From Neckera pumila (Eukaryota > Streptophyta > Bryopsida > Hypnales > Neckeraceae), in contig OZ018418.1 in the NCBI GenBank assembly GCA_963969595.1, positions 8,189,001-8,253,000 on the forward strand: a stretch of DNA of 64,000 nt. The letters are read 5' to 3'. Shown here piece by piece: positions 1 through 64,000 of the stretch. Below the pieces are notes generated by a model. That model saw only the letters and a program-made list of their open reading frames with translations. It was not told where the DNA came from and made no database searches. How positions within the stretch are numbered: the first letter of the stretch is position 1; each line of letters begins with the position of its first letter. Both the position numbers and the translations under genes were made by a program.

Positions 1-1000
1 TGCATTTAAGTGGTTCTATATCGGATTCTATTAGTTTGAAATTCAAATTCAAAAGATCAGATCTTTGGATTTCCTAAACAGCTAGCATTAGAGTATTTTG
101 ATTTCATTTATTGTTAAACAATTTTTGAAATGATTAACTACAGATAGCGCCGCGTACAGAGAAGATTACATTTCAGAAGCCACCAAAATGAAGACTTTAT
201 TAATATAGGAGTGATATCTTCAAATCTAAGAGTGATCATAAGACAGTTGATTAAAAAAAGGATGTTTTCAGTGATCATTCATGTTTAGCTAATTGAATGT
301 CATTCAATTGCAAGAAGCCCTAATTTTTCCATCAAGAATACATTCCTTGCAGTCTAATATTCCCATATATTGGAGAGATTGTAAAGTTACCAAAGAAAAA
401 GTTAGTAGCATAAGTGCTGTTGTTGTATTTTTTGTTAGAAGGATGCCAGAGGGTTTTTGTAGGAAGAGATGTAAGGCTGGTCTTTGATTTTCTAGTAAAA
501 AGCAGTTAGAGAGAGCAAAGATGGTTAGACGCTTGCATAGAACTAATGGCATTCAGATTAGTACTAATAGCATTGTTTGAACCTTGTCCTTTGAGGATCA
601 TGGAGTAGAAATTGGGGATTTTCCTCGGGTGGATCACTCTTTGTTTGTTTTTTACCCCCTTGTGTGGCAAGGGGGTATTTGGGGGGGGGGCTATTTACCT
701 CCAAGGCCTCATTTAAAGGGCCCCTATAATTATATAATTTGGCAAAATGACTTATATTATGGTACCCTATCATTACTTATTCTACCCGTGTCAATGCAAT
801 TTTTTGGAGGCTATTTTCTTTATAAAGAAAAAAAGGAATTGAAAAGCAAAGTGAAAGCAAAAAGTTTAGAAGAAAATAAAAAGATACATGTGTGCAAATT
901 AATCTTGTTCCATGCGTTTTCTCATGTGTTTTCAAACAACTTCCTTCTAACATTTCAATCCTTTAGATCTTGACGTGGTATAAAATTTATAGTTCTTTTT
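1..1000. other. No recognisable gene
   Basis: AT-rich DNA with short open frames only; none shows a recognisable domain, codon pattern or splice structure. A run of ten G lies at 681-690. I see no element ends here. Confidence 0.6.
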
Positions 1001-1262
1001 CACACCCTTTTTTTGGCAAAGAGACTTTGGTTGGGGAAACATTTTTCTTTCTTTCTTGCACCCTATTTTTTTTGGTAAGACACTTTGGTTGGTGTGTTTT
1101 TTTTTTCCCTTTTCACACCCTATTTTTTTTATCAAGGCAACTTGGTTCTTATAAATTCTTATTTCTTTTTTTGCACCCTATGTTTTTTGGCAAGGCACAC
1201 TAGTTGGTATTAGAAGGGTCTTTCTTTTTTGCACCTTACTTTTTTGGGTGACACTTTTGTCT
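1001..1262. repeat. Tandem repeat, about 57-bp unit, 5 copies
   Basis: The phrase CACCCTATTTTTTTGGCAAG followed by GRCACTTTGGTTGG recurs with starts near 1001, 1059, 1114, 1173 and 1231, a spacing of 55-59 bases. The copies are diverged, and the last is incomplete. The long T runs vary in length between copies. The open frame that crosses the array is a by-product of the repeat and is not taken as a gene. Confidence 0.85.
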
Positions 1263-2770
1263 ATGTGAAATTTTTGTGCATGGTTGACATTCTAAATTTG
1301 TTTATTTTTTGAGTTTGAAAATCTATTTGTAAATTATGAATATTTTAAAACATTAAAAAAATATTTTAAGACATGCGGACCCTAGAAAATCGCCTATAAG
1401 AATAATGTATTGAAGAAAGTTGGGTCTATTATGAAGATTAATTTTTATTTATTTATAGTCTTTATCTCTAAATCATTAAAAGTGACAATCTTCTTGGTAC
1501 CATTAAAAATAATCAATGGATTTAGCATCATCTTATGAAGATAAGTAAATAATTTGAATTAAGAAATTTCCAATCCCATCTACGAAAAATGCATTCAAGC
1601 AATTCCCAACCCCAAAACTTGAATGAAGAAACATATATCTCCATCTAAAGTCCTAGAGGGCCCCTTGAAATTGTCTAAAGCATGCAAACTGTCAGTCTTA
1701 GCATCACTTCTAGGTAAAGAGTTTACATATTAATTTTCACCAAATCATCATATGTTTAAATCCCTTCTATCTCACCAAGCAAAACTCAATTACAGAATCC
1801 AATATATTCTTTATACTCATCAGCATCATAAGGTGCCAATGGCACAGCAAGTACTAATCCTATTAACGTGATTTGCAAAACATAATGAACCAAAACATCC
1901 GGATACAAAAACACCATACCCCATTTGTGCACTTGACATCCAAAAAGTTACAGATAGATACAAAGAACCCCAAAATCAATGCTCCTGCGGAGATGTATTC
2001 ATGAACTCATGTAATCACAGCCACTAAGATCATTACAATTAGCTCTGTACATCCAATTAGTCTGACCCACTAGTACACCCAGCTGTAACATATAGACCCT
2101 ATTAAATAAAATACAAGGGATCCAAATGACCAGCCCCTAAATTAGATGTACAAAAAGTGAATGGACCACATTTATAAGCTACCTAATTTACTTGTAATGC
2201 ATTTCACCCTTTGAATGTCCACTACTTTAGTTGTAAATACTATATAGTTTTTATTTCAAAAGAATGAAATCCTACCTATCTTCAGCTGCACGTCGTTTTT
2301 AAAATGCACTAAGTGATCCACCCAAAGGATTTTCATTCTAGGGACAATTTGACAGAAAACAACGATGGAACAAATATTGTCAAGGTAGATAGACTAGATG
2401 AGGATGAAGAGAATGTACATCAATCAAGGCCAACAAAAATCTAGGGATGACTAATTTTTACTAAGTGAATAGTTCATTGCTCATGTATGCAATATTTCTC
2501 TGCAATTGTCATGTAGTACATGTTATTGTTTGTGACTAGCCATAGTTATATCTTATATGGAGAATAACTAATTAAATTTTATCCAAAATAATATCAAACA
2601 TTATTTATTTCATCCAATGTCTTTTGGTTTTTCAATGAACCTTAGATATTTAAAAAAATTGCCCCATATATTGAACTTATGATATTACAAATGCAATATA
2701 ATGAAGTTTTCATATTAATCATCCCCTTTTATCAACCCATGAATTGATCTCTTAATCCAACGACCACCTA
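1263..2770. other. No recognisable gene
   Basis: AT-rich sequence without a long open frame, recognisable repeat or element end. Confidence 0.6.
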
Positions 2771-2772
2771 GG

Positions 2773-2911
2773 TGCAACCCAACAAACCCTAGTTGCACTC
2801 CAACAAACCCTAGTCACACTCCAGTTCTCCAGTCTTTGTTCTTCCTTGGTGTTGATTCACTCGCCTCACGCTCTTCAGTCTTGCTACTCCTCTTGCTCTT
2901 GTTTGCAGAAA
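2773..2911 (+). promoter_or_regulatory. Promoter/5' leader-like stretch with AAACCCTA boxes
   Basis: Two near-identical 21-22 base units containing CAACAAACCCTAG lie at 2773-2820, followed by a C/T-rich leader that runs to an ATG at 2912. AAACCCTA (telo-box) motifs near transcription starts are common in plant genes. Similar boxes mark the 5' ends of the other gene islands in this window (26.75-26.9, 50.6-50.7 and 56.4 kb). Confidence 0.4.
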
Positions 2912-3022
2912 ATGGAAGCTGGTGTGGGCGCTGTATTGGAAGAAATTGAAGAGGTCAAGAATCACGGGGGCATTGGAGGCATTGGAGGTGTGGGACCAAA
3001 AACAAGCGCGGCAAATGCTTCT
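2912..3022 (+). CDS. Putative first coding exon of an unrecognised gene (partial)
   Basis: The ATG at 2912 opens 37 codons beginning MEAGVGAVLEEIEEV, with a glycine-rich GGIGGIGG stretch, and ends in phase at a strong donor GTAAGT (3023). It follows a leader with AAACCCTA boxes. The next sequence (3095-3283) holds palindromes of the CTCC family, as in the intron and flanks of the island 2 gene. This suggests the 5' end of another gene of the same transposon class. Possible downstream exons are at 5149-5264 and 5346-5414, but their frame does not join cleanly. I do not recognise the protein. Confidence 0.4.
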
Positions 3023-3094
3023 GTAAGTTCCTTTTCGAAATTTGTATATGCATATCAAAAGGGCTCGTTCTGTTGCATTTTAGGCTTTGTCACA

Positions 3095-3283
3095 CCTCCT
3101 TGGAATTGAGGAGCTCAACGTCCGTCCCGTATAGCTGGAGGTTGATCTCAAGAACCCCAAGCTCCAGTTCCAACATTTGTTCCAAGGAGCCTCCTCGGAA
3201 TTGAGGAGCCCAAGGTTGATCTCGAGGAGCCCAAGTTCGAGTTCTGACATTTTTCATTTTGACCTCTTTGGAACCAAGGAGCC
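3095..3283. repeat. Three CTCC-family palindromes
   Basis: Imperfect palindromes of the form CTCCTCGRAATTYGAGGAG occur at 3095-3113, 3190-3210 and 3262-3283. They are embedded in a diverged 70-95 base direct repeat that also contains GTTGATCTCRAGRASCCCAA. The same palindrome recurs at 16.2-16.9, 37.0-37.5, 41.0 and 42.6-43.2 kb. Here it sits just after a putative first exon, inside what would be intron 1. Confidence 0.75.
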
Positions 3284-5148
3284 CCAAAGTTGATCGTAGA
3301 AGCCCAAAGTTTGCTCAAAGTTTGCTAGTTCATTTCTGAGGAGCTGCTTTGTCTCTTTAAATTCGGTACACGTAGCGCTAAAACTTTGGAACCTATTATT
3401 TGTTGTATTTCAGGGTTGCACTTAGGGTTCACCTTTTTACCGTCCTCTTCCTGGTCCAACCTTGCGTAGGATTTTTAGCACTGGTGATCTCAGATTTAGG
3501 GTGGTTCCTTGTTCGTTATTTTTGCTATCTCGGCCTTAGGTGTCTAGTTTCCAAAACAACACTCGTTTTAGTTCAAGCTTAATCAACATGGTCATTTGAT
3601 TGAGTTCAAGCTTAATCAAGCTTAATCAACATGGTCATTTGATCAACGGTATGTGTACATATATATTTTTTAACCTCTTGGTGAATTTTGGTGTGGTTTT
3701 GTGATTCTTGGGCAAGTGTATGTGTGTGTTTCTTGTGATGGTGCAGAATTTCATATCATGTGGAGAAGTGTTGATAGGGTTTTGGTTGTTGAGCTTGGAT
3801 TTTGGTTTGCACTCAAATTTTATACTCTATTTTGAGGGATATGTGGTTTGGTTTGTCGTTTAGTATAATTTGCCTTGCCTTGCTTCTTTAGTTTAGTGCT
3901 TGGAGGAGTAATTTTGTGTATACATAGCCGCAAGCAAAGCACGAGAGCATCATTCATCTCGAAAATGGTACTGGCAGCTTCACAGACTGCGCTTTGATTC
4001 ATAGCCCTTTAGTTCTTATCGATTGCTTGATTGATTGCCATCACGGCAGCGATCCCTAAGTTTGTTCTCTCGTTTTTCTACTTCTATTCAATTGATTCTT
4101 TGCGCGGTTCGTGTGGTGCTTGTAGTTGCCGTGCACATGGTCGCAAGTGTTACTTTGTGGACTAGTCTTCGGTGACTGCAAGCTGCCATCCTTGTCTTCC
4201 TTTCTTCCCAACTCAAATTGATTTCTGCCAGGCTCATCGATTTTGTTAGGCTCACCACTTTTGTCAGGCTCATCGCTCATTTGCACTTACCTGCTTGTTC
4301 ACTTTTGACATATAACTCGGAGCCAGGTTCAAGTTGGGCTCTTCTATCACATATTGGAATGCTAGGCTTCCATTTGTTTTCTTACCCCGTGTGCAGTCAC
4401 TTGTTTTCAAAGTTGGTGTTGTTTTTGGAGGGAGTTTTGGCTAGTCTTCATTTGGGAAGCAAAACCAAGCTTGATCCCTTTGTCTCCTTGGGCTTTTTTT
4501 TCTACTAACCCGAGTAATGTATAGTGTAACAACCTCCACAATGCTCAAACTAGCTTGGAGGTAAGCAAATAAATGAGATATCACCGTTTGCATAGAAATT
4601 TGGAGATATCACCGTGTGCATAATCTTTCCAATGTCTGTCCCAGTCTCACTTCCTTGTAATTGAAGAGCCTCAACAGGCTTAAGTAGTCTTGGAATTAGT
4701 GAAAGTTGATGAGTTTGCAGCAACTGAATACAGTCTCCACAGGCTTCTTTTCAGTCTCCGCAATTAGTTAGAGACTGTACATTTCCACATTTGAAAGAGT
4801 AGGAATAGAGCTGCATATCGACAATTTCTTACTTGTTTTGTCTAAGGTTGAGTTCATGAAGATGGGTTTCTTACTTGCTTTGTCTGAGGTTGAGTTGATG
4901 AAGATGGGCTTCAGCTAAAGGAATCCATCGTATATTTCCAAATTAATAGCAACTGCTGGCAGCTAGCAGATATTTAGAATTAATGGATTTTTAGTTGATA
5001 TGTGTTTGTTTATTATGAAGGTTGATAACCCTGTCATTGAGATGGATACTAAGATATTGTTGAGGTTTGAGGGAATTTGGTTGGAGAATTCTACGCACAC
5101 AAACCACAAAGTTACATTGTATTTGAATTATTGATTTTCCGTATGCAG
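3284..5148. other. Intron-like spacer with short tandem duplications
   Basis: No convincing coding exon. Three local duplications are visible: 3571-3600 with 3604-3643 (unit containing AAGCTTAATCAACATGG), 4575-4594 with 4603-4622 (GAGATATCACCGTKTGCATA), and about 4825-4866 with 4867-4907 (unit starting TTTCTTACTTG). Confidence 0.5.
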
Positions 5149-5264
5149 GCAATGGACAAACGAGCAAGCACATCCAGAGGACTACGTGAGAGCTTGAGCT
5201 TGATGGAGGCGGTGCAAAGATTATTATTGTGCCCAATAAGGATCAAACTACATCTACATTAAAT
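5149..5264 (+). CDS. Putative internal exon, decayed
   Basis: Bounded by TATGCAG (acceptor, ends 5148) and GTGAGT (donor, starts 5265). One frame carries ELELDGGGAKIIIVPNKDQ, which looks like real protein, but the same frame has a TGA about 12 codons into the exon. A frameshift or stop must therefore be assumed. That frame continues in phase into the next candidate exon (5346). The exon start also resembles the start of the exon at 5346, as if one arose by duplication of the other. Function unknown. Confidence 0.35.
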
Positions 5265-5345
5265 GTGAGTTTGCGTGATCAGGGGTTTCAATGAATTGCA
5301 ATTTATTGTGGTGGCTCATTTGAATTCCTGTTTATTTGTATGTAG

Positions 5346-5414
5346 ACAACAGACGAACCAGAAGGCGCATCCACTGGAGGGGTTGTGGGCACTTTATTCC
5401 CACCCTTGGAATAA
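5346..5414 (+). CDS. Putative last exon or truncated exon
   Basis: Follows TATGTAG (acceptor ends 5345). It reads TTDEPEGASTGG and continues to a TAA at 5412-5414, in phase with the preceding exon. From 5384 onward the sequence may instead be the start of the LTR, in which case the gene is cut by the insertion and only 5346-5383 is exon. The two readings cannot be separated here. Confidence 0.3.
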   Translation, partial: TTDEPEGASTGGVVGTLFPPLE

Positions 5415-5424
5415 AGTGTACACA
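5384..5424. repeat. 41-bp near-perfect hairpin at the possible LTR edge
   Basis: The arms GGCACTTTATTCC and GGAATAAAGTGT pair around a 7-base centre, flanked by TGTG and TACACA. It starts with TG and lies at the outer end of the long repeat, so it could be the tip of the Gypsy LTR (TG...CA rule). The right-hand LTR copy lacks this part, so its membership in the LTR is unproven. Confidence 0.5.
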
Positions 5425-8400
5425 AGGCCAGGTTTTAGCTTTTGTCGTAGTTAAATCTCTATTGGGTGTTAAGACGTATAATCCAACTACGCCTTCCAAA
5501 CAATGGATCTTTTGATGTTGTTTCTAGTGTTAGCTTTGTCCACTTCTAATTGCTATAAAATCCAAAAGATGTTAGTATTGTTCAGATGGTTTTTACTATG
5601 ACCAATTAACAATCAAACTTTGAATTGGTATTAGCTTAGAAGCAAATAAACAAAATGGTTTAACGGATAGGGTTTGGTTTACCCTTTCCAAATGGTGAAG
5701 AAAGTTGAAGTTAACCTAAATTCCTAACGGATAATTGGGGTTAAAGTGATTTTTAATTAATCTCTTTTAGATAATTTTTGATAAGTTCTTACTCTTACTA
5801 ATAGAAGATAAATTCAACTTGCTTCTAAACTAAATAGTTTTACCTTAGAAATGTTACTTCTATACTTGTTGTGGTAAAATATAACTACTTTTTACTTCTT
5901 GATGTAAGGTAATTTACTGATGAATTTTGACCATATCGGTTCATCAAAATTCTTACGTAATTCTTTTTTACCTTAAATTCCTAATTTTTTACTTCTTAGT
6001 TAATTGATTTTATTGATGAATTTTGACCAGGTTGGTTCATCAAAATTCTTATGTAACTTTTTTTTATTTTTTATTTACTTCTAATGTGAACTAGTTTTAC
6101 TATCAAAATTTGATTTTTATCTTAAAGGTAAAATAAGAGTATTTTTGACTTTCTTGGTAAAATTTAGCTTATGGTTGAATTTTGACCATTATCCGATTCA
6201 TCAAAATTCTTCCATAATTTCTTTTTTACTTTGGATATTTGGAATCTACTTCTACTTTGATCTTTGGTTTTTCTTTTTTACTTTAAATTCTAATAACCTA
6301 AAAGAAGTTCTATTAGATAACTCTAATTTTTTCTTTTCTACTTTTACTACTATTTTCTATTCAAGATAAATATTAGAAATTTCTAGTATGGTAAATTTTT
6401 GGAAATTATGCTAAATTCTTACTAATTTGAGTTACTTTTCTATTGTAAATTTTAAACTCCTTGATAAATTGGTTTTGGATAATTATTTCTAATTTGTTTC
6501 CAACTTCTACCTTAACTCAATTCTTTATCTTTTGGAGTTTTTATCTTATTCCTAATTGCAATTATTTCCTAGAAGCTATTCAAATTTCCTATCTAATTCT
6601 AAGTTTCAATTCCTATTTTTTGTGGTTCTTTATGTTCTAAATTGCATTCCAACTTCCTAATTTCAATATGTTAATCCTAATTTACAATCCTAATTTAATT
6701 CACTAATTTGCACAATTAAATAACAAAACAATAAAAGAAAGGATTTTTAAGAACTTACTCTGAGAATCGTAGATTCATTAATGCCCTCCTCGTTTACAGT
6801 CATTGTGATCTCGTTGTAGTTGAAATTGGCATCCATGTTGTCTTTTCTTTTCTTTTCATCAATATGGAAAAAATCGTTTTTTTTTTCGTATTTTCTTTCT
6901 TTTCTTTTTTCTTTATAATTTTTTCTTCTTTTGGAGATATTTTGAAAACAAATCTAATCCTATCAAATCTAATCTAATAGGATTTTTGCTAATGGTTCAA
7001 AAGTCAACCAAACTTTAAAATAAACTGGCCAAGATTTTCCTACTAATACTAATTTGAGAACTTTTCCTAAAGTCCAACTATTCTCTAATTGGTTTTCTAA
7101 GTGTTTCCCAATTAAAACAACGAAGGTTACAAAAGTCAACAATCTCTAGGTAGTATTCTAAAGTAACTTTTTTGTTCTCAAAAATCCTCTACTTCTAATA
7201 TGTCTACTTCTTCTCAAACTTATTTGAGTTGTATGGCTCTAGCTTCAATTTTGTAATCACTCAGAACCTTGAGAATGAAGTTTTATTTGTGTATGTTGAG
7301 TTTCTAGAGGTAACTAGGAATTTGTGATAATCTACAACAGGTGGTGAGCTCAAGAAACCTGAAGGACTGAGTTGACTTGGGCTCCTCCACTCCCTTGAGT
7401 TCTGGCTCTGAATATTGGGAAGGCTGATTTGGTGACTAGGCATGTAACTGGCTGCAACTTAAGCTTGTTAACTGGTTGCAACTTTGAGCTTGTTAACTAC
7501 TTTGCAACTGAGTTGAACTGGAGGCTTGATATCTTGGTCGGAGCTTCCAGTTGGTCGGAGCTTCCAGTTGGTCTGGTTTGTCTTCAGGCTTGAATGTTCT
7601 CTGGCCCTTGTTTCTCAACTCCTTGAATTTGATTTTTGGTTAATCCAATTGATTTTCTTCCACCAACCTTCTCAGCTTGATGATTTGGATAGTGATTCAA
7701 AAATCAAAGTATTCTTGGGTCTATAATCACCCTTATTAGATCACTTCCAAACAAATCCAAAAGAAACCAATTTTCAAACTATAGCTTGGCCAAAGAATGA
7801 AATTTTTGATAAAAAATCAAAAGTTTGGGACCTCGTGGGGTATCTTCTCAATTTTGGTCTTTACCCAAATGAGGGTGTGTGAGAATTTTGTTTGATCAAG
7901 GTACCCTCTTGTTGGTCCAGCGACCTACCAGAGATCGATCAGCCTTCTGGCTGCCTGTCCCCTTGCAATTATTGATACCAATCAGGCTGCTAGCTTGGCC
8001 GATTGGTTTGCTCCGACTGAGTTTCTGGCTTGCTGCTAGTTCTGACTGGGACGTAATTGAGCCTTCACTAGCACACATTAACACAAAAAATTAAATTGGC
8101 CATTGCTTAGCTACACATTTGGGGTCCTTCGGGATCCTTTTTAAAACAACACTAAATCGGGAAACTAGTGCCTAAGACAAAGCTTCGCCGTACGGGGTGG
8201 TTTAGACCCTGATTTGGACAATACAAGAAATAATAAATTCTATAGAAAAATTAGTTAGTAAGCAAAAGCTTTGCCATATCAGGGGGTTAACTCCAATTTC
8301 TAGCAATATTTTGCAAGAGTTTGGTTCTACATGGAACAACAAGAGTTTTGGATCCAACTCCAAGTTTCTCCAAATAACTTTAAAAATGGACTTGCACCAT

Positions 8401-10906
8401 TTATTCTACGTCACGGCTTTAGGGGGATTTTCACAAACCAAAGGTGGGAAATCCCACACAAGAAGTTCAATGGAATGATTGTTAGTAAATGCAAGAATTT
8501 GAATATAATAAGGCAAACTCCAAAGGATTCACACTACCGGCATAGCCAAGACTTGGTGTGAATGTCTTTGGGATTAGTACACAAAGACTTGAAATTGATC
8601 AAAGCTTTAAAAATGTTCAAAAAACAATAAAGTAAGCAAGCTTCTCAAAGGGACCCCAACGTCCTTTGAAGTAAGCAACAAAGACACATAATAGCTTGAA
8701 AACACAAAGAGATCTTAAATTGAATTGAAAACAAAATAGTTTTTTGGCAAAATACCAAAACTTTTGACAATGTGGCTGCGTATGGCGCAAATAACAAAAT
8801 GCAAAAGGGGTGTGAAGTGAGGCGAGGGGGAGGCCTTATATACTTGCTCAAGGCCTCACCTTCCCCCTCAATTTCCTAATTCTACTTCCTAGGTAATTTC
8901 AAATTTACTAATTAAAATTCTACACTACTGCTGTGATCATTCTAACTTTTGGAGAAATGCTCCAAACTCTAAACCAATTGCACCATTGTCTTCAGAAGAC
9001 CCAAATTAGTCTGCGGATCTCCCTACCTCCTATTTCCAGGCCGTTTTGTATGTAAAAACCAACGTTCAGCATATCGCTTAAAAGGGTAAAAACCCAATTG
9101 TTGGAGATAATTTTATCTTCAAGTTTTGACTGGCCATGGTTGTCAAGGTGGTCCAAGATAGTAAGAAAAGAGTTGATGTTGACTCCAATCAAAATTCGGG
9201 AGCTCTTGGTGTGGCGGTCAACGTAACGAATCTTTTAAAATCCGTCAAAATTCTGTTAGCGCCGCCTATTCTGGTACTTGTTGGGTTAGAATGTGATGGA
9301 ATTTGGTTGGGTGCTTTATTAGCACTAAACATTCTATCTTAATTTTTAGTGGAATTTTACTGCCACTTTGGGATTTTCTAGGAATTTTCTAATGTGTAAA
9401 AACACAGTCGACTTCCTAAAGAGTCATTTTCGCAATTCAAAAAATTATGAAACTTTTTGGGCAACTTCTAAGACGTTCTCAAATGCCATGTGCAAACTTA
9501 CATTTTCTTTTGCACTAATCTAAGGCATGTGTGATTTACAACCTTGCAGTTTAATTTCCACCTGGGGGAGAAATCATTCTGAATATAAGTTAATTCCCTA
9601 CCAAAGGGGAATCATTCTTGGTCGAGGGGATCTAGCCCTCCAGCTTCTTCCTTACGCTCCTGGCAGGTTTCTAAGTCAAAACCTCTGTTCTTAGCCCGCG
9701 GATCCCTTGTAATCTTGTTTCATGGTTTTACCTGCACTGGCACATGACTCCTTTTCTATCCTCTAATTTGTATCCTAAGTATTTCACATGCCCTTCAAAA
9801 GTCTATTTTTGGGTGGTTTTGTGGTTCGGCCATCAGGCTTAATTCAACCTGAAGCGTCAAATGTTTTCTGAATTGCTTAAATAGACTTAATATTAGCTCA
9901 TAATATTAATTAGAGTGGTTTCGGGTTTGTTGGTCAAATCATATCTCATTTGTACGGATTTCCTCTAAATATCATGTGAACATATTTATACTATCTTTTT
10001 AACCCTAATTAACCCTAAATATGAGCAAAAAGAAAAAAAAAATTTGAAGTTCAAGTGCTAACTTGGGGGCTCACATATGGCGGCCATCTGCGGTACAATT
10101 AGAAATTGTGAGCACTCTAAATCTCTTGCTATTGCTATGTTGGGCACACAATCAATTTTTCCCTATCACTTGGCAATAAGAAATTTGAACAAAGATAGTT
10201 CAATCATGTATAAATGTAAAGATATTTAATGTGTCAAGAATAAATCTTGGACACGTATCTAAATGTGGTCCTAAGAACCTTGATGGCCCCTATTTTCACT
10301 CCTTGGTTCATTAATTTATCTGAAATAATTTTTTTGTGGTTTCCCATCCGCCTCAGTTGAAACTGACTTGGATCTATAGAAAATAAAAGATAAAAATCCA
10401 TCCTTCCGCCTCAGTCAAATTTGACTTAAACTAAGAGGGAGGTAGAAATAAAGATAAAGGAATCCTTGTCCTTTTTTGACTAGCAAACTTGGACCTATAG
10501 ATAAAAATTGTTTCAAACCCACCTTCCGTCTTCAACAGAGTGAGTTTGGACTAAAGAGAAAGAACTAAAATAAAAGAACATAAAGAAAAATAGATAAGTG
10601 CATAGACCTGAATTTTAGGAGCCCACTTAAAAAGTGTCTCCAGTTGTGGTGTCAGTTCTTGCCTTCTTGATACTAGCTCAAGGGTGGTGCCCCGGCGACG
10701 GCCCAAAGTTCAAACCTTCGTCACCGGAGTCAAACTGAGGTCCTTCAATGTTAATAGGGTGTTGGACTACCCCAACTGGAAACGTCCGTCGGACTGCTAC
10801 GATGGTATAAATACAACTTTACCGGTAGCGTCACTCCTGCTGGTCCTTCAAATTTTTATTTTTAATGTCATTTTTAATTTTTAATTTTTTAGATGACTAG
10901 GCAACA
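5384..10906 (-). mobile_element. Left long terminal repeat (3' LTR) of a minus-strand Gypsy element
   Basis: From about 5800 to at least 10503 this region is repeated in the same orientation at 59387-64000, where the window ends. A hand comparison of about 330 bases (9.0-9.34 against 62.48-62.82 kb) shows roughly one mismatch per 15-20 bases. The high end is placed at 10906: the plus strand ends GGCAACA, so the minus strand starts TGTTGCC. This lies 9 bases from the stop of the last retroelement ORF, where a 3' LTR should begin. The low end is uncertain: 5800 by homology, or 5384 if the hairpin TGTGGGC is the LTR tip. About 5.1-5.5 kb is very long for an LTR. Inside, a unit with GATGAATTTTGACC and GGTTCATCAAAATTC is repeated near 5919, 6015 and 6174, and a 17-base unit is doubled at 7536-7569. 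Confidence 0.75.
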
Positions 10907-10914
10907 ATTGCCAC

Positions 10915-11784
10915 CTACATCCCAAAGAATTTAATAAGTTGCCCCATCACTTTGAGCACATAAATGGGCCATCGTCCGCGAGGGAAAGGTTGTAGTAACC
11001 TTCTCACTACAAAGGTCTGCCCAGCAGCTGTGGGTGTGCGCTCGATGTTCACCTCTTTTTCTAGATTCGCAAACTGGCCTTCGAACATAATGTCGTTGCT
11101 CGGTTGTAGAATCTCATAGTTCTCCAAGTAAATCATTAGTGATCTGGCTCTTGGTGGCTAGGGACCTTGGGCCTCCGAATTTGGAGGATTTCTCTCCAAT
11201 GGTCTTCCACGTCCGGGTTGTTCTTCCTCGTCACATGGACGTCTTCAAGTGTTTGATAATTGGGACAACCGTATTGGTTCTTCAAGCGGTTGCGTACTAA
11301 GTTTTTGAATATGTGGCTTCTCCCTGGGCTCATTCATTGGCTCCTCCGTGGGCCTGGTTGTATGCCCCTCCGGTGGCTCGTTTGTTGGCTCTTTCAAGGG
11401 CGGAAATGAAAAATCCTCAATGGATTGTGTAAAAAGCTCCTCCGGTGGCTCGATTGTTGGCTCTTCCGGAGACAGAAATGTAAAATCCTCGATGGATTGT
11501 GTAAAAAGCTCCTCCGATGGCTTGTTTGTTGGCTCTTTTGGAGGAGAAAACAACTCGAATTCAGCAAGGGGCTGAGAGATGGATTCCAGCGGGGGCTCAG
11601 ATGTTGGCACTGCCGAATTTGTTGAGGTCTCAGATACTGGCACTGCCGAGGTCTGTAATCTCTGCCCTACCGGGTTCTCTGTCGGAGAATCGGGCTCTTC
11701 ATAGAGCGGTGTCAACGACAATGCTTCTAGAGCATTACTAGGCTGACTTATGGTTCCTAAGTGAATGAATCCTATTCTAAACAA
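10915..11784 (-). pseudogene. Retroelement 3' ORF, Pro/Glu-rich, after integrase
   Basis: Three overlapping minus-strand frames (11784-11245, 11333-11136, 11136-10915) look like one broken reading frame. The first part starts MFRIGFIHLG and is rich in P, E and T, with a 24-residue tandem repeat containing PPEELFTQSIEDF encoded by a 72-base repeat at 11375-11575. The last part includes IERTPTAAGQTFVVRRLLQP and ends LIKFFGM directly before the LTR. Position after integrase and before the 3' LTR suggests a polyprotein tail or extra ORF of the Gypsy element. I know no catalytic motif in it. At least two frameshifts make it non-functional. Confidence 0.65.
11375..11590. repeat. 72-bp coding tandem repeat, 3 copies
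   Basis: Units begin GGCTCGTTTGTTGGCTC at 11375, 11447 and 11519, exactly 72 bases apart, the third partial. They encode the 24-residue acidic/proline repeat of the retroelement 3' ORF on the minus strand. The unit length is a multiple of three, so expansion kept the frame. Confidence 0.9.
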
Positions 11785-13229
11785 GGTGGTTAAATCCTAC
11801 CTCTAAAATCTTGTATAATAGCCTACGAACAGGTTATTGCAACCACTTTTAAATAGTTGTCCTAAATCTAATCTAATCAAAGCTCATGTCTATTCTGCTG
11901 TGTAGGTGTCCAACGAAAGGAGGCCACTCCAACGGAGTTGGCTTAATTCTAATTTAATTGAAGCTCACGTCTATTCTGTTGTGCAGGCGTCCAGCTAAAA
12001 GAGGCCATTTCAACGGAGTTGGCTTAAATCTAATCTAATAGGCAGATAAGAGGTCTTGCAAAATGATCGTGTTTCCTAATGACTATGGTCAGACTCTCAT
12101 GTTTTGCTCAACGTGATTCAATACAATACATAAGTAACACAACCCCAAGTTTCTCCATATGTAACTACAAGAAGGAATACCGGTAACGGTATCTGCATTA
12201 TCGACCTAAGAAACTTGGGACCAAAACAGAACAAAAGAAACTGAATGAAATTGTATTTCTCAACACATAACATCCTAATACTGAAAGCTCCTAATGGGCA
12301 GACTAACGGAGGTTGGGATCCACTAAAATCCCTACCATCCTTCTGCACAACTACTAGTGATTTCAAACAAGAGTCGCCTCCAGTTCTTGTACTAGAGTTG
12401 GTGCAGTGAGTATCTTGCTAGTTGTCTAGCCGACGTTCCATAGAAAGGATACGTCAAATGTGGACAAACTGGCTTGTGTTGGATTAGCATCGCTGCACTG
12501 GTGCCTTTTCTTTTACGCTACTCTTGTCAATAGTGGCCGGATTTTAGGCAACTTCTTTTTGAAGTCTTTTCCCAAATTACCACCTATCTCTGACTTAACT
12601 TAGAAGATTCCGTTATGGGATATCCATTAAGGCTCGGAGGTTGCAACCAAGTAGCAGGGGTCTTTATAAACCTTCAATGTGAATGTAAACGCACCCAAAT
12701 GTGGAATTGATTTGTGATTTATATTCCAATTGATAGGTTCTCTATCGTAGAAAGCTTCATGGCTGACATTGTTGCCTTTCTTTTTACGTTAATTCCAACT
12801 ATCTTTGCAAAATTTACGTAGCTTTTAGGAATAGTCTATGTCATTTGTAATGTCCTCAGCTCTACTCTAAGATAATTTTTAGAAAGACCAACCAAGAAAC
12901 TTAAATTATAAAGTTTTCATTCCTATGTTGTCCCGTTTGGCATTTCGTAAGTTGGATTTGCTAGTAAGGTGACAACTAGTTATAAAATATTTTATGGTTG
13001 GCCTTTTTGGCTTTTACTTTTACGTGACTTCTATCATTAGTGGGCAAGGATTTTAATCTTTCCCAAAGGAATTGTCTGACTCAGTAGAAGTTCACAACCA
13101 TGTGTTTAGATAATTTGAAGGTTATAGTTTTTTAAGGTTACAGTTCACACTTTATATTCCTTGCATCTATTGCCACTAGTTCGGGTTGGAAATTTTGATC
13201 CATCAAGGGTCTTTAATTGTACCAAAATG
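11785..13229 (-). pseudogene. Degenerate Gypsy interior between integrase and the 3' ORF
   Basis: No open frame of note apart from a short minus-strand one at 12366-12118 that I do not recognise. By position this should encode the integrase C-terminus and a linker, but it is too decayed to read. A local duplication of an 81-base unit is seen: AGCTCATGTCTATTCTG at 11881 and AGCTCACGTCTATTCTG at 11962, each followed by a block ending CAACGGAGTTGGCTTAA. Confidence 0.55.
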
Positions 13230-14063
13230 TTAAGGAAGGTAGATTGAATGATATACGGACCGGTCCACAAGGACCGAGCATTCTCGTAGCGATTCAGTAT
13301 CATCCAACCTCATCGCAATGGCAATGTGCAGCGACTGCATTTCAAATACGATTGGCAATATTGCCTCAATTCTATACATTAAAGCGAAAGGTGTGGTGCA
13401 TGCCGTTACCTTATACGTGGTACGGTAAGCCCATAATGCTGAGGTTAGTTTGAAGTCCCAATCTCGTTTGCTATCAAAAACTGTCTTTCCAAGAATTTGT
13501 ACTAATGTCTGATTCACTCTTTCTGTATGCCCATTGGTCTGAGAGTGATAGGGTGTAGTCTTCTGATGATTGATTTGAAACATGTTGCTCATGAGTTCTA
13601 TAGTCTCATTGAGGAAATTGTGAACCACGATCGCTAATAAGAATTTTTGGGCAACCAAAGCGGGAAATGATATTTTCATAGAGGAAAATGGCTGTTTGTT
13701 TTCCATCTGCATTTTTTACTCCCTTGGCCTCTGCCACTTGGTCAAGTATTCAGTGGCCATTATTATATATTGATTTCTTCATGATGATATTGGAGCAAAG
13801 GGCCCGACATAGTTGATTCCCCATTTCTCTAGAGGTGCCAGGGGTAATGATGGTTGAAGTGGGAGGTCAAGCCGCATATTGTTGTGTGCATACCTCCGAC
13901 AAGCGTCGCATTCCTTGGTATGTGCTTTGGCTTCTGCAAACAAGGTCGGCCAAAAGTATCCTGCTCGAAGTATCTTTTGAGCAGTTAGTCTTCCTGAGAA
14001 ATGACCGCCACAGCCTCCTCCATGACACACTTCTAATATAGCTGGTACTTTGTCATAGGACAC
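13230..14063 (-). pseudogene. pol: Integrase domain of Ty3/Gypsy pol (decayed)
   Basis: Two minus-strand frames, 14063-13779 and 13712-13230, carry the integrase of the element. The first has the HHCC zinc-binding region (CHGGGCGGHFSGRL, then ECDACRRY) and the start of the catalytic core, WGINYVGPF. The usual aspartate of the GIDFVGP motif reads asparagine here. The second frame has the end of the core, TPYHSQTNGHTERVNQ, with the catalytic glutamate kept. The middle core segment that should carry the second aspartate is altered. A frameshift near 13.75 kb separates the frames. The enzyme would insert element DNA into host chromosomes, but this copy cannot be active. Confidence 0.93.
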
Positions 14064-14090
14064 ACAATGTCGAAGAATCCCGTCGACCCC

Positions 14091-15386
14091 TCATCGGTAC
14101 AATCTTCTAGCAATTAAGGCAAAATGTGAACTATTGACCCGTATCTTTCTACGCTCATTCTTGTCTAACCCTTCCGGATACTTTTGGGTAATTAAAAATT
14201 GTGCTGTGTGCTTGTACCAAGTTGGTACAGCTTGTACTGCAAAGAGCTGATCGTCGGGGAATTCATCATCAATGTCTTTTGTTCCTAACTCTGTAGATAA
14301 CCTAGAGAGATGGTCTGCTCTTGAGTGCTTCTTCCCAGGTTTGAATTCTATTGTATAATCGAACTCTACAAGTAATAAAACCCAATGGGCTAACCTACCA
14401 CTCAGTTCTAGTTTTTTGACCAGATACTTAATTGCCATATGATCTACAAAGAATATCACTGGGTTCATCAATAGGTAGTGCCAAAAAATTTTGACTGAAA
14501 AGATCATGGCCAAACATTCTCTCTCCGTAGTGGTGTAGTTGTGTTGTGCTTGGGTTAGTTGATGGCTAGCAAATACAATAGGATGTTCCTGGCTTGTTTC
14601 TTCATTTACTTGACACAAGGTGCTGCCCACCCCCACTGCAGAAGCGTCACAATAGACATGGAATGGACGATTCCAGTTAGGAAGTCTTAATACAGGAGTA
14701 GTGGTTAGTTTCATTTTTAGCTCATCATACCCCTTTTGACATTCCGGGGTCCAGTTAAACTTAACCTCCTTTTTTGTTAAGTTTGTAAGAGGCAATGCTT
14801 TTGTAGCATAGTCTTCTATAAATTCGCGGTAATATCCTATATGGCCTAGAACTCTTTGCACTCCCTTGACATCCTTTGGAGGAGGAAGGTTTACTATAAC
14901 TTCCACCTTATCGGGGTTAGCCATCTGCCCGTCTTTTGACACTACAAATCCTAGCAAAACCCCTTGCTTGATGCCTAAAAATAATTTTGCAGGGTTCAAG
15001 GCAATGCTTGTCCTTACGCATCAAATGAGACATTCTTGTACCAAAGATAGATGTTCTTCATTGGTAGACTGAGTTCTAAAATCATCAATGTAGACAGTCA
15101 TGGACTTGTGGACCAAATCTGAAAATACAAAACTCATAACTCTTTGGAATGTTGAGGGAGCATTGCATAGGCCAAATGGCATCACCTTATAAATGAATGT
15201 TCCCCAAGGCATGGTGAAGGCAGTCTTTGACCAATCTTCCTCTGCAATGGATATTTGAGTATAACCAGAATATCCGTCCATAAAAGTAAAGAGCCCGTTT
15301 CCCGCTACTTCATCTATGATGGTATTGATGAAAGAAAGAGGGATTTGGTCCTTCCTTGTTTTCTTGTTCAGCTGTTGGTAATCCAC
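14091..15386 (-). pseudogene. pol: Reverse transcriptase and RNase H of Ty3/Gypsy pol (decayed)
   Basis: The frame 15386-15021 begins MDYQQLNKKT and holds RT palm motifs: PLSFINTIIDEV, GYSGYTQI, PFGLCNAPSTFQR and the catalytic box read as VYIDD (usually Y-V-D-D). The frame 14999-14091 continues with the thumb (GFVVSKDGQ, LGHIGYYREFI) and RNase H: HVYCDASAVGVG (first acidic residue), TTERECLA (second) and VDHMA with ADHLSRL. The order RT, RNase H, integrase is that of Ty3/Gypsy. ADHLSRL at the RNase H end is a form I associate with plant non-chromovirus lineages (Tat/Athila-like), from memory. Frameshifts near 15.0 and 15.4 kb and an altered YIDD context mark it as dead. Confidence 0.96.
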
Positions 15387-15481
15387 GCATACTCTAAGTT
15401 TCCCATTTTCTTCTTGACTAAAACCATAGGTGACATCTAAGCTGTAATTTTGACCGGCATGATGAATCTAGCTTGAAGCAA

Positions 15482-16069
15482 TCACTCAATCTCAGCCTTC
15501 ACTATAAGTTGTAAAGTTGGGTTCATTCGCCTCTGTCTTTGTCTGATGGGTACAACATTTGGGAGTACAGGAATGGTGTGCTGAGCAATGTATGGTGGAA
15601 CCCCCTTTAAATCAAGGTAAGACCATGCAAACACGTCTCTGTATTCCAGAATTAGAGACCAATAACGCTCCAATTCTTGTCTTTTAAGATGTGAACCTAC
15701 TTTAATAAGTTTAGGCTCTTTTCCAGGGAAGGAGACATCTATCTCCTTCCAGTCTGATGTTTGACTGTGAATGGGATCACTTGGCCCATGATACCAACCG
15801 CTAGGTACGGATGGATACATGGCTACATTGGAACCTACTTGCAACCCTTCTGAGGTCTTGCGAAAGTGTAAGGGTGGTAGAAAAGCTTCTTCTGCAAGGA
15901 TGGAATTCCAACTCATGGTTTGAGTACCATCTATTTCAAGAAGGCAAGCAATTTCTACAGCAATATCGTCTAAGAGGGTGACTAGTCCTGGCTATTCAGC
16001 GTCGAGGATCTCTAATTCATCTAGGTCGGACATGGTCGAAGAGTTGGATTGCTTGTAGTTCTTAGGCAT
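15482..16069 (-). pseudogene. pol: N-terminal pol region before RT (decayed)
   Basis: A frame from ATG at 16069 begins MPKNYKQSNSSTMSDLDELE, meets a stop, and continues in the long frame 15916-15482. That frame contains WYHGPSDPIHSQTSDWKE, FPGKEPKLIKVG and YRDVFAWSYLDLKG. A segment of the type EYRDVFAWSY just ahead of RT is typical of Gypsy polyproteins (linker between protease and RT). No DTG/DSG protease motif and no gag zinc knuckle can be found upstream. Sequence above 16.1 kb is unrelated, so gag and protease have been cut away or displaced by the islands inserted there. Confidence 0.85.
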
Positions 16070-16181
16070 AGTTAACACCAAACTTAACCCAATCGTACTT
16101 GTGTATTTTCTTGTGTGTAAGAGAATTTAGAGAACAACCTTATTAAGTGACAAGGGTTGGTTGAGAATGACATCTCTAATT

Positions 16182-16876
16182 CCTCTTTGGATTTGAAGAG
16201 CAGTAAGTGCCTTTCAAAGAGAGCTCGTGGTTGAGCCCTCCTTGAATTTGAGGAATAGTAGTTGCTTTCCAAGAGAGCCCATAGTCAAGCCCTCCTCGAA
16301 TTCGAGAAGGACTAGTGGCCTTTCCATGAGAGCTCGTGGTCATGCAAAAGAGACCCAAGGTCTATTTAGAGATTACAAAAACTAAAGCCTATACCTATAT
16401 AATTTAACAATTTTCTTGAAATTGAGTATCTATTCAAATAGAGTTGTTTATCAACCAAGGCCCCTTGACATCGAGGAGGTATTCTTCTTAGCAAATTTTG
16501 AGAGGTGAATATCTGATATTAATATCTATTAGTGTTCCTCAAAATCGAGGAGGACTATTGGCCTATTGAATGAAGTATTAGTGCCCAAGGTCTTATGGAT
16601 TATCAAGTGATTTACTAAATGTTGAACAACGACATTATTGTCATAGTCAAAATGAGGAGCTAGATGATTAATAGTTGGTCCAGGATTTTGATTACATTAG
16701 AATTTATGATACATATTTGGTCTAATAGTTGTATGCCTTTGTGCTCTTCTCATCCAAGAAGCCTTTTTACCTAGCATCGAGGCCTCGGGCCATAGGAGCC
16801 TTCTCGGATTCCAAGGAGTAATAGGAGCCTCCTGGATTTCAAGGAGCGATAGGAGCCTCCTCGGATTCCGAGGAGC
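16182..16876. repeat. CTCC-family palindrome cluster, left arm of island 2
   Basis: At least seven imperfect palindromes of the CTCCTCGRAATTYGAGGAG type are visible: 16182-16200, 16237-16254, 16291-16310, 16535-16553, 16799-16818, 16828-16847 and 16857-16876. The cluster plus its upper flank is an inverted, diverged counterpart of 36.77-37.46 kb. This supports reading the two as the left and right arms of one island. Confidence 0.8.
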
Positions 16877-17262
16877 CTCCAACATCATATTTGTTAAAAT
16901 GGGAGTTTTCCAATGAAATGGGAGTCCTTTTGCATTGACATGGGAGTTGCTAGAGGCACATAAGTAAAAAAAAAAGAAGAATTTAGATTTGCAAACACCT
17001 AAAATGCAATGCAATGACATCCAAAACAAGTTTGCAAATGAGAATTTTGGAAATATCAGGCAGAATTTGCGATATGCAATACCATTAATTGGAAAAAGCC
17101 ATCACATATACACGTGATTGTTGGATGAATGCCTTGCCAGACAAAATTTAATAGAAGTATAACCTATCGTTACACTCCTAGTAGCAAAATATTACATCAT
17201 TATCGCCCGTATTAGACACTACAAATAGGTTGCTTAAAAAGACAAGTGCCTGGTGGTTAGAG
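16877..17262. repeat. Sequence shared, inverted, with 36.77-36.93 kb
   Basis: The minus strand here reads GACTCCCATTTCATTGGAAA and then CCCATTTTAACAAATATGATG. The plus strand at 36.78-36.93 kb reads GACTCCCATTTTAATGGAAA and, about 110 bases later, CCATTTTAACGAATATAATG. In both places the palindrome cluster follows immediately. No gene is seen. Confidence 0.65.
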
Positions 17263-17477
17263 AATGAAATGGATGTTGAGCTTTGATCTGGATCGAGGCA
17301 CAAAAATTATAGAAACAAGACATGTAGATGTCTCCCTAGGACTCTCAGAATTCACACTCCACATGCTGTAATTTAGAGCGTCATTTATGAATGTCCTTAG
17401 AGCGACATCTAGATTTTTTTGTTTTTATACTATTTGTGTCCAAATCTAGATCAAAGCTCAACATCCACTTCATTTTG
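17263..17477. repeat. 215-bp long imperfect hairpin (foldback element or miRNA-like)
   Basis: The left arm, starting ATGGATGTTGAGCTTTGATC, pairs with GATCAAAGCTCAACATCCAC in the right arm. The pairing continues inward through GTAGATGTCTCCCTAGGA against TCCTTAGAGCGACATCTA. The arms are about 80-85 bases with scattered mismatches, leaving a loop of about 40-50 bases. I see no clear target duplication. It may be a small foldback MITE; a hairpin of this length and pairing could also feed small-RNA production. Confidence 0.7.
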
Positions 17478-17864
17478 TCATCACCATGTCCTCATCTATT
17501 TGAGCTACTAGTTGCATGACTCCCACAAGCAATAAAGATGTGATATTTTGACTACCTGATTTGGCGGTTTGTAATTTTTAATGGTTTGCAATGCTCACTA
17601 AACGGATCATGAAAAATGTATGTAACTGTCATGAGTGTGATTCACTCTAGCACTAAATTCTATACACTAATTGCACAGTGCTTTCATGTATGAATAGACT
17701 ATATTTGTATAGACTCTATGATGTACGTACAGATTCTAAGACTACAATATGAACAGAATCTACGTGTGTGATTTACTTTTTTGCAACTCCATCGCCCTCC
17801 AAATCTCCGGCCCTCGATTGTATACATTATTCCTTTGCTTGTACTCCCGTAACCATTGGAGCCT
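17478..17864. other. No recognisable gene
   Basis: AT-rich spacer with the isolated sequence GTATAGACTCTATGATGTACG and no coding or repeat signal. Confidence 0.5.
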
Positions 17865-18360
17865 CTAGAATTCTAAAAACTTCCGGTCCCACATATTATG
17901 AATACAAAGAGTAGAAGGACTCAGTGGTTCATTATTGTGTGTCTTGGTCTTTTGCACTCCTAGGGACCATTTATGTCTACGTAGCCGAGGGGGAGGCAAG
18001 GAAGTGACACCAACGAGACCTGTGCTTGAAGGAGAATCTGACTTCACCATAGTGATGGAGACTGGAATTTCAGTAACCTCGTAAAGCCTTCGTGGCGTGC
18101 CTTTCTCTAAAGGAGAAGGCGACATTTGAGATGCCACCATATCCTTGCATCTAAGAGGGGACGGGGAGCAGGACTTTGGCAGGCGAGGAGCTCCATTTGG
18201 AAGACTATCCACCACACCGTCTTCCATGGGCATTAGTGAAAAGTCCATTGTCGAATTGGCAGTAGTAGCGGAGCACAAAAAGGTCCCTGTACTGAGGATA
18301 GCATTTTGGCCACAGTCCAGGAACAAATTAGTTGACGCTTTGCAGGAAGACTAGCATCCT
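17865..18360 (-). pseudogene. C-terminal exon of the FCP1-like gene
   Basis: The minus-strand frame 18326-17865 has MEDGVVDSLPNGAPRLPK, then CSPSPLRCKDM and SQMSPSPLEKGTPRR, and ends DRKFLEF. It follows the FCP1-like domain on the same strand, separated by an intron-like stretch with two GTCGAC-type palindromes. A related tail lies at 59336-58923 (LEDGIVDSPPSQ, CSPSPLKRASLNQ), so this is a conserved low-complexity tail and not chance. Its serine/proline repeats recall substrates of CTD phosphatases, but I draw no functional conclusion. Confidence 0.55.
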
Positions 18361-18440
18361 TGATTGGAGTCGTCGAGGTACAAAAAGTGTGGAGACAAGT
18401 ATCCTTTAGAAAGAATTCAACCAAGCAGTGCCACAAACAC

Positions 18441-18600
18441 GCAAAGAAATTCATATGACAATAGTGACCAACACTTCAGGTCGACCAGACCTGAACAGAC
18501 AGAGCCAAAAGACAAACATGCAAAGAAATTCATATGACAATACTGACTAGCACTTCAGGTCGAGCCGAACTAAACAAACATAGTCATTTTGAACTTTGAA
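18441..18600. repeat. 79-bp direct duplication carrying GTCGAC-type palindromes
   Basis: GCAAAGAAATTCATATGACA starts at 18441 and again at 18520. Each copy ends in a palindrome: 18475-18496, arms TTCAGGTC and GACCTGAA, and about 18554-18575, more decayed. It lies between the FCP1-like domain and its tail exon, that is, in a likely intron. Confidence 0.85.
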
Positions 18601-18844
18601 ATGTAGTGATAAAGCTTTCTTGTTAAATTTATTAAACTGTGGCTATAAAATGAAAATTGACCACACTTAAAATCTATTTATATTAAGGATCGATGCGAGC
18701 TAAAGTGAAAAGTAAACAGAAGAGGCCCTAATGTAATTGTCACAGGTGTCGAGTAGACCTAATCAACATCATCACCTACAAATACTGTCCTATTTCAAAG
18801 TAGAGGACACTCTAGCTACATCCATGAGCCTATTATATTTGCGA

Positions 18845-19530
18845 CGACTCCGTTCGTCGCATAGCATTCGCCGACCCATCTTTCCTTTGCTATTCTCTCG
18901 AAATGACTTCAATCCTTGGTTCTGTGCGCTATGTACGCGGCGAAATCAGGGAAGAAGTACGTTGAGGAGGAAAGTGTCCTTCGGACCATTTCTCCTATAA
19001 CTCCAACTGTCTGGGAGAATGACATTCTCTGAATTGTTCATTATGTGCTTATTTGGGATATCATTGACTACAATTGTATCCTCTGGCATAAAATTTCTTC
19101 GTAAGCCACTGAACAAGTAACTAAGTTTCTTCAAGAAAAGTTCCTTATTTGTGTCGGTCTCTTTGAAAGTACTAACGTTCCCAAAACTATCCCTACACTT
19201 CAATATTGCACAAGAATCCTGTCCTAATACGAGGAAAGGCTTCTTTTGATCCTCAAACAGATATTGGCTGATTTCTTCGGCGGTGGATTTTTTCATGGAG
19301 GTCCACACCAAACGAATGCTATCCATCCTAACTCAAGAAGAAACTCAGCGCACCCAGGCTGGACATACACTGCCTTTGGTCCCATAATTGCAGGAATTGT
19401 GGCTGAGTGAGGTTGCTTAACGACAATCCTGGACAAACCCTTGGACTTGGCATCTTCACAGACACATAATATTCCATTCAGGTCCAGGACAACGTTGAGC
19501 CATTTCTCGGTCACTCTGGACGTCAATGGA
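18845..19530 (-). pseudogene. FCP1/NIF-like HAD phosphatase domain (frameshifted)
   Basis: The frame 19526-19293 starts with MTSRVTEKWLNVVLDLNG and has the HAD motif I as DLNGIL (19466-19491), then YVQPGCAEFLLEL. The frame 19326-18946 continues VWTSMKKSTAEEISQYLF, LVLGQDSCAILKC, PEDTIVVNDIPNKHIM and NVILPDSWSYRRNGPKDTF. The order DxNGxL, R/QPGC..FL, W-T/S-S, LGQDSC, VNDIP matches FCP1-homology (NIF) phosphatases. In these the first Asp is the nucleophile; here the second Asp of DxD is Asn and the late DD reads ND, as in some plant HAD-like relatives. A frameshift near 19.31 kb and another at about 18.95 kb, after which the sense runs on to about 18.85 kb, break the gene. It lies downstream of, and on the same strand as, the methyltransferase-like gene; whether they formed one transcript is unknown. 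Confidence 0.8.
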
Positions 19531-19769
19531 AGTTTGACCTCCTTCGACGTCCCTCCACGACCAATATGAGGACTCGATTCTTGCTATCAAATGGACAAAT
19601 GTGCAGCCAATTACTATCCTATATTGACACATTTCCAACATCAAGCAAAACCACCACAACATCCCGGACCCTTTAAGTTGAATAATGGCATTAAAAATTA
19701 CAAATTAAAAAACTAAGAACGTCGAGAACGCACACATGTAGTAGTAAACATGAATTACTTGCTGTTTAG

Positions 19770-20050
19770 AAGGAACAACTCGATCAACCAAAACATCAGG
19801 CACGACAATGGCGGCATCAGGAATTTGAACCTCCATGAGCACATCATCTGGAATGGATGTTTCATCAGCTGAAGCACTCTGTCTTCAGCCCAATTCAACG
19901 GATGCCAATTGGACTGCAAGATCACCATCCTTAAGGGGGCCCACATCCTCCGAAATCATAATGGAAGATGATGGGATAGGACATTTTGATGACGGTGAAC
20001 TGGGGACTAGAGGCAGATTTGGAGCATTGATCGGGCTTGCGACGAAAGAA
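19770..20050 (-). pseudogene. Acidic, low-complexity exon before the FCP1-like domain
   Basis: Minus-strand sense reads APNLPLVPSSPSSKCPIP, SIMISEDVGPLKDGDLAVQ, a stop, then SIPDDVLMEVQIPDAAIVV. The composition (Pro, Ser, Asp) suggests a disordered N-terminal part of the FCP1-like protein or a linker from the methyltransferase-like protein. No domain is recognisable. The sequence between 20050 and 20270 holds only a partial palindrome (CTTGAGTCGAGTT near 20.23 kb). Confidence 0.4.
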
Positions 20051-21188
20051 TGTACAAGGAAGAAGTTTGTAAGAACTGAGTATATTAAATCCTGAAGTAA
20101 TAAAAGTTCAATTACAAAAATAATATTCAAGATGCATAACTCCATGGCCGTGTCCAATAGCAAATCTGTTTCAAAAAATATCCAAACTGCTTTTGAAAGT
20201 CTACGTCTATATATAAACTATGATACAAATCAGCTTGAGTCGAGTTAATACTACACAATTGACATCAAGTGATTATTTGGGAAAACCTACGGGTGCATTT
20301 GAACCAGGCAACAATGTTTTCTGGTCATGTGCCCCAGTGGACTTGAGGGCCACTTCAGTGATGTTTGCTTCAATGGGAGCGGTGGATGATGTGGACGGGG
20401 CACCAACCTCATCTTTTGTTGCCGGCACAATGTTGGACTCTTTGGATGGCGGAGGAATCTTGGGGCAGACATCCGTCGGGAGAGCAGGCGCAGGGCAAGA
20501 AGGAAACAACTAGCTCCACGACAAGCCCCTGCAAGCTGGACCCGTTGCCTACATTTGTTGTAGACGGCAAACCCTGGAGCATTAGTTGAGGCTATTCTGG
20601 ACTTGGTTGTTTGTAAGCAAGAGGTGCTATACCTACTAGTTGATTCATTATCGCAGCATATTGATTGTTGCTTTTGGCGTTTGAACTCACTAGTACCGCA
20701 AACATATCATCCATTCTCGCGTTTGTTGTCGCATACATTTCCATACTTTTCACCCGATCCTTCAACCTCTCTTCCCTGAGTTGAGCAATGTCGTCGTCAC
20801 GGTCATCATCAGCGAAATTCCTCCTTTTCCTTTTCCCCTAACGGCCTTTAGGCGGCGGCGTGGATGAAGGCTGCGCCGATATGGGCTGCCCCAAGGAATC
20901 TGACGCCGACCCCCTAATGCTCTGAGACAGGTTCACGGGTGGCAAGTGCTCTGTGGGGACATCATCCGGACCGTAGTCTTCCTCCTCTGTATCTTTGTGT
21001 TCCTTCCCACTGTTGCATTCGGAAACTTGAGCTTTCGTGGATGGTGTATGGGGTTTGTTCCAAGCGAATTTGCGTCATCTCTTTGATGAAGACAAAGTTG
21101 TCGACCCAACAGGCTTCCTGTTGTGCTTCTCTTTGTCGACAAAATACCCTGTCGAAAGGAAGTCGTTCTTGTCGAGGGTCTTCGCCGT

Positions 21189-21399
21189 CTGCACAAGAGT
21201 TAGGGAGTTGAGACATCAGATGACGGAGGGAGACAATTCAGGTCGAAACAACTTGAAGCATTTGGCATGTGGATAGCAATTACGAACTTAGCATTCATTT
21301 CTAATTAGCTCGAGTCGACCTAAAGGTTGTTTGATGCTATTGAGCACAAAACCATATTCACATGCTCATTCAAGTCGAGTCAACCTAAACAACACTTAC
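21189..21399 (-). other. Intron with GTCGAC-type palindromes
   Basis: Donor GTAAGT directly follows ATM of the motif I exon (exon end 21400), and an acceptor CAG ends at 21189. The join is in phase and completes the methyltransferase strand after motif I, which supports the intron. Inside are palindromes at 21369-21390 and 21308-21324, plus a degenerate one near 21237. Confidence 0.75.
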
Positions 21400-22768
21400 C
21401 ATTGTGGCACAAGTAAGTTTTGATCCGCCAAATAACAATAATACATTGCCTACAGCGCAGCATCTCCTCAAGATACCCAAATAGAATTCCATTTGCAGCT
21501 CGGTATTGTGGATTCTGTATTCCACCTCATTGTAGGCCCTAGGCTTCGTGAACACTTCAGTGTCTGGGGCCCGATAAGCTGGTTTTGGCGTGATAATGTT
21601 GGAGTTCTTGGGGTTTTGCATAAACGAAAGATAAATTTTTTCGACCGCCTTGCTGTTGTTTGGTGAGTAGTCTCCCATATGCTCATGCTTTGCCGGATAA
21701 TAATCGGCAAAGTCTAGCTTGTAGTCCTTGAATACCTTGTTGTTCTTCAAAAAGTGCAAGGTCTGCGTTTGTTCAACCAAGTCCGAGCAGATGATGAGCT
21801 AGGTGTTGACTTCTTCTATCTTGGGCTTCTTCTTCTCCTAGAATGACTTCATCACCGCGTGAAAGTATGGTTTTGCAAGCGTGGCATTTGCCTTCTTTGT
21901 CACCATTGGCATGTACCAAAAGTCCATTACCCCCAATTTAATGCTGTCTAGTGTGCCCTCTCTCTATGCATCCCTTGGCCAGTTTGTGTGCCTCTCATTC
22001 ACGATGTTGTATGGTTGATAGTGCACGGTGGACTGCAATGGAATAAAATTTGACCTTCATTCCAGGAACACCCTGAAGAATTCTGTAGCATAGGGGGACA
22101 TTTCTTCAGCAGACTTGTTCTTCGCCCTGGTGTTCTTGGCCTCCCCCAAGTAGTCAACGCCTAGCTGCTCAAGAAAGATGTTCATTGTCGCACTAGTAAT
22201 GTTGCAACTACGTTTGAACTCTCTCCACTTGTCCAGGTTGATTTTGTTTAGTGCATTCAACAACCCCAAGTCTTCGCCAAGAACATTAAGTTCTTTCTTC
22301 ACGAGGTACTTTCTCTTCCGTCTTTCCACCCACTCCTTGCATGTGTAGCAGCTTTCAAGAACGGATGAGACAACTTTGACTGTGACCTTGGGATAGTCAT
22401 AATTCGCCAGCTTGGGATCAATGTGGAGAATGTGCTTGGCCAGTATTGTGAGATCATTATGAGAATGTGCTTGGCTAGTATGAGAGGTTCCCCAGAAATT
22501 TGAAGAACTCATGCATCAGATTTCCGTTCTCTGGCTTCCAGCTTAGTTTCTTGTTGAACGGCATCAACGTGTCTGAGTCTAGGAGCTCCCCGTGTGCAGA
22601 ATTGGATATCACCTCACTCCATAGTTTGTAGATGTCATCAGAGGCGGTTATAATCTTAAGCTTGTTGGTGATTTTCAGCTTCTCCTCCGTGCCCTTTCCT
22701 TTTGTTGCTTTCTGGGACTTCACGACATCCAGCATTGCAAAACGGTTGCTCATAGCCGTCACGAACTC

Positions 22769-22908
22769 CTGCGTAATAGACAATGAGTGTTTAATAGGTG
22801 CCACACAAGAGGGTTCAGGTCAAGTGGACCTAAACCAACGAAGCTTGGCTGTTGAATGACGTTGCTTAATCAAGCACAGATTAGGTCAAGTCGACCTGAT
22901 ATAATTAC
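22769..22908 (-). other. Intron with two GTCGAC-type palindromes
   Basis: Donor AAG|GTAATT (exon end 22909) and acceptor GCAG (22769-22770) bound a 140-base intron. It joins NKKKFK to EFVTAMSNRF in phase. Two palindromes lie inside (22814-22834 and 22881-22899). The homologous gene of island 3 has an intron at the same protein position, with two palindromes of a different sequence. Confidence 0.8.
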
Positions 22909-24371
22909 CTTGAATTTCTTCTTGTTCGCTTTGTTCTCGGCGTTTCTTCTAGCGTTGGAGATTGTCTTCACTGGTGCGAGGTCTTTGGAGTGTCTTGGTC
23001 TACCCATGAGCTCCAGACTGTCCTTGTGCCCAAGATGTTAGTAGACCATGACGGCTTCATTGCCTGGAAGTGGTTTACTCTATTGTAGTACACTGAGACT
23101 GTCTTCAGTTTTTCAGTATCCGTTGACCAGACTACGTAGTTGTCCCATTGGCGGAAGTGCTTCAGGATGTCTTTGTCAATTCCCTTGTCTACCATCATAT
23201 GGTCGGCGGTTACACTATACTGTCCATTGATGAGGTAGAAGTTCCCAATCTTGATTGACTCCCAGTCTTCCGGCTTGGGCTTCTCCTCTAGTCCGACAAG
23301 CATGATGCAAAGTTTCTGCTTTATAGACTTGTCTGGCATGTGGCAGAAAAAATGCATCAAATCTCTAGCCACACGGGTCTTGTAACTCCGCATGTTCAAG
23401 TTTGCCGATGCCTTCACGAGCTGTTCAATTGGTATGCTTTTCTTCTCGTCAATTTTGAAGACATGGGCGTTGTGGCATAATGCCCAGTAGTTCTTGTAGG
23501 CTTTTGCAGAGAGCTTATAATCATACTTATTTCTTAGGTCATAGGCCTGTGAGACATTAGTCACAATTGACGCAAAGCTCCCTTCTTCAACAGCAGGTTT
23601 GCTAGCAGCCTCATCTTGTACTCTCTGCGAAGAGGACGTTGCCAAGTTGCTCTTCTTGCCTCCTATTGGAGGGGTCTGGGCCTTCTTCCCTTTCCTTGTC
23701 CCTCAACTGTTTTGAGTTCCGGGCATGGTTTGCGATCCTTGCCCTTCTCCCTGACTGGGGCTATCTAGGGATACTGATCAAGGAGTCATATTTTTCTTTG
23801 CTTTTTCAATCTTGGAGGTTAGAACCGCAAAATCTATGAAAATAATCCTTAGTCTTGTGCACAATGTTTTCCCGGAAATTGGCTTTCCAGCACAAGTCTT
23901 GAAGAAATTGTCGTCAACTTTTTTCTAGAGCTCCGGTATTTCGGTTTTGTAGTCAGTGAGCACGTGTGACTCCAAGATTGAAGTGATGTTGAAGACTACT
24001 TGTGAGGAATCCAAAATGATTGTGAAATAATACTAGTCCTCCTCTGCAATTCCGACTTGTGCTGTAACACAATGAATTTTGATCATTTGGCCGACGTTGT
24101 GGACAATGTCCTTAATCTTCTTGTTGTAGGAGATAGCATAATATGGCTTGCTGTCTTTGTACTTTGCAAAGAAGCAAATCATGTTCCTCAGCTCAAGCAT
24201 TTTTAAACTCCAGTGGGCCATCTTCTCGCGGTTTTGGAAAGTCCAGTACTCCCTGTCGGTGTCATAGTCATCTCCGTTGTCTTCATCTATTAGCCTCTCC
24301 ACTCTCTTGTAGAACGCCTCTAACTTCTAAACCTGCTCCTCCATTCTTACCCTGCAAGATCAAGTGTATTC

Positions 24372-25124
24372 TTTAGGTCAAGTCGACTTGAATCGTAATC
24401 ATTTGCTATTTGTTTTAGTTGCCTGGATGTAGTATGCGGTGCTACAGCGGTTTCTTTGGAACACTATACTTTTGGGGTCTGCCAGAATAGTTCACCTAGT
24501 CTCTTAGCTTGTGATGTTTTTAGCTGCTGATCAAGTTAATTTCTTGTAGTGTTTATTCTGTATCTTAAGGATATAGCCTTTTTAGGTCAAATTGACCTAA
24601 TCTGGTTTTAGGATTACATATCTTGTATTGCTGGTGTATGATTTTGCTCTTTGATTTTTGTATGTCGACTCTTCTCATCTGGATAATCAGGTCGAATCTA
24701 CCTAATTTTTGGATCTTTGAGCACGATACAATGTTATGCTATGTCAATTTGTCTATTCAAGTCAATTTGACCTAATTTGTTAATCTGTTTCTCTTTTAGT
24801 TTATTTATCTTCTGTACTACATGGGGCTTTCTTTTTGTTGGTGTTCTCTTCAATGTTTCTAATAATTCACTGATCAGATTGAGTCGATTTGAATTGTATT
24901 GTTCGGGTACAGTATTTTTGAGAGGGAGCTTGGGTTCTTGTTTAGATCGACTCAACCTGAATTGGCTAACTAACATTCACTAGATGATTTCCTACTTCCT
25001 TGGCTTTGGGCTACTTGATGTAGGAGAAGTTCCACTTCCTTGGGTTCACAAATTTAGGTCGAGTCGACCTAAACGGGCACCTCATCCTGTGTTGGGTCAA
25101 ATTATGTGGGCGCTGTCGACCTAA
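24372..25124. repeat. Cluster of GTCGAC-type palindromes, left side of island 1
   Basis: Palindromes near the form TTYAGGTCGAGTCGACCTRA lie at 24372-24393, 24581-24600, 24689-24706, 24755-24776, 24874-24894, 24941-24961 and 25053-25073, with half-sites near 25.11, 25.16 and 25.20 kb. Spacing is 50-210 bases. They lie upstream of the acceptor at 24352, so probably in the first intron(s) or leader of the minus-strand gene. Confidence 0.9.
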
Positions 25125-25262
25125 ATTGTGTTACCTATCATTCTAATCTTCTACCATAGTTGATCTAAATTGTATTATCTATCATTCTAAAATTCTACCA
25201 CAGTTGACCTAAAGTGACATTGAGCTGAAATGCTATGGGCTTTACTTTACATTGAAATCATT

Positions 25263-26703
25263 GGTGGAGGAATAACTCAATACATACTTGGATCACAATG
25301 GTATTCCTCCTCAATAGCACTTTCAGGAATTGATACGCCTCTCGAAATCAAGGAATGCACCTACACATTTGAAAGAAATATTCAACGTTAGATTGCAATA
25401 CAAAGAAGACAATCACATCCATCAATGGATTAAAAAAAGAAAAACATATAAAAATGTAAGCACATTTATATCACAATAATGGTGTTTCCAAATGCAAAAG
25501 TTCATTTACCAATGCTAAAAAAGCATGCAAACTCCCATAGAATTCTTTCACCTAAATAATCCTAATCATGTCAACCTATTGCACTCGTAAGTGGGACCGG
25601 TACACACTTAAACCAATTATTCAACAATTCACTTCAAATCCGTAATGTAGCAACCCAAAGTATGGTACATAGACAAACGAATTCATTATTTCAGCATGGA
25701 AGAATAAATCCTAATTGCTCCCAAACCTAAGAGTAAATCATTCATGGCATGCAACCACTAACTGTTGTTGCTGCTGCTACTATCAACCATTAATGGTTGT
25801 TGCTGCTGCTGCTACTGTCTAGGGGGTGCCTAAATCCAAGAGGTTCACAATCCAAAAGAAACAATCACTCGACAGAGAAGCAACTCCATTCCAAACACAA
25901 CTCAATTCCGAAAACTAATCACAAATGCATTAGGTAGCGACAAACTAAATTTTCAAACTGAAACCACAGGTCTAAAACTATTGAGCACAAGCCACAACCA
26001 CCTATAAGCCATCGCTACAACCAAGGACAGCTCAGAATGACCACAGACAAACAAAATCCCAACTATTAGGGTTTCAGCCAAAACTCTGTCCAATTAGAGT
26101 TTCCTACCAACTTTCGGTCATCAAACAACAACAAACTGCAATCCCTGACACCTTCCTAAAACCTCACAACAAAAATCATTCAACTTCGAGTTACCACCTA
26201 ATCCTCAAAAACAAAGTGTCAAACTTGTCCAAACCCTAAGAACCAATAGGAGATAACTAATCAAACACAGCAACATAGCAACACAAGATAACACAAGATA
26301 ACCCCACTGCAGTACAATGCACGATAGAAGAGAAAATCCTAAACTAAATTTCAAAACTTTAAGAATGCCACAGCAGGTGCAAAATAAGAATTTTTAGGAA
26401 AGTTAAATCAGCAAGACACAAAACAAAAAACAAAAGATCCTGCGAACTTACTCTAGAGCGCGCACTTCAAGCTCCAATGCGCCCGAAAAACCCAGCCTCC
26501 GTAGCGGATGCGCCACCAACTTCCTTAGACGACCACTTGCAGCGACTTCTCCCCACCACGCCGACCTTCCCCGCACCGTGCCACTTGTAGCGACTTCTCC
26601 CCACTACACCGACCCTCCCCGCTGCGCAAACCCTCCACCTCTGCAGACGAACCCTAAACCCTACTACCTCGCCACAATGCACAAACCCAGCCAAAACCGC
26701 CAC
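25263..26703 (-). CDS. Putative 5' exons of the minus-strand island 1 gene
   Basis: A GC-richer stretch (26.45-26.9 kb) with AAACCCTA boxes looks like a plant promoter and leader on the minus strand. A frame with GRVGVVGRSRYKW, doubled, runs from 26703 to about 26467, and a donor GTAAGT follows CTAGA at about 26451. A second likely exon is 25351-25263, after GTGTAG, with sense VHSLISRGVSIPESAIEEE. No domain is recognised and start codons are uncertain. The place, just upstream of the palindrome cluster and of the methyltransferase-like gene, suggests that these belong to its 5' end. Confidence 0.35.
26533..26628. repeat. 48-bp direct duplication
   Basis: CCACTTGCAGCGACTTCTCC at 26533 recurs as CCACTTGTAGCGACTTCTCC at 26581. 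It encodes the doubled GVVGRSR segment on the minus strand and is a multiple of three in length. Confidence 0.9.
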
Positions 26704-26899
26704 AATTGAAGGGAATGCCGCAGGGAAAGACGGAAGAGCACCAAAAAACTAGGAGAGATTTGCAATCAGCAAACCCTACCACGTTCAAAAAACCCTACCG
26801 CGTGGAGAGAACCTGTTGATATCCATCTCTATAGTGCATACCAGCCAATACCCGTCGTTTTAGTGCAAACCCATCCTCCCATAGTAAAAAACCTAAACC

Positions 26900-28918
26900 C
26901 TAATGACCCTAGATTATTCTATATCTGCCCTATATCTGGTCCAAAAAAAACTTAAATTCATTTGTACCGTAAGCTTTCCCCTTTGTTTGTTTTGTTTACT
27001 TGTTTGTTTGTTACATTGAGATCCTTCAGATGCATATTTAATATTTTGGGAAGACCTTCATAAATAGGAATGTATAGGCTTCATTTTTTGAAAAGTTATG
27101 GATGTCCAAATTAATTTTGGTTTTAAAAATAACTTTCACTTTTGTTTCCTGTGCCAACGGTATTAGGCAATTTAGTTAATATCTTGTGGGGCTACCTTAA
27201 CACTTAAAGGACAAACTACTAACTATGGAATTCATCCATTTTGATAGTGTGATGTGGGATTCATTCATAATGAATTCATTCATTTCATTAATAAAAAAGG
27301 AATGATTTAAAGTTATTCACGTATATATAAATCTTAAAAACCAATTTCATAGAAAAACATTTAATTTCAAATTAGGATTCTACAATCATTTTAGGGTTAA
27401 ATGAAGGTATTGGTTGGTGTAATTTTTTTTTTCCTGTTCAAGCAAGTGAATAGAACCAGGTGTGGTGCATTTACACTTTGCTACTTTGCTACTCTTTTTT
27501 TAAAAGTAGATAAACATATTTTTTTTCACAAATGTTCTTGTAGTACTTTGGTAATAATAAGGGTGTCATCTATTATATGAAAACTTATTGAACCCTAATT
27601 GAATTATGAGGAGAATATAGTCTTCAAGTAGAGCATGAACTTCATATTTAGACCAAACAAGAAGAATAACCCCATTGATTGGTTGCACTCATATTACTCT
27701 GAAATCAAAAAAAGTCTAAGTGATGATTGAAGGATATTTAGACTCTATTTCTCTGCATTTCGACTCATGGTCCAAAAATTATTGGCTTCACAATACTTAC
27801 TTAGCTTAAAACAATATCCAGTGTAGCCAAAAAGTATGTAATTCAATAGAAGACTTCATTGCACATTGAACAAAAAATTTAAAAAAAGAATTACATTCAC
27901 ATGCAAGGCTGTGTACATTGCACTTACCGTATGTATATATGCATTGGAAGACACGCAGATGCACTAAGGGGTCAAACTACAATTTCATTGATTTCCTAAT
28001 AACAAATTCTAATGCATATAATATTAATAATGAACAATAAATTCTAATCCATAAAAACATTAGAAATGAACAACAAATTCTATTGCATAAAAATATTAGA
28101 AAATGAATTTTTTTTCTAATTTCATTTTAATGTGGTAGCAACACCAATAGGAATATTCTAGTACAATAAATGAAGGCCCATGTAGAAATCCTCGTTTTTT
28201 AAACATTGAAGATGACAAATGCTTGAAAAATCTTTATATTTCAGAATTTAAGAAAAAAAAAATTAGGGAAGAAAAATGGAATTGACCATTGTCTTTATAT
28301 TTCTCAATACAATTTTTTTGCATGTTCAGTACTTTGTAGTCTTGACCAACATTATGTAAACTTCATAAATATCTTTGAAGGCAAAAGGGATTAAATATAA
28401 TAGTAATAAAAAAAATAAAAAGATGTAATACGGTCCTTAAGTTTGTTTGGGTATTAAACAACTTCACGTGCCAATAGTCACTTAGTACGCTTTACTTAAA
28501 ATGATTCTTGATTGCAACCACTAAACATAAATTATAAGTAATTAAATTGTTTAGTCTCCCAATTATAAGACATTATGACCATCTCTATGGTATCCAAAGC
28601 ATGATAAGAAGCATAATAAATTTCAAACATGATCAATGTGATAGTATATCATAACAATTGATGGCCGCCACAATGGTATGGCAAGCTTTGAAATAGGGCA
28701 AACTTTGAACTAAAAATTCTATATGCCGTGCAAGAAAAACAAAAAAACATGCTTCATAAAAAGTATTATATGTACAATTCCTCCTCTATTGTATCTCACA
28801 AAGCTCTAATTTTGAATTAATAAAATTAACTATCAATTCTCTATTAGTAGTGTTGCTTGAGTTTTTATTTGAACGCATGTAATGACATTATTTTGAAATT
28901 TACGTTCTTTAAACTATA
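26900..28918. other. AT-rich centre of island 1, left part; no gene seen
   Basis: No coding frame, and no repeat beyond simple A/T runs and a diverged repetition of ACAAATTCTAATGCATA-like phrases at about 28.0-28.1 kb. Confidence 0.55.
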
Positions 28919-29966
28919 GGGCATGGGTTTTATTTATTTATTCATTCGTGGAGTGCAGGAAATAAAAGTAGGGCAATAATTTGAGTGCACTCACAAACTC
29001 TTTATGTTTGGATTATTTACAACTTGTACATTCTTTTTTTCATGCTCTTTGCATTCAATTTCTCTGAAATTTGAATTTTTGGTTCATTAAACCACAGGAC
29101 ATGGGTAGTTAGGTTTTCTCTCATTGTGCGCTTTATTCATGAGAATGGGGTTCTAATTTGAGTGCGCTCATGAATTCTTTATGCTTGGATTATTTACAAC
29201 TTGTACATTTTTTTTCAAACTCTTTGCATTCAATTTCCATGACATTTAAATTATTGGTTCTTTAAACTATAGGACATGGGTAGTTAGGTTTTTTTTTGTT
29301 GTGCATTTTATTCAAGAGGATGGGGTTCTAATTTGAGTGTGCTCACAAATTCATTATACTTGAATTATTTACAACTTGTCTTTTTTTTTTCATGCTCTTT
29401 GCATTCAATTTCCATGACATTTGAATTTTTGGTTCATTAAACTACAAGACATAAGTAGTTGGGTTTTTTTTCATTGTGCGTTTTATTCAAGAGAATGGGG
29501 TTCTAATATGAGTGCGCTCACGAATTCTTTATGCTTGAATTATTTACAACTTATACATTCTTTTTTTCATGCTTTTTGCATTCGAAATCCATGACATTTG
29601 AATTTTTGATTCCTTAAACTACAGGACATGGGTAGTTGGGTTTTTTTCATTGTGTTTTTTATTCAAGAAGATGGGGTTCTAATTTTAATGCGCTCACAAA
29701 TTCTTTATGCTTGGATTATTTACAACTTGTACCTTCTTTTTGTCATGCTCTTTGCATTCAAATTCCATGACATTTGAATTTTTGGTTCTTTAAACTACAG
29801 GACATGGGTAGTTGGGTTTTTTTTCATTGTGCATTTTATTCAAGAGAATGGAGCTCTAATTTGAGTGCGCTCACAAATTCTTTATGTTTGGATCATTTAC
29901 AACTTGTACATTCTTTTTTGCATGCTCTTTGCATTTAAAGTTCATGACACATGCAATTTTGGTTCC
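28919..29966. repeat. Satellite-like tandem repeat, about 176-bp unit (first block)
   Basis: The mark GGACATGGGTAGTT recurs at 29097, 29272, 29447, 29624 and 29800 (175-177 apart), with a diverged copy at 28919. Other unit parts are ATTTACAACTTGTACATTCT, TTTGCATTCAATTTCCATGA and GAGTGCGCTCACAAATTC, the last holding the palindrome GAGTGCGCTC. The array resumes after an inserted element at 30880. A related pair of units is found at 54.2-54.5 kb. Confidence 0.95.
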
Positions 29967-30879
29967 TTAACTCCTAAAGGACCGTTGTCCCTTCGATGGA
30001 CAAATGCGTTTTTGGGCAGGTACCTATGGGCTAAAATTTTGTTGTGACATTTTGAAACTTTTTTTGAAGATAGAAAGATTGATAAGCTTTGTGGGAATAT
30101 AATCTTTTTCACAATCTGTGCCCAGGAAAAAAAGTTATGACCAAATAAGTTCAAAACAGGGGACAATGGTCAGCAAAAATTTTAATCTTTTTCTTAATAT
30201 TTGTTTCTCATTGACTAAATTTTTTCCCCTTTGGAAAGCTTTGATTTATTTCATTCGGGTTTATTATGAGAAAGTTATGGACATTCTTGTTTTTTGGGCA
30301 GTTAGAGCATCTTCTTGAAAAAGATAATTTCTAGAATGCATTTTTGAATGCAATTTTTTAGTTTTTTTAGTTTTTTTTTTTCTTCATGGTTTATATTACT
30401 TGAAAGAATAATCTCATCATTGGAATTAGTGTTTTTTAATTCCATATAAAAGATATTAATATTTTAGATTTTTCTTCTATCTTGTACCTACTTCTACTTA
30501 ACAATTTTTTAAAGTAAGAAAAGTAAGTATTTTGGATTTGTTTTTTTCCCTAGACCTTCAACTCAATTCTTCACTATACAAATTTAAAGCTCAAAACTCT
30601 ATAGTGCAAAATTTTTAAGTTAAAAATGTTCAAAGTCGAAAAATCTAGTCTCACAATGTGCTGAAAATTTTGTTTTTTTCACTTTAAACACAAATATCTT
30701 GCAATCTATGTGGTAAAAAATTCTAAAATTTTTCCCACACACTTTCATACTAATTAGATATAAGATACTACGGTTAGATGTGAAAAAAAACATTTTTCAA
30801 TTTTTTTTACTTTTTGCTATAGAAATGGCAATTTTGAATGTTTTTTGGCAGAAAAGGGCCGCGGTCCTCTAGGGGTTAA
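29967..30879. mobile_element. piggyBac-like miniature element, TTAA-flanked (905 bp)
   Basis: The element 29971-30875 is bounded by TTAA at 29967-29970 and 30876-30879. Its ends are inverted repeats: CTCCTAAAGGACCG on the left and, on the other strand, CCCCTAGAGGACCG on the right. A second internal inverted match (GACCGTTGTCCC near the left end, GGGACAATGGTC near 30.16 kb) is seen. Removing 909 bases (element plus one TTAA) restores the satellite spacing to 177 bases between 29800 and 30886, which shows a clean insertion with TTAA duplication. No transposase frame is present, so it is non-autonomous. Confidence 0.9.
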
Positions 30880-31240
30880 ACTATAGGACGTGGGCAATTG
30901 ATTTTTTTCTGATTAGTGAAGTGCATAGAGCAAAACAGGCACTGATTTTAGTGCGCCCACGAATTCTTTATTCTTGGGATTATTTACAACTTGTCCATTT
31001 TTGTTCACGCCCTTTGCATTCAAATTTCAAGACATTTGCGATTTTGTTTCTTTAGAATACAGGACATGCGTATTTTTTTTTTTCATTCTTACATTGCATA
31101 GAATATAAAGAAGCACAAATTTTACTGCCCCATGAATTCTTTAAGCTAAAATAAATTACAGCTTCCCCATTTTTTTTCATGCTCTTAGCATTCAAAACTC
31201 ATGACTTCAAAGATTTTGGATCTTATAAATTACAAGGCAT
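30880..31240. repeat. Satellite-like tandem repeat, second block
   Basis: The mark recurs at 30886 (GGACGTGGGCAATT), 31062 (GGACATGCGT) and 31236 (GGCATGGAGAAT), spacing 176 and 174, increasingly diverged toward the right. It is the continuation of the array at 28919-29966. Confidence 0.85.
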
Positions 31241-32203
31241 GGAGAATAGAGTTTCTTTCACTTTGTGGAGCACATTAAAATTTTCTGACATTTTGGATTT
31301 AGGTAGTCCAAATTTCAATGCATGGCCAATATTGTTCTCGCCCTACATTTAAGAGAATGATATCGCAATTTTATGTTCTGGAAGCCGTAAATAATTTGTT
31401 ATATCAATGTCGCATTATTTATGAAAATAGAGTAGTTAATTTAACGTTATTGTCCCCGTGTTGTACCAAAAAGAATTTAAATCATTGATGTTTTGAAAGT
31501 CCTAAAAGAAAGTATAACTAAAAAAATGTGGAAGTGATAATTAGCCTGTAGAATTTTAGATAGAAGGTCTGAAATCCTAAACCCATAACGTGAACCCTCC
31601 TACCATTTGTTCTTCCCTTTATTTTCTTTTTATTTGTTTTTTTGATTTGCACTTATCTCTTTATTTGCAAGCCTCGGCTTGGCTGTTTTTTTTCGTCTTT
31701 TTTAATGCTTCCGAGTACTTTCCATTTTTGCAAAAAAAAAAAATAACAAAAACATGAAACCCTAAATTCTAAAATCTAAATCCTAAAAAAACCCAACCCT
31801 GAAACCTTGAACCCCAAGCCATTGACACTAAAAAAACAGTTGTCGGATGACAAGTAGCATTGGGTTTTGGTGGACTTTTCAGTTCACTTTTTATAAGATA
31901 TGCATAAAAGTTTTGCTAATTTTAATAGAATAGGAATTATTAGGACCTAATGTTTTTGCATGAATACTCATTATTTTAATAAAATGTTGACTTTGCTATT
32001 ACAACTTCAGAAGTCGACAAGAATGTTGTCAGGATAATGCTGTTCTAAAATTGTAAAAGTACCAAGAACTTTTTGATGAAGAAGAGGAATTCCTGTAACT
32101 GAAGTGAAGAGAAGCAAAATTTAGACTTCATATTTATTTTTGAATGGAAATGGAATCTCCAGATCATTATTGAACTTGTAGATAGGGCTGACACGGTGTA
32201 AAA
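31241..32203. other. No recognisable gene; possible right promoter side of island 1
   Basis: AT-rich spacer. At 31.75-31.80 kb a run of AACCCTAAATTCTAAAATCTA-like phrases recalls the AAACCCTA boxes near the other 5' ends. No coding exon is seen. Confidence 0.4.
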
Positions 32204-32494
32204 TCAAGAGATGCCCATGCCATTTTTTTTAGGAGCACTTAAGAAAAAGCCGTGGGAATTCTGACTTTGTAACCGCCCACTATTACCTACTTGCAAAATT
32301 TCAGAATGTTTGAATTTCCTTTTTGGACTTACTGCCTTTTTCTTTCCCGCAAAGAAGTCTTTGACCTCCAGCAACGTCTGGCTTAGGTCATTCATTCTCA
32401 CATTCTCAGCTGTCTCCGTGCTCTCCCAAATGCGTTCTCTCCATTTTGTGTCCTTTGTTTTTATGTTGCTAAGTGCACAAACAGGATACGCCAT
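32204..32494 (-). CDS. Unrecognised ORF, possible captured exon
   Basis: A minus-strand frame of 96 codons reads MAYPVCALSNIKTKDTKW, then ENVRMNDLSQTLLEVKDFF and KKKAVSPKRKFKHSEI. The composition (Lys, Glu, spread polar residues) is more protein-like than the surrounding shadows, but I know no family. It lies in the presumed leader region of the plus-strand transposase-like gene, on the opposite strand. It could be a captured gene fragment or chance. Confidence 0.3.
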   Translation of the reverse strand: MAYPVCALSNIKTKDTKWRERIWESTETAENVRMNDLSQTLLEVKDFFAGKKKAVSPKRKFKHSEILQVGNSGRLQSQNSHGFFLSAPKKNGMGIS

Positions 32495-32863
32495 GCAAGA
32501 CTGATGCTCAAGGATTCATTGTCAAGGCTCTGGGTGTTTTGAATACGTGATTGACAACGTCATAGAGACTTTGTTAGAATTTTCTTGCATTGTGTTGTCA
32601 CTTGGTTGTTTTGAGTCATAGGATTTGTTGAATGACAGGAATTCTTTTGTGCTGTTGTTTCGTTTCGTTTCAATTTGTAACTGTGAGTGTAAGATCCCAC
32701 GTCTGGTAGTTGAGCTTGTTATTTTCCTTGTGAACTGCGTGAAGATGGTGCAGTTGTTCCCAAATATGTTGCCATATAAAGCGGAACAGTGTTATTTTAG
32801 AATGAACGGAGTACAATCCCAGAAAATTCGGGAGCACTGAAGCCAACTAAATAGAATGAGGTT

Positions 32864-33658
32864 TCAATTTGGGTCGACCTAAACAGGATACCCAGACACA
32901 TGCTGTATAATAACTTAAGCGTCTCGTGTCGTTCAGTTCCAAATTCAAGTCGATACAACCTAAACCCTGCAGAAGTGATGATTTACATGTCATACAATTG
33001 TAGCATATTCTACTTTCAGGTCAAGTCAACCTAATTATGAGTCCCACAAAAAGATACGTGCGCAATATACAATACTATTGGAAAGCTGATTGAGTTCGTT
33101 AAGTTCAAAACTATTCAGGTCGAGTTGACCTGAACTGAGGAGAAGTATATCAAAGGATCTACACCCGATGAATAATATTAGTTTTAGTACCATCAATGTT
33201 GAATAACATTTTATTAACTAATCCTACAATTACTTTAATAAATGATAAAAATTCCATCGGGTTGTTATAGTTATGTTTGTATGTTGTCATTGTTTCAGGT
33301 TGAGTCGATCTAAATTGTCCGTCTGTTATTTTGAAATGTAACTTACGTAATGCACTTTATTGGATGGTTTAAGGATTTCCATAAATCTGAACTCATCCTG
33401 GATTTCACCTACACTTGGAATACTTATGTAAGCGCCACCTGAAATTAGGTGACAGTAACCTTGATGTTATTATTCAGGTCGAGTCGACCTGAATATGTTT
33501 TTGGTTCTGGTAATTCTGAAGCATAACAAAGTGACTCTGATTATGTTAATTATTTTCCTTCTTGTTGATGACCACAATGTTTTTATTGCAAGCATCTCCT
33601 ATAGCTAGTGTCATGCTTTGTTTCACTTATTCAATATTTAGGCTGAGTCGATCTGAAA
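32864..33658. repeat. Cluster of GTCGAC-type palindromes, right side of island 1
   Basis: Palindromes lie at 32943-32965, 33015-33034, 33113-33134, 33293-33314, 33472-33494 (perfect AGGTCGAGTCGACCT core) and 33637-33658, plus a half-site near 32.87 kb. They stand directly upstream of the plus-strand transposase-like gene, mirroring the cluster at 24.4-25.1 kb upstream of the minus-strand gene. Confidence 0.9.
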
Positions 33659-33760
33659 AATAATGCATCAATTTTGATTTGGCTTCTGATAACCTTCTAT
33701 GTATTTGTATATGCACTTGTTTAATTACCTGAGACCAAGTTGCCAATATGTGAAGGTGCA

Positions 33761-36385
33761 ATGGAAGCTATGGCCATGCTGCTGGAGATCATGGACTCCT
33801 CAGACAATGAGGTCCAAGATATTGAGGGACATATTGTGCCACAGTGTGAAGGAATTCCGCGTTGCTTTTGGAATACGATGGTTGTCACTAAGTACTGGGA
33901 GAGTAGAGTATTTGTTGATGAAGGTACTTGCCACAGTGTGAACTATGACTTGGTGCTCGGTGCCACCGGTCCTCTGAGAGATACTAATGTCGTTGTCCAC
34001 ATTTCCAAGTCACATTCCAAGGAGCACTTGCCAAAGGAGAGGGTGACTTCGTTGATGGCCTAGCCTATTCATCTTGTCCATTGCCGTGGTGCAAGCCTTC
34101 GGGACCATGAAGCCCGTGATAAGTTCGGGCATTTCGCGAACGTATGTATTGGAATTCAACGTTCAAATATAGAGCCTTCATGAAGATTGAGGTGCACAAA
34201 TTGGTTCACCGTGATGCATATGGGAGGAAGATGGTGATGGTTGAAGAGATTCCTGTGTGCATGCAAGCGTGGATGCATATTTCCGAGGTCTCAAAAATCA
34301 CATTCTTTCGCTATCAAATACTCATAAAGGACAAAAGAGAAGCGACGGACCATGGCTTTAGGGGATTGCTGAAGCCAAGGATACACACTCAATAAGCCAC
34401 TTCTATATTGAAGTGCCTCCTTGACAATCATATGCCGCATCGTACTCGAACTATGAAGTCATGAGAGAAAGTAGTGTCCATGTGTCTTCCCCCTACCTTT
34501 CAATGGAAGGGGAAGATGAAAGAAATCAATGATGTCAATGCAACCTTTGGATTGCCTGCAGTTTCAATTTTGAATTTAAGCAAGATCAGATCCTCCATAT
34601 TCTTAGAGTATGAGGTCAAGAAGCCTAGGGACAATTTCACTCGGTGCGCTATTTGCGACAAATTCAAAACACTCAGGAAAGGTGCTCTTTCTGGTTCAAA
34701 CTCTGCTCTCATGTGGGCGCGAAAGTTGGAGAAACATCTTGCTATTGCGTGTGCTCACAGGGAGTTGTACTAAGCAAACTGTTATCGGTCGCACACTAAT
34801 CCACACGAGTGCCCACAATCATGCACGACAAGATGGATCATTCTAAAACCGCTTGTCCAGTCTTTTCCCACAAGAGTAAAGACACGGATGGCCTCGTCAA
34901 GTTGCCTGTGTCTGTCACGGAAATGATTGCGCATGGTCATGCTAGTGTGCCCTATGTGCATTATGGTTTGGATCTGTTTCCTCACAATTCAAACTATACC
35001 ATTGGCTCTATGGCAAAGTTGTTGCAAGATCTGGAGTTTGCACCAAAGTCTTCTTCTCGGCAATTGTTTGCGAGATTGCCTTCAACAAATTTGTTTAAGG
35101 CGGTTATGAAGGGTGCGGAGATGTGCAAAGCATCGCTTCCCCCACCGCCGATCAACTTAGTTTTGGCGACACTATTGCCGCCCATACTCAATGTGCAGAT
35201 GGACAATGCCACTGGGGACAATAAGAATAGATATGTTTTCTGTTTTTGGTTGCTTCTTGTTGCAAATAAGATCCTCCATGAAGTATTCATGAACTTCATG
35301 ATTGTAGGTCACACGCACGACAACATTGATGCGTTGTTTGGAAGATGGAGCATGCAATTGAAGAAAGAGAACTTCTCTACAGTTCTTGCGTTGATGAAGT
35401 CATTCATGGATGTGGAGTCCATTCCCACTATCCCTCACCTTGTAGAAGAGGTGCCTGATTTCAAGGATTTCATTGCAAGTTCATTTGTAGATGGTGATGA
35501 CATCCTCCTTGGACATACAAAACCACAACAATTGAAGTTCTACTTAGATTCAACGGGGTGTCCGGTCATGAAGTACAAACTACTGTGTACTAATGTGGAC
35601 TGGTTAGGGGAAAATGGTACAAGCATTAAGTTGTGGAAAGAAGATGCTGAAGGGCAAAGTTTTTGGCCGCATGGGGTACTGTTGGTAGTTCCTTTGAAGG
35701 CAATGAGAGGTCTCGATGACATTGTGTGTCTGGATTTATGAAGTATTGGGAGGACTTGTGCAATGCAGATAACACCGAGGAATGCAGGAGGCGCTACGAG
35801 CATGTGGTGCACTATTGGCATGATGTGAAGGTAGCGCTGCAAGAACCACTCCCTGCATCTACTATTTTGAAGGATGGTTTCTGGCTGAGTACTGAAGTTC
35901 AAGCAACTCAAGCAAATCAATTTGATGAAGACGGTGAAGACCATGAAGAATTCGGAGAAGATGATGCCTACGTCGGACCTTTACGGGGTCGCCCGCAACC
36001 GTCTTTTAGGGTGATTCGGGATGTTTTCGATGGCTACTTCCTTGCAAAACGGCCAGCAGATGGTGCTAGTCAACCAGTATGGATTGCAAGGGCATTGTCT
36101 GATCCGCATCGTAACCCTCATAAGCCAAATTGTATAAGCATGCAGTACTTCCGTCCAACAGTAAGAGACGAGGATGTTCAGAACTTCTACACTGGATGGG
36201 ACGACGAAGGAGGTCTGCATTGGAAGGTTGATGAAACCGAACCACCACCTTGGCAGCATACAGACGCACTGATGACAGCATGGAAGTCTAGAATCCAGAA
36301 AGATACTATAGAGTGCTTGATCAAGATTCCTGCTGCTCAAATTGAAGTCATCAAGCAAAGTTTGGCTTCAATTCCTTCGTCTTGA
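33761..36385 (+). pseudogene. DUF7869-type transposase-like gene (frameshifted)
   Basis: The start is taken at ATG 33761 (MEAMAMLLEIMDSSDNEVQ). The sense changes frame several times: 33761-34063, about 34150-34395, 34480-34773, 34809-35741 and 35726-36385. It would give a protein near 870 residues. A putative zinc-binding part reads CAICDKFKTLRKG (34645 on) with later histidines (LEKHLAIACAHRELY). The core shows IMHDKMDHSKTACP, MDNATGDNKNRYVF (35200 on) and IVGHTHDNIDALFGRWS (35307-35353), the marks of the DUF7869 domain as I remember it, a presumed RNase H-like transposase core. The tail is acidic and ends FRPTVRDEDVQNFYTGW. About five frameshifts and an in-frame TAG at 34.06 kb make it dead. 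Confidence 0.8.
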
Positions 36386-36967
36386 ATGCGGCGATAGATC
36401 GTTGATTTTATAAGATTCTGACTACCTATCAGCAATATGTTATTGAGTACTATTTGGTATTTAGATGTTTACAATAATTATGCTTTCACATGATTGCGGG
36501 ATAATGATAATATTATGTTTTATCCTAGATGTGAGGTAGTAGTTTTAGATTTATGAATGTTTCTATGTTGATTTCCATGTGTGCGACTAGAGTTATGGAT
36601 TTGTAATGGTGAATATATATTTTGGAAATGTATTTGAGATCTTTGCATTGCAAATGCAATATGTATACCATATTAATATACTTTGTATTTACATTATTAT
36701 TTTACGTGGTTGTAAAGTGAATGTCATTTATGACATGAAACAATGCAATGTTTGCTGAAGGACATGTATTGTTTGCAAAGACTCCCATTTTAATGGAAAT
36801 TGCTAGTTTAAACTAATTAAATGAGTGATTATAGAGCTAAATTGTAGCCCATTTTCATTCACTCATTGTGCCTTCAAAAGCCTAATTCTATTTTGGGAGT
36901 GCCACATCCTTCCATTTTAACGAATATAATGTTCACCTTGGATTCGTCCAGCAAGCTACGTCTTATT
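36386..36967. other. Island junction; sequence shared, inverted, with 16.9-17.0 kb
   Basis: No gene. Two phrases, at 36.78-36.80 and 36.91-36.93 kb, match the minus strand of 16.88-16.95 kb in order, with about 110 extra bases between them here. This marks the return of island 2 sequence after island 1. Confidence 0.6.
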
Positions 36968-37460
36968 GCTCCTCAAAATCAAGGAGGGGTCCTAGCCTAT
37001 ACTCAAACAAATTTGGTTCAGTCAAATTTTATCATTTCTTAGGTAGATGGTTAATTTCATAGAGATTATTTATTATTGTAGAAGTATGGGATTTTGCAGG
37101 TTGAGGTTAATATGCCTAAGAGCTCCTCGGATTTGAGGAGCGATTCTTGTCTGTTTCTAAAAGCCTTTTACATTATAAACCTAACATAATTTTGTATGGA
37201 ATCGGCTAATCATTTTTGAAGAAATTTATAGAAATTTAGTTATTGAAGATCTATACAAGTAGATAGTTGGATGTTTTTGTGCTCCTCAAAATCAAGGAGG
37301 CTTAGCCTATCCATAAGTGCCTACTTCAAAGTCCACTTGAACTACTATTGGTTGGGTTCAAATGATTAATACGGTTAATTATTACAACTTTATTTCAATA
37401 TGAAGGGGATATATTTAGCTTGGATGTTGTATGTCTTATCTCTCCTTGAAATCGAGAAGG
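36968..37460. repeat. CTCC-family palindromes upstream of the island 2 gene
   Basis: Palindromes lie at 36968-36987 (GCTCCTCAAAATCAAGGAGG), 37122-37141 (GCTCCTCGGATTTGAGGAGC), 37281-37300 and 37441-37460. The spacing of about 155-160 bases is nearly regular. They stand before the first recognisable exon of the plus-strand ParB/methyltransferase-like gene. Confidence 0.88.
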
Positions 37461-37715
37461 GAACTTGGCTCCATTAGAATGCTTAGTTCATCACTCTTGA
37501 GCAAGGTTACAAATCATTCAAGTTCTAACTTTATCTAATATTTTTATATGATGGAAACTTGTTGGGCCTATTTGAGAGATGTCATATTGCCTTTGTAAAT
37601 CAAATAGGGATATGAGCATGTTGAATTGTTAAATGGTGTGACTATATTTAAGACTGTTTAGGAAATTGAATGCATGTATAACTTACTTGGAATATTGATT
37701 GTAAACTTTCAAGAA

Positions 37716-40700
37716 CCACCTTTGTTGACATGTGCGGAGACTAGAGATGCTTGGCGGATAAAAGAGAGACTTGATTCCAACTCAATTACACAGGAGTTGC
37801 GATTCAAACCGCATGAATCAAGTCATTTTAAGATTCCATTGTGCAAAATGATCTCACTTCCAATAGTCCAGTTCTTCAAACGGATGTTGTGCGCCTTCAA
37901 TCGAAATTTGTGCATGAGTACAGAGAAGGTGATAGGGTGATGTATGTATCGATAACCAATGACAAGGAACTCACTCAAAGGATCACCGAGGAGACTTCCA
38001 GTGGTTGGGATGCTATCTGGGTTGCAGAGAATGCAACTTTTGAGGAGCAGTTGAAGAGACATGAGGATTGCTCATATCTAGCCGGATTTATGTTTTTTGT
38101 TTGGGACGGTAATCACCCGCTTATGGCATGGACGATTACATCAACAATATGCATGCTTCAGAAAAAAAAGTGGCAAATCTGGGTTGACTCTATTGTCCTT
38201 GAGACCAAAGGCATTACAGGAATCTTGATGAATGCCATGAATGATATAAACAGGTCAAAATTGTTGCATCTTTTTATAGTATAATTTTTGGAATTGTTGT
38301 GTTGGATTATCTTTTTTGCATATTTAAAAATGCTTCATTCAATTTTTTGTAGTCTATACTAATTAAATACCAAATCTTATTAGATCTACGAAAAACGCAC
38401 ATGCACTAATGTCGTACACTAGCTTCTTCGAATCAACACTTATGGATCATTGAAGTTGGAAGACTTCAAAGACCTTCTTACAGAAGAAGAATATCGGACT
38501 TGTGAGACTAGGGATAAACCTTATCCTTGGTATCCGCTTACCTCTGATGTCTTCATCAGGTTCCTATATCGGGGAAGAATTGCTAACAATATTTGAAATA
38601 AATGAAAGGTACAAATCAAGTATATAGAATTTGACTTTTTCACTTTACCTTTTGTAGCAAGAAGTGTCGGCTGCTGCGGATGAGGCTGCCGACTTATATG
38701 AAGAACAAACAATTGAAGAGGAGAGGGATTCAAGAGCTTTGCACGATGTTATGAAAGCCGCAGCCAATGCAAAAGTGAAATCTCTTTGGTTTGAGTTTGA
38801 TAAGCTCAGTGCGGTAGGGAATCCCAAGCATGGAATACGGTAGCTAGAAGAGGTGAGTCTCATGAGTTTCATTCATTTCTTATTGAATTCAAGTCACATC
38901 TATTTGAAATTGAAGAACATTTTTGGCCATAGGTCTTCTGTTTCATATGAATCTGCTTATTGATTACTTCTTTCTTGTTTTATAAATCAATCTCCATTGG
39001 AGCAAACTCAAATGTCAGGACATGACTTTAGATAAGCTGCAACACCTAGCTGCGACCATTGTCTTGCCAATTTATAAGAGTCAATGGTTGTCTTGGTGGA
39101 ATTCAAGCAATATGAACCGAGTGGCCCTTCATATTCTGATTTCCGTGGCAAACGAGAAGAAACTTAAAAATTGGTTGCCTAAGGCAACTTTTTGGACAAA
39201 AGTGAGTAGGTGACTAAAATGTCTATACTATTCTTTTTTGCCAGACAATAAATTGTATAAGTGTCATATACGAGTGTCATATATTAGGAGCTTTTAATTT
39301 TTTACTTGTATACAAATTTGAAAAAATTTGTAGAAATCTTGCAGCTTGAAGAGGGTGCTACTACATGGTTCAATGCAACAATAGCTTCAAAGCGGATCAT
39401 TGTGAATTGGGATGCTGATGATAGCCTTGACCGGATTGGTGACTATATTGAACGTTACCGAATCATTCTTTGGGATCACGCCTTTTATGAGTTATTTGGC
39501 AAGAACTCAAAGTACTCACGTATCGTGCCATTCCTTGACCAAGAAGGAATGGAGCACATTATGCTCCGATTTGTATACCGGTATTATTATTAGCCTTCAT
39601 TTCAATTTTGTTGTTGATTCTATTTTTTATTTTTTTTATTTTTTTTTTGAGGATGGATTCAAAACTTATATTATGTAATTTTTTATGATTTGCTTTTGTT
39701 GTAGATAAAGAAAGAAGAAATGGAGAGGGAAGCTACTACAAAGACTCTTGTTGAAGAATTATTTGACGATAAAGTAGACCAAGAAGTTGTAAAGCGGCCA
39801 ACCAATAGTAAGACAAAAAAGAAGTAGAAAGCACGTCCGGCTTCAAAGAAGCCTTGAAAGGGGAAAGCATCTGTGGCCACATCCAGACATGAAGGTGATG
39901 TTGCAGTGGTGGAAGCAGAGGTTGTCACAGTGGCCTCATCACAAGGCCCTCCTCTTCTCCAATCTTCATCTACGGTTAATTTGTACCCTCCCAGTGGCAA
40001 ACTGCAAGCACCCTCCGCTTTGTGACGACAAACGTAAATGTTAATCGCCTTGTTCTTCAATACTCCATCCACAAGGCCATTGAGTATATGGTTAAGAACA
40101 AGCAACAATCTCCTTAACAAATCCAAATATTGGACTTTGCGAAAAAAGTAACTACTTAATTGCATGCTTGTATTTTTGGTCTATTTTTTTTTCCTTTGTA
40201 TTGAAGATTCATTTATTAACAAGTATGTTTTGGTGTCGATAGGCAGATAGAGGTCAAGATCGTCCAATTGGTGGACTTAGCAAACGTGAAGCTTGCTTTG
40301 ATCTCGTCATTGGTGATGTCCCTGATGGCTTGCTGGTACCAAATGTGTCACAACCACCATGTACTGCTCCATCATGGAACATTTACACTCCCGATTTTGT
40401 AGAATCCATCTTCAAATTTGTAAGTGGTATGCTTCAGGACAACGGTGCGGTAATGTTGTTCTCTTGGACAACTCCAAGACGCAATGTGGAGTCAACAAAT
40501 TTGCCAAAATACATGGCATCGAGTGCATCTACGACTGGTGGAGAGTTAATGAGCTATGCTTGACTTCCTACAGGAACATCCAGCACACTGTAAGTAACAT
40601 TTGGCCCTTTAAAGCTCTTCATTTCATTGTAAATTTGTTGATTAGTTAGTTACCTTGACCTAATGTAATAATTATACGTTTCTCTGTTTGTTGCTTTTAC

Positions 40701-42105
40701 AGACAAAGCGTTTTTGGACTGTACTGTATGTTCAAGTTTCATACAAAGAGAAAGAGTTGGAATCAACTTCTTCAATTGACGAGAATCAAAAGCAAAGTGG
40801 ACATGGCACAGACTTAATTGGTATATTATCTTTTAGATGGGTAGTTCGTTTAATTATTACAACGTAACTAAATTGATGATTTAGTTACTTTAAGAAAGTT
40901 AAAACTATTACTCTAATGGGCTACAAAATTGGTATTATGTATATGAAATTTTATGGTCTAACCCTCCTTGAATTCAAAGAGGCTAGAGAGTACAAGAGAT
41001 TTTGGTAATCTACCACTAATTTTGTTTTTAAAATCTTGCTCGTGATACATTTTTGTAAAATTTTGCAAATCATTGCAATGGTATACTGAAGGTCATAAAA
41101 ATTTTACTTTCAATGGCAATGTAATAGTGTGCTTCTATCTTAAAGAAATGTGCCAATTTTAATGTAATGAATTGGATTTTTCTAAATAGAATACCATTGG
41201 TAATGGATGTTCTTTGGTAATTTACTTTAGACTTTCAATTTTGTTGAAATTTTGTGGTTTTGTCAATGGTTGTATAATAGGAGAAGGACTTGTGCACAAC
41301 TTCACCACAGTCAACAGTCAACTGAAGAAAGATGGAATCCCGTAGAGAGGTGCTTGAGAAAAAGATCCCTTATTTCTCCAAGTTCTCATCGAGACTTTTT
41401 CGAAGCTTGGTGACGTAGTGCTTGATTGCAATGCATCCACACAGGTTCTTTTACTACTTTAAAACTAAAGCCTATAAACTCTACTATCTTCATTTGTTGC
41501 ATATTTAATTTCATTTGTTGTTAGACCTATTTAAATAAAAAGATCTCCCTAATTGTTTGTTTCACCTGCACTAGGGGCTAGTAGTCATGCGTATAAAAGG
41601 GCTGGCCGGCATATTGTGGTGCTCAAATTAGACTCAGCAATTTCCAAAGAGGTTCTTGCCTCCCTTAACATTTTTGAGGCTACAGCATATTCTATTTGAT
41701 CCAAGTGAAAGTATTGTGCATCATCAAGCAATGAAGATGATGATAGACCAGCTAGCAAGGGTGCTAAAAGCCCTGTGCCAATTGCACAAAATTGCTTCGG
41801 TTCATAAGTTCAAACCTTCATCTCATCATTGTATTTGATTTTTGATTATCACTGTCTTTATTTCTTATAGTTGTTGACTTTATTTGAGATGTACCATCTT
41901 ATTGTGCAGGTTGGTGAGATTGTTTCATAGTCCACCTATGCCATGGTCACTACCTATTTATGCTAAAGCAGTAGCCATGGCTATTGCAAAAGAAGTTTCA
42001 CCAATGGTGACACTAAGGGGACCGAGGTTATGCAATAGGGCCTTGAAGTCTATGGATGTGGAGGCTATCAAGGATCGTTGTGGGAGTGAGAGTGAGGAAG
42101 ACTAA
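37716..42105 (+). pseudogene. Island 2 ParB-like / DNA methyltransferase-like gene (about 11 exons, decayed)
   Basis: Likely exons: to 38253; about 38441-38594; 38658-38852; 39019-39201; 39334-39580; 39705-40147; 40247-40589; 40703-40820; 41281-41444; 41575 to about 41836; 41910-42105. Most have AG/GT borders. Exon 1 holds a ParB/Srx box, FFVWDGNHPLMAW (38102-38119 for WDGNHP). Middle exons are helical (KLQHLAATIVLPIYKSQW, ERYRIILWDHAFYELF). Exon 7 has FDLVIGDVPDG (motif IV position, DVPD at 40315-40326), then FVSGMLQDNGAVMLF. Exon 9 has LIETFSKLGDVVLDCNAST (motif I, 41409-41444), continued by AYKRAGRHIVVLKLD. This order is that of N6/N4 amino-methyltransferases. Motif IV is not DPPY and motif I is not DxFxGSG, so activity is unlikely. 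Stops (e.g. near 38.84 and 39.83 kb) and indels confirm decay. The last exon ends in an acidic tail, GSESEED. Confidence 0.72.
40821..41280 (+). other. Intron of the island 2 gene with a CTCC palindrome
   Basis: The donor GTATAT follows GTDLIG and the acceptor ATAG ends at 41280. The palindrome CCTCCTTGAATTCAAAGAGG lies at about 40963-40983, the same family as in the flanks of this gene. It is another case of a family palindrome sitting inside an intron. Confidence 0.65.
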
Positions 42106-42559
42106 GTAGTGATGCAATTTGTATTCTAGATAAAGTTGAGTATATGTACCTTGTGGATACTTCAAATCAGTTATTATATAAAAAATTTAAATAAAGGGTT
42201 TGTACACTTGTGGATTACATCTATAGTATATCACCTTTGGAGTTGGTATTTCCAACTTTGCTTTGCCCATAAGCAAAAATTTTAGAGGGTTTCGTTCATT
42301 GGAATTGAAATTCATTGATTATATATAGCAGTTAGTTACTTTCATATTGGATAGAATCACTTTATATCCTTATAAATGACTTGAATGCAAGAGAAGTATA
42401 TATATATGAATTCCATCTTATTTTTTCATGAGCAATAGAATTAGAATTCTAAATCAAAAATGAACTCAAAATAAAGTGGTCCATTGCAATTCAAAATGAA
42501 GTGGTTTATGATTGTTGGTACAAAGAATCCTTATCCTAAATTTTTTAATAAGAGCCATT

Positions 42560-43430
42560 TAATTTTTTTGGCTTTTTGAAACGCTTTTCAAGCCATGAAA
42601 AAGGCTTTTTGGAATCAAATAAAGGCTCTTTGGAACCCCATAAAGGCTCCTTGATTCCAAAGAGCCTTACTTTAGTGCCAAAGACTTTGGATTTTAATGA
42701 AGATCCTTGAAAGCCAAAAGAAGGCTCCTTGGTTCCAAGAAGCCATTTTTTAGTGCCAACTTGAAGAGACTCTCTTTTAAACTTTAATGCCAACTTCAAG
42801 GGTTTAGTGCCAAAGACTTTTGGACTTCAATGCCAACTTCAAGGGACTGTCCCTTAAATTTTGGAGGGGCCTCATATTAAAGACTCTAACCAAACCATTC
42901 CATTTTTATTTTTTTTAATATATTTTGAAATATTTATATAATATTTTCTATAAACATTTTCTACTTTTGATATTTAAATGAAATAATTCACGTATTTAAA
43001 TAACAAGGGGATTGCATTTTAAATTGAGGGGGGGCATATGTTAGTGGGGATTGTATGACGCTTCCTTAGAGGTGCAAGAAGGCTCTTGGGAATCAAATGA
43101 AAGCTCCTTGGAAGCTAGAAAAAGCCTCCTCTATTTCGAGGAGCCCTGTTTTGGTGCCAAGGACTTCTGATTTCAGTGAAGGTCCTTGAAAGTCCAAAAA
43201 TGCTCCTCAGTTCCAAGGAGCCATTTTATAGTGCCAATGTCAACAGACTCCCTTTATTTTTTGTTAGGTGTCATTTGAGAGACTCTAACCAAATCATTCT
43301 ATTTGAAATTTAAAAAAAAATATATATTAACAATATACATTAATATCTATGAATATTTCCTATTCTTGATATTTATAAGAAATAGTTTTATATGTTTATA
43401 TGACATGAGGATTGTACATTGGAATTTCAA
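42560..43430. repeat. Direct repeat of about 500 bp with CTCC palindromes, right end of island 2
   Basis: Block 42.57-43.04 kb is repeated, diverged, at 43.08-43.43 kb. Shared landmarks in order are AATCAAATRAARGCTC, GTGCCAARGACTT, GAARRTCCTTGAAAG, AAGACTCTAACCAAAYCATTC and TTGATATTTAWAWGAAATA. CTCC-type palindromes lie near 42648-42668, 42727-42748, 43123-43146 and 43201-43222. The block follows the gene end and may be the subterminal region of the island. Confidence 0.75.
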
Positions 43431-44280
43431 ACATGTCTCTTTATTTACAAGAAATATTAATTTTACAAAAGTAATATAAATTAAAAAGTATGCATCTAAC
43501 ATTCATGAAGGTCTTAGTGATTTTTATTTTCAAAGAATGTGAATAATATTGTTCATATTATTTCATGAAATGTATTCTTAAATTTGCTAAAGTAGAAGTA
43601 GGCAAATCGAGAGATTGCATTTTGAGATGAAAATATTTATTTTCCTCTACTGAAAAGCTAAGATGTAATAAAATCTTATCTTTGATTTTTTATAATATTA
43701 TAGACTAAATCTCAAAAATACTTTCATCCGGAAGAATTTAGTGCTTAAGTATATATGGAAGATGCTTAAATCAATGTTGAGATCTATGCTTTAGAAGTGG
43801 AGTACAATTGTATTTTTGGTCCCAATGTCCCACCTAGCAGTCATCCAAACTTATTCTCATCAAATGCAATGAACAATAGATGTATTTCATCCCAAAAAAA
43901 TCATAACAATTCATCCACATCAACTCATATACATTCATCTCCATTCATCTCCTCTATACTAATTTTAATCCTTTTTACATGAAACCTGCAAATGAATTCT
44001 TCAAACTAGGGATCCATATACTTTATGATGTTGCTATTTCATTTAATATGAAAAATTTAAGGCCAATTTTCTTTTTCATCCATCAACTTTCATTTACATT
44101 CATTCATCAACATCTTCATCCATCCAAAGCAATGGATGAAATAAGTTACTTACTTTTATTTTTTATTTTTTATTTTAATCTTGTTTTTAAATGTGTAGTT
44201 ATTGATAATTATGAAATCAAAAAAATATAATAAAAAATTATTTTACTGCTCAAATGTGACCCCTCATTGCTCAATGCTCA
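43431..44280. other. No recognisable gene; ATTCATC-rich stretch
   Basis: AT-rich. Two stretches (43.84-43.97 and 44.07-44.14 kb) are rich in ATTCATC/CATCCA words. No coding signal. Confidence 0.5.
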
Positions 44281-44554
44281 TTGCTTCCTGCTCACACTTT
44301 AGCAACCCTGCAATCAACATCACAAGGAATTCCGCAATAGGTGACCACTTGTTGGCAATCCACGGACCAAAGCTCTAGCCTCTCAGTCAAGGCCAATACC
44401 CTCATTACATCTTCAAGGTAATAGACCAACTACACATGTTTTTTGGAATATAAGTGACCTTGTCGGCCTATCTTCTTTGTACACAGCATGGATTCTTTGG
44501 AATATAAAGGGGATCTACCACCCTTGTATATAGCTATTAAAAAAAAGTCCTTGT

Positions 44555-45115
44555 CATTGCTTTACAGGGAAGGGACCGGTCGGCATGGCACCAACTTATA
44601 TACCATCGGAGCAAGTCAACAGACATCTTCTGTAGCAGCAGCCAGTAGACTGTAGCCACGTCGTAGTCAAACACCTCATCACCCTATTGGCGACAAGGGT
44701 TCAAATTACGAACTAGCACCGGGGCACCCCCTACTTGAGCAACTGACAAATGGCAAGAAATACTGCGGTATCCACAGCGGAAGATACTTTTCCAACCGAA
44801 ACTTCTGAGCATTGAAGTCTCAGACCACTTGCCTTTTCTCATATCCTTTTCTTTCATGTTTTTTTTATCTTTCTTTCTTTTTTCTATTAGTCCAAACTCA
44901 CTCTATTGAAGGAGGAAGGCAGGTTTGAAATTTTTTTATCTATAGTGTCCTAATTTTTTGTATCAAAGGAGGACAGGGCTTTTATTTTCTCTCTTTTCTC
45001 TACTTCTATCTCCCTCTTAGATCCAAACTCCCTCTATTGAAGGCAAATGGTGGTTTTTTAATCTTTTTTTAATCTACAGATCCAAATCAACTCCATTCAA
45101 GGCGAATGGAAAAAC
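44555..45115 (+). mobile_element. Inverted fragment of the same Gypsy LTR family
   Basis: This segment matches the reverse complement of about 10330-10890. Examples are AGTCCAAACTCACTCTATTG (44.89 kb) against the minus strand of 10.53 kb, CACCGGGGCACCCCCTACTTGAG against the minus strand of about 10.69 kb, and TATATACCATCGGAGCA against the minus strand of 10.80 kb. It is more diverged than the 5.8-10.5/59.4-64.0 kb pair. It is a fragment of another, older or different, copy in the opposite orientation. No TG start or target duplication was found. Confidence 0.7.
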
Positions 45116-47595
45116 AACAAGAAAATTAAAAACTAGAAAATTTAGAAAAATTAAAAAAAAGAATGACAAGTCTACGGGGGTCAAACTTCCTTTGACCGCC
45201 CCTAGCCCTTCCGCTTGGAAGGTGTACTATATTTGTCTCTGCTCTCTTCAATTGTCAATTGATCCATGATCAAAACCTCTTGATTAAATCAACATCTTTT
45301 CAGATAGAGCGACATAACAGTAGTCCCTAATCCATCTTTAGGTCTACGGTACTCTTTTATTTAATGAGGGGCTTCTTTAAAGGCACAACAAGGGTTTTTT
45401 TCTAGTTTCGGAGTGATCTCCGGAACCAGTTGTTGGTCCACCCAAGATATAGGACTTTTTGACCGTGTGCCCATAGACAAGTGAACAAGAGAGCCATGGG
45501 TTCTCTATGATTTGCAATCATACCGCAGATGGCTGCCATAGAGCACCCACACCTCCACATGAAACTGTTGAGGTTCCCTGGAAGCGGACTGCTACGTCCA
45601 ATTTTGCACTTGGAAGCCCTCCACCAAGACCTCCAAATACTCACTTCCAAGGATATCTTTGTTTGTCCCGAACTTGCGAATACCGAGTTTGGTATTGTCT
45701 TTGTCACCTAAGTCTTCTGTCTTGGCCTCTTCCTCATCCTCATTGACTTTTTCATCATGAGTGCCTTCTTTTGAAGGCGTGGACTCAAAGTTCAAGTCCG
45801 GGGTTCCAAGAAATTGCAGATGCACGTAGTTAGCAAGGTAATGCAAGTTGTCGTAAAGAAAATCATTGATGTCCGTTCTCTCACCATGATATGTGACTGC
45901 TGTGCGATAATTGTCAATTTCTTGTCTCCCTTGAATTTCTTAGCGGAAGAGGCCATACAACTACCAAAAATACCTTAGGCGTTAGTTCTTCAGTTGTTGG
46001 CTCAAATAGCAGCTTATACAAGTTCTCTTAGACATTATTCTCAAATCAAAGATAAGAGACCAACAATACTCAGACAACTCTCAACAAAGAAGCATCGCAA
46101 TGAATGTGTTACAATATAATTAAATCGATTCAAAGAGTTTATGCTTGATTCAAGGATAAACAAGGAGATCATCACTGAGTCCATAATGTATAGATTATTC
46201 CCATTTCACTACAGGATACTCAACCATGTTTATATTTTACTCAAGGACAAAAAGGGCCATGAAAGGGAGCTCTACCTTTGCCGCTATCATGAATTTGGAC
46301 CAGTGTAGATGCCCAAAACGTTTTCCTCGGATGGCAAAACTTTGGAGTATGTCTATGTAGAACTCCATCCTCAGTTTGCTCTTGTGCACCCTCAACTTGG
46401 CGTCCAGGTGTTTTGCAAAATTGCGATAATAGAAATTGTCCGATGTTTTGTATTGCTTCTGCAGGGAATCGATACCCTTGGGCACACCGTCATCTCCCTT
46501 CTTCAAGAGAAAGAGGAGGGTAAATGGAGCCACAACATGCCGATTTTTCAGGCCGTCAAGACGCTTGGCCTTGCATAGAACGTACGGCATCTGTTTCAAA
46601 TCAAAGAGCTTCATATTCTCCTTTGCAAATGAAATGGCCGTCTTTTTGTTGTAATTATTTCCAAGAACCCACATCTACACATATAGAGCGCTCATGCTAG
46701 GCCTCAAGTGATTATGTAGGAAGTTGAGAAGAGTTGGAACCGATGGAGGATCACCAGATCCAGGAGCTGGCCTCAAAACTTGCCGGTAGCCTATAACTGC
46801 AACGGGAAGAGTTTGAATGTGGTACGTCCAATTGTGACTTGTGCAAAATTCCAGGGAATAGAATTTGTGTCTCTAGATGTAGACCTCTCCATCTTGTTTT
46901 TCCACATGTTTTTTCATCTTGACAAACCGCTGGACCATGGGATAGACTATTGGAAATGGTTTTTTCTTATAGTCTGCAACTCTCTTCTTCTTCCCCACAT
47001 TTGTGAGACGCTTCACAAAGAAGTTATTTTGCGGCGCACTAAGGAGGAAATCCTACGATGCAAACATGAAGAGGTGTTTGCGCTTCCAAGCCCTCCAGTC
47101 GATGACGTCTTCTTCTTTGTCCTTGCATTTCAATGTCGAATTGACGACCATTAGTTCATCTAGGATAACTTTCTTTCACTTCTTGCGCTCCACCTAGTCT
47201 GCCCCGCTTGAACAATCCACCATTAAGTGAGAAACTTTGTGGACAATGAGTTTTTGATAGGGCAAAGTGCGCTTGGATGTCAGGCCAAGTAGATGAATGA
47301 CGTATTCTTTCATGTCCTAATCCATGAAATGCCCCATGTGCCTAAAAAACTCCTGCTAAAGTGTGTAATTCTTTGGCTAGAATGTTTTGGACACCTTCTG
47401 TTGCTTCATCGTGGCAGGATCAAGGAATAAATCCGCCATGTGATTGCTGATGAAGTCATGCCACATTTGGTAGATGCCTTTGGCCAAGGTGGAAATTTGG
47501 ATTTCATTCTTGATGTTAGAGGAGTTCTTTACTTGATTGCTGTCCTTGTCCAGATTGATGCTCTTGAAGCGGATCAAGACAGCATTGACAAATTT

Positions 47596-47820
47596 TGCAT
47601 CAATGGAGAATTGTATACATCACCGTCAGACAGTATTTATTGTAATGGACTAGGTGGATATCATGTTAATCTTTGAGCCAAGGATAATGAAATGAGGTTT
47701 CTCTTGTGATGTTTTTATATGAAAAATCAATGGCGAAGCAATAAGAGCAAGTACATTGAGCAGCTGATGTGTAGAAAAGTTATCCTCAAGCCAAAGATAA
47801 TGCTACAGTCATTGTGTTAC
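47596..47820 (-). other. Intron of the island 3 gene with TTATC-type palindromes
   Basis: The donor AAG|GTAACA has its GT at 47819-47820. The protein resumes KFVNAVLIRF at 47595, but the expected acceptor AG reads CA and may be mutated. The position equals intron 22769-22908 of island 1. Two palindromes lie inside, at 47668-47688 and 47779-47801, of the TATCTTTGANTCAAAGATA family instead of the GTCGAC family. Confidence 0.65.
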
Positions 47821-48603
47821 CTTGTAGGCATCAAGTGCAAATTCGACTTTGTTTTTGCGGACTGCCGCTTTGCTTTCAACTATCGTCAGCTTCCCAAATG
47901 ACATCTAGATGTCTCTGCAAGCAAAGATCTGGTTCCTCTATGTCAATTGGCTGTGCGTAATGTGGTTCGTTGCATTGTACCACCTCAATATCTTAATCAA
48001 TTTGGCTGGATCTTTGCTCCAAATGATTCTTGCATTTGACATCTGCAACTCCACCTTCCTTTCCTGGACTTTGCAACCTGCCTCCTTCTTCTTGCAAGAT
48101 TTTGACAGCAATCATGCTATGCTAGCTGTTAATGATAAAAAAATTCTGGACTTAATGGCATTCCAGTTTGTAGGATACGCTTTCAAGAGTTTTCTCTTTG
48201 TCCATTGGTTTCAAGCATATTGTCTGTGGATCCCTCATATTGGATAGGGCTATCATCTCTTTTTGCTTTAGCTTTTGGATGACGTATTTTGGATAAGGCA
48301 TGAAGCATTGATTTATCTGCATAAGGAATGCCTTTTTTTTAAACTCTTAAAGAGGAAGCTGTCACCAAGGTTTTCTTTGAAGCTTTTCTAATAAGCCGCC
48401 ATGACTTCAAACTCTTGAATTGGTTTGAAGTCTCCCTTTGGCAGAGGTGCCACATTAGTGAAGGAAGATTCAAAACTTTCCGCTGTTGTGGGTTGCTGTT
48501 CAGCGGCTTGTTTTCAACACTTGCCACTTGTTTCACCTGCTTTGGATTTAGGCGTCTTCCATTTTTGGGGTTATGAATGCGTGCTCTCCCTACCACTGCC
48601 TTT

Positions 48604-48678
48604 GTTGCCACCTTGGCTGGTCCCTCTGCTGCCACCTTGGCTGGTCCCTCTGCTGCCACCTTGATTGCCTCCGTGGTT
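48604..48678. repeat. 24-bp coding tandem repeat, about 3 copies
   Basis: GCCACCTTGGCTGGTCCCTC starts at 48607 and 48631, and a partial copy starts at 48655, exactly 24 bases apart. On the minus strand it encodes the octapeptide KVAAEGPA in the basic region of the island 3 protein. Confidence 0.95.
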
Positions 48679-49378
48679 CCCACTTCAACCGCCACACCAA
48701 CTCCTGGATCTTCCATGGCCATGAGATGCCAAGAGGGGATCATTTGTTTTTGCTTGTGTCTTTGTGGCCCTTCCACACCAAATATGGGCGGCTTGTCGCA
48801 AATGCTTATCTAGTCCTCAAAAAATTAAGTTGATAGTTTTGGGCAGTCTGGTGTTCTACTTCTGCCATGGACTAAATGTTTGTGCAATTCATCTGCTAGC
48901 TCTTCAATATTGGAGGCATTGAGTTCAGCCACAAGAGCATCCATGTCAAATTGTGAGCATTCATCATCCTTGTGCATGATGATTGAGTGATTGTATGGTA
49001 TTTCTTCTCCGTTGTCGTTGAGCGCGAGCCGTGTTAGGATAGTGTACTATATGTGATGGTGTTCAATGAGGGAGACCTTCTTGTTGAGGTTATAGTTCAA
49101 AAACAACCCAGTTACTTCATGCAATGTTGGAGGTAGATGTAGTCCTTGGAGTGGTTGACTCCAAATGTCCATGATTTGATGATGGACTTGAACTACCATA
49201 ACTTGCCATAGATTGAAGAATCGCTCGTTTTTCATAACGATTGAAGAATGGCTTGTTTTCATTTGTTAAAGGGCTCTAGGAATGGAAGGGTGACCAAGTA
49301 ATTATACTCTGGTTCCTTGTCCATTATATTATCTACCTATATGTGGACATAGATTTTGTTAGTTCTTATACATTTAAT

Positions 49379-50196
49379 TTATCTTTGATTCAAGGATAAT
49401 GGATAAGTCAACTATGTTTGAATTTGTTTAAGCTTCATGTCTTGCTAGAAGTGTTACTAACAGGCTTAGGCATAAAGTGTTGACGCGGTTGTCTTTGCAA
49501 TATCTTAGGCTTGAGGATAACAAGATTCCCGTTCACAATTTTGCGATGCTTTCTATGAGATATGTTGTCTGCCTGAAAACTATTATGTTATGTTTCTTAT
49601 TTTATCTTTGGCTCGCGGATAACCAAGATAGGTACTAATGGCTGGGTACATCGTTTTGAATTGAGCCCTTCCAAATTTATCTTTGGCCTGAAGATAAATA
49701 TTTAGGCTTTGTCAAATTGACTATTTTGCGCTCGGCTTCTGTATTTATCTTCAAGTCAAAGATGGTTTTTTTGGACAAATGACTCTTCTCTTCAATTTTT
49801 GTTGTCTATGTTGATAATTTTTTTGCTTCTCTTTGTGATTTAGTGGAATTAGTTTTGTTTTTTGTTTTTATAGTTCTGGTATGCAATTAGTTATTTTCAA
49901 CCTGAATATAAATATAGAAGCTAGGAATTTAAGAATGTTGAGTTTAGCATCTTTTATTATCCTTGGATTAAAGATAGTATTTTTGGACTAATATGTCTTG
50001 TTCTGGTACTTGAATGCCTACTTTACTAATTTTTTGCTAGTCTGTGCCTTTTAGAAATATTAATTTTTGTTTTAGTTTCCTTATTTTGATTTCTAGACAA
50101 TTATCTTTGACTCAAAGATAACTATAGAGGCTTCTTTAAAGGATATTAAAAATGTCAAACTCCACTTCCGTATTTATCTTTGAGTTGATGATAAAT
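49379..50196. repeat. Cluster of TTATC-type palindromes, left side of island 3
   Basis: Imperfect palindromes of the form TATCTTTGANTCAAAGATA lie at 49379-49400, about 49610-49622, 49675-49700, 49743-49764, 49966-49988, 50100-50123 (best copy) and 50171-50196. Half-sites occur near 46.03, 46.15 and 49.50 kb. They lie upstream of the minus-strand gene, as the GTCGAC cluster does in island 1. Confidence 0.88.
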
Positions 50197-50599
50197 ATGG
50201 ATGCTCCGTCAACATTATTTTGGAGATGTTGAACTCAACATTTCCAAAATAATGTTGAAAATAATCCTAATTTTGAACTATATTATTGAGACATTGAGTG
50301 TGAACACGTAAACTTATCGTAAAATCCATAATTTTGGTTCTAAAGATTAATGCAATTTCAGAAGAATTACAAACTTGTAGGTGCGTTGTATAACTACGGC
50401 TTCCAATTTCAAATCCCAATCGTCAACAAACATATATTGGTGACTGTGAGTACTTTGTACAAGTGAACAAGCAAGCAAAACAGCATGAGGTGAATAAAAC
50501 CAGCCTAGCATGCAACTTTGGAAATCCTAGCAATAAAACATTAATCACAGCAAATTCAATCCAAAAATGAAAGACATTAACTAAGAACAGCAGCCTAAC

Positions 50600-51200
50600 C
50601 TGTAAACCCTAAATCCCACAGGTGCACCCTACTTGCAACCTAAATCCTAAACCCTAAATCTAACAGGTGCACTCTGCTTGCAACCTAAACCCTAAATCCT
50701 ATTTTCTATTGCAAGGTACCCTACAATCTTCAATTACACAATGAAAGAAATCTAGATGGAAGCATAAATATATGGATCCTAGAATATTACACAAAATAAA
50801 TCAAGAGCAAGCAAGCCAATAGCCATGAACAAAACTCCAAATTGAAGCAAGCCACATGTATTCCATAATCCAGCAATCCCACAGAACTTCAAATTCTTGC
50901 AAGTAAGTCTTTCTCTACAGTCATTCAATCCATTACCCTGGGTGGGTATGTGACGAATGAGCAATTCTCTCTATGCAAGTCTTTCTCTACTCTTCCTACT
51001 CCTTCATATTGTTTAAGAAATTTTGTAGAGGATGCGTAGTCATTACCTCGCCGATAAAGCATTGAATGAGTCCTGAATCCGCAATTCCTTCTCCACTTTG
51101 CGCCAAGTGAATCTCCAAAATCCTTGCTTCACAACTATGGTTCAGAGCCCTGTGTTCTGAGCACGATTGCTGTAGCAAATTGTCACACTCTCTAGAGTGG
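50600..51200 (-). CDS. Putative 5' exon/promoter region of the island 3 gene
   Basis: A minus-strand frame from 51178 reads SEHRALNHSCEARILEIHLA and on to LIQCFIGE, followed by a donor-like GTAATG (about 51.04 kb). At 50.6-50.7 kb a 45-base unit containing ACAGGTGCACYCTRCTTGCA is doubled (50618 and 50663), with AAACCCTAAAT boxes. By analogy with 25.3-26.9 kb this could be the 5' end of the minus-strand gene. No domain is recognised. Confidence 0.3.
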
Positions 51201-51299
51201 TGAATTGGCTACGTCCCACCTGCATTTGCCTAGGTGGTAATGGATGGAGGCCATTCTGACAAGTGTACAATAAAAATAAAAATAAATCCTACTTCCCTT

Positions 51300-54184
51300 C
51301 ATCTACCAACACCTCATTGAAAATCTGCGCAAAACCAAAACGACAAGAAAAGTACACAAAGGTAGGCGCACAATAGGAGAACACAAAGAGGAAACCAAAA
51401 AACTGTGGGGGCGTGCAACAGCAGAACACAAGAAAGCATGTGGTGCACAGAAACAGAAGCAACGACATAGAAAAGCATTGCATGACGCAGGGAGGGAGAT
51501 GACATCCTTGAGCGACGCCAAGCTGCCACTCAAGTTTGTCAGGATACTAGAGTCGGATACAAGGCTTGAGTACCAAGCTCGGAATTTTGTCACTTATGCA
51601 ACTTGTCTAAATACGTGTCTGAATACATGTAATAGTGAAATTAGAATCACCTCATCCTACTTCAAAAACATTAGACAATACATTAATATTTACGTTACAA
51701 TACAAGAATGTACTACTTTTGGATTAGGTATTCATTATTTTGTATATTGTAGAATCCCAAAGGCCAAGACGTCTAAGTTAGTGCTAATTTGCAGAATAAA
51801 ATTTTAGGAACTTACAACTAAACTTTCTTTTAACAATTCCTTACAAAGGTCACAATTGTATTAAAAAAATGCCAAAATTAAGAGTTACTCTTAAATTCAT
51901 TCTTCAAAGCAAGTTCACTACATGCTTGAAACTTTCAAATCATTTGGAAATGTATAGTATATAGGAAAAAAATTGTAACTAGACAGAATTGGAGAATAAT
52001 TAAGAATTATTACATTGGTGCCAAGCATGTAGGTATGGAATTCAAAAAATGCCAAATTCAAGGGTTGTAATGTTGTAAATAATAAACAATAGGACCCAAT
52101 GTTTTTGTTATTTTTCCAAAATATCAAAAATTAAGTTGAATGAAAGAAGTTTCAGGTTCTTTTAGAGTAGAGGTTCCATAACTATTCTCAAACAAAAACT
52201 GCATATGAATGTCATTTCATTAATAAAATTGGGAATGATTCAAAGATTTTTATACTTTTGTAAGCCAAATTCACAAATACTATAGAAGACCTTTCCTTTA
52301 AAAAATCAAATTTAGAGGTTAATATTAACAATTTTGTCTTGCCCTACACTTGGGTCAAATTTGTTAAAAATAAACTCAAAATACAATCATATATGGCATG
52401 TATAAAAATTATGACATGCCACATTAGAAGTCTTCATACTTTTGCGTGGATTAAAAGTCCTTAGAACTTTTTCAACTGACTCATTGATCAAAATGAAATC
52501 TAAGCTTATCAAGTATACATAAATGTAGAGTACAAATTTTAAATTCTTATATCTGGAAAATCTTTTTTTTATAAGTGGACAATAGTAGAGAATGGTCCCA
52601 AATTACTAAATTGTCAAGAACGTAGTTAGAAAATGCCAATCCCAAGGGCTGTAATGTTGTAAAAAAAAATCTAAACCAAAATTTTATTTTTTTTTGAATT
52701 TCATCTTAGTATTAATGGAAATGGATGTTTTTGTGAATTTCAACTTAATATTATTGAAAATGGATTTTATTTATGAATTTAATCTTAATATTAATGAAAA
52801 TGGAATGATTCAAAAATTTCCACTTCCATATAATTCTATAAATTTAATTGTCTCTTTCAATTTCTTTTTTTGAATTATTAGAATACCTAGCTAAAATTTT
52901 TGGATTCTACTTTAATTGACTTTTAAACTGTTGAAATTTTGATATTTCATAGAATGCTTTATTTCCTATATAATTTTGTTGGAGCTCTGTACTGGTCAAG
53001 AAATTCTATGTTGTTAGGAAAATTGCTTTTGCTTTTATTCATTATACAAGTAACTTAGTGAATTACAGAAAATATAGAACAATGTCCACATAAAATTGGC
53101 TATCATTTTTCATTTTGAATTCATAGAATTAGGAGTTTTTTTTGTGTGATAATGGAACTAAACTATTTTTTTCTTTTTTTGATGATTTTACAAAATAAAT
53201 AGAACACTTTTATTTTATATTCTATAAAGAACTGAATATAGTATAAAAGATAATTGATCATACCAATGTATAGAGAAGTCATTTACAGAGTATAGACATA
53301 ATTTTATGAATTTTTTTCCATTTAAATATCAAATACTATACATTATAATTGGATGAAATTTCTTACTTTTGTTAGGGATTTCATCCTCTATTATTAAAGT
53401 TGCTCTTTTTCTTTCATTGAAAATTTTCACCTAGAACTTAGAATTGTAGACTTCTCCAATGAAGTGTATTTCTTTATTTTTTTCACAAAATCAAAGTTAT
53501 ATGTAATTTTCAATTGTTTAGGTCTATTTATCCAATTAACCAAATTACTATGAATAAATGTAAGAAGAAGTAATTAGGAAGACCAAGTTCCACTAATAAT
53601 GGTATGGACTTCTTTTCTATGAAGGATTTTTTTCTTTGTACCATTATTGAACAACTTCTTTTAAGCATTTTAATAAATTATTCAAATTGTGCCTTTTTTG
53701 TTACATGTAACAAAAGTGTTTCTGTTTAAGTTAATTTGTAAAGATTTACTGTTAATATATTATTTTAGGATAGCACTTGTTCTCTTAAGTATTTCCTAGT
53801 GTAAAAATTGCATTAGTTACAAGAGTTTTTGAGAAATAGAAGTTAAATATAAGTCATTATGAACATATGTATGAAGTGCAATTAAATCATCTGGAGTTAG
53901 GCTAATGTAGATCAAGAGTACTAAATAGGTAAAATAGGAAATTGTGTCATTGCTAAGTTGAAGGATAAAGGCTCTAATAAATACCATTGTTGAACTTAAA
54001 TCCTAATAGCTTCAACTTTTTGCACAACACATTTACATTATTTTATTTTATTTATATTGTATAATGCACTTCATAGTGTATGACCTTAAATCCCATAAAA
54101 AATTGCTTACCTTGTACTAGCCTTCAAAAATAAATTGAGTTCAAGGAAGTTCATGAATTTAAGAAATACAAAAGAGATTTGCAA
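51300..54184. other. AT-rich centre of island 3; no gene seen
   Basis: Long AT-rich sequence with runs of A and T and no coding or element-end signal that I can defend. Short open frames are compositional. Confidence 0.55.
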
Positions 54185-54500
54185 TTGAATACCCACATGG
54201 ATTCTCCGTGTGGAGATTATGGACAACTGGTACATTTTTTTCCTTCCAACAATTGCTATTGAATCTCATGACATTTGCAATTGGATTCCACAAACTACAG
54301 GGCATGGCTTATCTTTATTTTATTTTCTCTTGTAAATAAGGAGCAAAAATTAAAACACCCACATGGATTCTCCTTGTAGAGATTAATTTGTACAACTTGT
54401 ACATTTTTGTCCTTTTTCAATTGTCATTATTTAAATTTTATGACATTTAGGATTGAATTCCACAAACTACAGGGCATGGCTTGTTTTTTAATTCCTTTTT
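54185..54500. repeat. Two diverged units of the 176-bp satellite family
   Basis: CACAAACTACAGGGCATGGCTT occurs with GGCATGGC at 54301 and 54473 (172 apart). The units also share ACAACTTGTACATTTTTGTC and ATGACATTTRSRATTG with the array at 28.9-31.2 kb. This ties the centres of islands 1 and 3 together. Confidence 0.85.
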
Positions 54501-55309
54501 TTCTTGTTAGTTATCTTGTTTTTTTAACGTGAGTCAATAATAATTATTGAGTTGATAAAACAGGAATGTGTTTCATTATTGAATTTAGGAGAGAGCTTCT
54601 AACAATATATCATTGAAGGCTTTCAGTTTTCATAGCTTCAAATTTCTCCAATTTGCATTTGTATTATTCTATATTCATTTGTAGGATTTTATTTTCAATA
54701 TACATAGGATCTTTGAGTACCAAGCAAGCACTTCCAAGAAGTCATGATGGCAACTTCATAGCATCTAAAGGAATGAGGGCAACCATCATTTGATTTATGA
54801 AATGCTTTTTGATGGCAATCATAATGATTCTAAGCAACAATGCTTGATGGGCTCCACATTGATGCAAACATAAATACATCCTGGAACAACTTCAATAAAA
54901 TCATCATGGTGCATGAAATAATTATGATTTGTAAATAATGTTAGGGAAAAAATGAGGATACTATTACTGTATAACTCTTTTTTTCAACCAAAATTCAAAA
55001 ATCTTGAATGTCGGTTTTAAATTATTAGACATTACCATCACATTTAAAAAAGGATGTATTGAACTTGAATTGTTTAATTTACAATTAGAATGAAAGACTT
55101 TATCAAACTTCAAATCTATATTCCATTTACATTCTATTATATTCATATCTTAATTAATCTAAACCTACAAGTGGATGTAGCCATATTTCAAAAAACAAAT
55201 AAGCCTATAAGTAACGGATGTTGTCATAAATGTGAGGTATAACAAAAATACATTGATCATTATTTTATTTTTCTAAAATTTGTATTTTAAAGGTCAAAAT
55301 AAACTAATC
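54501..55309. other. No recognisable gene
   Basis: AT-rich spacer without coding or repeat signal. Confidence 0.5.
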
Positions 55310-55947
55310 TTAACTCCTAAATGTCCAAGGGTTGTTTTGAGCCTCTTTGGATTTGATCTAAATTGAACAAGAAGTCAACATTTTTATAAGTTCAATTAAT
55401 TTTTTGAATTGTAACCATACAAATTCAAGCTAGAAATATTAAAAGTTGTATACAAAAAGAAAATACAACAATATCATTTAAGAATTGGAAGATTACAATA
55501 CATAAGGAGGTGAAAACTACAAAAATCTTTGAGCTCTCTTTTTGCACATCAAATCTCAAAAATTGAAGATAAGAAAAAATATGACACTGAAGGGCCTAAC
55601 AAATATAACCTCAATCAATTTATGAATTATCTAAATCTATTGTACAATTTCTTTAAATGAATTTCTAGTGCGATTTTTTTCTCCAAGATCTAGTATATTT
55701 GAGGCTCATTTCCAAGAGCCTTCAATACTACAAAATGTCAAGATTGCCATGGGTACCTTTGCATAAAATCTTGAATAGAAAAATCATAATCATTCATTTT
55801 AGAAATCGGATTTTTGATGCAAAAATTAGATTTCAAAAAAAATCATTCAAAAATATAAACTACTAAAAATAGCAATTTGGTAAGGATTTATTAACTTCAA
55901 AATTTCTTCAGCACCATATTTAGGTGTGTTGGACATTTAGGGGTTAA
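55310..55947. mobile_element. piggyBac-like miniature element, TTAA-flanked (630 bp)
   Basis: The element 55314-55943 is flanked by TTAA at 55310-55313 and 55944-55947. Its ends are inverted: CTCCTAAATGTCCAA on the left and, on the opposite strand, CCCCTAAATGTCCAA on the right. The first bases CYCCTAAA and the TTAA flank agree with the element at 29971-30875, but the interiors do not look alike. No transposase frame. Confidence 0.88.
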
Positions 55948-56380
55948 ATAGGTTTCCAACAAGGAAGACAAAAAAATTTGTGTTGTGTACTTTTCTTCTT
56001 TAAAAAAAATTCTCAATTTACTTTTGCATCCCTAAATTAAATTCTATAATTTTTCTTTTTGTCAATTAATTGCTATATCTATACTTTATACGTATGCACT
56101 TTTTGAATGCATAATTTTTTTCCACTTCTGTTTTAGTTAAAATTTTGAATGATAGAACTCAATTACACTAGCCGTAATCATCAATAAACAATCTATGCAA
56201 TATAGATGAACCTTGCACCTTGCATATTGCCAAAAATGTCAATATAATTTTAAAAAACGAGTTAGCCAAAATACAAAGGAATGAGCCCAAAGCAACCCTC
56301 AACTAAATCATAGACAAAATTTTTGTTTAAATATAATTTGGACTTTTAAATACCATGTCAAATACCTTGAAGTCTAAACC
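55948..56380. other. No recognisable gene
   Basis: AT-rich sequence between the miniature element and the promoter-like stretch; nothing to report. Confidence 0.5.
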
Positions 56381-57264
56381 CTAAACCCTAAAATCCTAAG
56401 CCCCTAAATCCCAAACCCTGAATCCCTCCACTTTATAAATAGATTAAATAAAAATACTCCATTCTCATTGGCCGTTGCACATTAGCTGCATGATTTGGGT
56501 AATTTATGCTACCACTTGTTGGAAACACAGACTTTAGCCCAATCTTAAAAAAGAAAACAATGGATGTAAAAGATCGAAGGCAAGGGGCCACAACTAACTT
56601 TGGAATTGGACAAGTGCCAAGTCAGAGAGTAATCCACATTCCCAATAACTAAAGCCAACATTCTAGAAGAAAATGTAGTTGCCTAAATAGTTGTAAAGTG
56701 AAATCCCCCCTATTTATTCCCCCTATTTATTTCTCCTATTTATATAAAGTCAAATTCTCCTTATCTACAAAAGGTCAACCAAATGGAAGATGGCTTTGTA
56801 AATTTAGAAAAGTACATTGTCAGTCCTGTCTCTTACCTTTTCATGGAAGTTTTCAATGTCAATGCACCCTGAATCAAGGAGGTACTTCCCCCCTAAGCTT
56901 GGAAAGTTTTCAACAATTTAAATTCCATAACTTCCACCCAGAAATTTCCCGCCATCCAGCGTTGTCTCTCTCCCCGCAAGCCCCACAATTCCTCAATCCA
57001 ACTCGTCTTCATTTACCTCTTTCATTGCCCTTGCAAACATTGCTTCAACGTGGACTTTGAATTTATGCTTTGCATTTTTTGTTAGTGTTTGCGGAACTAA
57101 TATCATCTAGGGGCCTTAGTTTCGCACTCATTCTCATAAGCTTATTGTTTTGCTTGTTGTTCATTTTGCTCTCTTTCATATTGAGTACTTGCGAGTGCAA
57201 ATGCTCTGGCTCCGCAAGGTTGCGTTTGATGTCTTTGGTTTTGATCATATCAAGGATATTATAG
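56381..57264 (+). promoter_or_regulatory. Promoter/leader-like region on the plus strand, right side of island 3
   Basis: AAACCCTA boxes at 56381-56420, a TATA-like CTTTATAAATAG near 56.44 kb and another, CTATTTATATAAAG, near 56.74 kb. A pyrimidine-rich leader (56.94-57.06 kb, CTCTCTCCCCGCAAGCCCC) precedes an ATG at 57066. The open frames here have no recognisable domain. The position mirrors the right side of island 1, where the DUF7869 gene begins, but the gene itself is missing here. Confidence 0.4.
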
Positions 57265-57384
57265 TTATCTTCAAAGATAAATGTTTATGTATTAATGAAA
57301 TGACAATTCTCCAGAGAAGTACTTGTAGCATCTTTGACTAAGCAATCTATAGAAATGCTAAATTATCTTGGAGTCGAGGATAAC
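57264..57384. repeat. Two TTATC-type palindromes, right side of island 3
   Basis: GTTATCTTCAAAGATAA at 57264-57280 and AATTATCTTGGAGTCGAGGATAA near 57362-57384. They begin the right-hand palindrome region, which passes into the tandem array at 57517. Confidence 0.8.
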
Positions 57385-57516
57385 CTATATAAGAAAACTC
57401 CAACATACATTGCTTGTGGGCGAAAGGTTACACCTCATTTTAAATCTTTACAGCTCTCTAGATAATGATTTAGTCTTCACATATGCTCAAATCAAGGATA
57501 TATTTTCTTCATGTAA

Positions 57517-58040
57517 TTTATCTTCAAGTCTAAGATAAAGTAGCTAGGCTGTAGGAAATCATTCCATTGGTTTATCTTTGAATCTAAGATAAAATAGTTA
57601 GACATTAGGAAATCATTCTGTTGATTTATCTTTGAATCTAAGATAATATATTCTAAATATAGGAAATTATTCCAATGGTTTATTTTTGAGTCTAAGATAA
57701 AATAATCAAACTATAGGAAATCTTTCTACTGGTTTATCTTTGAATCTAAGATAAAATAGTTAGACATTAGGAAATCATTCTGTTGATTTATCTTTGAATC
57801 TAAGATAATATACTCTGAATATAGGAAATTATTCCAATGGTTTATTTTTGAGTCTAAGATAAAATAATTAGACTATAGGAAATCTTTCTACTGGTTTATC
57901 TTTGAATCTAAGATAAAATAGTCAGACTTTAAGAATGGTTCCCACTATTTTTTTGACTCTGAGATAATATAATCATACTATAAGAATGGTTCTCACTGAT
58001 TCTTTAACTCTAAGATAAAACAATCATATTGTAAGTTATT
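57517..58040. repeat. 54-bp palindrome-bearing tandem repeat with 162-bp trimer order
   Basis: Units start with TTTATCTT(T)GAATCTAAG at 57517, 57571, 57625, 57679, 57733 and so on, 54 bases apart. Units three apart (57571, 57733, 57895) are nearly identical, so the array has a 162-base trimer structure. Each unit contains the island 3 palindrome (TTATCTTTGAATCTAAGATA). The last units are diverged (GGTTCCCACT type) and end near 58040. Confidence 0.95.
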
Positions 58041-58922
58041 TGTCAGCAAAGCGCATTCTACTTATGGTGATTAAGTAACTCATTCAGAGTTAGGGGCATC
58101 ATTCAAAACTACCTTAACAGTTCAGGTGTGTCTTTGAAGGCCTTATTCATTAAATTGAGACAATATGGTCATTTTGAGACTTTGAAAATAAGCGTGTGAA
58201 GCTCTATTGAAGTAGTAGTTGGTAAACACAAAATAAATAGAGCCTTGCTTACAGTAATGATAGAAATTACTGAACACGATAAGGCATGTGACTTAAAAAC
58301 AAGATAGCGGAATTACAGAGATAAATCAAAACAATAGAATCATTTGCTACTCAAGTACTTGGGAAATAGAAAAGCGAGCAAATTTACATTCAGTAAGCTC
58401 CTTTAAAATGAACTTCATCTGAATTGAATGAATTATAAACCTTTGAATTTGTAAAGTCTATGTGACTGTGTAGAAACAAAGAGGCTCATTGTACATAAAG
58501 CTCTCAACTCTTTTGAATCATTTTCTTTGTATGATATTTACCATATTATTAATAGTAAATGAGGGTCAGAAGCAGAGTGCTTCAAAATTTATTCTAAATT
58601 CACTAAGCATTTCTATTGGCTATACAATTGCCCTTCTCTGCCTCCAACGTTTTTTGTTTCTTGAATGCTTTGAAGATATCCTTGCGCCAAGAAAGATAGT
58701 GCAGTGCACCTCCAACTTGCACACTTTGAGATCCAATGTCCATCCGCTTCGGCTTGCAAGTGCTTTGCTGAACCTCGGAGGACAGAAAGCGCTTTGAACC
58801 CTCTGTGCGGCAGCCTTGGTAGCAACTTATTGACATTGTTTATATAAAGATAACGCTTGTATCCAATTGATTTAGAGTCCAAAGATCGTCGATGGTCTCA
58901 AAGATACTTTTGTTTGTAGACA
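58041..58922. other. No firm gene
   Basis: A minus-strand frame at 58836-58603 (VQVGGALHYLSWRKDIFKAF) could be part of a broken exon linked to the tail at 58.9-59.3 kb, but I cannot confirm it. Confidence 0.35.
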
Positions 58923-59336
58923 CTATTTGTAGATGGCAACTGCTTGGCTCAAACAAACAACAAAGGAAAATGAGGCGCAATCAGACAAGTATTGTGCACT
59001 CTTGGAATTGCCCCCATGCCTAGCCACCAACTCCAAACCAGTTACGTCGATAGTTGGTCGGGCTGGCGGCATAGGAACACCACCATCCTCAAGGCAAAGA
59101 TCTTCCGGAGCTTTGTCGACGGGAAGTTTGAGTCTCCAATTCGTCGCGGCTTCCATCCAAAGAGTGGGCAAGTACAAACAGTTTTGATTCAAGGATGCCC
59201 TTTTCAAAGGGGATGGTGAGCAGGAGGGGGTCCGGATCAATCCTTGACTTGGGGGACTGTCCACAATGCCATCCTCTAGATCCTCCCTATAGAAGTTGAT
59301 GGCCACGGATGCAGCGTCCTCCGCAATGCGCATCAT
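58923..59336 (-). pseudogene. FCP1-like protein tail fragment
   Basis: The minus-strand frame of 137 codons has LEDGIVDSPPSQGLIRTP, CSPSPLKRASLNQNC and LCLEDGGVPMPPARPTID. The first two parts match the tail exon of island 1 (MEDGVVDSLPNGAPRLPK, CSPSPLRCKD). The phosphatase domain itself is absent. It ends about 50 bases from the edge of the right LTR copy. It is a fragment of another island of the class, possibly of island 3 after rearrangement. Confidence 0.55.
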
Positions 59337-59386
59337 GTATGGTTTGGATAAAAGGGATGGTCTAGTACTCCCTCCGGCAAATGCGC

Positions 59387-62300
59387 AATAGAAGACAATT
59401 TTAACTTGTTTCTAAACTAAATAGTTTTACCTTAGAGATATTACTTCTACACTTGTTGTAGTAAAAATGTAATTACTTTTGACTTCTTGATGTAAGGTAA
59501 TTTACTGATGAATTTTGACCGTGTCGGTTCATCAAAATTCTTATGTAATTCTTTTTTACCTTAAGTTCCTAATTTTTTACTTTTTAGTTAATTGGTTTTA
59601 CTGATGAATTTTGACCGTGTCGGTTCATCAAAATTCTTATGTAATTTTTTTTTACTTTCTACTTCTAATGTGAATTGGTTTTACTATCAATATTTGATTT
59701 TTATCTTATAGATAAAATAAAAGTACTTTTGACTTCCTTGATAAAAGTTACTTTACAATTGAATTTTGACCGTTATCCGGTTCACCAAAATTCTTCCGTA
59801 TTTCTTTTTTACTTTGGAAATTTGGAAACTACTTCTACTTTGATCTTTGGTTTTACTTTTACTTCAAATTTAAATAACCTAAAAGAAATTCTATTGGTTA
59901 ATATCTATTTTTTCCTTCTTACTTTTATTACTATTTCCTATTCAAAATAAATGTTGGGAATTTCTAGTACGAAAGCTATTTGCAAATTATGTTAAATTCT
60001 TAATAACTTGAGTCAATTTTCTATTGTAAATTTTTAACTCCTTGATAAATTGGTTTCGGATAATTCTTTCTAATTTGTTTTCTAATTTCTATCTTCATTT
60101 CAAGTTTCTTTTAACCTTTTGGAATTTTTATCCTATTCCTAATTGCAGTTGTTTTCTAGAAGCTATTCAAATTTCCTATCTAATTTTAAGTTTCAATTCC
60201 TATTTCTTGTGGTTCTTTATGTTCTAAATTGCATTCCAACTTCTTAATTCTACAATGTTAATCCTAATTAACAATCCTAATCTAATTTACTAATTTGCAC
60301 AATTAAATAACAAAACAATAAAAGAAAGGATTTCTAAAAACTTACTCCAAAAATTGCGGATTCGATGATGCCATCCTCGTTTACCGTCATCGTGACCTCG
60401 TTGTAGTCGAAGGTAGCGTCCATGTCGTCTTTTCTTTTCTTTTCTTCAATATAAGAAAAAACCGATTCTTTTCGTATTTTCTATTCTTTTCTTTTTTCTT
60501 TATACTTTTCTTTTTTTTTGGAGATATTTTTGAAAACAAATCTAATTCTATCAAATCTAACCAAATGAAACTTTTGCTAATGACGTAAAAGTCAATCAAT
60601 TAAGAAATAAACTTTGTCGAGTTTTTCCTACTAATAATAATTTGGAAACAATTTCCAAAGTCAAACTATCCTTTATTTCTTTTTTTCTCCATCTTTTTCT
60701 TCTAATCTAATTAAAAACGTGGCTGATAAAGTCAACTATGCTTGGTTAGAAGCCTAATATTGACTTTTTTGGGTCTCCAAATCCTTACTTCTATAACTAT
60801 CCAAATTCTAAACTTTGTGAAGTATTCTGTTGCAACAACTTGAGAGACAAGTGCTTCTAGTTCCCAAATGTTTAAAAGTGAGATCCAGAACAGGATGATT
60901 GCAACTCAGATGGTTTGTTCATTTTGTTTTTTCAAGAGAATCTAATCTGTTTAGAGAGTTGCAGCTCCAACCGGGTGAAGAGACCAGATGACCTGGTTGA
61001 CTTTGAGGACCTGGATGTAAGGTAAGCTCCCTCCCTTTGATGCTTGATCTGGCCACTTGTGCTTTGAGATGCTTTGGTGCTCTGAAGTGGGCTGATTTGG
61101 CTTCAAGAGGAATTGGGGATAATTCTGGTTTTGGAAGAAAAAAACAAACTAGCTTCAACTGGAACTAGGGATAATCTGCTTTGGAAAGAAAGTAACTGGC
61201 TAATTTTCTTGGCAGGACTCAACTCCAGACTCTGAGATTTGAAGGAAACTAGGACTGGAAAGACAATTCTAAATCCTCCTTCTCCCTTTTTCTCTAAAAA
61301 TTAGACTAACCCCTCTTGGTAATTTTTTCTAGTTCAAGGAAAAAAGGGGTTGGACACCCAGCATGTATGGATGTTCAAGGTGGATCGGCCCACAGTCTAC
61401 AACTGCCTGCCTTGGGGACCAATCTAATGTTCAATGAATGTGTATTGGCTACCTTGATTGGCCCCGTGCTCTGTGCACAGACTTCCGACCAGCTGGACTG
61501 CCAGTTGCTTGGCCTGTCGGGCTTGCTGGGTAGTTCGATTGTCTTGGCCGGTACCGGCTTGGTTTTCTTGTTGGTTCTGGTTCTGGTTCTGGTTTTCTGG
61601 ATTTCCTAAAAAATCCACCCTGGCTGTTGCTCGCCAATCTCGGTCTCCTTTTAGGGACCCCTTCAAACAAAACCAAGACGGAATATTAGTACCACAAACA
61701 AAGCTTTGCTGTATCGGGGGTTAGCCCAAAAATACGGGAATGAAAGTTTGTTTAAAAATCAAAGCTTCGCCGTTTAGAGGATTAGCCCCAAAATTCTAGC
61801 GAGATTTTGCAAGAGTTTAGTTCTACATGGAACAACAAGAGTCTTGAATCCAACTCCAGGTTTCTCCAAATAAAAAAATAGACTTGGACTACTTATTCCA
61901 CATCAAGGCTTTAGGGGGATTTTCACAAACCAAAAGGTGGGAAATCCCACACAAGAAGCTCAATGGAATGATTGTTAGTAAATGCAAGAATTTGAATATA
62001 ATAAGGCAAACTCCAGAGGATTCACACTACCGGCATAGCCGAGACTTGGTGTGAATGTCTTTGGGATTAATACACAAAGACTTGAAATTGATCAAAGCTT
62101 TAAAAATGTTCAAAAAACAATAAAGTAAGCAAACTTCTCAAAGGGACCCCAACGTCCTTTGAAGTAAGCAACAAAGACTCATAATAGCTTGAAAACACAA
62201 AGAGATCTTGAATTGAATTGAAACAAAAGAGTTTTTTGGCAAAATACCAAAACTTTTGACAATGTGGCTGCGTATGGCGCAAATAACAAAATGCAAAAGG

Positions 62301-64000
62301 GTGTGAAGTGAGGGGAGGGGGAGGCCTTATATACTTGCTCAAGGACTCACCTTCCCCCTCAATTTCCTTATTCTACTTCCTAGGTAACTTCAAATTTACT
62401 AATTAAAATTCTACACTACTGCTGTGATCACTCTAACTTTTGGAGAAATGCTCCAAACTCTAAACCAATTGCACCATTGTCTTTAGAAGACCCAAATTAG
62501 TCTGCGGATCTCTTTACCCCCTATTTCCAGGCCGTTTTGTATGTAAAAACCAACGTTCAGCATATCGCTTAAAAGGGTAAAAACCCAATTGTTGAAGATA
62601 ATTTAATCTTCAAGTTTTGACTGGCCAGGGTTGTCGAGGTGGTCCAAGATAGTAAGAAAAGAGTTGATGTTGACTCCAATCAAAATTCGGGAGCTCTTGG
62701 TGTGCTGGTCAAAGTAACGAATCTCTTAAAATCCGTCAAAATTCTGTTAGTGCTGCCGGTTCTGGTACTTGTTGGGGTTAGAATGTGATGGAATTTGGTC
62801 GGGCGCTTTACTAGCACTAAACATTCTATCCTAATTTTTAGTGGAATTTTATCGCCACTTTGGGATTTTCTAGGAATTTTCTAATGCGTAAAAACACAAT
62901 CGACTTCCCAGGGAGTCATTTCCGCAATTCAAAAAATTATGAAACTTTTTGGGCAACTTCTAAGACGTTCCCAAATGCCATGTGCAAACTTACAACTTCT
63001 TTTGCACTAATCTAAGGAGTGTGTGATTTACAACCTTCCAGCTTAATTCCCACCCGGGGGGAAATCATTCTGAATATAAGTTAATTCCCTCGGGGGGGGG
63101 GGAATCATTTTTGATCAAGAGAATCTAGCCCTCCAGCTTCTTCCTCATGATCTTGGCAAGTTTCTGGGTTAAAACCTCAGTTTTTGGCCCGCAAATCGCT
63201 TGTAATCTTGGTTTATGGTTTTACCTGGACTGGTACATGACTTCTTTTATATCCTCTATTTTCTATCCTAAATATTTCACATGCCCTTCAAAAGTCTATT
63301 TCTAGATGGTTTTGTGGCTTGGTCATCAGGCTTAATTCCACCTAAATTGTCAAATGTTCTCTCAATTGCTTAAATAGACTTAATATTAGCTCATAGTAGT
63401 AATTAGAGTGGTTCCGGGTTTTTCGGTCAAATCATATTTCATTTATAGGGATTTCCTCCAAATATCACGTAAACATTCTTATACTATCTTTTTAACCCTA
63501 ATTAACCCTAAATATGAGCAAAAAGCAAAAAAAAGAAAATTTTGAGGTTCAAGTGCTAACTTGAGGCTCACATATGGCGGCCATCTACAATACGATTAGA
63601 AATCATAAAAACCCTAAATCTCTTACTATCGCTATGTTGGGCTCATGGTCAATTTTTCTCTATCACTCGGTGAAAAAAAATTTGAACAAGGATAGTTCAA
63701 TCACGTACAAATGTGAAGATATTTGATGTGTCAAGAATAATTCTTGGACAAGTATCTAAATGTGGACCTAAGAACCTTGATGGTTCCTATTTTCACTCTT
63801 TGGTTCATTAATTTATCTGAAATAATTTTTTCGTGGTTTCCCATCCACCTCAGTCGGAGCTGACTTGGATCTATAGAAAATTAAAGATAAAAATCCATCC
63901 TTCCGCCTCAATTGGAGCTGACTTGGACTAAGAGGGAGGTAGAAAATAAGGTAAGGAAATCCCTATCCTTTTTTGACTAGCAAACTTGAACCTATAGATA
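59387..64000 (-). mobile_element. Right long terminal repeat (5' LTR) of the Gypsy element, cut by the window end
   Basis: Matches 5800-10503 in the same orientation from AATAGAAGA at 59387 to the last base. The same inner units are present (GATGAATTTTGACC near 59506 and 59601). The part matching about 7.3-8.1 kb is the least similar. The counterpart of 5384-5800 is missing, and no primer-binding site is visible just below 59387, so this edge is truncated or rearranged. For a minus-strand element this copy is the 5' LTR. The outer end and target duplication would lie beyond 64000. Confidence 0.75.

Follow-up and report, generated by a model that had tools for sequence, protein, structure and literature searches.

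The window analysed here, a stretch of 64,000 nucleotides from a genome of 339.5 Mb (18 contigs, plant-like content), contains a large element, island 1, in which a decayed ParB-like and methyltransferase-like (ParB-MTase) gene diverges from a decayed DUF7869 gene. The best explanation of the whole, with a probability of about 0.6, is that island 1 represents a dead member of a family of ~20 kb DNA transposons. These have terminal inverted repeats (TIRs) and a 4-bp target site duplication (TSD); their DUF7869 protein is a putative transposase, and their ParB-MTase protein would act on the element's own palindromes. We observed the anatomy of the element, from its TIRs and TSD to the divergent pairing and the palindromes, and the features are listed in Table 1.

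Table 1. Features of the window, with the basis of each assignment
Feature	Position	Strand	Basis
Left TIR of island 1 (AACATCATATTTGTTAAAATGGGAG)	16,881-16,905	+	5/24 mismatches vs TIR of full-size relatives
Small SPSP-rich gene remnant	17,865-18,350	-	limits taken from the open frame
14 family-a palindromes (TTCAGGTCGAnTCGACCTGAA)	18,475-25,073	.	<=5 edits
NIF/FCP1-type phosphatase-like gene remnant (DLNG near start)	18,796-19,517	-	tblastn E 2e-45 to L002 gene
Probable C-terminal exon region of the ParB-MTase gene, low-complexity tail	20,300-21,237	-	by eye only
Decayed ParB-methyltransferase-like gene, island 1	21,400-24,323	-	L002 exons (tblastn, E 6e-50, 4e-63); P0008 (E 9e-136)
MTase exon of this gene	about 22,768-21,400	-	tblastn to L002 exon and P0008
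ParB/Srx-like open frame, 244 aa, box INGQYS	22,971-23,702	-	7 relatives, best E 1.7e-69
ParB exon of this gene	24,323-22,983	-	tblastn to L002 exon
7 family-a palindromes just upstream of DUF7869	32,863-33,657	.	<=5 edits
Decayed DUF7869 transposase-like gene	33,869-36,382	+	PF25273 E 5.5e-38 on frame 34,800-35,738
Right TIR of island 1	36,909-36,933	-	inverted copy of left TIR, 3/25 mismatches
Island 2 region, 7/14 family-c palindromes (GGCTCCTTGGAnTCCAAGGAGCC)	37,120-43,222	.	palindrome scan
Island 3: decayed ParB-MTase gene, second family (b)	45,550-49,375	-	tblastn to L051 exons E 9e-38, 1e-85, 5e-108, 6e-27
12 family-b palindromes (TTATCTTTGAnTCAAAGATAA), in and upstream of island 3	46,035-50,194	.	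<=5 edits
11 family-b palindromes, mostly in 54-bp tandem array	57,363-58,018	.	<=5 edits
TIR of another element, opening rightward	58,137-58,160	+	3/24 mismatches
SPSP gene remnant following the TIR at 58,137	59,202-59,357	-	behind TIR

We compared island 1 with full-size relatives (tblastn and TIR comparison) and placed it at about 16,881 to 36,933. TIRs were present at both ends in all four family copies examined, and likewise in the window copy; a 4-bp TSD was found in three of the four (AGAT, TTTG and ATTG), the fourth having 2 bp only, and the flanks of island 1, CTCC and CACC, agree at three of four bases and form a candidate TSD of the window copy. The gene order of the element was identical in copies from its own genome and in one MAG contig, and there were 23 divergent ParB-MTase/DUF7869 pairs within 15 kb, compared with 0.42 by chance. 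The pairs, the TIRs and the TSDs bear out the repeated mobile-element family proposed in a sequence-only reading of this DNA. Its limits, 17,865 and 58,040, have to be corrected, since island 1 starts at ~16,881 and 58,040 is no demonstrated end of island 3. The window copies are riddled with stops and frame breaks. Scans for tRNAs and Rfam families gave no match.

The 244-aa ParB-like frame of island 1 has seven relatives with 47-63% identity, and the MTase-like exon (22,434-21,400, minus strand) is 64% identical to the stop-free relative P0008. In the C-terminal region, the frame behind an AG acceptor reads TAKTLDKNDF.., matching exon 3 of the relative L001 (by eye only). The two halves are neither without match nor always separate genes: in L001 and L002 both lie within one stop-free three-exon gene. 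From the stop-free frame length, the product is probably a single protein of ~1,330 aa consisting of a ParB-like domain, an MTase-like domain and a low-complexity tail.

The N-terminal half has, by prediction, a ParB/sulfiredoxin fold, as modelled for the relative L002 (pLDDT 64.0, pTM 0.61); a Foldseek search with this model returned no ParB row at E <= 0.001, with TM-scores by query length of 0.34 or less. The canonical ParB box is GERRxRA, and the nucleotide-box position of the plant alignment reads NGQHSVxA, NGQHSIxA or NGQHNVKA. The second half is predicted, with low to middling confidence, to adopt a beta-class amino-methyltransferase fold in which motif IV comes ahead of motif I (pLDDT 57.5, pTM 0.50). 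CcrM was the top structural match of this model, tied with others (Z differences < 1). The motif order, first read from the decayed genes, holds in the stop-free L002, where D165 of VDFRNTP precedes AGSK at 328 and lies at about the CcrM motif IV position in the structural alignment. The relatives seen carry (I/V)DFRx(T/V)P, DFRxLP or DVRK at the motif-IV position and lack (D/N/S)PP(Y/F); because this position reads DFRx(T/V)P or similar and not DPPY, catalysis is doubtful. L001 and L002 retain an acid after motif I (CICEND and CICEAD) and the glycine-containing AGSK loop, as expected for the predicted SAM binding.

No Pfam model, the ParB model included, reached its cut-off in the ParB-MTase gene (PF01555 scored 15.1 and 18.9 bits, below 26.7 bits), and neither a ParB nor an MTase family came up when the ParB and MTase pieces were scanned ORF by ORF against Pfam and PHROGs. 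The MTase alignment had no match in a PDB profile search, tblastn of the MTase core against phage records gave two non-significant matches only (E 3 and 4), and viral contigs contained no ParB relative. Of the matches anticipated for both halves to ParB/Srx and amino-methyltransferases, the predicted folds were obtained, that of the MTase with low confidence; Pfam scores stayed below the cut-off.

Two helper genes probably stand behind the ParB-MTase gene, a NIF/FCP1-type phosphatase-like gene and then a small SPSP-rich gene. The former matches PF03031 in L002 (E 2.4e-14), and the PF03031 scores of 52.7 and 53.8 bits are above the cut-off of 21.8. The catalytic motif of such phosphatases is DxDx(T/V); here the position reads DLNG or DLNS in L002, L051, L053 and the window. 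The SPSP-rich remnant (18,078-18,287) has 41% identity to that of L053 (tblastn, E 6e-8), and in full-size relatives this gene adjoins the left end.

On the other side, the DUF7869 gene that had been read as diverging from the ParB-MTase gene was recovered by its Pfam match (Table 1) and by tblastn, with 64% identity to L003 over 34,815-35,726. At least 150 scored DUF7869 matches occur in this genome, and none of the 91 best-scoring loci has a listed divergent ParB match within 15 kb; viral contigs contained no DUF7869 relative. Because its position within the element does not vary, and in view of these 91 loci, the DUF7869 protein (PF25273) is most likely the transposase.

The sequence-only reading had joined a ParB box and methyltransferase motifs in three decayed genes. 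For islands 1 and 3 the matches of relatives uphold this: island 3 is 59 and 66% identical to the two MTase pieces of L051, and pieces of island 1 weakly resemble pieces of island 3 (E 8e-6 and 5e-4). Island 2 (37.7-42.1 kb, plus strand) has WDGNHP and GDVPDG boxes, but no Pfam match to ParB or MTase and no protein match, and none of 18 element proteins matched it by tblastn; hhalign probabilities against the two family alignments were 0.2 and 0.1 percent, the joined protein had no relative among 5,117 candidates, and a PDB sequence search with its ParB ORF gave weak unrelated matches only (E 0.23 and above). A place for it as a third member is accordingly not supported, the resemblance being one of motif only. 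A plain-TIR scan around the islands gave ends for island 1 and none convincing for islands 2 and 3.

Many palindromes are found within introns, in intergenic DNA and upstream of each of the two divergent genes, with a spacing that is regular in places (about 54, 65-70, 74-75 or 77 bp). For family a, 30 sites were found at 6 edits (21 of them with <=5), compared with a shuffled-arm mean of 9.8 and maximum of 24, and 5 of the 14 sites at 18,475-25,073 lie inside two ParB-MTase introns (introns placed by eye). Family b at 6 edits was not above its control (80 vs a mean of 63), and we used only its 23 sites at <=5 edits, which all fall into two clusters. Family c has 14 sites in the window, mostly at 6 edits (control mean 0.37, maximum 2). 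Few good copies stand behind family c.

The clear families have a GANTC centre in common, and a TCGAnTCGA core is common to island 1, L001/L002 and the class-2 elements. Seven of the 16 GANTC palindromes scanned belong to one tandem array, TG-centred palindromes are raised too (7 vs 1.5), and a stricter window scan found a GA centre in 7 of 20. In the C5 copy, 8 of 28 sites are within stop-free frames; six of these are intron or upstream DNA by eye, and the other two, at 1,962 and 2,172 of L051, remain within the C-terminal frame. The L002 palindrome at 6,601 is inside the SPSP frame 6,145-6,798. Being element-wide, the palindromes offer a physical substrate for self-recognition, and their family-specific nature suggests a selfish element recognising its own DNA.

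As the most likely mechanism, we infer that the ParB-MTase protein would bind the family palindromes as a dimer, by analogy with ParB and Noc on palindromic sites, and that its MTase-like domain would read the central GANTC or modify it by methylation. The protein would thereby recognise the element and control both divergent promoters, and perhaps hold off host silencing. A fuller version, ParB-parS-like self-recognition in a eukaryotic nucleus, is a speculative proposal that we consider rather unlikely: the protein would load at GANTC palindromes, spread or bridge, and mark the element by adenine methylation or occupancy, keeping promoters open and letting the transposase tell intact siblings from decayed or foreign copies.

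The strongest rival, a tentative one with somewhat less than even odds, is that the ParB and MTase likenesses are of fold only, a dead enzyme having been retained in the transpososome to bind DNA or to serve as a scaffold. The catalytic positions of the MTase-like and the phosphatase-like proteins are both non-canonical and fit this idea, whereas the CICEND/CICEAD acid and AGSK loop retained in L001 and L002, as expected for SAM binding, do not. In other DNA transposon superfamilies, transposases are known to bind subterminal repeats, and the palindromes might similarly be binding sites of the putative DUF7869 transposase, while the ParB-MTase protein would have a task elsewhere, for instance that of a host-directed anti-silencing factor. 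Palindromes precede DUF7869 by 0.13-0.96 kb, in nearly constant positions, in 10 of 11 class-2 DUF7869 loci (L049 has none). We nevertheless doubt this explanation, since palindromes also occur in introns and between genes of the ParB-MTase half (L001, L002 and L051), kilobases from the ends; in the ten copies scanned at 7/9 arm pairs, the stretch from DUF7869 to the right end had none (two matches lie beyond that end); and the family sites are missing from L044-L047, four loci that belong to the other DUF7869 class.

An active N6-adenine or N4-cytosine methyltransferase in the MTase-like domain, which would act on GANTC or the TCGAnTCGA core and tag the element's DNA as self, is an unlikely reading: the top rank of CcrM, the placing of D165 and the common GANTC centre favour it, but PP(Y/F) is absent from the relatives seen and structural Z differences under 1 are ties. 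That ordinary host genes were captured by chance beside copies of DUF7869, or that decayed reading frames produced an artefact, would suit window copies full of stops and frame breaks, but is made highly improbable by the gene order shared by the own genome and the MAG contig, the exact ends and TSDs, the 23 divergent pairs and the stop-free relatives.

In the open full-text literature we found no ParB/methyltransferase gene in a plant transposon and no paper on DUF7869. If the transposon with a ParB-MTase protein acting on its own palindromes is real, this fusion would introduce a module for DNA marking or clamping, of bacterial style, to the biology of eukaryotic transposons, and the family-specific palindromes give a direct handle on selfish-element self-recognition and escape from silencing. 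DUF7869 is now placed in an element with defined ends, TSD and gene order, which helps to classify its many unnamed copies.

Chromosomal ParB and Noc act on parS-type palindromes; the plant protein differs from them in its NGQHSVxA box, the MTase-like domain behind ParB and its eukaryotic transposon setting. CcrM methylates GANTC, and with it and other beta-class amino-methyltransferases the plant protein would share the predicted fold and motif order, along with GANTC-centred palindromes, whereas DPPY is replaced. ParB-methylase fusions of bacteria and phages, such as Bacillus cereus Bce_0392, likewise join a ParB/Srx-like domain to an amino-methyltransferase domain, as outlined in passages of one report (PMC5512222). 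Unlike these, the plant gene has three exons within a TIR transposon and a motif IV of DFRx(T/V)P or similar, and its MTase core had no significant match in phage records. Sola2 DNA transposons, in the excerpted description (PMC3627910), have short TIRs, a 4-bp mostly AT-rich TSD, a ~900-aa transposase and captured accessory genes; the plant element also has short TIRs, a 4-bp mostly AT-rich TSD, a putative ~900-aa transposase and accessory genes, but its ~20 kb size and these particular accessory genes are absent from that description. Retrotransposons that acquired cytosine methyltransferases, as summarised in part of another report (PMC5890265), are also eukaryotic transposons with a DNA-methyltransferase-type gene; theirs are C5 enzymes in retroelements, whereas here a ParB-amino-MTase-like fusion resides in a DNA transposon.

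The gene that diverges from the ParB-like/methyltransferase-like (ParB-MTase) gene in island 1 is with certainty a DUF7869 gene (PF25273, E = 5.5e-38). Across the N. pumila genome (339.5 Mb in 18 contigs), we obtained at least 150 scored DUF7869 matches among 794 candidates and 152 matches to the ParB frame among 231 candidates. Among the 150 matches listed of each, at least 23 divergent DUF7869/ParB pairs lay within 15 kb (spacing, 9.5–11.4 kb), against 0.42 on average and no more than 3 under random placement (200 draws); non-divergent pairs within this distance among the matches listed comprised two same-strand and one convergent. The 23 pairs are a lower bound: the DUF7869 gene of the window itself is missing from the 150 matches listed. 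The pairing noticed in a single island by the sequence-only reading is a fixed feature of a family rather than a coincidence. None of the 23 pairs involved the 91 best-scoring DUF7869 matches, none of which had a divergent ParB match within 15 kb among the matches listed; therefore, divergent pairing is a property of a second DUF7869 class. Loci of the larger class 1 (L005–L034, L044–L047) have frames of up to 1,076 aa and carried no family palindromes in the flanks examined. As a separate observation, 73 of the 150 listed ParB-like matches, many with stops, are on the window's own contig (12.3 Mb, ~4% of the genome); we guess that this contig is perhaps a sex chromosome, or one with little recombination, on which dead copies accumulate.

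Features of the window, with positions and strands
Feature	Position	Strand	Remark
4.5-kb repeat	5,800–10,400; 59,400–63,900		Two direct copies 53.5 kb apart, 70–99% identical block by block; probably one family inserted twice
Gypsy-like polyprotein, decayed	13,230–15,991	-	Reverse transcriptase, RNase H, integrase (read by eye)
Island 1 TIR-like ends	16,881; 36,933
Family a palindromes	18.4–25.1 kb; 32.8–33.7 kb		21 copies
Island 1 ParB-MTase gene	21,400–24,323	-
INGQYS open frame	22,971–23,702	-	244 aa
Satellite-like tandem array	28,977–29,970		175 bp, ~5.6 copies; spacer between the divergent genes
Island 1 DUF7869	33,869–36,382	+
Family c palindromes, island 2	37.1–43.2 kb		7 copies
Island 2	37.7–42.1 kb	+
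Island 3	45,550–49,375	-
Family b palindromes	46.0–50.2 kb; 57.3–58.0 kb		23 copies
TIR of further element	58,137
SPSP remnant	59,202–59,357

Element ends were sought in 16 stretches around DUF7869 genes, 10 of which (class 2) were aligned 3΄ of the gene. Within the first 880 columns, conservation was mostly 0.83–0.97; past AACRAATATGGCCTT it was 0.5 or less. Two copies first revealed the opposite end, which was then present at the predicted place in both of two further copies. The terminal inverted repeat (TIR), AAGGCCATATTCGTTAAAATGAGA, showed no mismatch at seven of the eight ends of these four copies; the exception, with one mismatch, is the right end of the copy on contig C5. The four copies measure about 19.6–20.0 kb. 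Three had target duplications (AGAT, TTTG and ATTG), and the fourth (C3:35.60M) had only 2 bp common to both sides. In the window, the TIR at 58,137, to the right of island 3, together with the SPSP-rich gene remnant that follows it, suggests that a further element starts there.

The INGQYS frame matched seven relatives (51, 52, 47, 51, 55, 63 and 50% identity); their box was mostly NGQHSV, NGQHSI or NGQHNV, and P0005 ends at the box. The next exon, translated with X at stops, matched one stop-free relative (P0008, 61% identity over the full query). In Pfam scans, neither the ParB-like nor the MTase-like half reached the cut-off. A scan of genome contigs yielded two loci, L001 and L002, on contigs labelled as a Synechococcales MAG; both carry genes with GT-AG introns that are members of the gene family of the window's ParB-MTase gene. 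Their spliced, stop-free proteins (1,345 and 1,326 aa, counted from an open-frame start that may differ from the true start) run from an N-terminal part through the ParB-like and MTase-like domains to a low-complexity tail, which bears out the proposed union of both halves in one gene. Because of the introns and the shared gene family, we infer that these contigs are eukaryotic contamination. The catalytic motif is altered in the MTase-like part, which makes methylation by it doubtful, and likewise in the NIF-like protein, which has DLNG or DLNS. On the 3΄ side of the L002 gene are a NIF-type phosphatase frame (PF03031, E = 2.4e-14) and then a small SPSP frame; in the window, NIF and SPSP remnants adjoin the ParB-MTase gene in the same order. 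A different contig of the same MAG carries DUF7869 as a stop-free frame. The MAG is GTDB MAG AVDCRST_MAG81 (L001, L002 and L003), which bears a cyanobacterial label yet holds intron-bearing genes of this transposon family, and this reference likely includes eukaryotic contamination. The window shows plant-like introns, retroelements and gene structure, and tRNA and Rfam scans found no tRNA genes or Rfam families in it.

The two other islands fared differently. Island 3 matched the gene of its family relative L051 over all exons and is, as had been claimed, of the ParB-MTase type. For island 2, the claimed ParB/MTase boxes are visible by eye and palindromes are nearby, its only other support; tblastn with 18 element proteins gave no match, and the profile comparison failed, aligning WDGNHP with INGQH at a probability of 0.2 percent.

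Three palindrome families, not mentioned in the sequence-only reading, occur in the window: TTCAGGTCGAnTCGACCTGAA in island 1 (family a, ≤5 edits; 5 of the 21 copies in two ParB-MTase introns, 7 upstream of DUF7869), TTATCTTTGAnTCAAAGATAA in island 3 (family b, 23 copies with ≤5 edits) and GGCTCCTTGGAnTCCAAGGAGCC (family c, 14 copies, mostly with 6 edits, seven of them around island 2). In shuffled-arm controls at 6 edits, observed counts were 30 for family a (mean 9.8, maximum 24), 80 for family b (mean 63, maximum 94) and 14 for family c (mean 0.37, maximum 2). When all sixteen neighbours of single-base centres were scanned against a first-order Markov expectation, GA-n-TC centres numbered 16 in the window versus 1.5 expected, 7 of them in one tandem array, and TG-n-CA centres were likewise raised (7 versus 1.5). 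The GANTC centre is weakest for family c, since this palindrome was defined from few good copies. Under a stricter scan, the share of palindromes with a GA centre was 7 of 20 for the window and 14 of 15 for L001 and L002. Decayed palindromes of families a and b frequently show, by eye, TCGA changed to TCAA or TTGA, the pattern expected of CpG methylation and deamination.

In L001 and L002, 14 of 15 GANTC palindromes were of the type TTCAGCTCGAnTCGAGCTGAA, with both arms changed together relative to island 1. The exons of the ParB-MTase gene and the NIF frame are free of them; the SPSP frame, whose end was set by hand at 6,600, contains one (L002, 6,601). A GANTC centre was present in 57 of the 73 palindromes from the 16 DUF7869 stretches. 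In ten of 11 class-2 loci, sites precede DUF7869 by 0.13–0.96 kb, their distances from the gene varying little (TATCTTCGAnTCGAAGATA in nine, a variant in L042); L049 had none, nor had L044–L046, and L047 and L050 each had a single unrelated palindrome. The 28 sites of the C5 copy (≤5 mismatches; shuffled-arm controls, n = 60: mean 1.9, maximum 20) occupy introns, the DNA between genes and the upstream regions of the two divergent genes, and seven follow one another at 74–75 bp steps. Eight of the 28 lay inside stop-free frames: by eye, six were assigned to introns or to DNA preceding the conserved protein, and the other two still fall in the C-terminal frame. For P0001, P0003, P0004 and P0008, the protein ends are, by eye and from the proteins only, compatible with translated palindromes just 3΄ of the exon.

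As judged from sequence, this is an element with fixed ends, target-site duplication, gene order and family palindromes. DUF7869 would be the transposase, a reading based on the 91 best-scoring matches, which seem to spread without the other genes of the element. ParB-type proteins work as dimers at palindromic sites. Because of this, the sites upstream of both its own gene and DUF7869, and the arms that change in concert between families, the ParB-MTase protein may recognize the family palindromes. If true, a working ParB-parS-like marking system in the nucleus would be categorically new. We regard the element itself as a variation on an established type, the TIR transposon that has taken up accessory genes. 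Its 4-bp target duplications fit Sola2 (PMC3627910) among others. Among ParB-methylases, one from Bacillus cereus has nicking activity (PMC5512222).
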